Part shown: piece after piece, positions 1 through 64,000 of the stretch | How positions within the stretch are numbered: the first letter of the stretch is position 1 | Layout: each line of letters starts with the position of its first letter | Assembly: GCA_034440635.1 (NCBI GenBank) | Contig: JAOTON010002267.1 | Span: forward strand, 714,501 to 778,500 | Source of the DNA: Lepas anatifera | Lineage: Eukaryota > Arthropoda > Thecostraca > Lepadidae | Reading direction: 5' to 3' | Length of the DNA stretch: 64,000 nt | Made by a program: the position numbers and the translations under genes | Notes under the pieces: generated by a model | Database searches by the model: none | Told to the model about the DNA's origin: nothing | Seen by the model: the letters and a program-made list of their open reading frames with translations, nothing else

Positions 1-2252
1 GATCGTCCATAATCACCATCAAGCAGGAAAATTGCGTGTCGCCGCCGGCGATCGCCCAAGGGCGAGCACTTTTCACCCAAAGCAGACGTGGTATATCACC
101 CCCTGCCCTCCCTCAACACATGTGCTAACTCAATCTCCCTCTTGCTACCCCTGTGGGGCATTCCAAGTGGCATGCTCCGCATACTTGCATGCTCTGGAGG
201 TTCGATCGACGTGCACACCGTCTCCCCGCGCTGCCTACTCATTACCCCAGCCTCGGCTCGACGCAGACAAGCTGACGCCCCTGCTACCCAGGAATGTCGC
301 AGAGTGGTGCGGGTCACAGCCGGGCGACCCCCGCCCGCGGCGGTCGACTGCGTGGGGTGGCCGATCTCTCCTTGTCTGACGAGCCGGCGTCACGTGAGCG
401 CAGGGGAGGGTGTGTCATCGAAAGAATGGTCCTTCCAGCAGTGAGGAGTGGCGTTTGCCGCAAGGTCATCGTCCGACCTTCGATGGTGAATTAGCGAAGC
501 TCGACCCCTTGACATCGCCAGGAGGATGATCTGCGTGAAACGTGTCTTTGTCAAAAAAGGGAGCCGATATTAAGAATCCACAATCTAACTCACGGACATA
601 CCTACTAATGACAGCTTGTTGGGGCTACTTCACCTTTCAAGTCCTGGAATTGTGTTGGTACAACAATTGTAAAAGTAGTAAAAACCATGAGGGAGCAAAG
701 GGAGAAGACATAGCTGTTCAGACTAAGCTATATTTCACCGCCCATTACTAACAACTATTACTCTACAACATATGCGTGTGTTTTAAAGTTTATTTTTTAA
801 GATTGGATGAAACAAGTATAGATAAGCTGAAATAAACATTTTTTAACCAGTTTTGTTAGGAAACTGTCAACACGTTGCTGCCGGTGCCACTTTGATATCT
901 TTGACCGCTTCTGTTCCGTGCGAAAGCGCAACAGTTGTGCGGGGGCAGTTACGGCCCAGTAGCGCCACAGCTATTTATGTTTCCATCAATGATTGTTTGT
1001 AATGGATCCTTGATCCCCATTTCGGTCGTTTGATGATCACGTGACCTGTAGTCACCGCGTGACCTTGGTCGTTTGGCGCCACCCGCGCCCGCCAAATGTG
1101 TTCCCGGTAACATATGATTTCCGATAATTGGCGCTGTAATGGGCTTCGACGCAGGGGGTCTGACGAACTCAGTCACGTTTCTGACGACGCGATGTTTCAT
1201 CAGTCAGGCTTGCTCCAACCTCTTGTCGCGTGGTGATGTTCATGCAACAAGGCCCTGAACAATGTCCAGACCACATATTAAGCTCAAGTACACCCAAGCA
1301 GAATTGACGTATATTCAGTAGACGGCCCACCAGGCGCATTCGTAATAGCCTGTGAACTCAGCCATGGGGTGCTTGAGATGTATGCGGATATATATTCTAA
1401 TCTTTGCATTCGCCAACGGTGTTGGGTCTGCAGGAGGGTCATACGTCTTCAGCAGTCGTGCTGTGGCACCTGCCGCTGAAGGAACGCCGCAATAATCAGG
1501 GCCTTCAACCCAGGTCACGTGGTGTGCCGGATCAGTATCAAGGTGCTCGGGGACACCATGATCTTCCTGTGGCGCACAACAAAAAATTTTTGTATTGAAA
1601 TAAGACATGTGGTCTTATTCGTGAGATGATTTATCACCTCCGTCGCCTATTGTGTTACTGATTTCTTTGACACGAAAGCTTCGGTGAACAGCGGGAGAAA
1701 AAACAGAGGCCTGCCGTAAGAACACCTCCCGTTCTCTTCTTCGTCAGTTGCAACTACACCTGGGTGATGTCAGGGGGCAGGTGGGGTTGGTGTTTATACT
1801 CATGCAGAGACGAGGTCAACGTCCGGAGAGGCCCACCGGTGGACGGTGATGGCGTCTACACTTAGCGGCGGCGTGAGCGGTAGCAACAGGCGACAGCTCA
1901 TTCCCGGCGAGGAGAACCAGTGGTTAACTCGCAAATATGCCGCAATTATCATACGCGACGCGGGGCGATCAAATAAGCGCAGTGTCACCGTGATTTCTCA
2001 ACTGGAGGCTGGTCGGCTTCTCCGAAACGTCAGCTCTGACATAGCCGCGAGAGGGCAGGCGGACGCTTGCAGGACTGGAAGGTAATGCACAGTGTAAAGT
2101 AGCTACTTACACCTTAGAAACTTGCTCATCTTATATCAAGGACATTCTTATTTCTGTTTGAACAGAGCAAATGGGATGTTTTATCCTCACACGTCAGTTG
2201 GTTCAGCGCAGCAATGAAATAATAGGTACTATCGAATTAATGATGTGGTTGA
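1..2252. other. Non-coding stretch, nothing recognised
   Basis: I see no exon, RNA gene or known repeat here. About 200-480 is GC-rich and open in several frames, but none of the translations resembles a known protein and no convincing splice pair bounds it. It may be an upstream intron of the adhesion gene that follows on the same strand. Confidence 0.5.
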
Positions 2253-3048
2253 TTAACACGCGCATTGACGGGGGTCTGAGACACTTCGATTGACGGGGGC
2301 GGGTACCCGCCCCTAAGATCTCGGAACCACGGTAGGTAGCGAAAAACGGTAAACGGGGTTGGGCTGCCCATGTACTTCTCAATCGAAAACATTTGAACCA
2401 TGTTTTTGTCAGGTCACATTCAAGGTCACGGAGGTCAAACATGCCGTCATAGGGATAACATGTAAATTCCGTTTTTCGGCCATTACATCTGAACAAGTAA
2501 AGATAGAGCAAAACGACTTAAACTATATGAATCCTCTCAGCAAGCCGAATCGAATGATATATAATTTGACCTTTCTAGGTCAAATCAAGGATTTGACCTG
2601 ACTTGAGGTCAGGTCGGGGTCAAATTTTATAAAATGCATATCATTAGAACCGCAAAGTCAGGCGAGTCTAATGCAGCTAAAATAAATGCTCTATCACCAT
2701 TTGTTACTGAATTATTCCGTAAAAGCATTTTCCCATGTATTTCAATGGGAGGTCTGCCTCGTACCTGACCTTAGGTCATCGATTTCAAAATACCGTAACA
2801 TATTTTGAGAACTCGGTGGGGTCATTATGTGATATGAGTTTCAATCGGATAAGTTATCCTTCTCCGACTTATGCTATCTTAAACTTTTTTAGGTTGGGTC
2901 CTTGACCTGTACTGGTGATCTGACCTGGATGACCTAACCTTAAAATTTTCACAAAAGTTGTAAAAATAATGACGGAAAGGTATGCAGTGCGGCGTAGCGC
3001 CCGTTTTTGCTGTCTCGAAAACCCGGGGTGGGTCCCCCGTCGTGTTAA
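2253..3048 (+). mobile_element. TTAA element, family A (copy A-1)
   Basis: Non-autonomous element flanked by TTAA at both ends. The left end carries the family A terminal motif twice, then the palindrome centred on GGGTACCC; the right end carries a degraded single copy. The interior has many GGTCA/TGACC half-sites and no open reading frame of note. At 796 bp it is close to the other complete A copies (826-849 bp). Confidence 0.85.
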
Positions 3049-5061
3049 TTTCAACACTTTTCATGTCCTGTTAGTTTTGTTATGCAAATACATCCCAGAA
3101 ATTTTGAAATGTTTTGATCCTTGGACTGGCTTAATTCCTAGAAGAGACACTGAAGCCCCAATGAGTAGGTATAATCGTAATGAAGTATTCTGACCTTAGT
3201 AGAGGTTGCATGCTTACATGATAGATTTAAGTCAGCGGGAGAGTTTCAGGACCTCATCTAGGCATTTTCTCAGCTTCCAACTCGGCTGACTCCGGTTGCA
3301 GAGGCCTGCAGATGGTGGTTGCATGCACAGCGCAATTATGCCTGTTGTAATTAGGGCCGAAGAGCAAGTACCCGAGTACTCCGGCCGGCTGCCCGGAGGT
3401 CGGAAAATATCCGAGCAGTGGTCGGAAGCCTCGTTCTCACCGTCAATGTAACGGAATCCTTAGTTTTAGGACGAGTCAGTATCAACAGCTTGCACAACTA
3501 TGGTAGTTTTCAGAATGTTTCTAGCTGTAATTATTTTGCCTTTTTTCCCGAAGGATACCCCACTCCGCCTCAACTATTTTAATCACATCACGGTTTATCA
3601 CTACCTCACTTTGTTCTTACCCTCGGCTTGCACAATTTACACCGCAAATATCCAGTTAAATTCTACACCATGAAGATTCACATAAAAGCTATTCGCGGCT
3701 ACAGAAAAATCTGCTGGCCGTGGGTCAGCCAGCCACAAGTTGGGGCGATTAGGCAGCCAATCTTCTGGCATCTAAGTGCCGGTCTTCCGGCAGCTGCAGC
3801 GCCAGCAGTGAGTGCGAGGCTACTCGGAACCAATCCGGCGTAACACCTCACCAGCCCGTCAGCAGGCGGCGGAGGTGCGGGCACAGAGCCAGAAAAAGCG
3901 GCAGCGCCGCTCGGCTCTGCACATCTGCCGCTACCTGCTGCAAACCACACCGAGATGCAAACGCCTCACCACTACTGTACATCTATTTTTGTCCGGTTGC
4001 AAGGAAGGACCATACATTCTGAGCGGGATGACTGGTGCAGTTGGAGAGTACAGCTCATCGACTACAAAGCAGTGAGCTACGAACTGTGCATGATTAGGTT
4101 TGACTGGCTCTATCTGAGCTCAGCTTTGCACCACTACCGCACACGGCGCGCACCTCAGGATGGCCGTCGGCGGCTGAGGAGTCGCTTTCCGGCCGGGTGG
4201 CCGCGTCCTCACTGCGAGGACGGCGGCGGCGCGGTGTTGTGGTGACGCGGGAACCGGTCCCGGCCTGCAGACCAGCATCGGCATCATTAGGGCGGCTCCA
4301 GTGTTTTTGCCGCTAATTCGCCGCTTCTGACCGGGCCGAGCCGACCGTGCGAGCCGGCAGGAATGCGTTCACTCGGCGGCGGCTCTGGCTTTATTAGAGG
4401 CTTTACAAATCTAATAGAAATGGACAGCGGACGATAACTAAGGACTAGTTTGAGAGGAGTTTGGGGAATGAATCACATTTTGAAACAAAGATATAGACAC
4501 TTGGGTGGTGATGGCCCATTGTCAAAGCCTAGACCCAGTCTCAATAAAAACCTGACGACATAAGTAAGCTGTGCAGTGGAATTCGTGAAATGTGACGTAA
4601 CCAAGCTTGCATGCAATCGCTTCAGCTGAATATCTGGCAAACCGGTTATATTTCCCTCCTGTGTGCTGCTCATCCCATCACTGCTGGCCACTCATCCGGA
4701 ATCGGTGCGGTCCAGAAGCAGTGCCACTGCTGATTCATAACTGCGGTTTGAAATCTAAACGGACAGCAGCTTTAAATCCCCTGTGAAATAGCAAAAGAGC
4801 TGACATGAACGCGCCAGAGCGTGACGCTGCATAGTCGTCGCTCCCGTTAGATCGGGAGAACCGGCCTAGCAGTAGACACGGATAAGAGGGCGCCACACTG
4901 GCGGCGTGAAGGAGTTAGGAGCGCCCTTATTACGTACCACTGCATCCCGGCGAAGGGGGATGGTAAGCGGTTTCTCTAGAAGCACAACATCTCGATCCGT
5001 GGTGAGACTGTCTGCTTGGTTCTGCCGATGACATCAACTCACACAGGCCGGTCCTCCGCAG
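3049..5061. other. Non-coding stretch, GC-rich in part
   Basis: No repeat family or exon recognised. About 3700-4420 is strongly GC-rich with short open frames that match nothing I know. The last part should be intron immediately upstream of the first recognised Ig exon. Confidence 0.5.
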
Positions 5062-5320
5062 CCGGTCGGCGTGGGCCGCGCCCTCTCCGTCACCGCCTCC
5101 GCCTCCACCGTCGGCCAGTACGAGTGTCGCACGTCCTCGGACCACCACGCCGCCATCAGCCGTCGCCTGCGGCTGTTCGTGAGGTCGGCCCCTCGGGTCA
5201 CGGCGCCGGCCACCCAGCACGGTCGCCCAGGCCAGCTAGTCCACCTGGAGTGCAACATCGCCAGCGTGCCTCCGCCCTCCAGAGTGGTCTGGAGGTTCCG
5301 TAACCAGCCGGTCCCGCTAG
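5062..5320 (+). CDS. Adhesion receptor exon: end of one Ig domain and start of the next
   Basis: Codes for 86 residues. It includes the F-strand motif YEC of one Ig domain, a linker, and the B-strand cysteine (LECNIASVP) and tryptophan (VVWRF) of the next. The acceptor CAG ends at 5061; an in-frame alternative ends at 5046. The donor is GTCAGT at 5321, splitting a codon after its first base. The exon ends inside the Ig domain, so the domain is completed by the next exon. Confidence 0.85.
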
Positions 5321-8300
5321 GTCAGTGCTTCAGGGGGTGTCTGTTGTGGGAGACTGCACCAGGGTGGGGTTATATCTGATTATGCCAGTTTTGGATGATA
5401 AGCAAGTGTTTGTTTCTTTTCGTGTCGTAACGTAAATAATTTTTCCTTTTGATGGAAGCCCTTGGCAGCTTTTTTCTTTTGCGTTTTTGTGTTATCGCAT
5501 TTTTCAAATTATTTATAAGACCTACTTTTCAAGTTTGAAATTTGAAATAGCGGATCTGAATGATGGCGGCTGGGGCACGCTTCAGCTGCGACTATGTGTG
5601 CCAACATCTGCGTCTGTGCCAACATCACACACCCGCACACGGTCCAAAAGCATGCCTCGTCTGAACCCGACCAGACTAGGACACCCGTGACGTGGCGCGT
5701 GACTGCGCAGACGTGGGGCGGTGTGCGGTGGTGCAAGAGGATGTGGTCGGAGGCATCCGCAGCCTGCTGGTCATACCTGACGCCGAGGAGAGCGACTTCG
5801 GCTTGTACAACTGCTCTGTTAGCAACGCCTACGGCACGGACTTCGCCCTCATCATACTGGAGACTGAAGGTGAGGAGGCCGTCACCTGCCGGTTGGAGAC
5901 GCTGAATGGGATGGTGTGTCTTACGTTGATTGGTTTTATCGGAGTGTTTAGGAAAACGAGATTTGTGAAGCAACAGCTGGTGTGTCTGTAGTTCAATGTT
6001 GGAAATTATATCCCCCAGAATACAGTCTAACAGAGAAAATTTTGACGAGGTCATAGGACCACAGTGGTGGATGCATTGCGTTGGTATACCCAAAAAGGAC
6101 ATTAGATCCAATGAGTAGCTAGTTGAAAATGATGAATGAAAATGAATTTCATGGTCCAGTTACATAATGGTGAGATATATTTGTGTGTGAACTGTTGGTC
6201 TACACGCGCCAGCATTATCCCCAGCTCATATCGAGTGATTTACAGTCTGAGCTCATGCAATACCATGGGTGATAAAATCAGCAAATTCCAGGAGAGCAGT
6301 TTTATGCACGAGGCTTCACATTTCATTAAGCGCTAGATGATAAGGATGGTGATAGGAGGCCATTATTTTGCCTCAATTGCACAGGTAGCACTAGCACATA
6401 TTATTGGGAGATGCAGTTACCGCCGGGTGCCCTGAGGCGAGCCCCGCAGTCAAACTGAAGTTTTCTATTGGCGCACGAATGCTATCGGAATGGAATCGCT
6501 CCGGTACATCGCCTCTTACCTCTAAATATATCTATTAAGCTCTAGATGGAGAAAAGATCAGTATGTGGGAGGTATGCTAAACAAGTTTTCCTGTACCTAC
6601 GTATAATAAAGAAGCCAAGAGGACTAGGTTATAGGGCTTTGAAACTATGCTCACGTTGGCGAAAGCACCTTTTAATCTTTTAATGTGAGGCAGTTTATCT
6701 TTCTTTTAAAATTGGGGCCATGAACGATATAAGTAAAAAGTGAGAGTCAGAGTTTATTATCAAACATGCTTTCTTTAATAATGCAACGAGGCGGGCGTTC
6801 ATGTATTCGAGTTAGGGAAACGTCAGCGGTCCCCAGCCCCCGATTTCCATGGTTCTTACGACCCTGAAAATAAGCGCGAGAACGCAGGGTACTGAGTGTG
6901 AACCCAACACTCCAGGTTTGGCGACAGCTCGGATTCCATGGTGCAACGCTGTGCCGTTTCGTGACAGAGTATTCAGGTACTGATGCGTTCAGTGCGGCAG
7001 TGCACTGTGTCGCCTCTTCAACTTCATCTCCCCCTCCCCGGTCTGTCCCTACTTAATCTGCAGCACTGGGCAGATAAGATAGGCCCACATATTATCCAGC
7101 TTACATATGTAATCTTAGTTTTTTTGGGATGGTTATTTATTACTTATCTCAGTTATCCAGTGAAGGTGTGTTCTGTTTAGTGGGTCGTGAAAAGGAAGAA
7201 TTTTTACATGACTGAAGGAGCTGCTTTGTTCGAAGGGCTGTGCACTGGATGCCAAGGCTATAGCATCATTGAACGTGTGGGGCATTTCTGTGTTGTTTGA
7301 AAGCCCATGACTACCAACAAGAAAGTTTATCGCTGCCTCAAACACGTGGCCATGTCCTGAATACTAATTCCCTCTGATTTATATATACGAGGTCTTCTTG
7401 ACTGCTAGCCGAGGGCTAAATGCACGTCTGCTCCTCACGGAATTTTAATCGGGTGCTGAAATACACTCAGGCGACCACATTTTGGTGCTAACATGGGCAT
7501 GTCCGTTATGACCATTCCGGACAAGTAAGGCTATCTATATAATCATTTTAATAGAATCATGTAATTGATCTACCATGTCTGACCTATGAATTTTAACACA
7601 TAATACAACTCAGTCTTCATTTATTTTACAATGCGTGATCCATCACATCAAACCGGTGGATAATTGAGGCGAAAACATGTTATCGTTGCAGATGATGTAC
7701 CGATTCCCGTAATCCTGACGATCATCATCGGAGCCATTATCATAATCATCACTATCTCGCTAGTGGTGATTCTGTGCCAGCGACACCACCGACGCAGCAA
7801 GGCGGCAGCCAAGGGTAAGTCACGCCAGACACAGATCAATTGGAACAAACTGCAAAACGGCCGCGCCTGTGGAATCGTGGCAGGGAACCAGGCACGATCT
7901 CCAGCCTTGTGCAAAGTTAACTGCACTTAACACGCGCATTGACGGGGGTCTGAGCCACCTTCGCCTTGACGGGGGGCGGCGGGTACCCGCCCCCCTAAGA
8001 TCTCAAGAACTGCGCTAGGTAGCGAAAAACGGTAAACGGCGTTGGGTAGCCCATCCACTTCTCCATCAAAAATATTTAAACCAATTTTTGTCAGGTCACA
8101 TTTAAGGTCACTAGGGGTCAAAACATGCCGTAATAGGGATAACATGTAAATTAAGTTTTTCGGTCATTACATCTGAACAAGTAAAGATAGAACAAAAAGA
8201 TTTAAACCATATGAATCCTCGCAGCAAGCCAAATCGAATGATATACGATATTACCTTGCTAGGTCAAATCAAGGATTTAACCTGACCTGAGGTCAGGTCA

Positions 8301-11300
8301 AGGTCAAATTGGAAAAATGCATATCATTAGAGCCGCAATGACAAGGCAAATCTAATTCAGTTAAAATAAACGCTCTATCTCTATTCATTACTAAGTTACT
8401 CAGCTAAAACCATTTTTCCCATGTATTTCCAATGGAGAGGTCATAAATCGTACCTGACCTTAGGTCATCGATATCAAAAATACCGGAATGTATTTTAGAG
8501 AAATCGGTGGGGTCATTAGGTGATATGAGTTTCAATCGGATAAGTTTACCCTGTTCCGATTTATGCTATCTTAAACTTTTTTGAGGTCAGGTCACTTGCC
8601 CTGTACTGGTGACCTGACCTTATATGACCTAACCTTAAAATTTTGAAAAAAAATTGTAAAAATGATGAGGGAAAAGGTATGCCTAGTACGGGGGCGCTAC
8701 GCACCGCCGTTTTTATGTTATGTCTGACAAACCCGAGGGGGGAGGGTATCCGCCCCCTGTCAATGCGCGTGTTAAGCTGCCAGTGCAAGCATAAATGTGT
8801 GAGATTGATTTCAAATGATCATATAAAATAGAGGAGAATAACTGAGGAGACTAACACGTTCTAAGTATAAAGAAAGGCTTCTGATATCACTGGAAGTAAT
8901 ATGATAGGTGCCGGCCATATTTTCAATTGTGCCATCTCTATCTGGTGCTACGCTGGAATCCGCAGCTATCAAACCAGTTGACTTATCCAGCTGGAGATCT
9001 CACTGCGAGCGTGCTCCCATCTCTTCTCGGCAATCGAGCTAACAGTTGAACGGGTAATCCTTTTATCTTGATGGTCATGGTGAGTTAACTGGAATGATTT
9101 GTGGGACCTACAGTGGTCCGTCGTTTTCGGATGATCAAAGTCGGAATTGTGACACTTTTGAAGCGTCCGGATTCCATTATTCTCAAAAACACTATCTAGA
9201 TAATTGAGATTAGCCCATGGTCTTCTAAACCAGTCTTCCTACCACTACGAAATTAAACATATATGTATCCCGAAACCTGTGTAACCTGTGATATCACTTT
9301 TGAGTATTTTCACTTTCCATTTAACTATTTAATACTTAGAATAACAGGATCAACAATAAGTCAAAGTTTGCAGTGTATACGTTTACACATTTTCCCCATG
9401 TGAAGTTTCCATGAATCAGGAATGTAGCCGACGATCCATTTTCTAACAGTTGTGGTGAAACCGAGCACCTCGAACATTGTTTCGCAGAGTGGAAATATGC
9501 ACGCACGTTTTGGAAATACCTATCTATGTAAGCAAGTGAGAAATTAGCGCTGATGAAATATTTGATAATGGTAGCAAAAGTGTTTGAATCGGCTAACTGC
9601 TGACACCATATATCGTAAGCTTCATAGTATTTTGAATGGAAAACAATTGATTGTGAACCAGCACTTTCGAGAACAGTTGATATTTACAGCTTCACTTATG
9701 AGAAAAGACGGGGTTATTCACTAAAAGTAGGTATGTAAAGGCTATAAAATTTAATGGGAGTTAAAGCCCCTTTATTTAAAAAATCGTGAACCTCACAGAC
9801 CTTGACCCGCGCCCCGGTAGACCTCCGAGCCACCTTCACCCTGGTGGGGGAAGGGGGTGTTTGAACACTCCCCTCGAACTCGGTGCCTATGGGGGATGGA
9901 GAAAAACGCAGACGCTGGTGAATAGCTCATAAAAATTCATGAAGAAAGTATATTAGTCACTTTTTGCCTCAGGTCAATATTGAGGCCATGACAGGTCAAA
10001 GAGTGTGACATTTTGAGTAGAGAGTTTTGGACTATAGCATCGGATAGAGTTTAGTTAGAATCATTTTGTATGCACCATTCGCTTCCTCTCGTCACGGCAA
10101 ATCGAATAATGCATAATATGACCACACTAGGACAAAACAGAAAAATAAGCTGACCTCAGGTCAGGTCAAGATCATTTTTTAGCCTAACATAGTCAATATG
10201 CATATCAATTGACTCGCAAGAGCACAAAACGTAATGGTATCCAAATAAAAGCTGTATCATCATTCGATGCAAAATTATTGACCTAAGTCTGAAAACTGCT
10301 TAAGTAGCCCCAGATGTCCTCTCAGAGTTCACATGCCATAAATTGAAACATGAACCTGGAAAGGGGCCCAGGATACTATGATTTGGAGACTATAAAGACT
10401 TTCTCAGCCGTATCTACACAAATACAGCCCGATTTATGTTTTTCCCGTGTATTTCCAATGGGGATATCATGGTTCGTTCTTGACCTTAGGTCATGGATAT
10501 GAAAAATCCCGGAATATATGTTGTAGCACTCGGTGGGCCTATTATGTGGTACAAGTTTCAATCCGATAGATTGAATTTCTTACTTATGCCATCATAATTT
10601 CTTTTTTAGGTGAGGTGACCTGACCTGAGATGACCCAACCTTAAAATTTTGCGGAAAGTTTCGAAATTGATCAATAATAATTGTTAGGGTTTAACGACGC
10701 ACCAACTGCCAGGGTCATACGGCGTCGCCTCGAAATTGATCAAGGGTCAGCAGCAATGACAAACGCATTCAAATCAAGGCTTGACAAGTTCCTGGAAATC
10801 TATCATTGATCTTCGCGACATCACGATGTGGACACCAAATAGCATCAGCTAAGCATAGTTCACTACATCTATATCTATATATAAGGCGCGCGAAGTACGG
10901 TGGCGCTCCGCGCCGCCGTTTTTTCGTACTACCAGAAAAACCCGACGGGGGTGTTCAAACACCCCCCACCGGGGTGAGGTTTAACGCAGCTAACTTCGAT
11001 AATAAACTAATGCCAATATTTCGTAATTTGTGCGTGCCTATTGTAAGAGTCGGGCCTAGGAAAAATCTAATCACTATGAAGATAGCTGAGTTAGATTACG
11101 GGTAGGGTAAGTTTGCGGATAGTTGATCAAAAGTATAGGTTTTAAGTGTATGTGGACATGAAAGTATGGATGATATATCAATTGATGTAAATTTGTGGAA
11201 AATATATGTGATATAAATGATAACCGAGCGGACACAAAGCGTTCGCGAGTTTTACCTCTGGGCTAGTAGATGAATTTACTTATGATCCAGCCAGCCGGGC

Positions 11301-11796
11301 CCAGCCCAGCTGTAATAATGTTTTTGGCGAGCTTATTACTCTGCGAGTAATTGAGGTAGGTAAATACATGAAATTGACATGATCAGGTAGCTGTATCAAT
11401 TCAACTCAATTTATGATAATTCCAAGCTGGACCCTCACATTACAGACCAGGGATGAGCATTTCCCCCGAGATCTTGCAACACCCTCTAAACAGTGATTTT
11501 CGAAAGCTTTAAAGCGGTGTTAAAAATGACTATTATCTGGCGAGTTATTCTTTTTATTTTAGACCTGAATTAATATTGAACAAATAAACACAATGATAGG
11601 AGCTTTCGACGTCACGTCATCCTCAGCTATGACACATCTTTAAGCACAAAAAATCAAAAAGACTATTACACGCTTAGGAGCAGCCACTTCTTCTTCCTGC
11701 AGAAATCTATGCACCGGGTAGCAGCACAAAAAAGACATATACTCGCACACATTATACATATCAATCTTAGACTTTTATTTTTCTTATTTTCCGTCG

Positions 11797-11850
<54 letters not shown>

Positions 11851-12066
11851 TTACAATTGATGTTTAGGCGAATTCAACAAACTAAATTTATAAAAACATT
11901 ATATTGCACCCCATAAACGCGTTTCGTATTAGCTTCATCAGTATGTTGCACGATACTGATGAAGTTAATACGAAACGCGTTTATGTGGTGCAATATAATG
12001 TTTTTATAAATTTAGTTTTTGGAATTCGCCTAAACATCATTGTAACATATATTTGTCACTATGAAC

Positions 12067-12108
<42 letters not shown>

Positions 12109-12489
12109 GTTTAGGAGGCCGGTGTACTGTTTAGAACTGGTTTAATTTCATGTATATGTGATTCTAAATTCTGGTCAATGTTAGATGAGCTTCTATTTAC
12201 TACCGTGAATTGATCTGGTTGGTGTATCACACTAGGTCTGATGCCGGAATCTGTGTAATTTTTAGTTCTTTCTGAAATTCCCTGGTGTTTAACTCTGGAG
12301 ATCAACTCGCTGAGTAGAAATTTCAAAGAACTAAAAATGTTAACAACCAGATTCTTCGGCAATCAACCATTTGTTGATACTACTTATATTCCGAATGAAG
12401 CTCATCTACTTGACCTCAATTTGAATCACTTCTATACATGAAATTAAACCAGTTCTAACAATCTGCCTTTCTAAACATTGTCAGTGTTG

Positions 12490-12538
<49 letters not shown>

Positions 12539-13590
12539 CATAAATCATGCATCACAAGACTAACTAGAAATCTTAAGGTGACTTGTGGGTGATAGGCCAA
12601 GAAGCTGACGTGGTGTTCATTTTGGGTTCAAGACGGCGTATAAAAATTGATTCTTGATTTTAATTTCTGCGACGTCCCAGTTCTTAAGTCGCACAATAGC
12701 CCCTGCAAGAACAAAAAAGTGGTACTGATGTCATTTACATGCGCCTGCCGTTCATTAATTATACACTGTCTAAGCAGATACAAGGAATCATCAGAGCCTC
12801 AAAATTACCCATCCGCATATCCTGGACTTCTGGAACACCCCTAAAACAAAAACTGATACGATCTGCTCTGATGCCTCCTCCCTGTCTAGCTGGGAACAAA
12901 CACTGTCATGCTTGTGAGTGTGGCCTTTAGGGTAAATGTATGACCCGGCTCGTTGTCTATAAAGCCACCTGCACCAAATGTGAGCGTTTAGGGAATGTCT
13001 ATTCATATGTAGGCGAGAGCAAAAGACCCATTAGGTATCGTCTAAAAGAACATTTAGATGATGCTCACCAGGGGGCGTAGCCAGGATTTCGCTCAGGGGA
13101 GGGAGGGCGGCACCCCGAAAAGGGCCCCTGCGACAGCGCCAAAAGGGCCCTGATGGGTAAAAAGGACCCTGCTTGTTACAGAATAGAGTGCTGAAGAGGG
13201 CTTAAGAGGACCCTGTCTGGTATGAAATTTCAAATGTGGCCACAGAGCATAGTGAGGGTGAGCCGCGCTTCGCGCGGCCCGTGTCCTCAGGGGAGGGGGG
13301 GCAGCTGTCCCTGCCGCTCCCCCTTGACTACGCCCCTGACGCTTGCCTACAAAAGTGGACACACCCTTCGGTGACCACATACTACACTATCAAAAAGACC
13401 TAAGTGATGATGAAATTAACTCCCTATTTCGGATCGAAATTGTAAGTGTTAACCGGGACGTCGCAGAAACTAAAATCAAGGAATCAATTTTTATACGCGA
13501 TCTTGAGCCCAAAATGAACACCATGTCAGGTTCTTGGCCTATCACCCACAAGTCACCTTAAAATTTCTAGTTGGTCTTGTGATGCATGAT

Positions 13591-13632
<42 letters not shown>

Positions 13633-16600
13633 GATATATATATATATATAAGTTACAATGATGTTTAGGCGAATTTCAAAAACTAAATTTATAGAAAACA
13701 TTACATTGCACCACATAAAGCTTTCGTATTCACTTCATCAGTATGCAGCACAATAAGTGAATACGAAACGCGTTTATGTGGTGCAATGTAATGTTTTTAT
13801 AAATTTAGTTTTTAATTCCTAAATCTTGTAACTTATATTTGTCTATGACACAACATATATATACATATATATATATATATATAAACATACACTTTTCTAG
13901 AAAGGAACATAGGAAAAAGAAATGTCTAAGATTGATATGTATCCTGAGTTCGAGTGTGTCTTTTTGAACTGCTAACCGGTGCATAGATTTCTGCAGAAAG
14001 AAGAAATGGCTGCTCCTAAGCGTGTAATAGTCTTTTTGAACTTTTGTGCTTAAAAATGTGTCATAGCTGAGGATGACGTGACGTCGAAAGCACCTAACAT
14101 TGTGTTTATTTGTTCAACATTAATTCAGGTCTAAAATAAAAAATACCTTGGCAGATAAGGATCATTTTTAACATCAATTTAAAACTTATAATTATGATGA
14201 TGCTGCCAACATTGCTCTGCTTACTTACTATTCTCGAAAGCTTCAATGCTTAAAACCGAAATATTTTTAGGCGTTTTGCGCGTGAGCCTAGATAAAGAAG
14301 CCTGCATTTCTAAAGAGTTGGTTCACTCTATAGGTAGTGAACGATAAACATAAATAATTAGTTGGTTCAGAAAGTTTAAGCCAAAGATATAACTTCGGAT
14401 AATATGTTTTGGTCACAATAAATAATCAGACTAGATTTATTTTCCGCCATATTCAACCATGTTTCATGTAAGGGACATGGCTGTAAACGAGGGATGAATT
14501 CATGTCAGCTGAATTTCTTTGCAATATCATCATGTTTATGTTAGACAAACACCATGAACCATCGAAGAAAATTTCAGCCAACCTTGATTTCTCATTTTGA
14601 AATGTACACGTTTGCTTGGTTATCGCCCAAAAAGGCGTCTTACTAGTAAATTTCAGTTCTGCTCATGTTATCTGAACATCGAAGAATATCTCTCTGATTT
14701 TTTATCACACACTTGGGTGAGTGGAGTTTGATTTGTCATTATCTGGATATCTGAGCAATCATTCTCGATTTTTTCTACAAGCCTTTGGAAGGGATTTTCC
14801 TCAGTGTGTAATGCAGGCTGCGTGATCCAAGGATTAAGATAGGCGTGCGGATGGCACCTGTATGGAAGCTTTCTACTTCCATTTGAGGCCGCCAGGTTTC
14901 ATCATAAACGCGTACAGTATCCTTCCGCGGATAATTCCTTGGAGAGAAAGTAGCTAATAATCCATAAAATTGAAGCTGATTAGTCGGTATTTAGAGATGT
15001 TAATTCCCTTTAAGAAATGAGAAGTGGAGATGTGTTAACTGTCGTAACTGGATGTGGGACTTAACCTTGATAGCGAATCACATTTGTTCCAAAATTAGCA
15101 TTTAACGTTGATTGTTCTGTGCATGCAAGAACGGTACACCATGAAAATAACACATTCATTGTGTTTGGTTAAGTAGCTTAGCGGAACAAATTTGTTGTCA
15201 AACTTTGGATTTGTTAACTCCTTATAGCATCTGTATTGTATTGTGAGTCAGCAGATACGACTCATGGCGTCCTTTAAAAAAATGGGGAAACATAAACAAA
15301 ACCCGTTCTCTGCCTTAGGGCACTGTTCACTCCTTGCTAAATGTCTGTTTGGTGTCCACAGAAACGGTATCGTTCGATAAGTCCAGCAAGACGACAGACG
15401 CCAACTCTTCTGGTTCAGACCTCAAGGTAGAGATCCGCACGTCTTCATCGGGCTCAGGACAGGTGATCACAGACCGCTGGGATGGTCCCACCTACCCTGG
15501 TCACGGCAACGTGTACGAAGAACAAAACGACGTGCGGGCCTTTCCACCCTTCACAAAGGTTGGTCACCAAATGGCGAAGTGGGAGTTTAGGAATGATGTA
15601 AGAGTTATATCATAACAATCAAAAGTTAGCTGCTGACTTAAGACTGATTTATAAGACCTAACTAATGCTGAGATAGGTTCGCTCATCAATTAGCACAAAC
15701 TTTACTCCCGGGTAAATTGGTTGTTCAGTTACGATTGGCGATATCAGAGGCAATAAAACATCGATTATCAACGGCGGCGTCGTGATTGGCATTAACAGTT
15801 CAGGCGATGACGCATACTGAAAGCCGGCCGACGCATTCAATCAATTCTGGACGGGATCCTCCCGGGTCACTCAACCAGTTCTGGTAGAGGTCCTCTCGCG
15901 CTCACACAATCAGCTCTGGTAGAGATCCTCTCGGGTTTACACAGTCAGCTTTGGTAGAGGTCCTCTCGGGCTCAAAATCAATTCTGGTAGAAGTCCTCTC
16001 GCGCTCACACAATCAGTTCCGGTAGAAATCCTTTGGGGCTCACACCACCAGTTCTGGTAGAGATCCTCTGGAGCTCACACAATCATATCTGGTAGAGATC
16101 CTCCGGGGCTCACACAATCAGTCCTAAAGAGGGTTAGGAATGCTGCACGATATGAAAACTTGCAGTATAGCCAACAAAATATGTGTAGCTTCACAGAGAT
16201 GGAAACACTGCACTACTGTATCTTAAAAGACTAACTCATTTGTGCGATTTGATACTATTGATTGACGTGAGCTGGAAGGTACGAAGTAATTTTCTTGGAC
16301 CTACCAAGCTAAGTGCCTTATCAATATATAAGGTATTTTTGCCTTTTGTGTCCGGGCGTTGCTGGATAAACGTAGGAAATTTCCCAAAATTTAAATTGTT
16401 TCTACCCGAAAACTACACCTCTGATACCAGCCACCCTCCCTCGTTAGGATGCTGGATCCGCCTCCGGTGCGGTTTGGTTTGTGCGACAGGCACCGCCCCA
16501 ATAACAAGAAGCACAGAGCAGGACTGGAAGCAGTATCACAGACATGCGGCTCTCAACTACTTGCGGCGTCAATTACGAGATTGTGGCGATAAGAAGCGCT

Positions 16601-18596
16601 GCTACTAGTTTTTGTTTGATCCAGGCCTCGACAATTACAAATAATGCCTCGCCTAATGGAGCGAAACGCATACCACTGCCCAAATACAAGCTCGTTAAGG
16701 CGTGACGCTCTTTGGGCTTCAGTCACGCTTATGCTATGAATGCGGTTTTAATTGAATTGTGGTCTTTTGCGGTCTCATTTCGATACATTATATACACCTT
16801 TAATGTTTGGGCTTATCGATGCACCCACTGGTAGGGCCACGTGGCGTCACCAACTCTAGTTTTCTGGGTAAGGTATTTTGGATTATCAAATCATTCATCG
16901 CTCAGGAAATCCGCTGGACTTTGCATTAGGGTGAGCCGACTTGAAGGTAAACTCGTTTGCTACCATATCGCCTCATCATCACCAAATTTCATCAATGGGT
17001 CTGATCCCTGCCCCACACAGAAAAATTGCTGTCGATGTCCGGGCTGCGGCGATTGGGTTAGATCCTGAAATAGTTGAACACATTATGTCACCGCTTGCAT
17101 TCCGTGTTTCAAAGACAAGTCAAAATTCGCGGAATCTATTCTAAGCCATTTGTACAGAACATATGGAATCAAATCACTTAGATTCTTATTACAGAAATAC
17201 TAATAAGGTTTGTTGTTGTGCTCAACCAGCTCAAGTGTATAACATTGTCCTCACGAGTTTATTGTACACGTCTTTGACCGGAGAAATATTGAAGTTCTTA
17301 AAGCTTAGACTATTTGATATAAATTTGCTTTGTACGGAGCCACCACATTGCCTTTTTCGAGCGTTTGGAGTGGCTCAGACCAAAGGTGAGATTGAGATGG
17401 GGTGGGCCGTGTTTATCAGGTTGGACTGGCTAGAGGCCAGAAAAACCCCATCAAGCCAATACGGTCGGGAGAATCTCGAGGAACTAGAGGAATAGATAGT
17501 TTCTTTCCTATCCATCTACTTCCAGAAAAAACAGGGTCTGATACCCGGCTGGCTTAAAGGTGCTATTACCTTTACCCATAAAATGGCTTAAGTGGTATGG
17601 TACTAAATGGTACCCATACAATGGTTTTAAGTCCTTATTAAGTCATTTCATGTGGTTAGATGCACAACTTAACACCCGATTGCGTGCGTTGAGATAGTCT
17701 TTGATCATACAAATCCATAAAACATGTAGTTCTGTGGAATAGTTTTTTATCTCGAGGTGGAGGAATCAATTGGTGCACGTCGGAGACAATATATAATTGT
17801 TTCGGATCTTGGACAAATTTTCGTAGGAGTGACCATTGCATGAGACTCGTAAGATGTGTTTCCCTTGAAGGTTTCATGCTTCTCTAACTATCATTAGCTA
17901 ATGTTTCAGGACGCGATACCGGGCGAGGGGCCTGGTCTGTACGCGCCCTACGACACCAACAACTACATCCAGAAGCCCGGGCCGCACCAGAGGGTGCTTC
18001 ACGCCAGCACGCCCATCGAGTTCGGCGCACACTCCACGGATCAGCCTCCCGTCCATCCCAGCTACTACCCAGACGAAAACGCCGCGTGCCAGCAACGCTA
18101 CTACCCCGAGCAGACGGCGGCCGCGTCCTCTCCTTACGTGATGCTCAGCGGCCGCCCTGCTCAGGCACCGCCGCTTAGCCAGGCTGGCTACCCGCCAGCC
18201 CAAACGGCTACATTGCCATCAACGGCTCATCGTCCGAGCTACTGCTACTCCCAGGACGTGAGCGACGCCTCCAGCTCTTCCCACTCCCGCAGTGGCGGCA
18301 GCACTCTGCCCTATGACGACACCGTAGCCAGCGCCTCTGCCGGCAGAGCCGGGTACTACGCAGCGGCACCTCAGGCTGACTCGAGGTTAGCTCCGCGGCC
18401 GTTAGAGGGCCGCGTGCTGCCGGACGGTACGAACGCTGCCGACAGGGACCAGGGCAGGGATCGTGTGCGGCTGGGTAGCATGGGTCGGAGCAGGACTGGT
18501 GGGAGGTGTGGGGATCCAGGGCGACGCTCCAGCGTCGGGTTTGTGGAAGATGGGACGGCACAGCTGAAGTCGGGGAACCTGGCCACGCCCGTGTGA
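5062..18596 (+). CDS. Roughest/kirre (IrreC, Neph)-like Ig cell-adhesion receptor, 3' part
   Basis: Single-pass cell-surface adhesion protein; family members (fly roughest and kirre, vertebrate Neph) mediate cell recognition in muscle fusion, eye patterning and filtration slits. Five exons join in frame (5062-5320, 5711-5869, 7692-7814, 15362-15558, 17910-18596) to give 474 residues to the stop. Seen in order: the end of one Ig domain (GQYECR), a complete last Ig domain (LECNIASVP to YNCSVSNAYG, residues about 50-135), a membrane helix (about 144-167), a basic stop-transfer (RHHRRSK), a cytoplasmic SDLKVEI motif typical of the roughest/kirre tail, and a tyrosine- and serine-rich tail ending in TPV, a class I PDZ-ligand form like the C-termini of this family. 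Signal peptide and earlier Ig domains are missing from what I can recognise. I cannot tell roughest from kirre. Confidence 0.85.
5711..5869 (+). CDS. Adhesion receptor exon: second half of the last Ig domain
   Basis: Acceptor CAG ends at 5710 and donor GTGAGG starts at 5870. Both introns are phase 1, matching the exons either side. The reading frame gives the D-x-G-x-Y-x-C motif of an Ig F strand (DFGLYNCSVSNAYG), a classic end of an extracellular Ig domain just before the membrane. Confidence 0.9.
5870..7691 (+). other. Intron of the adhesion gene
   Basis: No repeat or exon recognised inside this 1.8 kb intron. It is AT-rich compared with the exons. Confidence 0.6.
7692..7814 (+). CDS. Adhesion receptor exon: transmembrane segment
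   Basis: Acceptor TTGCAG ends at 7691 and donor GTAAGT starts at 7815, both phase 1. The exon codes for a short acidic juxtamembrane piece, about 24 hydrophobic residues rich in isoleucine (VILTIIIGAIIIIITISLVV), and a basic stop-transfer stretch RHHRRSK. This places the N-terminal Ig part outside and the rest inside the cell. Confidence 0.9.
7927..8775 (+). mobile_element. TTAA element, family A (copy A-2)
   Basis: Complete 849-bp copy with TTAA at both ends. It has the duplicated terminal motif and the GGGTACCC-centred palindrome at the left, and the single motif at the right end. It lies in the 7.5-kb intron of the adhesion gene, 112 bp after the membrane exon. Many TGACC/GGTCA half-sites, no coding capacity. 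Confidence 0.9.
8776..9801. other. Intron sequence, nothing recognised
   Basis: AT-rich intron of the adhesion gene without a repeat or exon that I can recognise. Confidence 0.5.
9802..10984 (+). mobile_element. TTAA element, family D (copy D-1)
   Basis: Left end TTGA (a decayed TTAA), then two copies of a C/G-rich terminal motif around GAGCCACCTTCACC, and a palindrome centred on GTGTTTGAACAC. The right end has a GC hairpin, the palindrome again as GTGTTCAAACAC, and an exact TTAA at 10981. The interior has AGGTCA half-sites, including a TGACCT-AGGTCA pair. A truncated SINE (10675-10743) is inserted inside. This is the most complete D copy. Confidence 0.85.
10675..10729 (-). mobile_element. 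5'-truncated tRNA-derived SINE fragment
   Basis: A 55-bp piece of the same SINE seen at 33890-34076: the AAT-rich tail and the central domain reading GTTTAACGACGCACC on this strand. It is bounded by a perfect 14-bp target-site duplication (TCGAAATTGATCAA at 10661-10674 and 10730-10743), so it is a true retroposition event truncated during insertion. Confidence 0.85.
10985..11564. other. Intron sequence, nothing recognised
   Basis: AT-rich stretch between the family D element and the Penelope-like complex. No feature seen. Confidence 0.5.
11799..11848. repeat. (TA)n microsatellite
   Basis: About 50 bp of pure TA repeat inside the Penelope-like complex, next to a ribozyme foldback. Confidence 0.95.
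11906..11951 (-). ncRNA. Second hammerhead-like motif, opposite strand
   Basis: The left half of the foldback read on the minus strand gives the same core boxes (CTGATGA at 11935-11941 and CGAAA at 11922-11926), the same ACGCGT stem III and a partly paired stem I. It faces the plus-strand motif head to head, sharing the TTGCAC/GTGCAA hinge. Confidence 0.55.
11945..11994 (+). ncRNA. Hammerhead ribozyme, type I-like
   Basis: Core boxes CTGATGA (11956-11962) and CGAAA (11971-11975) with the minimal stem III ACGCGT and a predicted cleavage site after 11981. Stem I pairs TTGCAC with GTGCAA and ATA with TAT across an internal loop. A two-base-pair stem III is characteristic of the ribozymes in Penelope-like elements. 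Stem II (between the boxes) is only weakly paired, which is the main doubt. Confidence 0.7.
12071..12106. repeat. (TA)n microsatellite
   Basis: About 36 bp of TA repeat separating the first foldback from an imperfect palindromic block (12110-12478). Confidence 0.95.
12110..12478. repeat. Imperfect long hairpin within the Penelope-like complex
   Basis: The two sides are inverted copies: GAACTGGTTTAATTTCATG near the left end matches CATGAAATTAAACCAGTTC near the right end, and GATGAGCTTC matches GAAGCTCATC further in. No protein recognised; probably an inverted partial copy of element sequence. Confidence 0.6.
12495..12534. repeat. (TA)n microsatellite
   Basis: About 40 bp of TA repeat bordering the inverted copy of the endonuclease end. 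Confidence 0.95.
12739..13560 (+). pseudogene. Penelope-like element GIY-YIG endonuclease, broken
   Basis: The upstream part (to about 13072) gives the linker FINYTLSKQIQGIIR, a Cys-rich CHACECG group, then VVYKATCTKC and YSYVGESKRPIRYRLKEH, the VY...YVGE core of Penelope GIY-YIG domains. The downstream part (13340-13560) gives KIKESIFIRDLEPKMN, the conserved C-terminal Glu motif region. The gene is dead: there is a TAG within the Cys-rich part (at about 12928), the 13069-13338 insertion splits the domain, and the frame is disturbed after it. Confidence 0.8.
13069..13338. mobile_element. Small hAT-like non-autonomous element inside the endonuclease
   Basis: A 270-bp insertion with inverted ends CAGGGGGCGTAG and CTACGCCCCTG, the terminal type usual for hAT-related MITEs. 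The flanking 8-mers ATGCTCAC and ACGCTTGC agree at 5 of 8 bases, consistent with a decayed 8-bp duplication. It has no coding capacity and breaks the endonuclease reading frame. Confidence 0.65.
13655..13815. repeat. Second foldback with decayed hammerhead motifs
   Basis: An inverted repeat of the same type as 11860-12060. The minus-strand half keeps CTGATGA but has lost bases in the stem III region (GAAAG CTTT instead of GAAACGCGTTT). The plus-strand half has lost most of CTGATGA but keeps CGAAACGCG. Neither looks functional. Confidence 0.65.
14151..15361 (+). other. Intron sequence, nothing recognised
   Basis: AT-rich part of the 7.5-kb intron with no repeat or exon seen; it ends at the CCACAG acceptor. 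Confidence 0.5.
15362..15558 (+). CDS. Adhesion receptor exon: first cytoplasmic part
   Basis: Acceptor CCACAG ends at 15361 (phase 1) and donor GTTGGT starts at 15559 (phase 0). The peptide contains SGSDLKVEI, matching the SDLKV motif of the cytoplasmic tails of roughest and kirre, followed by a serine-glycine run and a tyrosine in NVYEEQ. The preceding intron is about 7.5 kb and filled with mobile elements. Confidence 0.85.
15839..16128. repeat. 35-bp minisatellite, about 8 units
   Basis: Direct tandem units of 33-35 bp built around CTGGTAGAGATCCTCTCGGG followed by CTCACACAATCAG. Units differ at a few positions each. It lies in the last intron of the adhesion gene. Confidence 0.9.
16129..17909 (+). 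other. Rest of the last intron
   Basis: No repeat family or exon recognised. Short open frames are present but resemble nothing known and lack splice support. Confidence 0.5.
17910..18596 (+). CDS. Adhesion receptor last exon: tyrosine/serine-rich tail and stop
   Basis: Acceptor TTTCAG ends at 17909 (phase 0), and the frame runs 228 codons to TGA at 18594-18596. The tail is rich in tyrosine, proline, serine and alanine, with several Tyr-Pro and Tyr-Tyr groups that could be phosphorylated. It ends in ATPV, a class I PDZ-ligand form. GC content is much higher than in the flanking introns, as in the other exons. Confidence 0.85.
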   Translation, partial: DAIPGEGPGLYAPYDTNNYIQKPGPHQRVLHASTPIEFGAHSTDQPPVHPSYYPDENAACQQRYYPEQTAAASSPYVMLSGRPAQAPPLSQAGYPPAQTATLPSTAHRPSYCYSQDVSDASSSSHSRSGGSTLPYDDTVASASAGRAGYYAAAPQADSRLAPRPLEGRVLPDGTNAADRDQGRDRVRLGSMGRSRTGGRCGDPGRRSSVGFVEDGTAQLKSGNLATPV

Positions 18597-18709
18597 CCGG
18601 AGCGCAGCCTACTCTGTCGCCGCTGCGTGCTTGTGAACGCTTCTGTGCCACCACCGGAGTTAAAAAGGTGGATTAGTCACTTGTTGCTGGCTTGAGACAC
18701 TCGAGGACC

Positions 18710-18715
18710 AATAAA
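18710..18715 (+). terminator. Polyadenylation signal AATAAA (proximal)
   Basis: First AATAAA after the stop codon at 18596, 114 bases downstream. Confidence 0.6.
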
Positions 18716-20186
18716 GAGCAGCCTTCGATCGGACTACCCCGGTGCATGAGGGGGCAGCGCTATTGTCCTTGCCACGTAACTTTGAATGGTGGTTCTTGTC
18801 GCTGATTGCCTTTTAGGCTCTGCTGTTTTCTCATTTGCTGAAATCCGTTTAAAAACCAAAGAAATAATTTTGATAAATTATTTAAGGATCATTCATATTC
18901 TATTACAAGCGTTGATTTCCATTTTTGGTCGATATTTTTTCAGCTGGGTTTGACCCGTAATGTCATTAGTGCGGTTTGTTTGATCAGGCGTACCTACCAA
19001 TTCCTGCCTTACCTGCGATCTGCCTATGAGGCTCAGCTCCGTTCGTGTGTGTTCGTTTCAACGCCAATGAATATCCCACTGTCATCAGAAATGTGTGTGC
19101 GTGTGTGGATGCCGGTAAACATATTCTGACACCGGGATAATGTCGACGCGATGTAGGGGGGCTTGTGTGTGCCCGTTTAAATAACGTCGCCGTGAAAGTG
19201 AGTGAGTTTGCTTGTTATGCAATACGACATGACAAATGTGTTTTTTATCACATGTGTTTGTAGCTAGCTTACATGTACATATGTTTTTATGTAAACATTT
19301 TTAAGCAGCCGTTATGAAGGTATGATTTCGAGCGGACCAACTAGAGGCGTAGGCTAAAATTTGACAATGGGGTATTGCATCTCGGGCCCGTTTAGGCTTC
19401 ATTCAGCTGTAATGACACAGCTTGGCCAAATGGGGGTTCATGGCCCTTTTGGTATTGAACCCTCATCATTCATTGGACCATGTCCAATGCCCATGGTAAC
19501 GCTACTGAGACCAACCTTTTCGGCGGTTTAAACTCTCGCTGCCAAAAAATTGTACGGAGAAAGTGCACAAATTGGGACAGTCCTATGACAACTAGATTGC
19601 TGATCAATTGCTGGCCCGACTATTTATATCCCATATCGTGTTGATGGTCAGTTCACCGCTACATCAATTCGCGTTCTCATGTTAATCATAGTCCTTTGAC
19701 TTCCTCTGCGGTGGGTAGATACCGTCTAGGGCAGAAAATGTTTTTTTTTAAGTCGCCTTTTCAGCCGGTTAGACCAGTACGGTAGAATTGATCGCTGCTT
19801 CATTCATGTATTTCATTGTGGTACCAGATGCATGTCAAATGGCTTTGCTGCTCTTAAAATGAAATCGAGGCTAAGAATGAGCCCTGTCACTGGTTTTAAA
19901 ACAAGGAGAAAGCTGTAGGCTTGCAGGATATATCTAACTTTGGTCTCTGTTTTCTTTAGTTGTGTGAGCGAGAAAGATTACTGTCTTCGTGGTCGTTCTT
20001 TGGTCCTGTCTGTTTTGGCCGACAAATCATCAAGAACTGAAAAAATGGACACCAGCTGAGTAACGCTGCTACGTGTACCTCATTGACTTAGTCATTGAAC
20101 CAGCCCCCCCCCCACACTCCTGAGCTGCGCGAGGCTCCACCGTCACAGTGATGCTGATGATGACCATGTGCCTGTGATAAACTGTA

Positions 20187-20192
20187 AATAAA
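20187..20192 (+). terminator. Polyadenylation signal AATAAA (distal)
   Basis: Second AATAAA, in a GTAAATAAAC context, followed within 30 bases by GT-rich sequence. It could end a long 3' UTR isoform. Confidence 0.45.
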
Positions 20193-20295
20193 CTCGTATA
20201 AGAAAAACTTGTCGTAGGGTGATCACAGCGGTGTTGCTTGGGAGGAAGTTAGATGTTTTGGATTGATGTGAAGAAGGAAGCAGGAAACCTTCCAC

Positions 20296-20755
20296 TTAAT
20301 ACACGCCAGTATAGGATTTAACGCCACCTTCCCGTTATGGAGGAGAAAGACAGGGATGGGGGATGGTAGCGAAAGGCGGAACACGGTATTGAATAGTGTG
20401 CCTCTGCCGAAATTGTATGTTCAGTCTCTTGGACAAGTCATTTTTCAGGCCACGAGAGTCCAAAGTCGAATCCTATACGGATTATATGGAAACTTAGTTG
20501 TGTGTCATACCGCTAACTGAGCAGAAGCAAGGAAAAAACTGATGAAGCTTCCCGTGCAGCCTCTTCAAATGGTGCAGCGTGCGACCTTATTCTGGAATTG
20601 GCCAAACCACAGGTCAGGCCAAGATACACCTGGGTCATAGTGCATTGTTGGAAGGGACCCCAATAAAAATAAATGCATAAAAGCTGCAGTGGAAGGGCGA
20701 GCGTAATGATGCCAGCATAAACACTATATCCAAATGTCCGGCGAGGCTATCGAGC
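20296..20755 (+). mobile_element. Old, diverged TTAA element remnant
   Basis: Starts TTAATACACGCC and has GCCACCTTC in the expected left-end position, a GGTAGCGAAA-like stretch and later an ACAGGTCAGG half-site. It resembles the A/D left-end plan but is too diverged to assign. Confidence 0.4.
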
Positions 20756-21512
20756 TTAACCCTCGCTCCGGTGGGGGGTGTTTAAACACCCCCTCGGGTT
20801 TTTCCGGCGGCACGAAAAAACGGCGGCACAAAGCGCCGCCATACTTGGCCCACCTTATCCTTGATCTATTCTGCAACCTTCCCCAAAATTTTAAGTTTGG
20901 GTCATCTTAAATCAGGTCACCAGCGCAGGTCAAGTAGCCTCACCTCAAAAAATGTTTAAGGTGGCATAAGTAAAAAATGTGTGAATCTATTGGATTGAAA
21001 CTCATAAAACATAATGGCCCCACCGATTTTACATATCGATGACCTAAGACCAAGTACGGACCATGAACTCTCCATTGGAAATACATGGGAAAAACAGAAA
21101 TTGGGCTATATTTGTGTAGATAAAGCTAATAATACCTTCATATTCTCCAGTTCGAAGTAACCCGGGAACCTTTCCAGGTTCATGTTTCAATTTTTGACCG
21201 GTGACCTTTAATAGGTCATCTGGAGCTACTTAATCAGTTTTCAGGCTTAGGTCAATAACTTTGCATGAAATTATGATACCGCTTTTATTTTCATACCATT
21301 GCGTTTGGATTGCTATTGCGAGTCGATTTTCGATTGATATGCATATTGACTGTTTTAGGTTCAAAAGTGACCTTGACCTGTCCCGAGGACCGGTCATTTT
21401 TGTGTTGTGACCTAGTATGGTCATATCATACATCATGCGATTTGCCGTGACGAGAGGAAGCGAATGGTACCTACAAAATGATTCTAACTCAACTCTGTCA
21501 GATACTAGAGCC
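20756..21512 (-). mobile_element. TTAA element, family D (copy D-2), truncated
   Basis: Begins with TTAA and the right-end palindrome GTGTTTAAACAC followed by the CGGCGGC/GCGCCGCC hairpin, so it reads on the minus strand. Homology to the other D copies stops near 21512, so the left end is lost. Confidence 0.8.
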
Positions 21513-22626
21513 TTAATCCTATTAGTACAGGAGGGCTCCAGAAGCCTCCATGGTTTTCTTGTGGCTTGGTTAAACCTGAATAGATATCGCTTTATACTTT
21601 TTGACTTTTCCTAAAAATCAATTTGGCATCAAGCAGAATTTAAAAGAAAATTCTAAGTGGTCCATGGGCGACTCCAGGGACATGTTTTGGGGGCATGTAA
21701 GCCGGCTATGAGAAGAACTAGCTCAGCTGTGACTTACTCTATTTCTGGTACAAAATCCCTTGCTTTTTTGCGCAATGCAATTGCAATGATTGCTTCGTTA
21801 CTTTATCAATGTGGTCATATCCCTGCTTACTTTGTGTTTTTGTGTTCCAAGGGCGGTTTCAGAGGTATATAATTGGGGACATTACATATCCGTTGCACAA
21901 TGCTCTTTTCCACCAAGAGCGGATCCAGGAGAAAAACTGCGGGAATAATGTTCATATTTAAGGAGACATGTACATCAATAGTGTGATTTCATTAGAACTT
22001 TGGAGATTGTTTGGCCTTTGTTTTGTATCAATATTTGATACTTTCTGATGGTTTATGCCAGTGGCGATGTCAGACCATAATTTGAGTCGGCTAACTGGAA
22101 AAAACTACTAAGTATAATATCGTATTGAAACAGTTGATTATGAATTCATGAGGATGTTGATCCAGGCTAACCACCGTGTGGATACATCTTACCGTCCGTA
22201 GTTTCAGACGCTTTGGTATAACTTACATTGTCATATTGAGCATATTGAAGTACAAACAGTTACCGCGGCGCTGTTATCGCACTGAGGCAGCATTGTCAGC
22301 GGCGCCATGGGACCGGACATTGCCTCATCTCACGCCGGCCCACCAACCCTTTGAAGCTGTTATCTTCCCCTCCCAACGTATGCACGCCGGAAGTGTTGAC
22401 ACTCAGTGGCGGATCCAAGAATACATTTCGAGGAAAGAGGGGGCTAAGGGCGTGAGAGCAGCAATTTATAAGGAGATGCTAACAATTAAGATTTATGATT
22501 TCATTAGTTTACTTCGTTTTTCTGCTCCCGAAACCGACTATGAATTAGCATTAAAATACATACGTACAAAATGTCAGTTGTATCAGAATCAACATTTCGC
22601 AGGTCAAATTTGGAGAACCAAGCCTC
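21513..22626. other. Mixed non-coding stretch
   Basis: No gene seen. It holds two isolated GCGGATCCAGG-type motifs (near 21919 and 22405) that look like single ends of hAT-type elements. Confidence 0.4.
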
Positions 22627-24477
22627 TTAACCCGCGCCCCACCAGGGATCCGGCGCCACCTTCGCTCCACCGGGGGGCCATCGATCCCCCCTCTAACTCA
22701 GAAAATATGGAGGTTAGCGAAAATCTGCAAAGTGCATTAGAAAGCTCGTGTGAATGCAGTAAGAAATTAATTCGCATTTTTAAGCGCTCAGGTCAATTTT
22801 TTGACCTTCAGAGGTCAAGAAAGGTCACGATAGGCTATTTTCGCTCAAATATGCAATGCTTAAGAAAACTGGGCATAGCTCCTATGCCATTAGAGCTATT
22901 GAGATCTGGTAAGTACATTTGATAGGAAATTGCCAGACCTTTTTCCGCTATGTGAAACGTAAATACCCGCCGCCAGTGGTTTGACCTCCAGAGGTCACCT
23001 CGTGACCTAATATGACCTGAGGTCACGAAAGGTCAGAAAGTGACCTTACCGTATATTAAATGAAAGCCAGTGACAAGAAAAACACGATGGTGTTTGTTTC
23101 AGCGCTTTAGTTTAACACGCGCATTGACGGGGGGCGGGTACCCGCCCCCTCGGGTTTTTCGGAGACAGAGAAAAACGGCGGCGCGTAGCGCCGCGTACTT
23201 GGTATACCTTTTCCTCATCATTTTTACAACTTCTGTAAACATTTTAAGGTTAGGTCATCTCAGGTCAGGTCACCAGTACAGGTCAAGTGACCCGACCTCA
23301 AAAAAGTTTAAGATAGCATAATTCGGAGCAGGGTGAACTTATCCGATTGAAACTCATATCACATAATGGCCCCACCGAGTTCTCTAAAATATGTTCCGGT
23401 ATTTTTGATATCGATAACCTAAGGTCGTACGAGGCATGACCTCTCCATAGGAAATACATGGGAAAAATGGTTTTACGGAATAACTCAATAACGGATGGTG
23501 ATAGAGCATTTATTTTAGCTGCATTAGACTCGCCTGGGCTTTGCGGTTCTAATGATATGCATTTTATATAATTTGACCCTGACCTGACCTCAGGTCGGTC
23601 AAATCTTCGATTTGACCTAGCAAGGTCAATTATATATCATTCGATTCGCTTGCTAAGAGGATTCATATAGTTTAAGTCGTTTTGCTCTATCTTTATTTGT
23701 TCAGATGTAATGGCCGAAAAACTGAATTTACATGTTATCCCTATGACGGGCATGTTTTGACCTCTCGTGACCTTAAATGTGACCTGACAAAAAATGGTTC
23801 AATGTTTTCGATGGAGAAGTGGATGGGCAGTCCAACACCGTTTACCGTTTTTCGCTACCTACCGTGGTTCTCGAGATCTTAGGGGCGGGTACCCGCCCCG
23901 TCAATCAAGTGGCTCGACCCCGTCAATGGCGTGTTAATTAGGTCAAAAGTTATTGTCAAAATACTGTTTTTGACCCCTGGTGACCTTGGATGACCTTGGA
24001 AAAGTCAAAGGGCAAATATGACCCCTGGGATCCGTGAAAGGGTGTCCATAAACGCTGTTCTGAACAGTCTGAGCATTTGCAATCATTTTTGTGGCTTTTA
24101 GATCATGAGATAGCTTTTCCAATGCTTTTCCAATGGGAGAGATCGCCTCGTGACATGACCTCAGGTCACGAAATCGAAAAATCCCGGTTATACACGTTAT
24201 AAACCCTGGAAGGGTTATGAAGTGTAGCAAGTTTCAAATCGATCGACTAGGAAATGTAGCTCTTGTAGAGCTTCAAAATTGAAATTAGGTGACCTTGGTT
24301 GACCTCGCCTGGTGGCCTGACCTTGGGTGACGCAGGGTAAAAATTTTCAGGGATGGTAGGAAAATGATGAGGTAAGAGATAGAGCCCTCAACCGCGGTGC
24401 TGCATTTCTTCGTTTTTCTGCTATATCGAAAAAAACCTTAGGGGGGCCATCGATGGCCCCGGTGGGGCGAGGGTTAA
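22627..24477 (+). mobile_element. TTAA element, family B (copy B-1), split by A-3
   Basis: Left end TTAACCCGCGCCCCACC with the motif duplicated around GCCACCTTCGC, then a damaged ATCGAT-centred palindrome. The right end has the intact palindrome GGCCATCGATGGCC, then GGTGGGGCGAGGGTTAA. Without the nested A-3 it is about 1.03 kb, the same as B-2. The interior has TGACCTCCAGAGGTCA and similar half-site pairs. Confidence 0.9.
23112..23937 (-). mobile_element. TTAA element, family A (copy A-3), nested in B-1
   Basis: Complete 826-bp minus-strand copy with TTAA at both ends. It sits in a TTAA that uninterrupted B copies keep intact as CTAGCTTAATTAGGTC (for example in B-2 near 25820), so the TTAA target duplication is visible directly. 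Confidence 0.9.
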
Positions 24478-25029
24478 TACGAAAAAGAACAGTAATAAGC
24501 AAAAACTTTGTTACAAGTCCCCCTTTTTAAGTCTCCTACATCCGCCCGTGGACAAAAATGAAAAAATAGGTTTCTAACATTTCTTAGTACAAGTCACAAA
24601 CGTCAAGTCACTTCAGATTACAGCGTCAGCGTCACAAGCATAAATCCGAAAATGTCCGATATTTACCCCTCCTGGCTCCACACTTGAATTTCGAATTTCA
24701 ACAAACCCAAAATATATGTGTATCGGCATAAAATTATGAAACTACACACGAAGTTTCATACAACTCGAATAATAAATGGAGGCGCAGTGATCAGATGAAA
24801 AGTTCAAAATATCCTATTATTTTGCCCCCTGACCCCCTATTTGGAAATTTTTTAAAATTAATGTAGCTAAACAGAGAGTTAACATCAAAGCAAACAACAT
24901 AGTTTTTGTTTCATTGAAATCGGTCGAGCACTTTCGGAGATATCGGGGGGGCGCCATGGAGCCCCCTACCGATTGTGACTTCTTACAGGGGTGGCGTAAT
25001 AGGGTTTAAACTTTGCTCAAAGTGCCAAC
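24478..25029. other. Non-coding stretch, possible decayed element
   Basis: AT-rich, with a short GC run near 24950 (GGGGGGCGCCATGGAGCCCC) that resembles the palindrome of the TTAA clan with a GGCGCCATGG centre. I cannot define ends. Confidence 0.35.
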
Positions 25030-25227
25030 TGCTTTGACCTGCATCACCTCAATATTGATCTGAGCCAAAAAGTAACTGATATAGTTTCTTCACGAATGTG
25101 TGTGCTCTATCCACCAGCATTCGCGTTTTTTTCGCTATCCCGCATAGGGGTCGAGTTCAACGGGGCTGTTCAAACACCCCCCCCACCAGGGTGAAGGTGG
25201 CTCGGAGACCCACCGGGGCGCGGGTTA
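25030..25227 (-). mobile_element. TTAA element, family D (copy D-3), left-end fragment
   Basis: Minus-strand D left end: half-sites, CGCTATCCCGCATAGG, palindrome centred on TGTTCAAACA, GGTGGCTCGG spacer and a terminal TTAC in place of TTAA. Confidence 0.7.
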
Positions 25228-25334
25228 CACTAATTAGCCAAAACAGCTAGAAGAAGAAGTCATGCGTGATGACTGGTTATTGATATCGAGAATCCCGTTA
25301 CCACAATTTGTTGTACTCGGTGACCTTGTGATAA

Positions 25335-26357
25335 CCTAACCCGCGCGCCACCGGGGGTCCGGCGCTACCTTCGCCCCACCGGGGGCATCGATGGCCTCCC
25401 CTAACTCCGAAAATATGGGGTTTAGCGAAAATCTGCAAAGTGCATTAGAAAGCTCGCGTAAATTTAGTACGAAAGTACCAGCATTTTTAAGCGCTCAGGT
25501 CAATGGTTTGACCTCCAGAGGTCAAGTTAGGTCACGATAGGCTACTTTCTCGTAAAATATGCAATGCTTAAGAGAACTGGGCATAACTCTTAAGCAATTA
25601 GAGCTCTTGAGCTCTGTTAAAGTACATTTGATGGGTAAATGCCAGACCTTCTTCCGCTATGTGAAACGTCATGACCTCCGGCCAGTGGTTTGACCTCCAG
25701 AGGTCACCTCGTGACCTAATATGACCTGACATCACGAAAGGTCAGAAAGTGACCGTGCCGCATATCAAATGAAAGCCAGTGATAAGACATACACGATGGT
25801 GTTTGATTTTGCGTTCTAGCTTAATTAGGTCAAAAGTTATTGGCAAAATACTTTTTTGACCCTGATGACCTTGGATGACCTTGCATAAGTCAAAGGGAAA
25901 ATATGGCCCCTGTAATCCATGGAAGGGTGTCTGAGAACGCTTTTCCGAGCACGCTGAGCATTTGCAATCATTTTTGTGACTTTTAGATCATAAGACAACT
26001 TTTCCCATGCTCTTTCAATGGGAGAGGTCACCTCGTGACCTGACCCCATGTCACGAAATCGAAAAATGCCAGATATGCACCTTGTAGACCCTGGAGGGGT
26101 CATAGAGTGTAGGAAGCTTCAAATCAATCGACTTTGAAATGTAGCTCTTATAGAGCTCAAAATTTGATGTGAGGTGACCTTGTTGACCTCGCCTGGTGAC
26201 CTGACGTTGGGTGACCTGGGTTAAAAAATTCAGAAATGATGGGAAAATGATGGGGTAAGAGATAGAACCCTCAACCGTGTTGCTGCGCCTCGTCGTCTTT
26301 CTGCTATCCCGAAAAAACCTTGGGGCATCGATGGCCCCTCGGTGGGGCGAGGGTTAA
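25335..26357 (+). mobile_element. TTAA element, family B (copy B-2), uninterrupted
   Basis: 1023 bp from a decayed CTAA to a perfect TTAA. It carries the duplicated left motif, an ATCGAT palindrome centre at both ends and a half-site-rich interior. It serves as the empty-site reference for the insertion in B-1. Confidence 0.9.
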
Positions 26358-27845
26358 GATATGAATCTGAGACCGATAGGAAGATTCCTCTTATTGCTGC
26401 ACCTCAAAACATTTTTGGAGTTTAGGTCCACTGACCTGGAATGGGGACGTGATCCAAGATGCCCTGGAACTACAATGTTGTGAATAGGTGCAAAAAAGAC
26501 GAGGTCACATATGTGTTACATCCGGCAAAGCCACGCAGCGTCATTTTTGACAGTCTGTGAAAAAGCTCAAATTGGCTTGGGGGTAGGGGGGGTCATCTTC
26601 CCGGTTCGAAAATTGTTACTGTGATGCTGCGTTTCGGCATGAGTGGTACCACCGGAAAATATTTGAGTTTTTCAGCTTATTTCCAGCTTCCTACCGACAA
26701 AATAATACCCTCATTAGAAGACGAAACCGTCGGAATTGGGGCTTCTGCATTGAGTGGTTACAACATTTTCCAGTTTTAACCAATTTGGCTGGAATCTGGA
26801 AAATGTTCAATGACAGTGGGAGATGGGAGATGGACCTCTCTGTCCTCTCTCCGACGGGTACGCCGTCCAGATTAAAAGCTCGACAGTTTCATTTTTTAAG
26901 GTCGATTGGTCGAGCGGGAGGATCGATGCACATGGAGAATAGCAGCACAAATGTTATCTTATCTTGAGCAAATATGTTTTCTGGATCTGTCAGTGTCCAA
27001 CCACAACATTTTATTTCACTGTAGCTAGTGCTGCTAACTGGTCTTTTTCACTGTATCTAGCGCACTGGTGATTTTTTATATCATGGAAAGTGTCTGAGGG
27101 TTCACGTGATTTTTCGTCATCCAAAACATCACTTCTAGATTGTTGTATTTTAATCACGAATTCACATCTCTATGTAGTAAATAAAAGTCCTGGCATGTCA
27201 TATGATGAGTCAGAATACGAAACGCGCAGGTAACTATCCAATGAAGAGTAAAATGTTGTACAATGCCCTATAAACAAGACGAGACATAGTTAACGGCTCC
27301 GTTCCTCTATCTCCTTGCCGCAACACCGTACCAACGTTGGATGTGATTCAGTAATCTAGAAACGTAACATATTCTGAGTGGATAGCAATGACTGTGCCGA
27401 AACAACAGCATCAAAACAAGTAACAGTCAGACGTGCAGATGCAAGAGAACCCAACAGTGTGAATCCACTGCCGCGCTCACTTTAACACCACTCGGAGGGT
27501 ACACCAGTTTCGCGGGCCGCGCGTATGCCGTGCTTCACACGCTTGCAGACACCCACGACACCCTCAGCAGACACCTTCTGCACAGTATGTGTGCCGTCGC
27601 AATCCTAAAACCCGTGATCAAGATGGTGGACGTTAAAATAGGTGGTCACACCGAGCTGTACTGCTCGGGAAGCCTAGTCTGTTCGCCAGTCAGTTCCTGT
27701 GATTCCCTAGGGCCAAAGGCTCCACTACCCAGTTATTGCAGGCTGCAACATTTTCCTCGCAAATGTGCACCTTGAGCTAGTTTAGGTACCTTCTCCATTG
27801 AATTTAAATGGCGCATCCTCGTGAGTGAGTAACGCTTTACGCAGG
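26358..27845. other. Flank downstream of the serine protease homolog
   Basis: No gene or repeat recognised. The minus-strand 3' UTR of the protease homolog must begin at 27845. Candidate minus-strand polyadenylation signals are ATTAAA (27149-27154) and AATAAA (27010-27015). Confidence 0.4.
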
Positions 27846-28439
27846 CTAACCTGTATAGATGCCGGTCTTTCCCTGTATCCAGTCAGAGTAGCTTGCTACG
27901 TTGACGTACACTCCGGGCCGGTTGGCCTCGGCACATCCGACACCCCAGGCCACCAGGCCGGCCACCGTCCACTGTCCATTACCAGTCTCGCAGGTGAGAG
28001 GGGCGCCGCCGTCACCCTCGCACGAGTCCTTCCCCTCCTCGCCACCGGCGCACACGAACGACCTCTGATCCAGGTAAAAATCGCCACCGAGCCTGGTCTG
28101 GCGCAGCTGATTCTGACAGTCGTTGTGGGGCACGATCGGGACGTCCACCTCCTTCTGGATGAAGCTGTACTGGCCGGACTGGCCGAACGCGTCCTTGCCG
28201 AAGCCGGCGACCCAGCACCGCTGGTAGTCGAAGGCCTGCCCGCTGGCCGGAAGACAGGCAGTGTTGATGTGCGGAGCGTTGTTGATGTCCACGGGCTGTG
28301 AGAGCCGGAGCAGGGCCACGTCGTTTTGCAGGTTGCCGGAGTTGAACCTGGGGTGGATGATGAGCTCGCTGATGTAGCGCTCTTGGTGGCGACAGGGCTC
28401 GTGGTTCGGGTCGCTGGCATCCCACTCACCGAAGCGAAT
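27846..28439 (-). CDS. Protease homolog exon 5: rest of the protease-like domain and stop
   Basis: Acceptor TCGCAG before 28439, phase 0. It codes for IRFGEWD, NDVALLRL (Asp region), CWVAGFG, KDSCEGDGGAPL (Ser replaced by Gly), and VAWGVGCAEANRPGVYVNV, ending in TAG at 27846-27848. The last exon is intronless over 197 residues. Confidence 0.92.
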   Translation of the reverse strand: MRFGEWDASDPNHEPCRHQERYISELIIHPRFNSGNLQNDVALLRLSQPVDINNAPHINTACLPASGQAFDYQRCWVAGFGKDAFGQSGQYSFIQKEVDVPIVPHNDCQNQLRQTRLGGDFYLDQRSFVCAGGEEGKDSCEGDGGAPLTCETGNGQWTVAGLVAWGVGCAEANRPGVYVNVASYSDWIQGKTGIYTG

Positions 28440-31400
28440 CTGCGAGCGCCGAAACACAGTTAGCACACGGCCACAAGTATTTCGACTAAATATAGCTTTA
28501 GCAACTGCAAAATTTGAAATAATTGTTCTTTCGTCCTATGCTGTACATAGCATTCATATATATTTTCTGCACTAAGTTAATATAGTTCTATCAGTCAATC
28601 TAAGCCAGTAGGTACCGTATAAATCATTCTAAGAAAAAATAAACACGTTATCTAAAGACAGACACAATCAATCGCTATGCTTGAGGATCAGAATACCTTC
28701 AGGTTTTCCTCTGTTTACATTCAGTTAGGAATATTACCTTCAGACCAGAGTAGTTATTCTGATACTTGTTGACATGATGGGCCACGGTCAGCACCCACTG
28801 GTCGCCAACCAGCACTCCGGAGGAGACGTAGGCGTCCTGATCTCTCAAAATGGTGGCTACCCAGGGGTACGCGCCGAAGCTGGCTTCAGCAGGCTGCTTG
28901 CTGTAGCCAGCGACGTTGATGATGGTGCGCTGGCCGCAGGAGCGCTGCTGCGCCGCCGGGCATCCACCTGCGGGTAATGCCCATTGACTATTACTATGTG
29001 CGGTCATTGCACTATGACCGCACACGCGCATTGCATTCTTTGTATAGGCTAGTTAGCCCGAGGAAGTTGGCAGACTGACGATCTCTTAACTCGTTTGTAT
29101 TTTCCTATTAACTTTTTAAGGCCGATGGGCTGCAGATGCTTGCTTTTAAAAGAGCACTGCTGTGTCTTTCTCTAGAGTGGAACGTGTACCGCTATGATAA
29201 AAAATCAAATATTTGGTAAACTTTGTTGAATGTTAAAAATAATAACGTTCCCTTGGTAGGGAAATAAAATATCATCACACTGAAAAAGACATTGCTGTTA
29301 TTGCCATACCTACAGGGTTTCAGGCCCGCAACCTCACAATTCTGGTAAGAGCATTACAAAATGATTACCCATGAACCTCGAATTCGGAAATATAGAGCTG
29401 TGATGGGTGGTGACATCCTTTCAGTGGTTCATACGGTTGGAAGCGCCTGGTTTTAGCAAGAATCATCTATCTGGCGCAAACCCAGGTCGCTGAACTCCAA
29501 GTCCAGGCAAAGCTAAACCTTTCCTCAAAAGCCGGCTCTATGCTAGGCTTTCCGGTATCCGAACCTACCCGCATCATTTTGTTCGCATTATTCCAATACA
29601 AACAAAAAACTGAGAGTGGGTTGCCTTAACTACGGGACATTGGTTATGCCGAAGAAATAAAATATCCTGTATGTTTCAGAACATGGAAGGAGTGTCACAT
29701 GTTATGATTTGGCTTAAAATATCGATACTAAGCTTTCTGAGATGCCTCAATCTAAGGTTATAACTACATCCCACAAACAGCAGCTTCAACAACATACCCA
29801 TCCAACAACGAAAAAAGTATTTCAGGGCTGCAGCCCGGGATAAGAAGAAAGGTGATCAACCATGCTTTTAAGACTTGCATAGATGAAACTGTGAACGTGC
29901 GGTGCTCCCGAAGCCTACACGATTATACTTGATCTTTCTGCCACATTATCTTCACAGCCAAAGCACTCTCCTGCACTCCTTGCCTGGGGTGGAGGGCTGT
30001 AGCAGACCTTCGCTGGGGGGGACAGCACACCTCCTGGTATGCGTTTGTGCACTGCAGCTGGTTATTGACGATCGTCTGTGAACGCAGGAGAAGGCTGTGA
30101 AACATACTGAGCTGCTCTGATTGAGCTGCCCCAGAACACACGCACTCACAATTATACACTTAGTTATGCCTTTTTCTTACTTTTTGTGTCAAGTTTCAGC
30201 CTTATCCGTCCAACGTGATGGCACAGAGACGCTGCTGACGTTTGTGCGCGTGTTTGGCGGGTGGATGAGAAGGGTCTCTACTCACTGGTCTTGTGTTCAC
30301 GATGCGGATGTCCAGCAGACCGGCGCCGTCGAAGCCCTCTTTGTACGGACACTCGCCCTGGTTGGTGCAGCTGCACTTCTCCTTCTTGGGTGTGCGACCG
30401 CCAGAGTACACTGTTAAAAAGGCACAACTTATATTTGTATACATATTTAGAAATAGTTAACCGTCTCCAACCAGGAGACATTCCAAAATTGTGTCATGGT
30501 AATCACACAGGTACACATACAATCGCGTAGCGTATGGGCAAAGCTTCCATTGAATCTATATCCCTTCGGGACAGTTGTGTTTCACACATTCCCTTTCACG
30601 ACCCACCATATGGAACTGCAAGAATACATCAATTTCTCGGACTCGGCAGAACAGAGAACTGCTACAAAGACACGTGGCGAGACCGTGCCCTCGGGGGCGT
30701 GTCACCACACTGGTCAATGGATTTAAAGGTTGATAAGGGCTAAGCTCCTAAAAACGATGGCGCTGGTTGGCCGTTCTGTGTCCTGAGCTTAGTCGACAAC
30801 TACCCCTTTTTGCGACATTCGGTGGAGCGTCAGAAGGCTGCCATGTTTTTGATCCAGGAACCTCCCTTGCTGAGCTGCGAAGTCTTAATTGAATGCGCCA
30901 AGACAGTGACGTAGCATTCCTAATAGAAACGACGATGGAATGTTGTTATGCTAAAATTAAGAGCCACATTTTCTGCTATACAAAGTCGATCCAAGAGAAA
31001 GGATGAGTTAGCCTGCACATTGATGGGGGTTTGAGCCTCCTTCGCTTTGACGGGGGGGGGGGGCAAGTACTCACTCCCCTAAGATTTCGAGAACCACAAT
31101 AGATATAAAAACGGTAAACGGCGTTGGATAGCTCATCTAATTATCACAGGAAAAATTTAACCACTTTTTCAGGTCACATTTAACACGCACATTGACAGGG
31201 GTTTGGGTACCCCCTCGGGTTTTTTGGAGACATAATACAAATTGCAGTGTGAAGCGCCGCCGTACTCAGCGCACCTTTTCCGATCATTTTTACAACTTCT
31301 GTCATAAATTTTAAGGCTGGATGACCTCAGGTCAGGTCAGCAGTGCAAGTCAAGTGACCTCACATCAAAAAAAGTTTAAGGCACCATACGTCAGAGCAGG

Positions 31401-33725
31401 GTGAATATATCCAATTGAAACTCGCATCACAAAATGGCCCCACCGAGTCTACAAAATATATTACGATGTTTCTATATCGATGACCTAAGGTCAGGTATGA
31501 GCCATGACCTCTCATTTGGCAATGCATGGAAAAATCTTTTAAGCCGAATAACCTAGTAATAGATGGTGGTAGAACATTTATTTTAATGGAATTAGGTTGG
31601 CCTTATCCTTGCGGTTCTAATGATATGTATTTCAACCTAATTTGACCTGGACCTAAAATTATGGAAATTAAAAAATTCTGAGATGTTGGCGGGTATCCTC
31701 CCCAGTCAATGCGCGTGTTAACCAGCGCCCCACGTTCCCCACCGGGGGCCATCGATGGCCCCCATCTGACTCCGAAAATATGAGCGTTAGCGCAAATCTG
31801 TAAAGTGCACTAGAAAGCTCGAGTAAATTCAGTAAGAAACTACTTCGCATGTTTTAGTGCTCAGGTCAATGGTTTGACCTCCAGAGGTCAAATTAGGTCA
31901 AGATCGGCTATTTTCACTCAAATATGCAATGCTTAAGAAAACTGACCATGACGCCTATGCCATTAGAGCTATTGAGATCTGGTTAAGTACATGTTATAGG
32001 AAATTGCCAGACGTTTTTCCGCTATGTGGAACATAAAGACCTCCCGCCAGTGGTTTGACCTCCAGAGGTCACCTCGTGACCTAAGATGACCTGAGGTCAC
32101 GAAAGGTCAGAAAGTAACCTTGCCGTATAGCAAATGAAAGCCAGTGACAAGACAAACACGATGGTGTTTGTTTTGGCGCTCTAGCTTAATTAGGTCAAAA
32201 GTTATTGTCAAAATACTTTTTTTGACCTCTGGTGACCTTGGATGACCTTAGAGAAGTCAAATGGCAAATATGGCCCCTGAAATCCGTGAAAGGGTGTCAA
32301 AGAACGCTTTTCTGCTCAAGCTGAGCATTTTCAATCGTTTTTGTGACTTTTAGATCGTAAGGCAGCTTTTCCCCATCCTTTTTCAATGGGAGAGGTCACC
32401 TCGTGACCTGACCTCAGGGCACGAAATCGAAAAATCCCGGATATACACCTTGTAGACCCTGGAGAGGTCATAAACTGTAGGAAGTTTCAAATTGATCGAC
32501 TTCAAAATGTAGCTGTTACAGAGTTCTAAAGTTGAAGTGAAGTGACCTTGGTTGACCTCGTCTGGTGGCCTGACCTTGGGTGACCCGGGGTAAAAAATTT
32601 CAGGAATGATGTGAAAATGATGCAGTGAGAGGTAGAGCCCTCAACCCCGGCGCTGCGCCTCGTCGTGTTTCTGCTATCCCGGAAAAACCTTAGAGGGGGC
32701 CATCGATGGCCCTTCCCCCGTGGGGCGAGGGTGAAATCAACCGAGAAGTACATATACTCATCCTGGCGGCAGTGGTAATATACTTCAGGCCTTAAATATA
32801 GGACACAAGAGACGTGTCCCAAAGTCACCAGTGGGCCCGAATGGCGTTGGACTATCAAGTTATCTCATATGCTTATGCTCCATTTCAATGCCAAATTTAC
32901 AGGGCTTCCCTCAATATATTGCAAATCATGAAAGCATTGTATAGTGCTTGTCCTGAGTCAGAAAAAATGAGCGTAGAGCAAAATGGCTCGTCTGTATCTA
33001 CCGTCCCACTGAATTTGTCGCACCTCCCACGGTATCATTTAATCTCAGAATTGACACCATATATATGCGTAGTACCTATCTAAGAAGTCACAAATATATT
33101 AACGTCGTTTACTCAGGCTTTCAGAATAGCTTCATGAAAAAGCCGAATGAAGTACTTGCGCACTGACATGTGAAATTCGGACAGTGTAAGCAAACGCTAA
33201 GATTCTAGTCCAATCGTATTTCCTCCCAGCCAAGACACACTAGTTAGTCAACTGACCCTAGCAACGGTATGCTCAGCTGGCTTGCGACTGTGATTTGCCA
33301 CTAGACTCACCAGTGGTATCCTGCTGAAGGTTTTGGTTGGTCTGCTGGGCGGGCGGCGCCGACACAGGCTGGTAGGAGGGCTGGAACGTGCCCTGGTTGT
33401 TGTTGTTGTTGACATACTGCGGCTGAGGGTTGTTGTTGACCACACGGGACGGGTAGTCGGAGCCAGGCACTGGATCCAGCTGACCCAGCTGATCGCCCAC
33501 CAGGCCGATCCGGGTGTCGGTATCGCCGCCGCCTTGCCGCTGCTGCTGCCGGAACTCACGCCGCAGCTGTTGCCGCTGCAGCCGCTGCTGTTGCCGTTGC
33601 AGCCGCTCCTGCTGACGCTGGAGCCGCTGCTGCTGGCGAAGCTGCTGCCTGAACTGCTGCGCGTTGAAGCCACTCTGAGACACCACGACCACCAGCAGGG
33701 CGGCGAGGACGAGACAGCGCAGCAT
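27846..33725 (-). CDS. Clip-domain serine protease homolog (PPAF2/masquerade-like), catalytically dead
   Basis: Secreted cofactor-type protein; relatives assist prophenoloxidase activation and clotting-type immune cascades in arthropod haemolymph. Five exons (33725-33311, 30410-30286, 30075-29967, 28967-28738, 28439-27846) join in frame for 490 residues. Seen: signal peptide (1-16), a Gln/Arg-rich stretch (about 22-67), an Asn/Gln/Pro linker, a clip-type domain with six cysteines (KCSC, EC, QC, VCC), then a trypsin-like domain (about 230-482). The triad is His280 (TVAHH), Asp333 (NDVALL) and Gly437 in GDGGAP where the family has GDSGGP, so it cannot cleave. The usual R-IVGG activation site and the His-loop cysteines are also missing. 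The third exon's 3' end is the weakest point: it was chosen to keep phase. Confidence 0.85.
28738..28967 (-). CDS. Protease homolog exon 4: start of the protease-like domain with His
   Basis: Acceptor CCGCAG before 28967 and donor GTAATA after 28738. The peptide includes FGAYPWVATIL and WVLTVAHHV, the FGEFPW and TAAH regions of the family. Phase 1 in, phase 0 out. Confidence 0.9.
28968..29966 (-). other. Third intron of the protease homolog
   Basis: About 1 kb without a recognised repeat. Any missing small exon between the clip and protease-like parts would lie here. Confidence 0.5.
29967..30075 (-). CDS. Protease homolog exon 3: second half of the clip domain
   Basis: Acceptor TTCACAG precedes 30075 in phase 0. 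The peptide TIVNNQLQCTNAYQEVCC supplies the last three clip cysteines. The 3' end at 29967 is a guess (weak donor GTGCTT) because it gives the required phase 1; a different donor or an extra small exon is possible. Confidence 0.6.
30286..30410 (-). CDS. Protease homolog exon 2: first half of the clip domain
   Basis: Acceptor AACAG before 30410 and donor GTGAGT after 30286. The peptide has KCSCTNQGEC and GAGLLDIRI, the C-x-C and G-x-G-x-IDIR features of clip domains in protease homologs. Phase 1 in, phase 0 out, matching neighbours. Confidence 0.85.
30411..31007 (-). other. Part of the first intron of the protease homolog
   Basis: No repeat or exon recognised in this 0.6 kb. Confidence 0.5.
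31008..31183 (+). mobile_element. TTAA element, family A (copy A-4a), left fragment
   Basis: Left end with TTAG for TTAA and the two terminal motifs, then AGCGA-type sequence. It is cut at its internal GTCACATTTAA where A-4b inserted. The rest of this copy is not found on the other side. Confidence 0.75.
31180..31721 (-). mobile_element. TTAA element, family A (copy A-4b), internally deleted
   Basis: Minus-strand copy of 542 bp beginning TTAACACGCACATTGACAGG and ending GTCAATGCGCGTGTTAA. It inserted at a TTAA of A-4a and shares its right TTAA with B-3. It lacks about 300 bp of the standard interior. Confidence 0.8.
31718..32735 (+). mobile_element. TTAA element, family B (copy B-3)
   Basis: Starts at the TTAA that ends A-4b and ends GGTGGGGCGAGGG-type with a decayed TGAA. 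It carries ATCGAT-centred palindromes at both ends and a half-site-rich interior. It lies in the first intron of the protease homolog. Confidence 0.85.
32736..33310 (-). other. Intron sequence next to exon 1 of the protease homolog
   Basis: No repeat or further exon recognised. Confidence 0.5.
33311..33725 (-). CDS. Protease homolog exon 1: signal peptide and Gln-rich region
   Basis: Start Met at 33725 gives a clean signal peptide (MLRCLVLAALLVVVV); an upstream in-frame ATG at 33758 would add 11 residues before it. A run of QQ/RQQ/LQRQQ repeats and an Asn-rich part follow. Donor GTGAGT begins at 33310, phase 1. Confidence 0.85.
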
Positions 33726-33889
33726 CTGCCGTCGAACGTGCAAGTCTGAGCTCAACAATAGCAGCGATGATCACAACTTTTTCGTCGATGTGAGGGAAGA
33801 AGCGGAAAGATCTGCATGGTAGGGTTCTAATCTGATGATTGGTGTTAAGGGAGCCGAAGTGACAGTGTCCCGAAACCTGAAATGGTCAA

Positions 33890-34076
33890 TAATAATAATT
33901 GTTGGGGTTTAACGACGCACCAACTGCCAGGGTCATACGGCGTCGCCAACTCTCACCCTGTTGGAAGGGATTTTGGGGATCAGATCGACTTATTCAGAGG
34001 CTCCGCCGGGACTTGAACCCGGGACCGGTGGCTTAGAAGACAAGGGTGCTATCCACTAAGCCACCTCATCCCCCCC
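33890..34076 (-). mobile_element. tRNA-derived SINE with target duplication
   Basis: On the minus strand: a tRNA-Arg(TCT)-like head with A box (GTGGCTTAGTGGATAGC) and B box (GGTTCAAGTCC), a central domain reading CGCCGTATGACC and GTCGTTAAACC, and an AAT-rich tail. An 11-bp perfect duplication GAAATGGTCAA flanks it (33879-33889 and 34077-34087). The head's acceptor and anticodon stems are poorly paired, so it is a SINE and not a tRNA gene. Confidence 0.9.
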
Positions 34077-34177
34077 GAAATGGTCAAGGAAGGCATCGAG
34101 CCAATGGGGAAAACCCACAAGAGCATTTAGCGAAATGGACAAGCCGATATAAGAAGAGCCTCCAAGAAGCCATATCA

Positions 34178-34937
34178 TTAACAGCGATTGACGGGGTCTG
34201 AGCCACCTTCGCATTGACGGGGCGGTACCCCCCCTAAGATCTCGAGAACCACGGTAGGTAGCGAAAACGTTAACGGCGTTGGCTGCCCATCCACTTCTCC
34301 ATCGAAACATTTGAACCATTTTTTCTCAGTTACATTTAGGTCACGAGAGGTCAAACATGCCCGTCATAGGGATAACATGTAAATTCGTTTTTCGGCCATT
34401 ACATCTGAACAAGTAAGATGAGTAAAACGAATTGAACTATATGAATCCTCTTGCAAGCCGAATCGAATGTATATAATTTGACCTTGCTAGGTCAAATCAG
34501 ATTTGACCTGACCTGAGGTGGTCAGGGTGAAATTATATAAAATGATTCATTAGAACTGAAGCCTAGGCGAGTTAAAGCAGCTAAAATAAATGCTCTATCA
34601 CCATCCGTTACTGAGTTATTCCGTAAAACCATTTTTCCCATGTATTTCAATGGAGGTCATGCCTCGTACCTGACCTTAGGTCATCGATATCAAAATACCG
34701 AACATATTTTAGAGAACTCGGTGGGGCCATTATGTGATATGAGTTTCATCGGATAAGTTACCTCCTCCGACTTATGCTGTTTAAATTTTTGAGGTCGGGT
34801 CGTTGCCTGTACTGGTGACCTGACCTGAGATGACCTAACCTTAAAATTTTTACAGAAGTTGAAAATGATGAGGGAAAAGGTTGTAGTGCTACGCGCGGCC
34901 GTTTTTCTACTGTCTCCAAACCCAGGGGCCCCGTTAA
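34178..34937 (+). mobile_element. TTAA element, family A (copy A-5), with many single-base losses
   Basis: All parts of family A are present in order from TTAA (34178) to TTAA (34934). Single bases are missing at many places, mostly within short runs, for example GCGAAAACGTTAACGG where siblings have GCGAAAAACGGTAAACGG. Confidence 0.85.
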
Positions 34938-34954
34938 ATAGGATCATCCGGGTA

Positions 34955-35655
34955 ATAACCCTCGCCCCACCGGGGGCCGTCGATGTCGATCGCCCCCTAA
35001 AGTATTTTCGGCGTAGCGGAAAAACGACAAAACACAGCACCGCAGTTAAAAGCTCTATCTCTCACCCACCATTTTCCAACCATCCCTGACATTTTTTACC
35101 ACGAGTCACCCAAGGTAAGGTCACCAGGCGAGGTCAACGAAGGCCACCTCACTTCAACTTTGAGCTCCATAAGAGCTACATTTCTTAGTCTATCGATTTC
35201 AAACTTCCTACAATTCATGACCTCACTAGGGTCTAGAAGTTGTATCTCCGGAATTTTTCTATGTCATGACCTGAGTTCAGGTCATGAGGTGACCTCTCCC
35301 GTTTAACAAGCATGAGAAAAGCTGTCTTATGCTCTTGAAGTCACAAAAAGGATTGCAAAAGCTCAAACTGCTCAGAACAGCGTTTTTCGACACCCTTTCA
35401 CGGATTCCAGGGGTCATATTTGCCTTTTTACCTCTTCGAGATCATCCAAGGTCACCAGGGGTCAAAAATAGTATTGTAGCAATAACTTTTGACCTAATCA
35501 AGTTTGAGCGCTGAATCAAACCCCATCATGTATATCTCGTCACTGGCTTTCATTTGATATACCAAAAGGTCACTTTCTGACCTTTTGTGACCTCAGGACA
35601 TATGAGGTCACGAGGTGACCTCTCGAGGTCAAACCACTGCTCTGTTGCATATTTC
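34955..35655 (-). mobile_element. TTAA element, family B (copy B-4), truncated
   Basis: Begins with the B right end in reverse (ACCCTCGCCCCACCGGGGG and an altered palindrome GTCGATGTCGATCG), then B interior half-sites. It fades near 35655, before the left end. Confidence 0.75.
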
Positions 35656-35811
35656 GTCAAAGCACTTGAGCATCCAAGGCAGAATGACTTGGGCTAGAAA
35701 TCTAGCCAGTTCATTTTGCAATTTGGTTGTGGAATGTGCCTCTGCTGTGGTTAAAGCAAGGCATCAGAAGTAATCTTCAAAATATTAGTTTATCAACTTG
35801 CTTTAGTATCA

Positions 35812-36607
35812 TTAACCCTCGCCCCGGTAGAGGATGTTTGAATATCCCCTCGGATTTTCCAGCGGTACGAAAAAACGGCGGTGCTTCACGCCGCCGAACT
35901 TTGTACGCCTTATCCTTGATCGATTTCACAACTTTCTCCAAAATTTTAAAGCTAGATCATCTCAGGTCAGGCAACACAAATAGAGGTGTATTTGTGTAGA
36001 TACAGCTGAGAATGCCTTAATATTCTCCAAATCGTAGTAACCTGGGCCCTTTTCTAGGTTTATGCTGCAATTTTTGACCGGTGACTTCTGAGAGGTCATC
36101 TGGGGCTACTTAAGGGGTTTTCAGACTTAGGCCAATAACTTTGTATGAAATGATGATACTGCCTTTATCTTGATACTATTGCGTTTGGATTGCTATTTGG
36201 AGTCGATTGATATTCATATTAACAATGCTAGGTTAAAAAGTGACCTTGACATGACCTGAGGTCAAGTAATTTTTATGTTTTGACCTAGTATGATCATATT
36301 ATACATCATTTGCTTTGCCACAATGAGAGGAAGCGAATGGTGCATGAAAAGTATTCCATCTAAACTCTGTCAAACGCTAGAGCCCCGAAACTCTTCTCTA
36401 ACATGCCACTTTCTTTGGCCTGTCATGACCTCAATGTTGACCTGAGACAAAACGTGAACCATGCAGTTTTTCATGAATTTGTATAAGCTATCAAACAGCG
36501 TTCGCGTTTTATTCCTATCCCGTATAGGAACCAAGTTAGAGAGGGGTATTTGAACACCCCCCACCATGGCTAAGGTGGCTCGGAGGCCCACCGGGGCGGG
36601 TGCTAAT
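35812..36607 (-). mobile_element. TTAA element, family D (copy D-4)
   Basis: TTAA, palindrome (GATGTTTGAATATC, altered), GC hairpin, half-sites, then the left-end features CCCGTATAGG, GTATTTGAACAC and GGTGGCTCGG. It ends in a decayed TTAA near 36600. Confidence 0.8.
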
Positions 36608-37107
36608 AAAAATGCATGTTATGACCTGCCAGTGCTGGAGACGACAAGGAACCCAAATTTAGCGCGCAATTGGTCCTAGAGTGGATGGTTTTCTGTCGGT
36701 AGTAGGCTGCAAATTGGCTGGCCCCCTCACTTTGGTGCCGTTAGCGACGTTTATACGGCCCGGTGGCCGGTTGAGCTCATCCGGATACAGCCAAGGTCCT
36801 CGAGCGAGGGAAATGACGGCTGGAAATGAAGCTTCCAGTGGGCACTTGAAATAATTTGGCCTCCAAGACAGGCAACAAGTTGATGGAATGCGAATCTGCC
36901 CTGCAAGCCGTCTTAGTTAAGGTTTTTTACATGACAAACTTGTTCTCAAGGACTGTCAAATATCACACCACCAGATGCTCTGGCAAAATCTGCTCTCTCA
37001 TATGTACCGCTGAGCTTCTCTCGAGTCATTCCCTGCAGTCTCCAATGATCCTTTTAAGCATGTCGTTGCAGTCACTGGGCTAGTTTCTATGAACAATTGT
37101 GATCAGG

Positions 37108-37245
37108 ATCGGGCTGTGGATCAGGATACGATGAGGATACATCCATTGGTTTGAGTGCTTTTCACCAGCGCTATAGATATAATTCTGGAGAAATAGTACT
37201 CGATGGGCTCAATTCATCACGGTATATCCTGATCCACAGCCCGAT
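37108..37245. repeat. Perfect 21-bp inverted repeat with 96-bp spacer
   Basis: ATCGGGCTGTGGATCAGGAT (and one more A) at 37108-37128 is repeated in exact reverse complement at 37225-37245. No TSD is obvious. Confidence 0.9.
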
Positions 37246-37600
37246 TTTGACAGTTTTCTTGCCATGAAAACTAAGCCACTGTGTGATGGCCGGTTTCTCT
37301 CTGGATTTTTTTACTCGTCAGCAAATTAGAGGTTCTATCATGAGGGTGACACCTGCTCAGGTAGTGTCAACGCTATCCCATCATTTTTAGTTTTGATTAT
37401 CTGCAATTAGGCTATGCCCTCATGAGATGCTCATATGCATGATTTCAGATTTTGAACGGGATGGCTGCCGATCGCGCATCATCGCTGCTTCTCTCTTGCA
37501 TCAGTGGATTTTACATTCGGACAGACAGATAGACAGTGGATTTTACATTTGGTGATATCAGTGCCCAAGGATAACTTTAGATATGACACCTTAACTAGTT

Positions 37601-37604
<4 letters not shown>

Positions 37605-37666
<62 letters not shown>
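37605..37666. repeat. (TA)n microsatellite
   Basis: About 60 bp of TA repeat with no interruption visible. Confidence 0.95.
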
Positions 37667-37671
<5 letters not shown>

Positions 37672-39049
37672 ATAGGAACTTTGAGTATGAGCAGGAAACT
37701 GAAAAACATCTCGCCAGTATACATCCGTTGGCACAACATGCAGGCACTGACTACCATACACAATACACAGGGTAGACAATCTCCCAGTAACAGTGCCGAT
37801 AACCTCACCTTTGTTTGTATCCGCCTCCTCTCAACACACCGGACACCAGCTCAGTGTGTTAGCTCCAGCACTCACTGCCTCACAAAGAACGAAAACACCT
37901 CCACCGCGGGCTGGTAACACTGTCGCTGTCGCGCGCCGCGGTCACCTTGGCTCCACTGCCGCTGAGAATCAGCGAGGTGGCAGCACGAGGCTGGCCGCTT
38001 TATGAAGTCACGCAGCGCGGCCTCTGCCGCTGTCGTCACGTGACCAGAATTCCCAGATGGGTGGGTCGGCCCCAGGAGGGCAATCATATCAGAGTATCGC
38101 CGATGGATCGCGCTGAATACTGAATACGTAAGGTGGTAACGGATTCCACGGGAGCCTGATCCATCATTACTGTGGATATATCATTGGTGTTTTAATGCAT
38201 GTGTTGTATTTTCTTTTGCCTGAGTGTGGATGACTTCATTTGTCACTTCAGGCCACATCTGCATACTGTACCATGTATACTGCTATACAAGTTTGAAATA
38301 ATACAGCACGAAATCTACAGTGGAATCACCTTTCATCGTAAGGTCGTGAGTATTACCGAAGTTCTTTTTAATTCCCGAACATGTTTCTGTCATAATAGAT
38401 GTGGAATCTTCAATGACACGGCATGAAAAGTCGCAAATTCAATATAAGTGTGGTTTGCTTTTCAGACTTCGCTCAAGTCCGAATCAAGATGACCCTAGTT
38501 CGTTGGTCAGTATATTATAAACTATCTTCCCTGGAATCTCTTTCTACAGGCAAGGAGTTGGTAACACCATATAACCCTAGCATTTGGCCCATCGATAGCC
38601 CCAAAAATCACAACTATAAATTATGTTCAGCTACAGGAGTGGACGGATATGGTAGGGAGCAGGTGACCAGGTAACACGGACAGCCAAGCCATTCCTGGAG
38701 CCGCGCAGCGAGGCTAAGTTCACAACGTGTGACTGGTACAAGTGGTACAACATATCCGAGAACATCTTTTCCAGGCGCCATGAATGGCTGATGGCGTACT
38801 GTTTTTATGGTCAAATTGTTTGTATTTTTGGATATTTTGTAGAATGATAGTGGCAATCTAAACCCACTGACTTCAACAAATGTTTTATTTAGAAATTGTC
38901 AAGCTTAATAAAATGTTTAGATACTTTTGAAATCACATCACAGCGTTTTCAACCCTTAACTTATCCCAGGTCATCAAAACAGCAAATCCTATTACCACAA
39001 GCTACTTTACAATGTAACCTTATTATACCCCGGAAAACTGAGATCATCA

Positions 39050-39418
39050 AAGTGGCCGGAGCACCGTGCGCTGCAAGAAAAGGCTACCTACTAGACCACA
39101 TTTGAGAGAATTTATGAGTATTTTGATCGATAAATAATTTTGAGAATCGGTTGACAATTTTTTTACTCAAAGGCTTTCAAATTTCAACCTATATCTCTAG
39201 ACCTTTGCAATCGTGCGGTCGCACCAGTTTGCCTTCACTATAGAACGAGCGGTGACGTAATAACTTCATATTATCAGGTTATATGTCAAAGTCAGCCCAC
39301 ATGAAGGTCAAGTTCAAAGGTCAGAGGTCAAGGTCATTGATCACAGTATTCCAGCCAAATGACATTAGTCAGTATGACGTATGTTATGCTATAGCTTCAT
39401 AGTTAAGGCTACTCCATG
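39050..39418 (-). mobile_element. Family C-like fragment
   Basis: Interior of family C: GCGGTCGCACCAG, GGTGACGTAATAAC, a row of AAGGTCA half-sites, and GTATGACGTATGTTATGC. Terminal motifs are missing. Confidence 0.6.
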
Positions 39419-40399
39419 TTAACCCGCGCCCCACCGGGGGCATCGATGGACCCCCTCTAACTCCGAAAATATGGGGGTTAGCTCAAATCTGCAAAGTAAA
39501 TTCAGTAAAAAAATAATTACCATGTTAAAGCGCTCAGATCAATGGTTTGACCTCCAGAGGTCAATTTAGGTCACGATAGGCTATTATCACTATAATTTGC
39601 ATTGTTTAAGAAAACTGGGCATGATTCCTACGCCATTAGGGCTATTGAGATCTGGTAAAGTGCATTTGATAAGAAAATGCCAGACTTGTTTCACTATGTG
39701 AAACGTAATGACCTGCCGTCAGTAGTTTGACCTCCAGAGGTCAGTCACCTCGTGACCTAACATGACCTGAGGTCACGAAAGGTCAGAAAGTGACCTTGTC
39801 GTATATCAAATGAACGCTAGTGACGAGACATACACGAAGATGTTTTACTCAGAGATCTAGCTTAATTTGGTCAAAAGCTATTGCCAAACTATTTTTATCC
39901 TTGGTGACCTTAGATGGCCTAGGAGAGGTCAAAGGGCAAATATGGCCCCTAAGATCCATGCAAGGGTGTCCAAGAACGGTTTTATTAGCAAGCTGAGCAT
40001 TTGCAATAATTATTGTGACTTTTAGATCATAATACAGCTTTTCCCCATGCTTTTTCAATGGGAGAGGTCACTTCGTGACCTGAGCTCAGATCACGAAATC
40101 AAGAAATCCCGGATATACACCTTGTAGACCCTGGGGGTCATGAAGGGTAGGAAGTTTCAAATCGATCGACAAAGAAATGTTACCCTTAAAGAGCTCAAAA
40201 GTTGAAGTAAGGTGACCTTGGTTGACCTCGCCTGGTGACCTGACCTTGGGTGACCCGAGCTAAAACATGTCATGGATGGTGGGAAAATGATGGGGTGAGA
40301 GATAGAGCCCTCAACCGCGGTGCTGCATCTCGTCGTTTTTCTGCTATCCTCAAAAAATCCTTGGGGGGCATCGATGGCCTCCGGTTGGGCGAGGATTAA
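39419..40399 (+). mobile_element. TTAA element, family B (copy B-5)
   Basis: TTAA to TTAA, 981 bp. The left end has only one terminal motif, because the second unit is deleted, and then the ATCGAT palindrome. It shares its right TTAA with A-6. Confidence 0.85.
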
Positions 40400-40687
40400 C
40401 AAGCGCATTGACGGGGGGCGTGTACCCAGCCCCTTCGGGTTTTTTTAGAGAGAGCATCGCCATACTTGGCATAGCTTTTCTCTGATCATTTTTACAACTT
40501 TGGCTAAAATTTTAAGGTTAGGTCATCTCAGATCAGGTCATCAGTACAGGTCAACTGACCTCACTTCAAAAAAGTTAAAGATAGCAAAAGTCAGAACAGG
40601 GTAAACTTATCCGATTGAAGCTCTTTAAATAAGGTTAGGTGCGAGCCATGACCTTTGCATTGGAAATATATGTGAGAATAGTTTTAA
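40396..40687 (-). mobile_element. TTAA element, family A (copy A-6), cut by D-5
   Basis: Minus-strand A right end (TTAACAAGCGCATTGACGGG and a GTGTACCC palindrome), then A interior up to a TTAA where D-5 begins. The remaining part of A-6 is not found beyond D-5. Confidence 0.75.
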
Positions 40688-41193
40688 CCCGCGCCTCAGT
40701 GGGCCTCTGAGCCACCTTTGCCTTGGTGGGGGGGGTGTTTGAACACCCCTACCCTTGAACTCGGCCCCTATGCGGGATAGCGAAAAAACACTAAGGCTAG
40801 TTTAAAGCTCACGCAAATCCATTAAGAAACTATCAGTCACTTTTTGTCTCAGGTCAATATTGAGGTCATGATAGGTGAAAGAATGTGACATTTCGAGTAA
40901 AGTTTTGGAGCTCTAACGTGTGACAGAAATGAGCTAGAATCATTGTTTCAGCACCATTCGCTTCCTCTCATCACGGATAATAATAATGAATAATGAATAA
41001 TAATGCAAATAACAAATGGTGTATAATATGACCATACTAGGTCAAAACACAAAAATGACTTAACCTCAGGTCAAGTCAAGGTCACTTTTAAGCTAGCATA
41101 GTCAATATGCATATCAATGGACTTGCAAACGCAATCCGAACGCAATGATATCAAAATAAAAGCTGTATCATTATTGCATGCAAATTTATTGAC
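40684..41193 (+). mobile_element. TTAA element, family D (copy D-5), truncated
   Basis: TTAACCCGCGCCTCAGTGGG left end, GAGCCACCTTTGCC spacer, GTGTTTGAACAC palindrome and D interior with half-sites. Homology stops near 41193. Confidence 0.8.
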
Positions 41194-43677
41194 AATGCAC
41201 GTGATAAGTGACGGCCTCACATTGCAATGTTATCAGGCTAATGCATAAACTAAGTCTCAAATTGAGCTCAATGTAAATATTGTAATTCACATTCGAAAGC
41301 TGCTGGAATTTTTAAAGGCATTGTTCCCAGACTTTGAGTCATATGACATGAGGTAGGATGACATATACTATATAAGGCGTATCATTCCCCTTTGAAATAT
41401 TGAAAAATTAAATGCACACTTTTTTATAATGTTTGTCTCTCGTGGAAACACCCAGTGCGCAGCTTGACACTGGGTGCTGAGCCTGAGACACATTTACTAC
41501 CCGTACTACAACGACGTGTTTTGTATATTTGGGGTGATGATGAGGTGAGAGCGACTGAAGATGAGAGCATGAATGAATATAACTCCCTCCGTTCCCCCCC
41601 CGGGCCAGCAAGAGAGGTGAAAACCTGTTGTTCACCAGCCCCCGGGAGCAACGAAGGAAATGGGGATTTTCTCGTCTGGTTGTCGATCCAAATGATGTCG
41701 ATGTCAGAAAAAAGAAAAAGTCAGGTCTATACTCACCCTTTTATACTCCCCCGGTTTCTATTCTGAAAAGAAGAAGATGCGGTGCGAGTGACTGAAGATG
41801 AGAGCATGAAGTGAGGCATGAATTGATATGTGTGTCAGGCGTGGGAGCACCACAATGTGGCTCGACACTGGGTGCTGAACCACAGACATGTTTAATATAC
41901 GTTGGTTATAGCGCGTTACGATTCCAGAGAGATGCAAAGGCGCCAGGACCTCCCCGGTGCAACCCGCCCGACCAAAACCTGACAGACCCAAAGGGAGCCA
42001 AATCTGTTGGTGTTGGAACATCTGCTGTCCCTAATGGATATCGTGTATGGCACAGGTGATTCAAAGCTCCCCCATCCCCCAGGCTGCCGCCGAACAAAAT
42101 CACAGCCAAGGAGGCCCCGGCACCCCCACGAGAACACAAATGTTACCTGCACGATTAAGTGGGAACATGACTAAATTTAAGCATACGCTGACTGAATACG
42201 TGGTTGATATTTCTAAACATGTTCAAGTCATTCAAGAACAGTATATATTTTGGAGAGCACTGAAGCCATACAATTTATTTTTGTACTCGTTGTTTATTTA
42301 GTATTGTTCTACTCATTCAAATGAACTATAAGCTTTCTAAATTTAATATTTTATTGACTTTGACCAATGAAATATTGTTTCAACATTCTCTTGATAATTA
42401 GTTTACTTCTTGGGATTTTCTCAACAGATTTGAATTTATCGGAAAATATACTATTCCACAACTTCGGGGCCAAGCAAGGGGTCGTGAAAAGGCGGTAATT
42501 CCTATTTGAGAATGGTTGATCCAGTAGGGGGGGTTCTTCTTACCTCACGATATCCCGGTTCCCTGAGCCAAAACAAACACCTTGAACCACTTGGAAAACT
42601 ACTTATCATATGATTCAGCACAGAGATTACCCAGTAGAAATGGAAGAGCCGACGCAGAGGTCGTGAGGCGAGGCCTGGCATCACTCGAGTCGTGCAGAAT
42701 TTTGTGCTGTCGATTGCCGTCTGTCTCTGCAAACGGTATCCCAAATAGTGGTGTCAAGCTCCGGTACTTGCAAACTGATTGCTTACTTCCCCGGTTACTA
42801 ATTGCACCATGTCCCGGCTTACGGCCAACTCTCCGAGGGGATAGCATTTCCGCGGATTTCTGAAGACGCCAAATTACATAGCAGAAATACGCTTTCTTTT
42901 CGTTCTAATAGAGCACCCGTTCTGATGTAAGGACGAGTGCCCTTTACATCGTTGTCATCTCTTACATTTCTTTACATAGCTTTGTCTTTTATCCTTCCAA
43001 CTACGATTGTAGATTGTTTACCTAACAATCAAAACATGATAAAGACCATGAGCCAGGCGGGAGCTAGGTGAAATGGTATATGTAATTCGGTGTGTGTTCT
43101 TCCCGCTTTTCATTGTTGAGAATGCACTCGTATGAGAGTAACTTTTTTATTTTTCACCTGCTTTGACCACATACTCGTCCTGGCCATTGTACCCGACATG
43201 TATCCAAAATTCAGGAACAATGCAAACACTTACCGAATAGTACTCGAACGTCTCTCAGTCCCAGATTGGAACGGCTGGCTAGTGCTGAGAGTTAAGTGGC
43301 AACTACCCCTATGGGTGAACAAAAGGCAAGGTCATGCGTAATGGAAAACGTGCAACAAAGGCGAGTGCACCGCTATGACATCCGGAGATTGTCTTCAACT
43401 CGTGACCGCATGGGGCACTGTAGAGCTACTCTAACTGACCCTGACGAAGGCCAAAGAAGTCTGACGACAGGGATTTCCGAGCAGCAGGTGGCCCACTTAG
43501 GCCTTGGACTGGATGACTAGACAGGGAGGGAGTTTGGTTCAGGGTATAGTTTTGTCATTATCTCTAATTTGAGTGAATTTTTTATGTGATCATTTTTTTG
43601 TGAGAAGCTTGATGTTGTTGTAGGTGTTTGCCGAAAAATTGAGGACGGATCTAATCGGAGCCCCTGGCATTTAAGGG
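41194..43677. other. Non-coding stretch with a local duplication
   Basis: No gene recognised. Two related segments (about 41463-41581 and 41785-41900) share CGACTGAAGATGAGAGCATGA and GACACTGGGTGCTGA, listed as a finding. Confidence 0.45.
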
Positions 43678-43951
<274 letters not shown>

Positions 43952-44409
43952 AACATGCGCAGTGGAGGGGATCCCAAAGTGTCCCCGCACCTATTTTCTG
44001 AGGTGGCTGGAGGACCGTTTGCCGCCAAAACCCGCTACTTAGCTGCATTTGAGAGAATTTATGTGTACGTCTGATGGTGAAGCAATGTTCAAAATCGGTT
44101 AATATTTTTACTTCACTTATAGGTAGGCTTCCAAAGCTATATCTATATTTTCAGACCATTGCAATCGCGCGGTCGCACCATTTTGACTGCACTGTAGAAC
44201 AAATCGTGACGGAATAACGTCATTGGTTTTTATGTCTAGGTCACTCCACATGAAGATCAATAAATCACAAGTCAAGGCGATTTACCCGAACATTCCGTTC
44301 AGATGATATTATTCAGTATGACGTATGTTATGCTATGACTTCATAGCTACGCTGCAATAGTGCCAGTTATACGGTACTTTACCAGGAATATGTCATATTG
44401 TTACTACAT

Positions 44410-44422
44410 AGGTCAGTGACCT
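44410..44422. promoter_or_regulatory. Perfect AGGTCA-G-TGACCT palindrome (IR1)
   Basis: Matches the ecdysone-receptor consensus RGGTCANTGACCY. It lies inside family C element C-1. Binding is not shown by sequence alone. Confidence 0.5.
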
Positions 44423-44788
44423 TGAATGACCTTGCCTTCAAACTTTCAGAGAATGTCGTGTGGGACCTTCCCTCTATGACGTTGGTCCTCTTTTGGTATA
44501 TTTCCGGAAATTTCCCGATAGGCATTTCCCGGCATTTCCCAATAGGCCTCCAGCACGGCCACTAATATCAGAGGCAGGGAGACTGCGTGGGCGACCGGAT
44601 ATATAGCACTAGTCTTCAGGCCACGGCAACACGAGACAAAACACCGCAAGCATGGGGACTGCATCGGCGGCTAAGTAAAACTCGCAGGAGACTGCAATGG
44701 CTTCATAACAGCAGCACAGGAAAATACCACCAGAGGGATGCATAGGTATGTACGTCATGTTGAATAATAACATTTGACTAGAATACTG

Positions 44789-44801
44789 AGGTCAATGACC
44801 T
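44789..44801. promoter_or_regulatory. Perfect AGGTCA-A-TGACCT palindrome (IR1)
   Basis: Second ecdysone-receptor-type site inside C-1, followed by a further row of half-sites. Confidence 0.5.
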
Positions 44802-45132
44802 TCACCTGTAACCTTTGCCCTTAACCTTCATGTGGGGTGACCTTGACATGTAGCCCGATTATATAGCGTTATTACGTTACCACTCGGTCTACAGTGCAAA
44901 CGCACTGGTGCGAACGCAGGATTGAGATCGTCTCAAAATATAGGTCTGGCTTTAAAAACCTATAATTGAAAACATTATAGACCGCTTTGTCAAATTTCTT
45001 GGGTAATTGATGGCCTCATTAATTTACCCAGATGCGGCTGAATAAAATTTTCCTGCAGCGAACAGTTCTAAGGCCACATTGGAAAATAATTGGAGGAGGC
45101 ACTTTAGGACCTTCCTCTAATGCTCATGTTAA

Positions 45133-46499
45133 CGAGTGCAAAAACCCGGAGGGAACAGCGCTTCTGTTACAAAAGGCAGTAGCTCTACAAGGAGCGAGAC
45201 TGCAGTGACGACTAGGCGAATAGCACCAAATAATTTGACAGAGGAGACAGAGATCAGAAAAAGTAATTTGGTTCCCCAACGCAGACCAGTTGATGCCCCA
45301 AGATGAGAGGAACGTTCCCCAGATGCAATTATCTGGCAATTATAGCTTGTGGAGCAGAAGCCTGAGCACATGGCCTTTATTTGTCACATTCAGGTAATAC
45401 AAGTTTAGTATTTATTAGCGGGATATTGTTCAAAATTAGTTTAGATGGTCTTTAGGCCATAACCTTTTTCAGGTGTAAAATAATCCAAAATTGTATAACA
45501 CTTTCAAATTCTTGGGGGTCAAAATATTGTTTTCTATATACATATTCTTAAGTAACATGGGACACCGATTCCAACGAACAAAAGAAATGTAAAATCTGTC
45601 GGCAATTTCAAAAGTTATGGGCATATAAATGTTTGACACACTCGTAAAGGCCTTCATGTATTACCCAATATATCTCGTAGTTTAAGCTCAATTGCTTTCA
45701 AAATTTGTATTTACATGTTTTCTGACATTTTCATTCAAAATCTGTGCATGAAATCTAAACTCGATCAAAAACCTAAAAATAAAAAAATTGGACCATATTT
45801 TATTTCAAAATTTAGTTTTGATCCAAGAATTTCAAAGGTAGTCTAAAGCAAATTCAAACACCAAAACAAATCTAAATCCCCCAATAGTTATAAAATTATA
45901 CATAGAAAAAATGTGTCGTCCCGACAAGAGTAAGAGCGAATCACTAATTTTTTATAAACATATAGTTCAATTGTTAAAGTTCAGTTTATTTTTCCAAACC
46001 ATAGAACTAAACTGGCTGGTCTAAAAGTTTGCAAGTTTCAGCTTGATGATAAATGGTGAGTGAAAGACCACGGAAAATGTAAATATACAGGCACTTCCTA
46101 CACATAGCATGAGATGCTGACTAAAAGTTACAACTGTGCCCATTGAAACACTTAAGCTACCAAAGCAAACTTGAGTTTTACTTGCAAGAAGGTAGGTAGG
46201 TACCTAAAGTAATGCATGCTTGCCTTGAGATGTTACCTAATGTCTAATGGGTAAATCATTTTATCATGCTCCCCCTGTCACCCATTTTGAGCATTGGTCA
46301 ATCAATACCCACCTGAAAGTCCACTCTAGGCCCCACTTTTTAAAGGCTCTGGAAAAATGACAGGAATTATAGGAAAGCAGTATGGACCCAGTGCCGAGCG
46401 TGGGCGCATCAAGTATGCGCCCCCAACCAGTCCCAGAGAATGCTTAGACTCCCCGGCAGTTGAAGATCTTCCCCAACTATGTTGGGACGTTCGGACTTT
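45133..46499. other. AT-rich non-coding stretch
   Basis: Nothing recognised apart from one GCGAGACTGCAGTGAC motif near 45196 related to the tandem repeat that follows. Confidence 0.45.
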
Positions 46500-47000
46500 T
46501 TCTGGCCTCAGAGAGGAGACTGAAATAACTTAATGGTAGCACAAGACAGCAGCACAAAAAACAAGGAGGGGCTCCAGTGACGGTCCAAAAGAAGCACTGC
46601 TGGTGTATTTTTCCTTGGAGACTGCAGTCGCTCACAGCAGCACAAGACAATAGCACCAAAGCCGAGAAGACTACATTGAAAAAAGTAAACGTAACACCAC
46701 AGCAGTTTTCCTTTGGAGACTGCAATAGTTCTACGACGACACAAGACAGCAGTACCACAAGCAAGGAGATTGCATTGAATACTAAGTTAGTAGCCCTCAG
46801 CTCTTGGGGAGACTGCTGTAGTTCAGTGGCGAGACAAGGCAATGACACAGCAAACACGAAACCTGCATTGACCAGCACCGAAATCTTGTTTCCGAGGAGG
46901 ATTCAATGGCCCAATGGTGCACAAGACAACAAACCAAAAGCATGAGGGGGAGGGGGACTGCAGTGGCTGCCAAGTGAGTTGCACCGAGCTCCGGCGTCTT
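46500..47000. repeat. Diverged tandem repeat, period about 96 bp
   Basis: Units begin with GGAGACTGCAGT and continue with CAGCACAAGACAGCAGCACC. They start near 46516, 46617, 46713, 46808 and 46900. The long minus-strand open frame here (46477-46878) is repetitive for that reason. Confidence 0.7.
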
Positions 47001-47113
47001 GTAGAGACTGTCTACAGCTCCACGCACCTACGAAGCAATAACGCCATGAGCACGATTCTTGCATCGACAGGTTTTCACCTGCCGAAGAAGAGCCTTTAAA
47101 AGAGTTAAGTACT

Positions 47114-47927
47114 TTAACACACAACTCGCTGGGGGGGCGAAATTCGCCCCCTCCTGGTTTTCCCCAGATAACGTAAAAACGAGGGGACGCAGAATATCAA
47201 AACTTACAGTACGTTATCCCTGATAAGTTTTACGCATCTGACCAAATTTTGAGGTCAGGTCATCTCAGGTCAAGGAGCTATCTATGGTCAAGTGACCCAA
47301 CCTCAAAACCTAAAATCACGAGTTTGAAGCGGCGCCTAAGGAACATCAGCCAGCCGACCAGTTTGAAACTTCTCAATATGATAAGGTCATTAGGGTCTAC
47401 AAATCTGTTATCTCGGAGTTTTGAAATTGTTTGACCTAAGGTAGGGCTAATTTTTTGGTCACCCTATTATAAATCTATGGTGAAAAATGGAAAAATATTA
47501 CCCCAAATAAAAAATAAGGTATTTTTTTCATTTCACCTAGCGTAGTCATGCCATCCACCATTCAAGTTGTCTTAACGAGAGAAATCGAATGGTGCCTAAA
47601 ACTTGACACTAATTTAACCAAGTCAGACGCTAGAGAAAGAAGTTTGATAATCTGTCATCTTATTTGGGCTGTCATTACTTTGATATTGACCTGAGCCTAA
47701 AGGTGAATAATTTAGTTTTCCATCATTTTTGGTAGGCTATGTTCCGCTTTTCGCGTTTTTTGCCATCCCGCATAGGACCCGATATTTTGATTAGGTATAT
47801 ATGTTTTTCCATCATTTTTGATAGACTATGTTCCGCTTTTCGCGTTTTTTTTTTGCTATTATGCATAGGACTGGATATTGAGAGGGAGTTTCAAATCCCC
47901 ACACAGAGCACTGAGGACAGAAGTTAA
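47114..47927 (-). mobile_element. TTAA element, family F
   Basis: TTAA at both ends, 814 bp. A palindrome centred on GGCGAAATTCGCC is the first feature inside the left coordinate. The interior resembles family D (GAATGGTGCCTAAAAC, CGCATAGGACC) with half-sites. It contains a short tandem duplication with TATGTTCCGCTTTTCGCG (about 47735 and 47828). Confidence 0.75.
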
Positions 47928-50715
47928 GCCTGAGTGCACTTATGAAGGAAACAGCCCGGACGGATCGTCAGTGTTCAATAGTCATACCGGAGGAATGCGA
48001 ATGATATAACACCATTTGAAGAACCGGCCAGCTCCCTGGAATTTGCACACATCAGACACTTTCGTCATACATAGATGGTCAATGGGTCAAGGTGGCTGCA
48101 CGTGCCAGGCTGAGCAGCGCCGGCAGCGTGAACCACCCCCTGCCTACCGCCTGATTCATACAGGAAAGAGGGTCTGAAATCTAGGTCACGTAGTTATGTT
48201 TTCGGGTGAATGATGGGATTACCACTGGATGTGTATTTCGGGTTATCCAAAAAATCAGGTACATACATGCTGCCCACAAACATCTTTCTGCATTAGTAGT
48301 GGCTATTGCTTATCAGAAATTGAGACAGGCTTACATAATATCACTCACTCTCTCTTATGTCACAGCACTAGGTGCATTCAGAACTGAAGTGTAAAGCCCG
48401 TCCCTAATATGCATACTAGCTGTGACGTAAAGGGCCGCACATTCAATCTGCCCGGGCAGCGGGATTGGTCGGGAAATCCCCTTAGTTGCCGAGACAACAA
48501 CTCATGCTTTGTCACTCACACAAAGAGCTTGTGCCTCACGATAGTATTCAGATTTCCTTATTACTCTCCAAGTTCCGTGAGTGCTTTCTCTGTCATAAAC
48601 GGGATCACAGGGCAGATAAGGCTGTAAAGGAACTCACACTTGAAAAATTTGCGTGTTGGTGGTTAAGGCATCTAAAATCTTATTCAAAACGATTTTTTGA
48701 GTGGGGATCAAAGCTAATCAAATCAGCCTTGCCTATCCCCTTGTTTTAGGCAATCTCTCAGTAAGAGGTTTATCATTTCCCTGATTGGCAGATTGACTTT
48801 CTGCTTCTTTTTGAGGCCATATTAAGAGTGGTTGGACGAGTTTTGAACAAGCTAAGTCCAGTTAAACAGGGTGTGGAAGACCAGGACTGCTTGAATAAGT
48901 TTTTACATCTTGCCAAAAATTTTTAAGCTGTTATAGGTATCAAATATTTGCACAGTCATTCAAAATAGCCATGCTATTTGTGGAGGTTCCAAAGATGTCA
49001 AATAAATACACAAATAAATCCATGATGCAACTGCCCTGGTCTCCCCCGTTTTTGGCTTCGCAGCGTTTCGTGAAGGTGGACGCGACAGGTGAGCGGGGTG
49101 AGGACATTGCGTGAAATCCTGTCGCGGCGCATTGCATTACCGTTTTGGCGTAAGCCCATGTTGCTGGTACGCAGTGCCCTATAAAGCAGGTGGCCCGAAG
49201 CCAGCACACGACAGTCCCCCTACCCCTGTTGCATCTCTGACTGCGCAATGTGCGTGGGATTTACGGCGTAGGCTCTAAATGATCTGTCTGTTGGTTCATC
49301 CGCCTTACTGCATTAAACAATAAGCTGCCTCCGTCTGCTCCATCCCCAGGTGGCCGGAATGCGGCCGGGCCTTGTCCATGTAGATCTTAACCCTATATGC
49401 ACGTTTGTGGTGAAGCATTTAAACGTCAGGTCATATGGTGTATTTGAGCGCTCTTAAAATTATTGGATTCTAGGATAGACAACATGGCTGGACCTTTTTG
49501 TGGAATATCCGGTACAACACCGAGCACAAGTGGATCGCAAATCAGTAAGGAAATACCGAAAGCTCACTCCACTTGTGCGTACCATGGTTTACCGGGGTAA
49601 TTTTCAAGTCTGCTGGTTCATTCACCTTAAACCAGCGGATTTACCCACTCTGCGGCCCATTACAGGATTCAAACACAGAACGGACGAGGTGCCATTGTTG
49701 GAAAGACCGAGAACACTTTCCACGGCGTTAGTCGAGGAGCTGCGGTGCCGGAACAACGCCGGAGTTCCCTTAATCCCAGCCAGATGTTGTTGATAACATC
49801 CCCACTCCCCTCACTGTACAGTGCAAACATATTCCAGGGGATTTTCTACATAGACGCTCCATTAGCAGTGTCAACACAGCTGGCGTTCAGCAATGGCCTA
49901 TTGGCTCCATAGTCACGGGCGTGGAGGTCTCAGAAAGTTGTGGCTGCAGGAATGCAGGAATATCCCCCTCCTAGGAGTTTTCCCCTCAAAACCAATAACA
50001 GACATAAACTTATTTTCTGACAGACCAATTAAAGTTAACTATGGACCCAAAAACACTTCAATATATGAAGAAGTCAATCGACGAATCGGCAGCTGTTCGT
50101 TAGCAGCTCGAAAGCAATGTGCTTTTTGAAGCTTGCCCCCGCTGTATATTTTTACAGTTCTGCCAAAGGTCCTACGACCACTACAAATCATACAAACCTC
50201 ATTTCCAGATTTTTTTATTTTGCTCCAAAACTTGTTATAAACATTTTGGTGCCCAAACGAAGGGAAATTGCGAAAAAAGAAGCCCATTGTCTGTACTAGT
50301 CAAGAACCTCCTTGATACGAATGGGTTGGGATTTCCTATTGAAGCCAGTCACACTAATGTCCCACGTATGCATGCCTTACTCAGCAGCGGGTCATTCCTA
50401 TCACTTCTGAATCGTCGCACTCGTCCTTCCGTCCGTCACGCACGCGCTGAGCAGGAGCACCAGGATGTGGCGGCTCGTCTCCAGTCACGTGCGGCCGGCT
50501 TCCTGAGCGTGCTGCTCGCCGAAGCTGAACGGCACGGCAAACAGCACTCGCCGCCAGCCGGCAGAAGAGACCTTCAAGGTCGGACGACGGGATTGGACGG
50601 CGTTATCAGCTACCGAGTCCGCTGACACCCTTCAGGCTGCATCAGCGGCGGACCCAGCAGGCAGCAGGGGGGGGTAAGTACCCCTTCCCCCGCTTGCCCC
50701 ACCCGCGGCAAGCGG
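47928..50715. other. Non-coding stretch with one doubtful coding-like patch
   Basis: No repeat family recognised. 50390-50625 is GC-rich and open on the plus strand (168 codons from 50119), but the protein resembles nothing I know and the 5' part is low-quality. Confidence 0.4.
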
Positions 50716-51207
50716 GAGAAAAAGTTTAAGATAGCATAAGTCGGAACAGGGTGAACTTATTCGATTGAAACTCATCACATAATGGACCCACCGAGTTCTA
50801 GAAAATATGTTCCGGTATTTTCATATCAATGGCCTAAGGCCAGGCACGAGCCATGACCTCTCCATTGGTAACCATCGGAAAAAATTGTTTTAGCTGAATA
50901 ACTTAGTAATGAATGGTGATAGAGCATTTAGTTTAGTTTCATTAGATTGACCTTGTCTTTGCGGTTGTAATGATATGCATTTTGACATAATTTGACCTTA
51001 ACCTGACCTCAGGCTTAGGTCAAATGCCACGTTTAACCTAATTTGACCCAGCAAGGTCATATTATATATCATTCAATTCGGCATGCTTCGAGGATTCCGA
51101 TGGCTAACAATTTTTGCTCCATCTTTATTTATTCAGATGTAGTGATAAAAAACCTTTAATTACATGTTATCCCTATGCCAGAATGTTCTGGCCTCTAGTG
51201 CCCTTAA
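50716..51207 (-). mobile_element. TTAA element, family A (copy A-7), outermost layer of nest 1, first part
   Basis: Minus-strand A interior from AAAAAGTTTAAGATAGC to the conserved ACCTTAA site, where A-8 is inserted. It resumes at 56909. Its right end was replaced by other sequence. Confidence 0.8.
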
Positions 51208-51395
51208 CACGCGCATTGAAGGGGGTTTGAGCCACCTTCGCTTTGACGGTGGGGGCGGGTACCCGCCCCCACCGGTAAACGGCGTTGGGTTGTCCATCCA
51301 CTTCTCCATCGAAAATATTTGTACTATTTTTTCAGGTCACATTTAAGGTCACTAGAATTCAAAACACGCCATCATAGGGATAACATGCAAATTAA
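51204..51395 (+). mobile_element. TTAA element, family A (copy A-8), first part
   Basis: Left end (TTAACACGCGCATTGAAGGG, duplicated motif and palindrome) running to the internal GCAAATTAA, where B-6 is inserted. It continues at 54145-54467 and ends at 56903-56912. Confidence 0.85.
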
Positions 51396-52360
51396 CTTGT
51401 GCCCCACCGAGGGTCTGGTGCCACTTTGGCCCCACCGGGGGCAACGATGCCCGCCCTCTAACTCCGAAAATATGGGGGTTAGCGAAAAGCTGCAAAATGC
51501 ATTCGAAAGCTCGCGTGAATTCAGCACGAAATTACTCACATGTTTAGGCGCTCAAGTCACTGTTTTGACCTCCAGAGGTCAATTTAGGCGCGATAGGCCA
51601 TTTTCCAGAGGTCACGACAGGCCATTTTCACTCAAATATGCAATGCTTAAGAAAACTTTGCATAAATTTTATTTCATTAGAGCTATTGAGATTTGGTAAA
51701 GTATAGTTGATAGGAACATGCCAGACCTTTTTCCGCTATGTGGAACGTAATGACCCACCCGCCAGTGGTTTGACCTCCAGAGATCACCTAATGACCTAAT
51801 GTGACCTGAGGTCACGAAAGGTCAGAAAGTGACATTGCCGTGTAGCATACAAAAGCAAATGATGAGACATACACGATGATGTTTGATTCAGCGCTCTAGC
51901 TTAATTAGGCCAAAAGTTATTGTCAAAATACTGTTTTTGAACCCTGGTGACCTTGGATGACCTTGGAGAGGTCAAAGGGGTCCGTGAAAAGGGGTCCTGG
52001 GGTCCGTGGAAAGGTGTCCAAGAACGCTTTTCTGAGCAAGCTGAGCATTTGCAATCTTGTTTGTGACTTTTAGATCATGAGACAGCTTTTCCCCATGCGT
52101 TTCTAATGGGAGAGATCACCTTATGACCTGAATTCAGGTCACAAAATCGAGTTTCAAACCAATCGACCAAGAAATGTAGCTCTTATGGAGCTCAAAAGTT
52201 AAAGTGAGGTGACCTTGGTTGACCTCGCCTGGTGACCTGAACTTTTGTGACCTGGGATAAAAATATTCAGGGATGGTGGGAAAATGATGGGGTGAGAGAT
52301 AGAGCCCTCAACCGTGGTGCTGTGCCTCGTCGTTTTTCTGCTATCCAGAAAAAGCCTTAA
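51392..52360 (+). mobile_element. TTAA element, family B (copy B-6), main part
   Basis: Left end TTAACTTGTGCCCCACCG with the duplicated motif. The interior has TGACCTCCAGAGG pairs, with a small internal duplication near 51590. It is cut near its right end by A-9 and C-2; the last 40 bp are at 54108-54148. Confidence 0.85.
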
Positions 52361-53199
52361 CACGCGCATTCACGGGGGGCGGGTACCCGCCCCCTCGGGT
52401 TTTTCGGAGACAGCAGAAAAACGGCGGCGCGTAGCGCCGCCGTACTTGGTATACCTTTTCCTTTATCATTTTTACAACTTCTGTAAAAATTTTAAGGTTA
52501 GGTCATCTCAGGTCAGATCACCAGTACAGGTCAAGTGACCCGACCTCAAAAAAGTTTAAGATAGCATAAGTCGGAGCGGGGTGAACTTATCCGATTGAAA
52601 CTCATATCACATAATGGCCCCACCGAGTTCTCTAAGATATGTTCCGGTATTTTTTATATCGATGACCTAAGGTCAGGTACGAGGCATGACCTCTCCATTG
52701 GAAATACATGGGAAAAATGGTTTTTACGGAATAACTCAGTAACGGAAGGTGATAGAGCATTTATTTTAGCTGCATTAGACTCGCCTGGGCTTTGCGGTTC
52801 TAATGATATGCATTTTATATAATTTGACCCTGACCTGACCTCAGGTCAGGTCAAGTCCTTGATTTGACCTAGCAAGGTCAAATTATATATCATTCGATTC
52901 GGCTTGCTAAGAGGATTCATATAGTTCAAGTCGTTTTGCTCTATCTTTACTTTTTCAGATGTAATGGCCGAAAAACTGATTTTACATGTTATCCCTATGA
53001 CGGGCATGTTTTGACCTCTCGTGACCTTAAATGTGACCTGACAAAAAATGGTTCAAATGTTTTCGATGGAGAAGTGGATGGGCAGCCCAACGCCGTTTAC
53101 CGTTTTTCGCTACCTACCGCGGTTCTCGAGATCTTAGGGGGCGGGTACCCGCCCCGTCAATGCGAAGGTGGCTCAGACCCCCGTCAATGCGCGTGTTAA
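52357..53199 (-). mobile_element. TTAA element, family A (copy A-9), complete
   Basis: 843 bp, TTAA at both ends, the best-preserved A copy. It has the GGGTACCC palindrome at both ends, a CGGCGGCGCGTAGCGCCGCC hairpin near the right end, and 17 GGTCA/TGACC pentamers by eye. It is inserted in B-6. Confidence 0.92.
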
Positions 53200-54111
53200 C
53201 ACCCGCACTGGAGGGGGTCTGGCACTAACGCACTGGAGGGGGGCCTGGTAGGCCCTCCCCTAAGATCTCGGAAACTAAGAGGGTTAGAAAAACGCCACTT
53301 GGTAGGTGGGTGGGGGCTATGGTGATCTACATGATGACCAATTTTCATTGACCTAGGTCAATATCTTCAAGGTCAAACGAGGTCGTAAAGGTCAAATATT
53401 GGCCATGCTGGTATCGATTGATAAATGCTGTGATTATGCAGGAAAATGGCGGGAATAAGCTAAAGGCGGACATGGTTCATAGAGAAGAGGTCTCAAAGAG
53501 GCTTCCCCGCAATTTTTGGGTCAAGGTCATTCAAGGTCATTGACCTTTAAGGTCACCATATGGTATACTACTTATTATTTACACTTTGACTAACACTGCA
53601 GCCACTGTTTGGCGGGAAATGAGAATTGACCTTTCCCAATGACCTTTGACCTTGACCTTTGACCTTGACCTTTGTATTGGGGTACCCTACCGATGACGTC
53701 ATAGCATAATATATGTCAGACGGGGTAACCTCATTTGGCCGGACGCGCAGTGGTCAGTGACCTTGAAAGTGCAGATATGACCTTGACCTGTGACCTTTGA
53801 CCTTGACCTTGATTTTCATGTGAAGTGACCTTGACATATAGTCCCGCTTATATGACGTTATGACGTACCACTCGGTCTTCAATGCAAGCTAACTGGTCCG
53901 ACCGCGCGTTTACGGCGATCTCAAAATGCAGGTCTGACTTTGAAAGCCTATAAGTCAAAAATTTTCGGCCGATTTTCAAAAGTCTTCACCAATCGACGCG
54001 CTATTAAATTCGGTTGAATGTGGCCAGGTTTCGTTTTTCCGCTGCAAGCGGTTCTCCGGCCACCTCGGAAAACAGGTGGGGGCCTCGAGGCCCCCTCCAG
54101 TCGCGTGTTAA
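53196..54111 (+). mobile_element. TTAA element, family C (copy C-2), complete
   Basis: 916 bp starting at the TTAA shared with A-9. The left motif CACTGGAGGGGG occurs twice and the right motif once. Palindromes are GGCCTGGTAGGCC on the left and GGCCTCGAGGCC on the right. The interior has long rows of AAGGTCA/TGACCTT. Confidence 0.92.
53534..53546. promoter_or_regulatory. Perfect AGGTCA-T-TGACCT palindrome (IR1)
   Basis: Ecdysone-receptor-type site in C-2, next to further direct AGGTCA half-sites. Confidence 0.5.
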
Positions 54112-54148
54112 GGGGGCCATCGATAAACCCCGGTGGGGCGAAGGTTAA
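54108..54148 (+). mobile_element. Family B copy B-6, last 40 bp
   Basis: TTAAGGGGGCCATCGATAAA and then GGTGGGGCGAAGGTTAA: the right end of B-6, separated from the rest by A-9 and C-2. Confidence 0.85.
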
Positions 54149-54467
54149 GGTTTTCGTTCATTACATCTGAACAAGTAAAGATATAGAAAAAATGATTTAA
54201 ACCGTATGAATCCTCGCAGAAAGCCGAATCAAATGATATATAATATGATCTTGCTAGGTCAAATCAAGGATTTGACTTGACCTGAGGTTAGGTCAAGATC
54301 AAATTAAGCAAAATGCATATCATTTGAATTGCAAAGACAAGGCAAATCTAATGCAATTAAAATAAATGTTCTATCACCATCCGTTACTAAGATATTTATT
54401 TAAAAACAATTCTCCCAAGTATTTCCAACGGAGAGGTTATGGGCGGGTACCCGCCTCCCCGTCAATA
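54145..54467 (+). mobile_element. Family A copy A-8, middle part
   Basis: Resumes exactly at TTAAGGTTTTCG, the A sequence expected after the GTAAATTAA target. It has an internal deletion and reaches the right-end palindrome GCGGGTACCCGC and CCCCGTCAA, where M-2 is inserted. Confidence 0.85.
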
Positions 54468-56900
54468 TGGGAGACCGGGGCAAAATGGACACCCTAAGTG
54501 TTTTTCTAACATAGCAAGCTCAACAGCAAGCCGAAAATTTTGAGCTTTACACTCTGACGTAGCCTAATGAATTGTGTCTCTAAGGTAAGACTATCAACAT
54601 TAAAAATTAATTTGAAAAAACGTGGCAGTAAAATGTATCACCTAATGTTTTTTGTCCATTTTGCCCCAACCCTGGGGCATAATGGTTTTTAGGAAGGGGA
54701 AAACGGACAGTATGAACTGCTGTCACTGGACTTTGCCCGAGCACCCCCAAAAATGTATAAGTCCTCATCCTTGGCAGCCTGGGTAATATGGCAAAAACAT
54801 CATGTTTTCGTTAACCATTGCCCCAGTGGCGGGTACGAGCCACCTTCGCCCTGGTGGGGGGCTAAAAAGACCCCTCCACGATCTCAAAAACTAAGAGAGC
54901 TAGAAAAAAGCGCAAAACGGCAATCGAAAGCTCTTCAAAAGTGATATCGAAAATACTTCGGTCATTTTTCTTGTCAGGTCAATATCAAAGTCACCAGAGG
55001 TCAAAATAGGTCACAATCACTAATATGAGGTGTACTAAGAAAATCTCATATATCTCAGAAACTATAATAGCTAGAAACATCTTTTTAACACCATTCGAAA
55101 CCTATTGAGTTCCTCTTTTATTATGATGGGATTCATTTTCGTGTCAGGTCAATGCCTAGGGGGCTACAGGTTACTGAATATTGGGCATATTCTTGGGAAT
55201 GTCCATAGCCACCCATGCATAAGGGCGTTTGCTTTTTCGCTAATAACTTCCAAATCAAACAAGATACAGCCATAGTTGATGCAGGATTGCAATCCTCGCG
55301 TCAATACGAATCGAATGATATATGAAATTGCTATCCCAGGTCAAATTTAAGAATTTGACCTGACCCAGGTCAACGGTCTGACCCAACTTGACCTGGTATA
55401 GTCATGATGTATATCATTTGACTTGCAGTGACTATACAAACACTTTGGTGACAAAATAAAACTTCTATCTTACTTCATTAAAAATGCATAGAGTAAAACA
55501 CCAAAAAATGCTTATTTGACCTAAGGTGACCTTTTAAAGGTCACAAGTCAAAATGTTTGGTATCAACTTCAGAAATGGGCTAAGAGCAAGTCGTAACCGA
55601 TGTATGAAGTTGTTTCCATCCATAATTACTAAGGAAAGCTCATTTCGTGATTTTCCCCATGTATGGACAATAGGGAGGTCATGCTCTGCACATGACCTTA
55701 GGTCACCAATATCAAAAATCCCGGAACAAATGTTGTAGCTCCTGGTGGGCCCAATATGTGGTACGAGTTTCAATTTGATCGATTCACCCTTCTTTTAGTT
55801 ATGCGGTCCTAAGCATTGCTTGAGGTGAGGTCACTTCACCTGGCCTGGTGACCTGACCTGATATGACCTTGAGCTAAAATTTTCAGGAAAGATGTAAAAA
55901 TGATGAAGGAACAGCTAGACCAAGTTTGGCGGCGCTGCGCGCCGCCGCTTTTGGTCACTTCGGAAAAACCCCAGGGGGTCTAAAAGACCCCCGGGCGAAG
56001 GTTGCACGGGGTCTGGCGCCGGGGGGGCTGGGCCCCGTTAAACTGGGGTTGAACGCCTTGGTGGTGGGTGGGGTATGTGCTGTGTTTGCCTGGTGATTTT
56101 GGTACGGTGGGTTGGCGGGTGATGTAATGTGTGTTTTGGATGGGGGTGGGGGGGGTGGTTTGGTGGTGTTTGCCTGGTTTGGTTTTTTTTGTAACTGCGT
56201 TTGGAATGATTATCACCTTGCCTGACCTTGCTTTGTATTGGCCTCCTGAGTTGTTTGGGGGGGGTGGTTCCGCCTCCCGCTGTTTGTGCGATGGTTGTGT
56301 TTAGTTATTTGTATCGTTAAAGCGTCAACATCATATAACTCAGTTCAAATTTTAACCTGCTTTCATTTTGGCACAAGACTGCCCCTCACCCTGGACCCAC
56401 CCCTGCCTTCATGCTGTTTCTTTGACCTTACCACAATAGCAAACAACATAGCAAATTATCCTATGTGATTGGGGTAAACGGGACCATCAGACCATTTTAC
56501 ACCACTGGTCCATTTTGCCCCTTCCGTTTTGCCCCGCAGCTACTCCGACTCAAGTTTTTACGTGTCGAAAAAAATAGCAGGCTTTGAGATTTCAAATTAC
56601 CCTTACCCTAAGCCTACACTGCTACTTATTCAGACATATCACCATCGGAACTGAACTCAGTTTGTCACTCGAAAAAAATGAAGATTTTAAACTTGCAAAT
56701 ATCGTAATACTTACAGAACAATTCTCTCCAGCCAGCCCGCGTCGAAATGATGCCGCTAACTGACGATAAACACGTTATATTCTGACGTCCTTTGTCTAAA
56801 GCAGTTAGTTCGCCTTCTAAAATCTAGATGGGAACACCAGCAACATACCGAAATAGCTAAGTCCGTTTAGCCCCAAAGTCTGTTTTGCCCCGGTGTTCCC
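54468..56900. mobile_element. Mariner-like non-autonomous element M-2 (TA target)
   Basis: Inverted ends GGGAGACCGGGGCAAAATGG and its counterpart reading CCGGTGTTCCC, flanked by TA (54466-54467 and 56901-56902). Removing it restores the family A end CCGTCAATACGCGTGTT. Copies of GTCCATTTTGCCCC recur inside both ends. A family E element is nested inside. No transposase frame seen. Confidence 0.75.
54811..56005 (+). mobile_element. TTAA element, family E, nested in M-2
   Basis: TTAACCATTGCCCCAGTGG left end, GAGCCACCTTCGCC spacer and a repeated motif. The palindrome GGTCTAAAAGACC lies at the right, beside the GGCGGCGCTGCGCGCCGCCG hairpin. It ends TTGC for TTAA. A short B-like scrap follows to about 56040. 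Confidence 0.75.
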
Positions 56901-56960
56901 TACGCGTGTTGAATGTGACCTGACCAAGAAATTTTACAACTAGTTTCGATAGAGAGCTCG
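56901..56960. mobile_element. End of A-8 and resumption of A-7
   Basis: TACGCGTGTTGA completes A-8. From TTGAATGTGACCTGACC the outer A-7 copy continues and fades near 56960. Confidence 0.75.
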
Positions 56961-57359
56961 AACCATCGCATTGTTGCAGTTCTGCATTCCACAGAGTGTT
57001 GATCACGACCGACGACGTGTGGAGGTTAGTCTAGTTGTGGAGAAGAAACGAAGACTAAATCATTCTAGCTAAGTGCAACAAATAGTAAAGAGCTGTTGAA
57101 TTTGTCTCAATGGGCCTGATATCAATCGTTTATATACCTATCGTTGTCTGGCATCTAAGGCGTAGTCAAGGATTTTCTACAAGAGGCCCAGATCTACAGT
57201 GGTGAGGTAGTGATAAACCATATTTTCAATTGAATTAAGCATATCCAACAGTATTCCAGCACAGATATTGAATGTACCCATTTTCGAACATTTCAACCCC
57301 TCTCCTCCCACCCCCGTAGCGATGCTTTTGTTAGCCACTCTCGGGATATAGATGGGTCA
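56961..57359. other. Non-coding stretch
   Basis: Nothing recognised. Confidence 0.4.
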
Positions 57360-57902
57360 TTCTAGGACAAAACGTCCAGGTAGGCACGAACAAGTCCGAC
57401 ATGACCCACTCCTCAGATTTCCACCAAACTTATACTCAAGGCCATCTTTAGAAAATAACAATTTTGGCCCATTGTCAGGTTCAAAGGTCAAAGAGGTCAC
57501 CAGATAGAGGCAATGAAGGTTTCAAGGCTAACACAAACATTGAATCAGAAATAATTTTATATCTTAAAAGTGGCTGATCTAAACTAATTTGTATAGATAT
57601 CGCTGGATAGAAGATATATCGGCTCACATCAGAATTTTTTTACTTCAGGTCAGGTTTTGACCTCGTGACCTTGTGACCTCCTCTTTAAATTAAAAAAATA
57701 ATCTTCTGATTTTTCACTGGGTGCACCTCAGGGTAAAAGCTAACCAATGGTGGGTGACCTTTATTTAAATCAGATTTAGTAACAGGTCACAGAGGCCATC
57801 ACCTAGGTAAAGTCATCGTTTTTGGCCATGAACGGTTCTCCCGCCATCTCGGAAAAATAAGTGGGGGCTGGCCTCCGAGACCCCTTCCAGTAAACGTGTT
57901 AA
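57360..57902 (+). mobile_element. Family C-like element (C-4), right part
   Basis: Half-site-rich interior and a C-type right end (CCATCTCGGAAAAATAAG, GGGGGCTGGCCTCCGAG, CCTTCCAG, GTGTTAA). The left end was not found. Confidence 0.6.
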
Positions 57903-58158
57903 GAAAGTTGTGCAGCACCTCAAAGAGGTGATCTGCGGTGATGACTGGTAATGATGCAGTGATAAGCGGATATGAAAGAGGAAAAGTTGCGAAGTGTATA
58001 ACGAGGAGGCCTAAGACAAAAACCATAAGCCTAGGGATGTTTGTGCAAAGAGGAACTAAATATTTGCAGTGATTGAGGGACGATTTGAATGTTGTTCCAG
58101 ATTAGAGTGCAAATTAGAAGTATTTAGTTTATTAGAATTGATTATGAAAACAAATTAT
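57903..58158. other. Short spacer between elements
   Basis: Nothing recognised. Confidence 0.4.
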
Positions 58159-58994
58159 TTAACACGCGCATTGACGGAGGGTGGGTACCCGCCCACCTCT
58201 CGGGTTTTTCAGAGGTAGTAGAAAAACGGCGGCGCGTAGCACCGCCGTACTTGGTATACCTTTTCCCTCATCATTTTTACAACTTCTGTGAACATTTTAA
58301 GGTTAGGTCATCTCAGGTCAGGTCACCAGTACAGGTCAAGTGACCTGACCTCAAAAATAGAATAATTCGGAGCAGGATGAACTTATCCGATTGAAACTCA
58401 TATCACATGATGGGCTCACCGAGTTCTTTAAGATACGTTCCGGTATTTTTGATATCGGTGACCTAAGGTCAGGTACGAGGCATGACCTCTCCATCGGAAA
58501 CACAAGGGAAAATGGTTTTTACTGAATAACTCAGTAACAGATGGTGATAGAGCGTTTATTTTAGCTGCACTAGACTTGCCTTGGCTTTGCTGTTCTAATG
58601 ATATGCATTTTATATAATTTGAACCTGACCTGACCTCAGGTCAGGTGAAATCCTTGATTTGACCTAGCAAGGTCAAATTATATATTATTCGATTCGGCTT
58701 GCTGTGAGGATTCATATAGTTTAAGTCATTTTGCTCTATCTTTACTTGTTCAGGTGTAATGGCTGAAAAACTTAATTTACATGGTATCCCTATGACGGCA
58801 TGTTTGGACCTCTCGTGATCTTAAATGTGACCTGAAAAAATGGTCCAAATGTTTTCGATGGAGAAGTGGATGGGCTACCCAACACCGTTTACCGTTTTTC
58901 GCTACCTACCGTGGTTCTGGAGATCTTAGGGGGCGGGTACCCGCCCCCCCGTCAAAGCGAAGGTGGCTCAGACCCCCGTCAATGCGCGTGTTAA
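58159..58994 (-). mobile_element. TTAA element, family A (copy A-10), complete
   Basis: 836 bp, TTAA at both ends, minus strand. It has a GGGTACCC palindrome at both ends, a CGGCGGCGCGTAGCACCGCC hairpin and a full set of half-sites. Confidence 0.9.
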
Positions 58995-59555
58995 ACTCTC
59001 CGTTGCGGTGTATGTTTATCAGAGTGTATATTAATCAGTGTAATCAGAGTAAACTGACCTCAAACGCTCGATGAGAATAAACTGGGTCCTTTTTTTAATC
59101 GCTGTTTCTTTTCAGCAGCAGTAGAATATTGAACGCGGGTTCATTTTACACCTTGAAAATATTTTTCTGCGCCAGGAATTGCACATTTTAATCTATTTTT
59201 ACTCTCTCACTTCCAGTTTACACTGTTCCGGTTTAGCTGACAATCTTTTAACACCAGTGGTATAATAATATTCCCTCAAAACACATACATTTTTGAAATA
59301 CACCGGTGTAAAATGGGTTGTGGAATAATGCTGGAAAGAGGAGTTGATTTTGGCACCGTAGAAATAATCCTAAAAATGGCGTACATTTTCGTAGTTCATA
59401 TTTTCACACCCCACGGGTTGGGGTTTTATCATTCCTGTTTAATGGAATTTTACGCTTTTCAATATAAAAATATCGGGTGTAAAATATTCACCGAAAGAAG
59501 AGTGGATTTTAACACCGTAGAAAAAGATCCAATTTCTGGCGTACTTTTTCAGTGT
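58995..59555. other. Spacer with a 159-bp direct duplication
   Basis: Two copies of a segment containing GGTGTAAAAT, a GAAAG(A)AG-GTTGATTTT stretch and CACCGTAGAAA start near 59305 and 59464 and stay in the same frame. No protein recognised. Confidence 0.5.
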
Positions 59556-59705
59556 AGATGGGCTACCCAACGCCGTTCACCGTTTTTTTTTTTGCTATCT
59601 AGCTTGGTTCTCGAGATCTTAGGATAGCTCAAGATCTCGAGACATACGCTCCCTCCCCCCTGTCAAAGCGAAGGTGGCTCAGACCCCAGTCAATGTGCGT
59701 GTTAA
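59556..59705 (-). mobile_element. Family A fragment (A-11)
   Basis: Left-end part of an A copy in reverse, ending GTCAATGTGCGTGTTAA. The palindrome is replaced by a small AGATCTCGAG duplication. Confidence 0.75.
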
Positions 59706-60419
59706 TGCTGCAATTTTTTACCTGTGGCCTTTGAGAGGTCATCTGGGGCGACTCAAGCAAGTTTTGTACTTGTATCGATAATTTTTCAGGAAATGATGAT
59801 AACACTTTTTTGATACCATTGTGTTTGGATTGCAATTACAAGTCGTTTGATATGCATATTGATTATGCTAGGTTGGACAGTGACCTTATCACGTGCATTG
59901 ACGAGGGTCTGAGCCACCTTCGCTTTGACAGGGCGGGCGGGTACCCGCCCCCCTTAGATCTCAAAAACCACGCTAGATAGCGAAAAACGGTAAATGGAAA
60001 AACGAATAGCGAAAAACGGTGGATGGGCGTTGGGTAGCCCATCCACTAATTTATAAAAAATATTTGAATCTTTTTTTGTCAGGTCACATATGAGGTAACT
60101 AGAGATCAATACATGCCGTCATGTAAATGATAAATAAATGTAAATGATAGATAACATGTAAATGAAGGTCTCCGGTCATTACATCCGAATAAGTAAAGAT
60201 ACAGCAAAACAATTTGAACCCCTGGATTCCTCACAGCAAGCCAAATCGAATGTTTTTATGCTAACATCGAAAAAAACCCGAGGGGGCTCGGGTACCCTCC
60301 CTCTAGTCGATGCACGTGTGAGCCTGGTCATTTTTATGTCTCGACCTAGTAAAGTTATATGTACATCATTCAAATCGGCGTAACGAGCGGGAGCGAAAGC
60401 TGCCTAAAAATTTGTTTAA
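59702..60419 (-). mobile_element. Family D fragment (D-6), host of further insertions
   Basis: D interior at 59706-59888 and 60319-60415, continuous when A-12 is removed. A-11 ends at its left edge and A-13 starts at its right edge. Confidence 0.7.
59886..60322 (+). mobile_element. Family A deletion derivative (A-12) inside D-6
   Basis: 437 bp. Left end with duplicated motif and palindrome, then a jump to the right end (CTCGGGTACCC, GTCGATGCACGTG). Flanks are decayed (TTAT and TGAG). Confidence 0.75.
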
Positions 60420-60726
60420 CACGCGCATTGACAGGGGTCTGAGCCACCTTCACTTTGACGAGGTGGGGGGGTGAGTACCCGCCCCCCTAAGATCTCGAGA
60501 ACTAGGTAGGTAGCGAAAAACGGTAAACGGTGCTGGGTAGCCCATCTACTTCTCCATCGAAAATGTTGGAGCCATTTTTTGTCTTTAAGGTCATGAGAGG
60601 TCAAAATATGCCGTAATAGGGATAACATGTAAATTAAGTTTTTCGGCCATTACATCTGAACAAGTAAAGATAGAGCAAAACGACTTCAACTATATGAATC
60701 CTCGCAGCAAGCCGAATCGAATGATA
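60416..60726 (+). mobile_element. TTAA element, family A (copy A-13), first part
   Basis: Left end from TTAA with duplicated motif and palindrome, reading to GAATGATA where M-1 is inserted. It resumes at 63131-63464 and is cut again by B-7. Confidence 0.88.
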
Positions 60727-60991
60727 GGGTAGAGTGGGGTAACGCGCCCACCTGGGTAAGACGCCTACTACCGTCTACAGGCTGATGTAGGAACTGGACC
60801 CTCCATCTAGTATTTTTTTCTGGTAGCGGTCTTTCTGATCGGGTCCTGGGCGTGTTTGGGCGTGCCTAGTCTGCTCCGGTAATTTTCAGCAAACATTTGT
60901 TGTTTTTGCCCCTCCGAATATAAAAACAAGCTATCTTAAAGTTGCGATTGTACTGTATGCGTTTTAGATGCACTCACGGAAATTTGTGGGG

Positions 60992-61900
60992 TTAACACGC
61001 GCACTGGAGGGGGGCCTCGGAGGCCCCCCCACCTGTTTTTCCGAGGTGGCCGGAGAACCGCTTGTAGCCGAAAAACGAAACGTGGGCATATTTAACAGAA
61101 TTTAATAGCGCGTCGATCGGTGAAGACTTTTCGAAAATCGGCCGAAAATTTTTGACTTATAGGCTTTCAAAATCAGACCTGCATTTTGAGATCGCCGTAA
61201 ACGCGCGGTCGGACCAGTTAGCTTGCATTAAAGACCGAGTGGTGACGTCATAACGTCATATAAGCGGGACTATATGTCAAAGTCACTTCACATGAAAGTC
61301 AAGGTCAAGGTCAAAGGTTACAGGTCAAGGTCATATCTGCACTTTCAAGGTCACTGACCACTGTGCGTCCGGCCAAATGACGTTACCCCGTCTGACATAT
61401 ATTATGCTATGACGTCATCGGTAGGGTACCCCAATACAAAGGTCAAGGTCAAAGGTCATTGGGAAAGGTCAATCCTCATTTCTCGCCAAACAGTGGCTAC
61501 AGTGTTAGTCAAAGTGTAAATAATAAGTAGTATACCATATGGTGACCTTAAAGGTCAATGACCTTGAATGACCTTGACCCAAAAGTTGTGGGGAAGCCTC
61601 TTTGAGACCTCTTCTCTATGAACCTTGTCCGTCTTTAGCTTATTCCCGCCATTTCCTGCATAATCACAGCATTTACCAATCGATCCCATCATGGCCAATA
61701 TTTGACCTTTACGACCTCGTCTGACCTTAAAGATATTAACCTAGGTCAATGAAAATTGATCATCATGTAGATCATTATAATCCCCACCCACCTACCAAGT
61801 GGCGTGTTTCTAACCCTCTTAGTTTCCGAGATCTTAGGGGGGCCTACCAGGCCCCCTCCAGTGCGCGTTAGTGCCAGACCCCCTCCAGTGCGGGTGTTAA
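60992..61900 (-). mobile_element. TTAA element, family C (copy C-3), nested in M-1
   Basis: 909 bp, TTAA at both ends, a close reverse-complement relative of C-2. It has duplicated CACTGGAGGGGG at its left end (high coordinates) and half-site rows throughout. Confidence 0.92.
61552..61564. promoter_or_regulatory. Perfect AGGTCA-A-TGACCT palindrome (IR1)
   Basis: Ecdysone-receptor-type site at the position in C-3 that corresponds to the one in C-2. Confidence 0.5.
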
Positions 61901-62280
61901 AACAGCTAGTTTGTGCGGAATTTTGACAGCCACTATGCGGCATAGAAACGCCACAGAATTCAGTAATATTTGTTGCGACGCTGCCGTTGCTACGTGGGTA
62001 AGACGCCCATGTGTAGTGCAGGGTAAGACGCCCCAGGCGTCTTACCCCAATATTTGGTAGGCATTTTACCCCAATGGATAAGTGTGTCCTTAGGATAGGT
62101 AGGACATGGAGGTAGGGCTGCTATCGTTATGACCACCATCACGACCATTACTGGTTGTGATGGCGAAGTGCGTTGGGTTAGAAAAAATCACCGTAACAGA
62201 AGACATTGAGTTTCAAATATTAGTTCCTATAGCACACAGGAAAGTTTTCGCGTTTGCTCTCATTTGGTCATCTTGAGTCA

Positions 62281-62472
62281 TCTTGATAAGTCACTGACGG
62301 ATTCAGAGGGGGCTAAAAGGGCCGTGGTCCCCACCAAAACCTAAAAAAGCATATTTGCCCCCAAGGCCAAATTTTGGCCTTTTTAAATACTACGTTTTTG
62401 AGATTTCTTCTTGATTTACCCCCCCAAGGTTGGTTTGGCCCCTACAAAAGTTGCTCCTGGATCCGCCGATGT
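62281..62472. mobile_element. Small hAT-like scrap inside M-1
   Basis: Ends GACGGATTCAGAGGGGGC and GCTCCTGGATCCGCC are inverted, of the GGCGGATCCAGG type; about 190 bp, no coding capacity. Confidence 0.5.
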
Positions 62473-63130
62473 ATTAAATACATACTTTCGTCATGGATCT
62501 GCTCGAAGCACTGTTTGCATATAGCGATCCCGAACCATTATCGTCGTTAAATAAATTTTCCAGATTATACATACCTATCCTCATTCTACCTTGACATCAT
62601 GTTCCAGAATATGGGAAGACATACTAAAGAAGAACCACTTGCAGGGAGAATGAACCGGAGGCGCTTTAAGGTGCTTTGCACCCACTAAAATATGTTGGGC
62701 CCTATCTTAAATTGCTTTCGCGTTTTCCGTTAATAGTTAAAAAGCTTATCTGTTTATTTTTGCTGTGTCGGGCTTTAATGCCTCGAATAACCTGCCCACT
62801 TCGTCACAACATTACCATAAAGCGTAATCACAACAATGTTGCCACTTGTTCATGTGACGAGATACAGTATGCGCTGGGTGTTATATGACGGCGTTTTGCC
62901 CCGGTGGTTAGGGCGTTTTACCCCGCTATCGGGGTAAAACGCCTTTTTACATGGTCTCAAGAAAAAAACAAATTTCGCACACTTCGCATAGTGTCAGAGT
63001 CCCAAATTTATATCCGAGTGTAGACAGAACATCACAGAAATTAACAAAGAAAACATGAGGCAATTCCATCCGCGCAGGATTGTTACAGACACATTCTCCC
63101 TTAACGTATGCGTCTTACCCCACTCTACCC

Positions 63131-63464
63131 TATATAATTTGACCTTGCTAGGTCAAATCAAAGATTTAACCTGACCTGAGGTCAGGTCAGGGTCAAATTA
63201 TATAAAATGCATATCATTAGAACTGCAAAGCCAAGGCGAGTCTAATGCAGCTAAAATAAACGTTCTATCACTATCCGTTACTACGTTATACAGTAAAAAC
63301 CATTTTTCCCATGTATTTCCAATGGAGAGGTCATGCTTCGTACCTGACCTTAGGTCATCGATATAAAAAATACCAGAAATTTTTTTAGAGAACTCGGTTG
63401 GCCCATTATGTGATATGAGTTTCAATCGGATAAGTTCACCCTGCTCCGACTTATGCTATCTTAA
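63131..63464 (+). mobile_element. Family A copy A-13, second part
   Basis: Resumes at TATATAATTTGACC and runs to GCTATCTTAA, the TTAA used by B-7. The right end would lie beyond the window. Confidence 0.88.
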
Positions 63465-64000
63465 CCCGCGCCCCACCGGGGGTCCGGCGCCACCTTCGCC
63501 CCACCGGGGGGCCATCGATGGCCCCCCTCTAACTCCGAAAATATGGGCGTTAGCGCAAATCTGCAAAGTGCAATAGAAAGCTCGCGTGAATTCAGTAAGA
63601 AATTACTTCGCATGTTTTAGTGCTCAGGTCAATGGTTTGACCTCCAGAGGTCAAATTAGGTCAAGATCGGCTATTTTCACTCAAATATGCAATGATTAAG
63701 CAGACTGGGCATAACTCTTATGTCATTAGAGCTATTGAGGCCTGGTAAAGTACATTTGATAGCAAATTGCCAGTACTTTTTCCGCTATGTGGAACGTAAA
63801 GACCTCCCGCCAGTGGTTTGACCGCCAGAGGTCACCTCGTGACCTAATATGACCTGAGGTCACAAAAGGTCAAAAAGTGACCTTGCTGTATATCAAATGA
63901 AAGCCAGTGACAAGACAAACACGACGGTGTTTGTTTCACCGCTCTAGCTCAATTAGGTCAAAAGTTATTGTCAAAATACTGTTTTTGACCTCTGGTGACC
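63461..64000 (+). mobile_element. TTAA element, family B (copy B-7), cut by the window end
   Basis: Perfect left end: TTAACCCGCGCCCCACCGGG, a duplicated motif, palindrome GGCCATCGATGGCC and B interior. It continues past 64000. Confidence 0.88.

Follow-up and report, generated by a model that had tools for sequence, protein, structure and literature searches.

Non-coding TTAA elements with piggyBac-type asymmetric ends and differing palindromes in a 64-kb stretch of the Lepas anatifera genome

TTAA elements in the window

The window, that is, the whole stretch of 64,000 nucleotides analysed here from Lepas anatifera contig JAOTON010002267.1, contains 48 ends (25 left and 23 right) of non-coding TTAA-flanked elements of about 0.5-1.2 kb (Table 1). 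Doubtful end-like sites at 20318+, 34962-, 35049-, 43678+, 47859- and 54502- were omitted from every count. A sequence-only reading of the window had described six families, A to F, sharing one plan. The TTAA boundaries and the common layout agree with this description, although E is represented by a single copy and F by a single end, and the observation of TTAA families with palindromic ends is largely real.

Table 1. Elements and isolated ends, in window positions; motif doubling refers to the left end
Feature	Positions	Strand	Remarks
Family A element	2253-3048	+	Motif doubled at left end (2253), right end decayed; GGGGCGGGTACCCGCCCC as palindrome (2296-2313)
Family A element	7927-8775	+	TTAA at both boundaries
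Family D element	9802-10984	+	TTGA/TTAA; right palindrome GGGGGTGTTTGAACACCCCC; left doubling weak
Family D right (short) end	20756-20793	+	Perfect palindrome GGGGGTGTTTAAACACCCCC at 20774-20793
Family B element	22627-24477	+	Split by family A element 23112-23937
Family A element	23112-23937	-	Inside B at internal TTAA; rejoined flanks match three further B copies colinearly (86-88% identity)
Family B element	25336-26357	+	CTAA/TTAA
Family A element, short copy	31180-31721	-	Motif not doubled at left end (31721); TTAA common with B at 31718
Family B element	31718-32735	+	Perfect palindrome GGGGGCCATCGATGGCCCCC at 31744-31763; left insertion shortened
Family D element	35812-36606	-	TTAA at 35812; TTAG (own strand) at 36606
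Family B element	39419-40399	+	Left end with single motif; TTAA common with A right end at 40396
Family D left end	40684-40750	+	Motif doubled; palindrome GGGGTGTTTGAACACCCC; no right end located
Family F right (short) end	47114-47151	+	Palindrome GGGGGCGAAATTCGCCCCC at 47133-47151; no left end located
Outer family A element	51204-54441	+	Interrupted by B 51392-54148; with its flanks joined, aligns at 87-88% to four A copies
Family B element	51392-54148	+	Interrupted by A (52357-53199) and C (53196-54111), which share one TTAA
Family A element	52357-53199	-	Short end (52357) clean, its palindrome (52375-52394) centred 24.5 bp inside TTAA
Family C element	53196-54111	+	Centres: left CCTGGTAGG, right CCTCGAGG; right palindrome 54078-54095
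Family E element, sole copy	54811-56005	+	Right palindrome GGGGGTCTAAAAGACCCCC at about 55974-55992; right TTAA missing (GCAA, minus strand, at 56002-56005)
Family A element	58159-58994	-	Long end (58994) clean, its palindrome (58929-58948) centred 52.5 bp inside TTAA
Family C element	60992-61900	-	Right palindrome GGGGGGCCTCGGAGGCCCCCC at 61009-61029; left centre CCTGGTAGG
Family B clean long end	63461-63527	+	Motifs 63472-63482 and 63500-63510; 17-bp spacer 63483-63499; palindrome 63506-63527

A duplicated TTAA target at both boundaries, as expected of the piggyBac superfamily, is present in 11 of the 16 near-complete elements, and four more differ from this by one changed base; the right end of the E element entered this count, and those of motif doubling and of motif-palindrome agreement, from position 56013, which lies 8 bp too far out. 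The nested insertions also lie at TTAA. Immediately after the TTAA, most B and some D right ends read CCCT, a form of the CC[C/T]T that is a trait of the superfamily (PMC2872659), while many others read CACG or CCCG. The tip (TTAAC...CGC), the G/C arms and the GCCACCTTCGC spacer are common to A, B, D and E.

Two insertion series were found, namely an A element inside a B element, and an A and a C element inside one B element that itself lies in an A element. In both, the flanks rejoin colinearly. About the first 500 of some 840 bp of the outermost A element were located, and its normal right end was not found. From the order of nesting, A was mobile both earlier and later than B, and C later than B.

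Ends of the elements

The sequence-only reading held that the terminal motif occurs twice at the left end of A to E and once at the right. Indeed, a repeat of the motif matching at 8 or more of 11 positions was found at 21 of 25 left ends and at only 2 of 23 right ends (16 of 25 versus 1 of 23 when doubling is counted at p <= 0.02), the exceptions on the left being 31721-, 31718+ and 39419+, which are not doubled, and 9802+, which is weak (7/11). Of the 21 doubled left ends, 17 have their repeats offset by 27-28 and four by 22-26; the spacer measures 14-17 bp (16-17 bp in the cleanest copies). In the clean long end of family B at 63461+, the 17-bp spacer and the 11-bp motif add up to 28 bp, and the palindrome overlaps the G-run of the motif.

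To locate the palindromes, 24 right and 24 left ends were searched from bp 14 to 70, with 31721- entered as a right end and the E right end begun at 56041. At right ends, the best palindrome is centred 23.5-25.5 bp after the TTAA in 13 of 24 cases and 21.5-27.5 bp in 18, the mode being 24.5 bp (9/24). Left-end palindromes are typically centred 52.5-53.5 bp inside the TTAA; 10 of 24 fall at 50-55 bp and 16 at 48-58 bp. The left-end dyad thus lies about 28 bp deeper than that of the right end, because the spacer and the second copy of the motif are inserted before it. The remaining 6 right and 8 left ends fall outside the wider windows because the palindrome has decayed or belongs to a neighbour, because the left end is short or, in one case, because the TTAA was wrong, and some of the ends inside the windows have weak palindromes. 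In many copies the palindromes have decayed. The best palindrome was matched by no more than 5% of 200 base shuffles at 23 of the 48 ends, although the one at 54148- in this group belongs to a neighbouring element.

The G-run/C-run palindromes that had been proposed were recovered with their centres in A, B and D, at the right ends of C and E, and at the one end of F. The proposed constancy within a family does not hold for C, where the left centre is CCTGGTAGG and the right one CCTCGAGG or CCTCGGAGG, and in the only copy of E the left palindrome is imperfect (CTAAAAAG). A second palindrome is found at bp 71-75 of the right end in A and D. It is almost identical in A, D and E, so not all of the palindromes are family-specific.

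The proposal that motif and palindrome change in step agrees with most of the window. Of the 48 ends, 8 could not be called; motif and palindrome were concordant at 37 of the other 40, where 20,000 shuffles reached 21 at most, and looser scoring gave 39/48, or 36/43 among good matches; both scorings take their family labels from the same data and include copies related by descent. D and E depart from the pattern, as their motifs are nearly identical (5/6 and 6/6) and their centres are unlike (3/8), and this weakens a strict code linking motif to palindrome.

Bodies of the elements

The right half of the body is homologous among A, B, D and E (76-81%), whereas motif and palindrome are not, and all the pairings (A-B, A-D, A-E, B-D, B-E and D-E) scored above every one of 30 shuffles. 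The body of C showed no clear homology to A, B or D (scores of 28, 23 and 26; shuffle maxima of 27, 26 and 27) and weak homology to E (score 32; shuffle maximum 28). Judged by their sequences, A, B, D and E look as if they had been refitted, a common right half being joined to unlike motifs and palindromes.

The element bodies are also about 30-fold enriched in AGGTCA hexamers, which form quasi-regular clusters. Mismatch of these sites to the consensus was 3.9% versus 5.0% in family A, where 50 of 266 shifts were as low (weak conservation), and 3.2% versus 6.0% in family B, where 3 of 303 shifts were as low (clearer conservation). Pairwise comparison within families was set aside, since it overstates conservation when sites are chosen in one copy.

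Recognition by transposases

We consider it probable that these non-coding elements, with their piggyBac-type asymmetric ends, are mobilised by piggyBac-superfamily transposases with family-specific palindrome recognition. By analogy of register, the palindromes are likely sites for a dimer of the cysteine-rich C-terminal domains (CRDs) of such an enzyme; the paired CRDs would grip the family palindrome, and the terminal motif would be read by the catalytic core. As the palindromes are unlike at the very position that CRDs bind in known piggyBac, each family was likely moved by its own matching enzyme. Every family would then answer to a transposase with its own CRD (and core) specificity, and the families would have arisen through replacement of recognition modules in related elements. 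The earlier suggestion of a recognition code or end-pairing device is consistent with the CRD-dimer register, but fits less well with D and E, which share the motif and not the palindrome.

The matching enzymes are something we infer, as neither a DDD transposase (PF13843) nor a convincing remnant of one was found in the window by tblastn with 120 T. ni-like piggyBac proteins (best E = 0.017), a search that a piggyBat-like enzyme could escape. Candidate remnants at 41461-41691 and 12813-12944 (E of 0.017 and 0.054) were rejected, their translations being unlike the family. A piggyBac transposase alignment run against viral_contigs gave 41 pattern matches and no confirmed locus, and family A, the one family whose ends and palindromes were searched as exact patterns, had no match in viral_contigs or genome_contigs.

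The same families might be several old piggyBac MITE families whose palindromes have become unlike simply through age, with neither module replacement nor private recognition. Subterminal inverted repeats that differ among piggyBac-like elements have been described (PMC12324416), the interiors of coral TTAA MITEs are better conserved than their terminal repeats (PMC2872659), and E and F are single-copy in the window. Ordinary divergence would nevertheless have to leave the modules much less alike than their neighbours while keeping symmetry and register. When one A and one D copy were compared at the right end, identity was 5/17 in the module and 69/86 in the body next to it (Fisher p = 8e-5); across four left ends, each from a single copy, it was 42/120 for module bases and 114/132 for tip and spacer. 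The left-end modules stand out less sharply, since the 27 bp immediately inside the palindrome agree between families at only 14-17 positions, a point in favour of divergence. On balance we regard this explanation as unlikely.

A single transposase of broad specificity, for which the palindromes are tolerated variants, would account for the tip, arms and spacer common to A, B, D and E and for the interleaved activity of A, B and C. Such an enzyme would, however, be expected to permit mixing, whereas motif and palindrome are kept together per family at nearly all called ends, which makes a shared enzyme quite improbable.

Finally, the palindromes might work structurally, by folding into DNA hairpins or cruciforms, in which case self-complementarity would matter and sequence-specific protein binding would not. 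Single-strand folding of four right-end stretches (84-85 nt) does place hairpins at the palindromes, with whole-stretch z of -1.9 to -4.1, and the outer G/C arms are constant while the centres vary. Yet most undecayed copies in A, B and D keep a common centre, which would be unnecessary for a signal of structure alone, and the register is that of a protein-bound site of known structure; we find this explanation very unlikely. An origin outside piggyBac is ruled out by the TTAA, the dyad register and the 28-bp asymmetry.

Family-specific recognition by piggyBac-type enzymes allows a bolder version, possible in our view but doubtful. One genome would naturally hold five or more piggyBac transposases, each paired with a palindrome of its own and none acting on another's. 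CRD and palindrome would have been replaced repeatedly on a common chassis while the body was kept with its quasi-regular AGGTCA arrays, to which a host protein of nuclear-receptor type might bind and so position or activate the element. With a clan of related elements whose motifs and palindromes are unlike at a fixed register, the CRD-palindrome code could be read comparatively and orthogonal transposase-end pairs could be obtained, and the present clan may show CRD/palindrome exchange occurring in nature.

Comparison with known systems

No description of these palindromes was found in the available text of the literature searched. One end motif resembles a common 16S rRNA string, which is probably why the literature matches, going by title, are mostly microbiological.

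The closest likeness is to T. ni piggyBac (IFP2, LE35/RE63), which shares the TTAA, a short-end dyad near bp 25, as at the right ends here, and a long end that is about 28 bp longer through a 17-bp insertion and a duplicated motif, as at most of the left ends (PMC7351741). In that system a CRD dimer covers bp 17-33, with the groove narrowed at about bp 25; bp 34-63 of RE63 almost equal bp 7-35 of the left end, and a second, inner transposase dimer has been modelled on the long end (PMC7351741). The asymmetric doubled end is therefore not new but the known piggyBac end plan, and what is new is the set of families with unlike motif and palindrome on homologous bodies. Unlike T. ni piggyBac, the Lepas elements have other palindrome and motif sequences, occur as several families together, and have no coding region that we could find.

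In piggyBat of Myotis lucifugus, the left end is bent in two places, near bp 25 and near bp 69, and CRDs bind there (PMC11707139, PMC13405395). It resembles the present elements in having a motif followed by an imperfect palindrome, and the second right-end palindrome of A and D may be set beside the piggyBat bend at about bp 69; however, its palindromes are on the left end only, every 44 bp, whereas here one is present at both ends. The palindromes of piggyBac and piggyBat themselves differ in sequence, and structures of these two enzymes, with unrelated palindromes, show how piggyBac transposases discriminate ends (PMC7351741, PMC11707139). A recent preprint also describes an active engineered heterodimer, with piggyBac CRDs on one piggyBat subunit and the piggyBac palindrome on the right end (PMC13405395).

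Among non-autonomous elements, the CMITEs of Acropora corals are TTAA MITEs that likewise form families whose ends diverge while their interiors are conserved, but they are about 100 bp long, and neither a palindrome set nor a doubled left end appears in the available part of their description (PMC2872659). Human MER75, MER85 and Looper carry inner inverted repeats in their subterminal regions, as the elements studied here do, whereas a common body with exchanged palindromes is absent from the accessible portion of that account (PMC12324416).

Elements, ends and other features of the window

Much of the window is occupied by repeats of ~0.5–1.2 kb with TTAA at their borders, and 11 of 16 near-complete elements carry TTAA on both sides. 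Complete copies diverge by 3–12% in family A (n=5), 12–15% in B (n=4) and 4% in C (n=2). With left and right assigned from the sequence on the inner side of the palindrome, 48 element ends were counted in the window, 25 left and 23 right; 20318+, 34962-, 35049-, 43678+, 47859- and 54502- (window position and strand of an end) were excluded as doubtful. At 43678–43770, an A-type end continues as extended homopolymers of G, C and A, which may reflect an assembly error. Elements also lie inside one another or abut on a single TTAA (Table), and when flanks are rejoined across nested insertions, the alignment runs through the junctions at 84–88%. Judging from the abutting elements, element ends seem to be used as targets by other families. 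A search of the window for piggyBac coding sequence found none, and the end patterns of family A had no match in viral_contigs or genome_contigs. Among the remaining features, the serine-protease exon makes an arthropod host likely: its named matches are phenoloxidase-activating factor 2 from insects and from crustaceans, including the barnacle Pollicipes (66% over 65% of the query), and its best match (98%) is unnamed. The AT-rich inverted repeats are perhaps another foldback-like element.

Table. Nested and abutting elements and other features of the window
Feature	Position	Strand	Basis
A within B	A 23112-23937 in B 22627-24477		
A and C, with one TTAA in common, within B	B 51392-54148		
The same B (51392-54148), itself within an A	A from 51204; right part of that A not found		
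Elements of different families abutting on a single TTAA	31718-31721, 40396-40399, 53196-53199		
Candidate exons, immunoglobulin-domain membrane protein	5060-7815	+	by eye
AT-rich nested inverted repeats (arms 182, 164, 111 nt; long AT dinucleotide runs)	11551-14142		
Tandem repeat, period ~35 bp, 7 overlapping copies reported	15832-16147		
Serine-protease exon, phenoloxidase-activating-factor-2-like	27846-28535	-	protein match

Doubled left ends and palindromes in register

The sequence-only reading had described a terminal motif that is doubled at the left ends of A to E and single at right ends. This largely held, in that a repeat matching at least 8 of 11 bases was present in 21/25 left and 2/23 right ends (16/25 and 1/23 at a stricter cut of p <= 0.02), but the left ends 31721-, 31718+ and 39419+ are not doubled, perhaps after recombination between the two copies. 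The left-end spacer measures 14–17 bp, is shorter in a few copies, and terminates in GCCACCTTCGC in A, B, D and E.

The palindrome centres proposed in the same reading were recovered for A, B, D and F, and for C and E at right ends. In 23 of the 48 ends the best palindrome was equalled by <=5% of 200 base shuffles, one of these being a neighbour's palindrome. At right ends the best palindrome is centred after the TTAA with a mode of 24.5 bp in A and D, at 25.0 in F, 18.5–24.0 in C and 22.5–27.5 bp in B (setting aside 54148-, a B end that yielded its neighbour's palindrome). At long left ends the mode is 52.5–53.5, because these ends hold the spacer and the second motif copy. The centre falls within 21.5–27.5 in 18/24 right ends and within 48–58 in 16/24 left ends, a count that includes 31721- among the right ends and anchors the right end of E, a single-copy family, at the wrong TTAA; the ends outside these windows are decayed, short or misplaced (31721-, E). 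Right ends have a second palindrome (GGCGGCGCGTAGCGCCGCC in A, e.g. 52423–52441), which, unlike the family-specific outer one, is nearly identical across A, D and E. It lies at bp 71–75 after the TTAA in A and D and at ~bp 65 in E (end placed at 56005), and was better than shuffles (p < 0.05) in 5/23 right ends.

Shared bodies and a possible exchange of modules

Motif and palindrome had also been proposed to co-vary. With 8 of the 48 ends left uncalled, 37/40 agreed against a shuffle maximum of 21; since one data set supplied both the labels and the counts, and the copies share ancestry, this significance is overstated. Agreement failed at one D end and at the two ends of E, where the start of the right end had been set 8 bp too far outward; D and E share a motif without sharing a palindrome, so the two modules are separable. 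Body homology links A, B, D and E, chiefly in the right half (76–81% over 85–305 bp, above 30/30 shuffles, one copy each), and the body of C shows weak homology to E alone. When the right end of a single A copy was compared with that of a single D copy, motif and centre were identical at 5/17 positions versus 69/86 in the adjoining body (p 8e-5). Across four left ends the corresponding values were 42/120 for motif and centre and 114/132 for tip and spacer; the 27 bp immediately inside the palindrome agree in 14–17/27, which leaves a less marked contrast there.

AGGTCA hexamers in element bodies

The nuclear-receptor half-site AGGTCA is frequent in the elements: counted in either orientation (AGGTCA/TGACCT), their 19.3 kb contain 278 copies (shuffle mean 9.5, maximum of 30 shuffles 14), and the remaining 44.7 kb contain 80 (19.9 expected by shuffle). 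AGGTCA is the top over-represented hexamer in 14 elements, at 33-fold, and is enriched ~30-fold in the bodies of all families (e.g. 52357–53199, 31718–32735, 53196–54111, 54811–56005). Clusters of sites are mostly 110–220 bp apart, with best periods of 172 in A and E, 170 in B, 160 in D and 140 in C. The observed power of the five-family mean was reached by 0/500 uniform and 2/500 cluster-placement controls, although the partly homologous families are not five independent cases. Preferred centre-to-centre distances are 10, 7 and 20–22 bp. Between A, B, D and E the hexamers are more alike than the remaining body bases in 10/10 directed comparisons (equalled in 0 to 28 of 173–277 circular shifts), and 40/59 intact hexamers are retained intact; within families, this difference from the rest of the body is weak.

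Comparison with piggyBac and piggyBat

According to PMC7351741, bp 17–33 of the left end of T. ni piggyBac lie under a dimer of the cysteine-rich C-terminal domain (CRD), with the groove narrowed at ~bp 25. Its right end is 63 bp long versus 35 for the left, owing to a 17-bp insertion and a duplication, and right-end bp 34–63 nearly equal left-end bp 7–35. The long end of family B, with 17 + 11 = 28 extra bp, resembles that longer right end as described there. PMC11707139 and PMC13405395 describe for piggyBat a palindrome unrelated to that of piggyBac, a CRD of unrelated fold that binds it, and a left end with bends at ~bp 25 and ~bp 69; the second right-end palindrome described here is close to that second CRD-bound bend. 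From the end geometry of piggyBac and piggyBat, therefore, the palindromes here are most likely CRD-dimer sites. A role of motif and palindrome in recognition is likely, and the families may have private enzymes and may have undergone module exchange. The end type is of a known kind; it is the set of families that is unusually informative.
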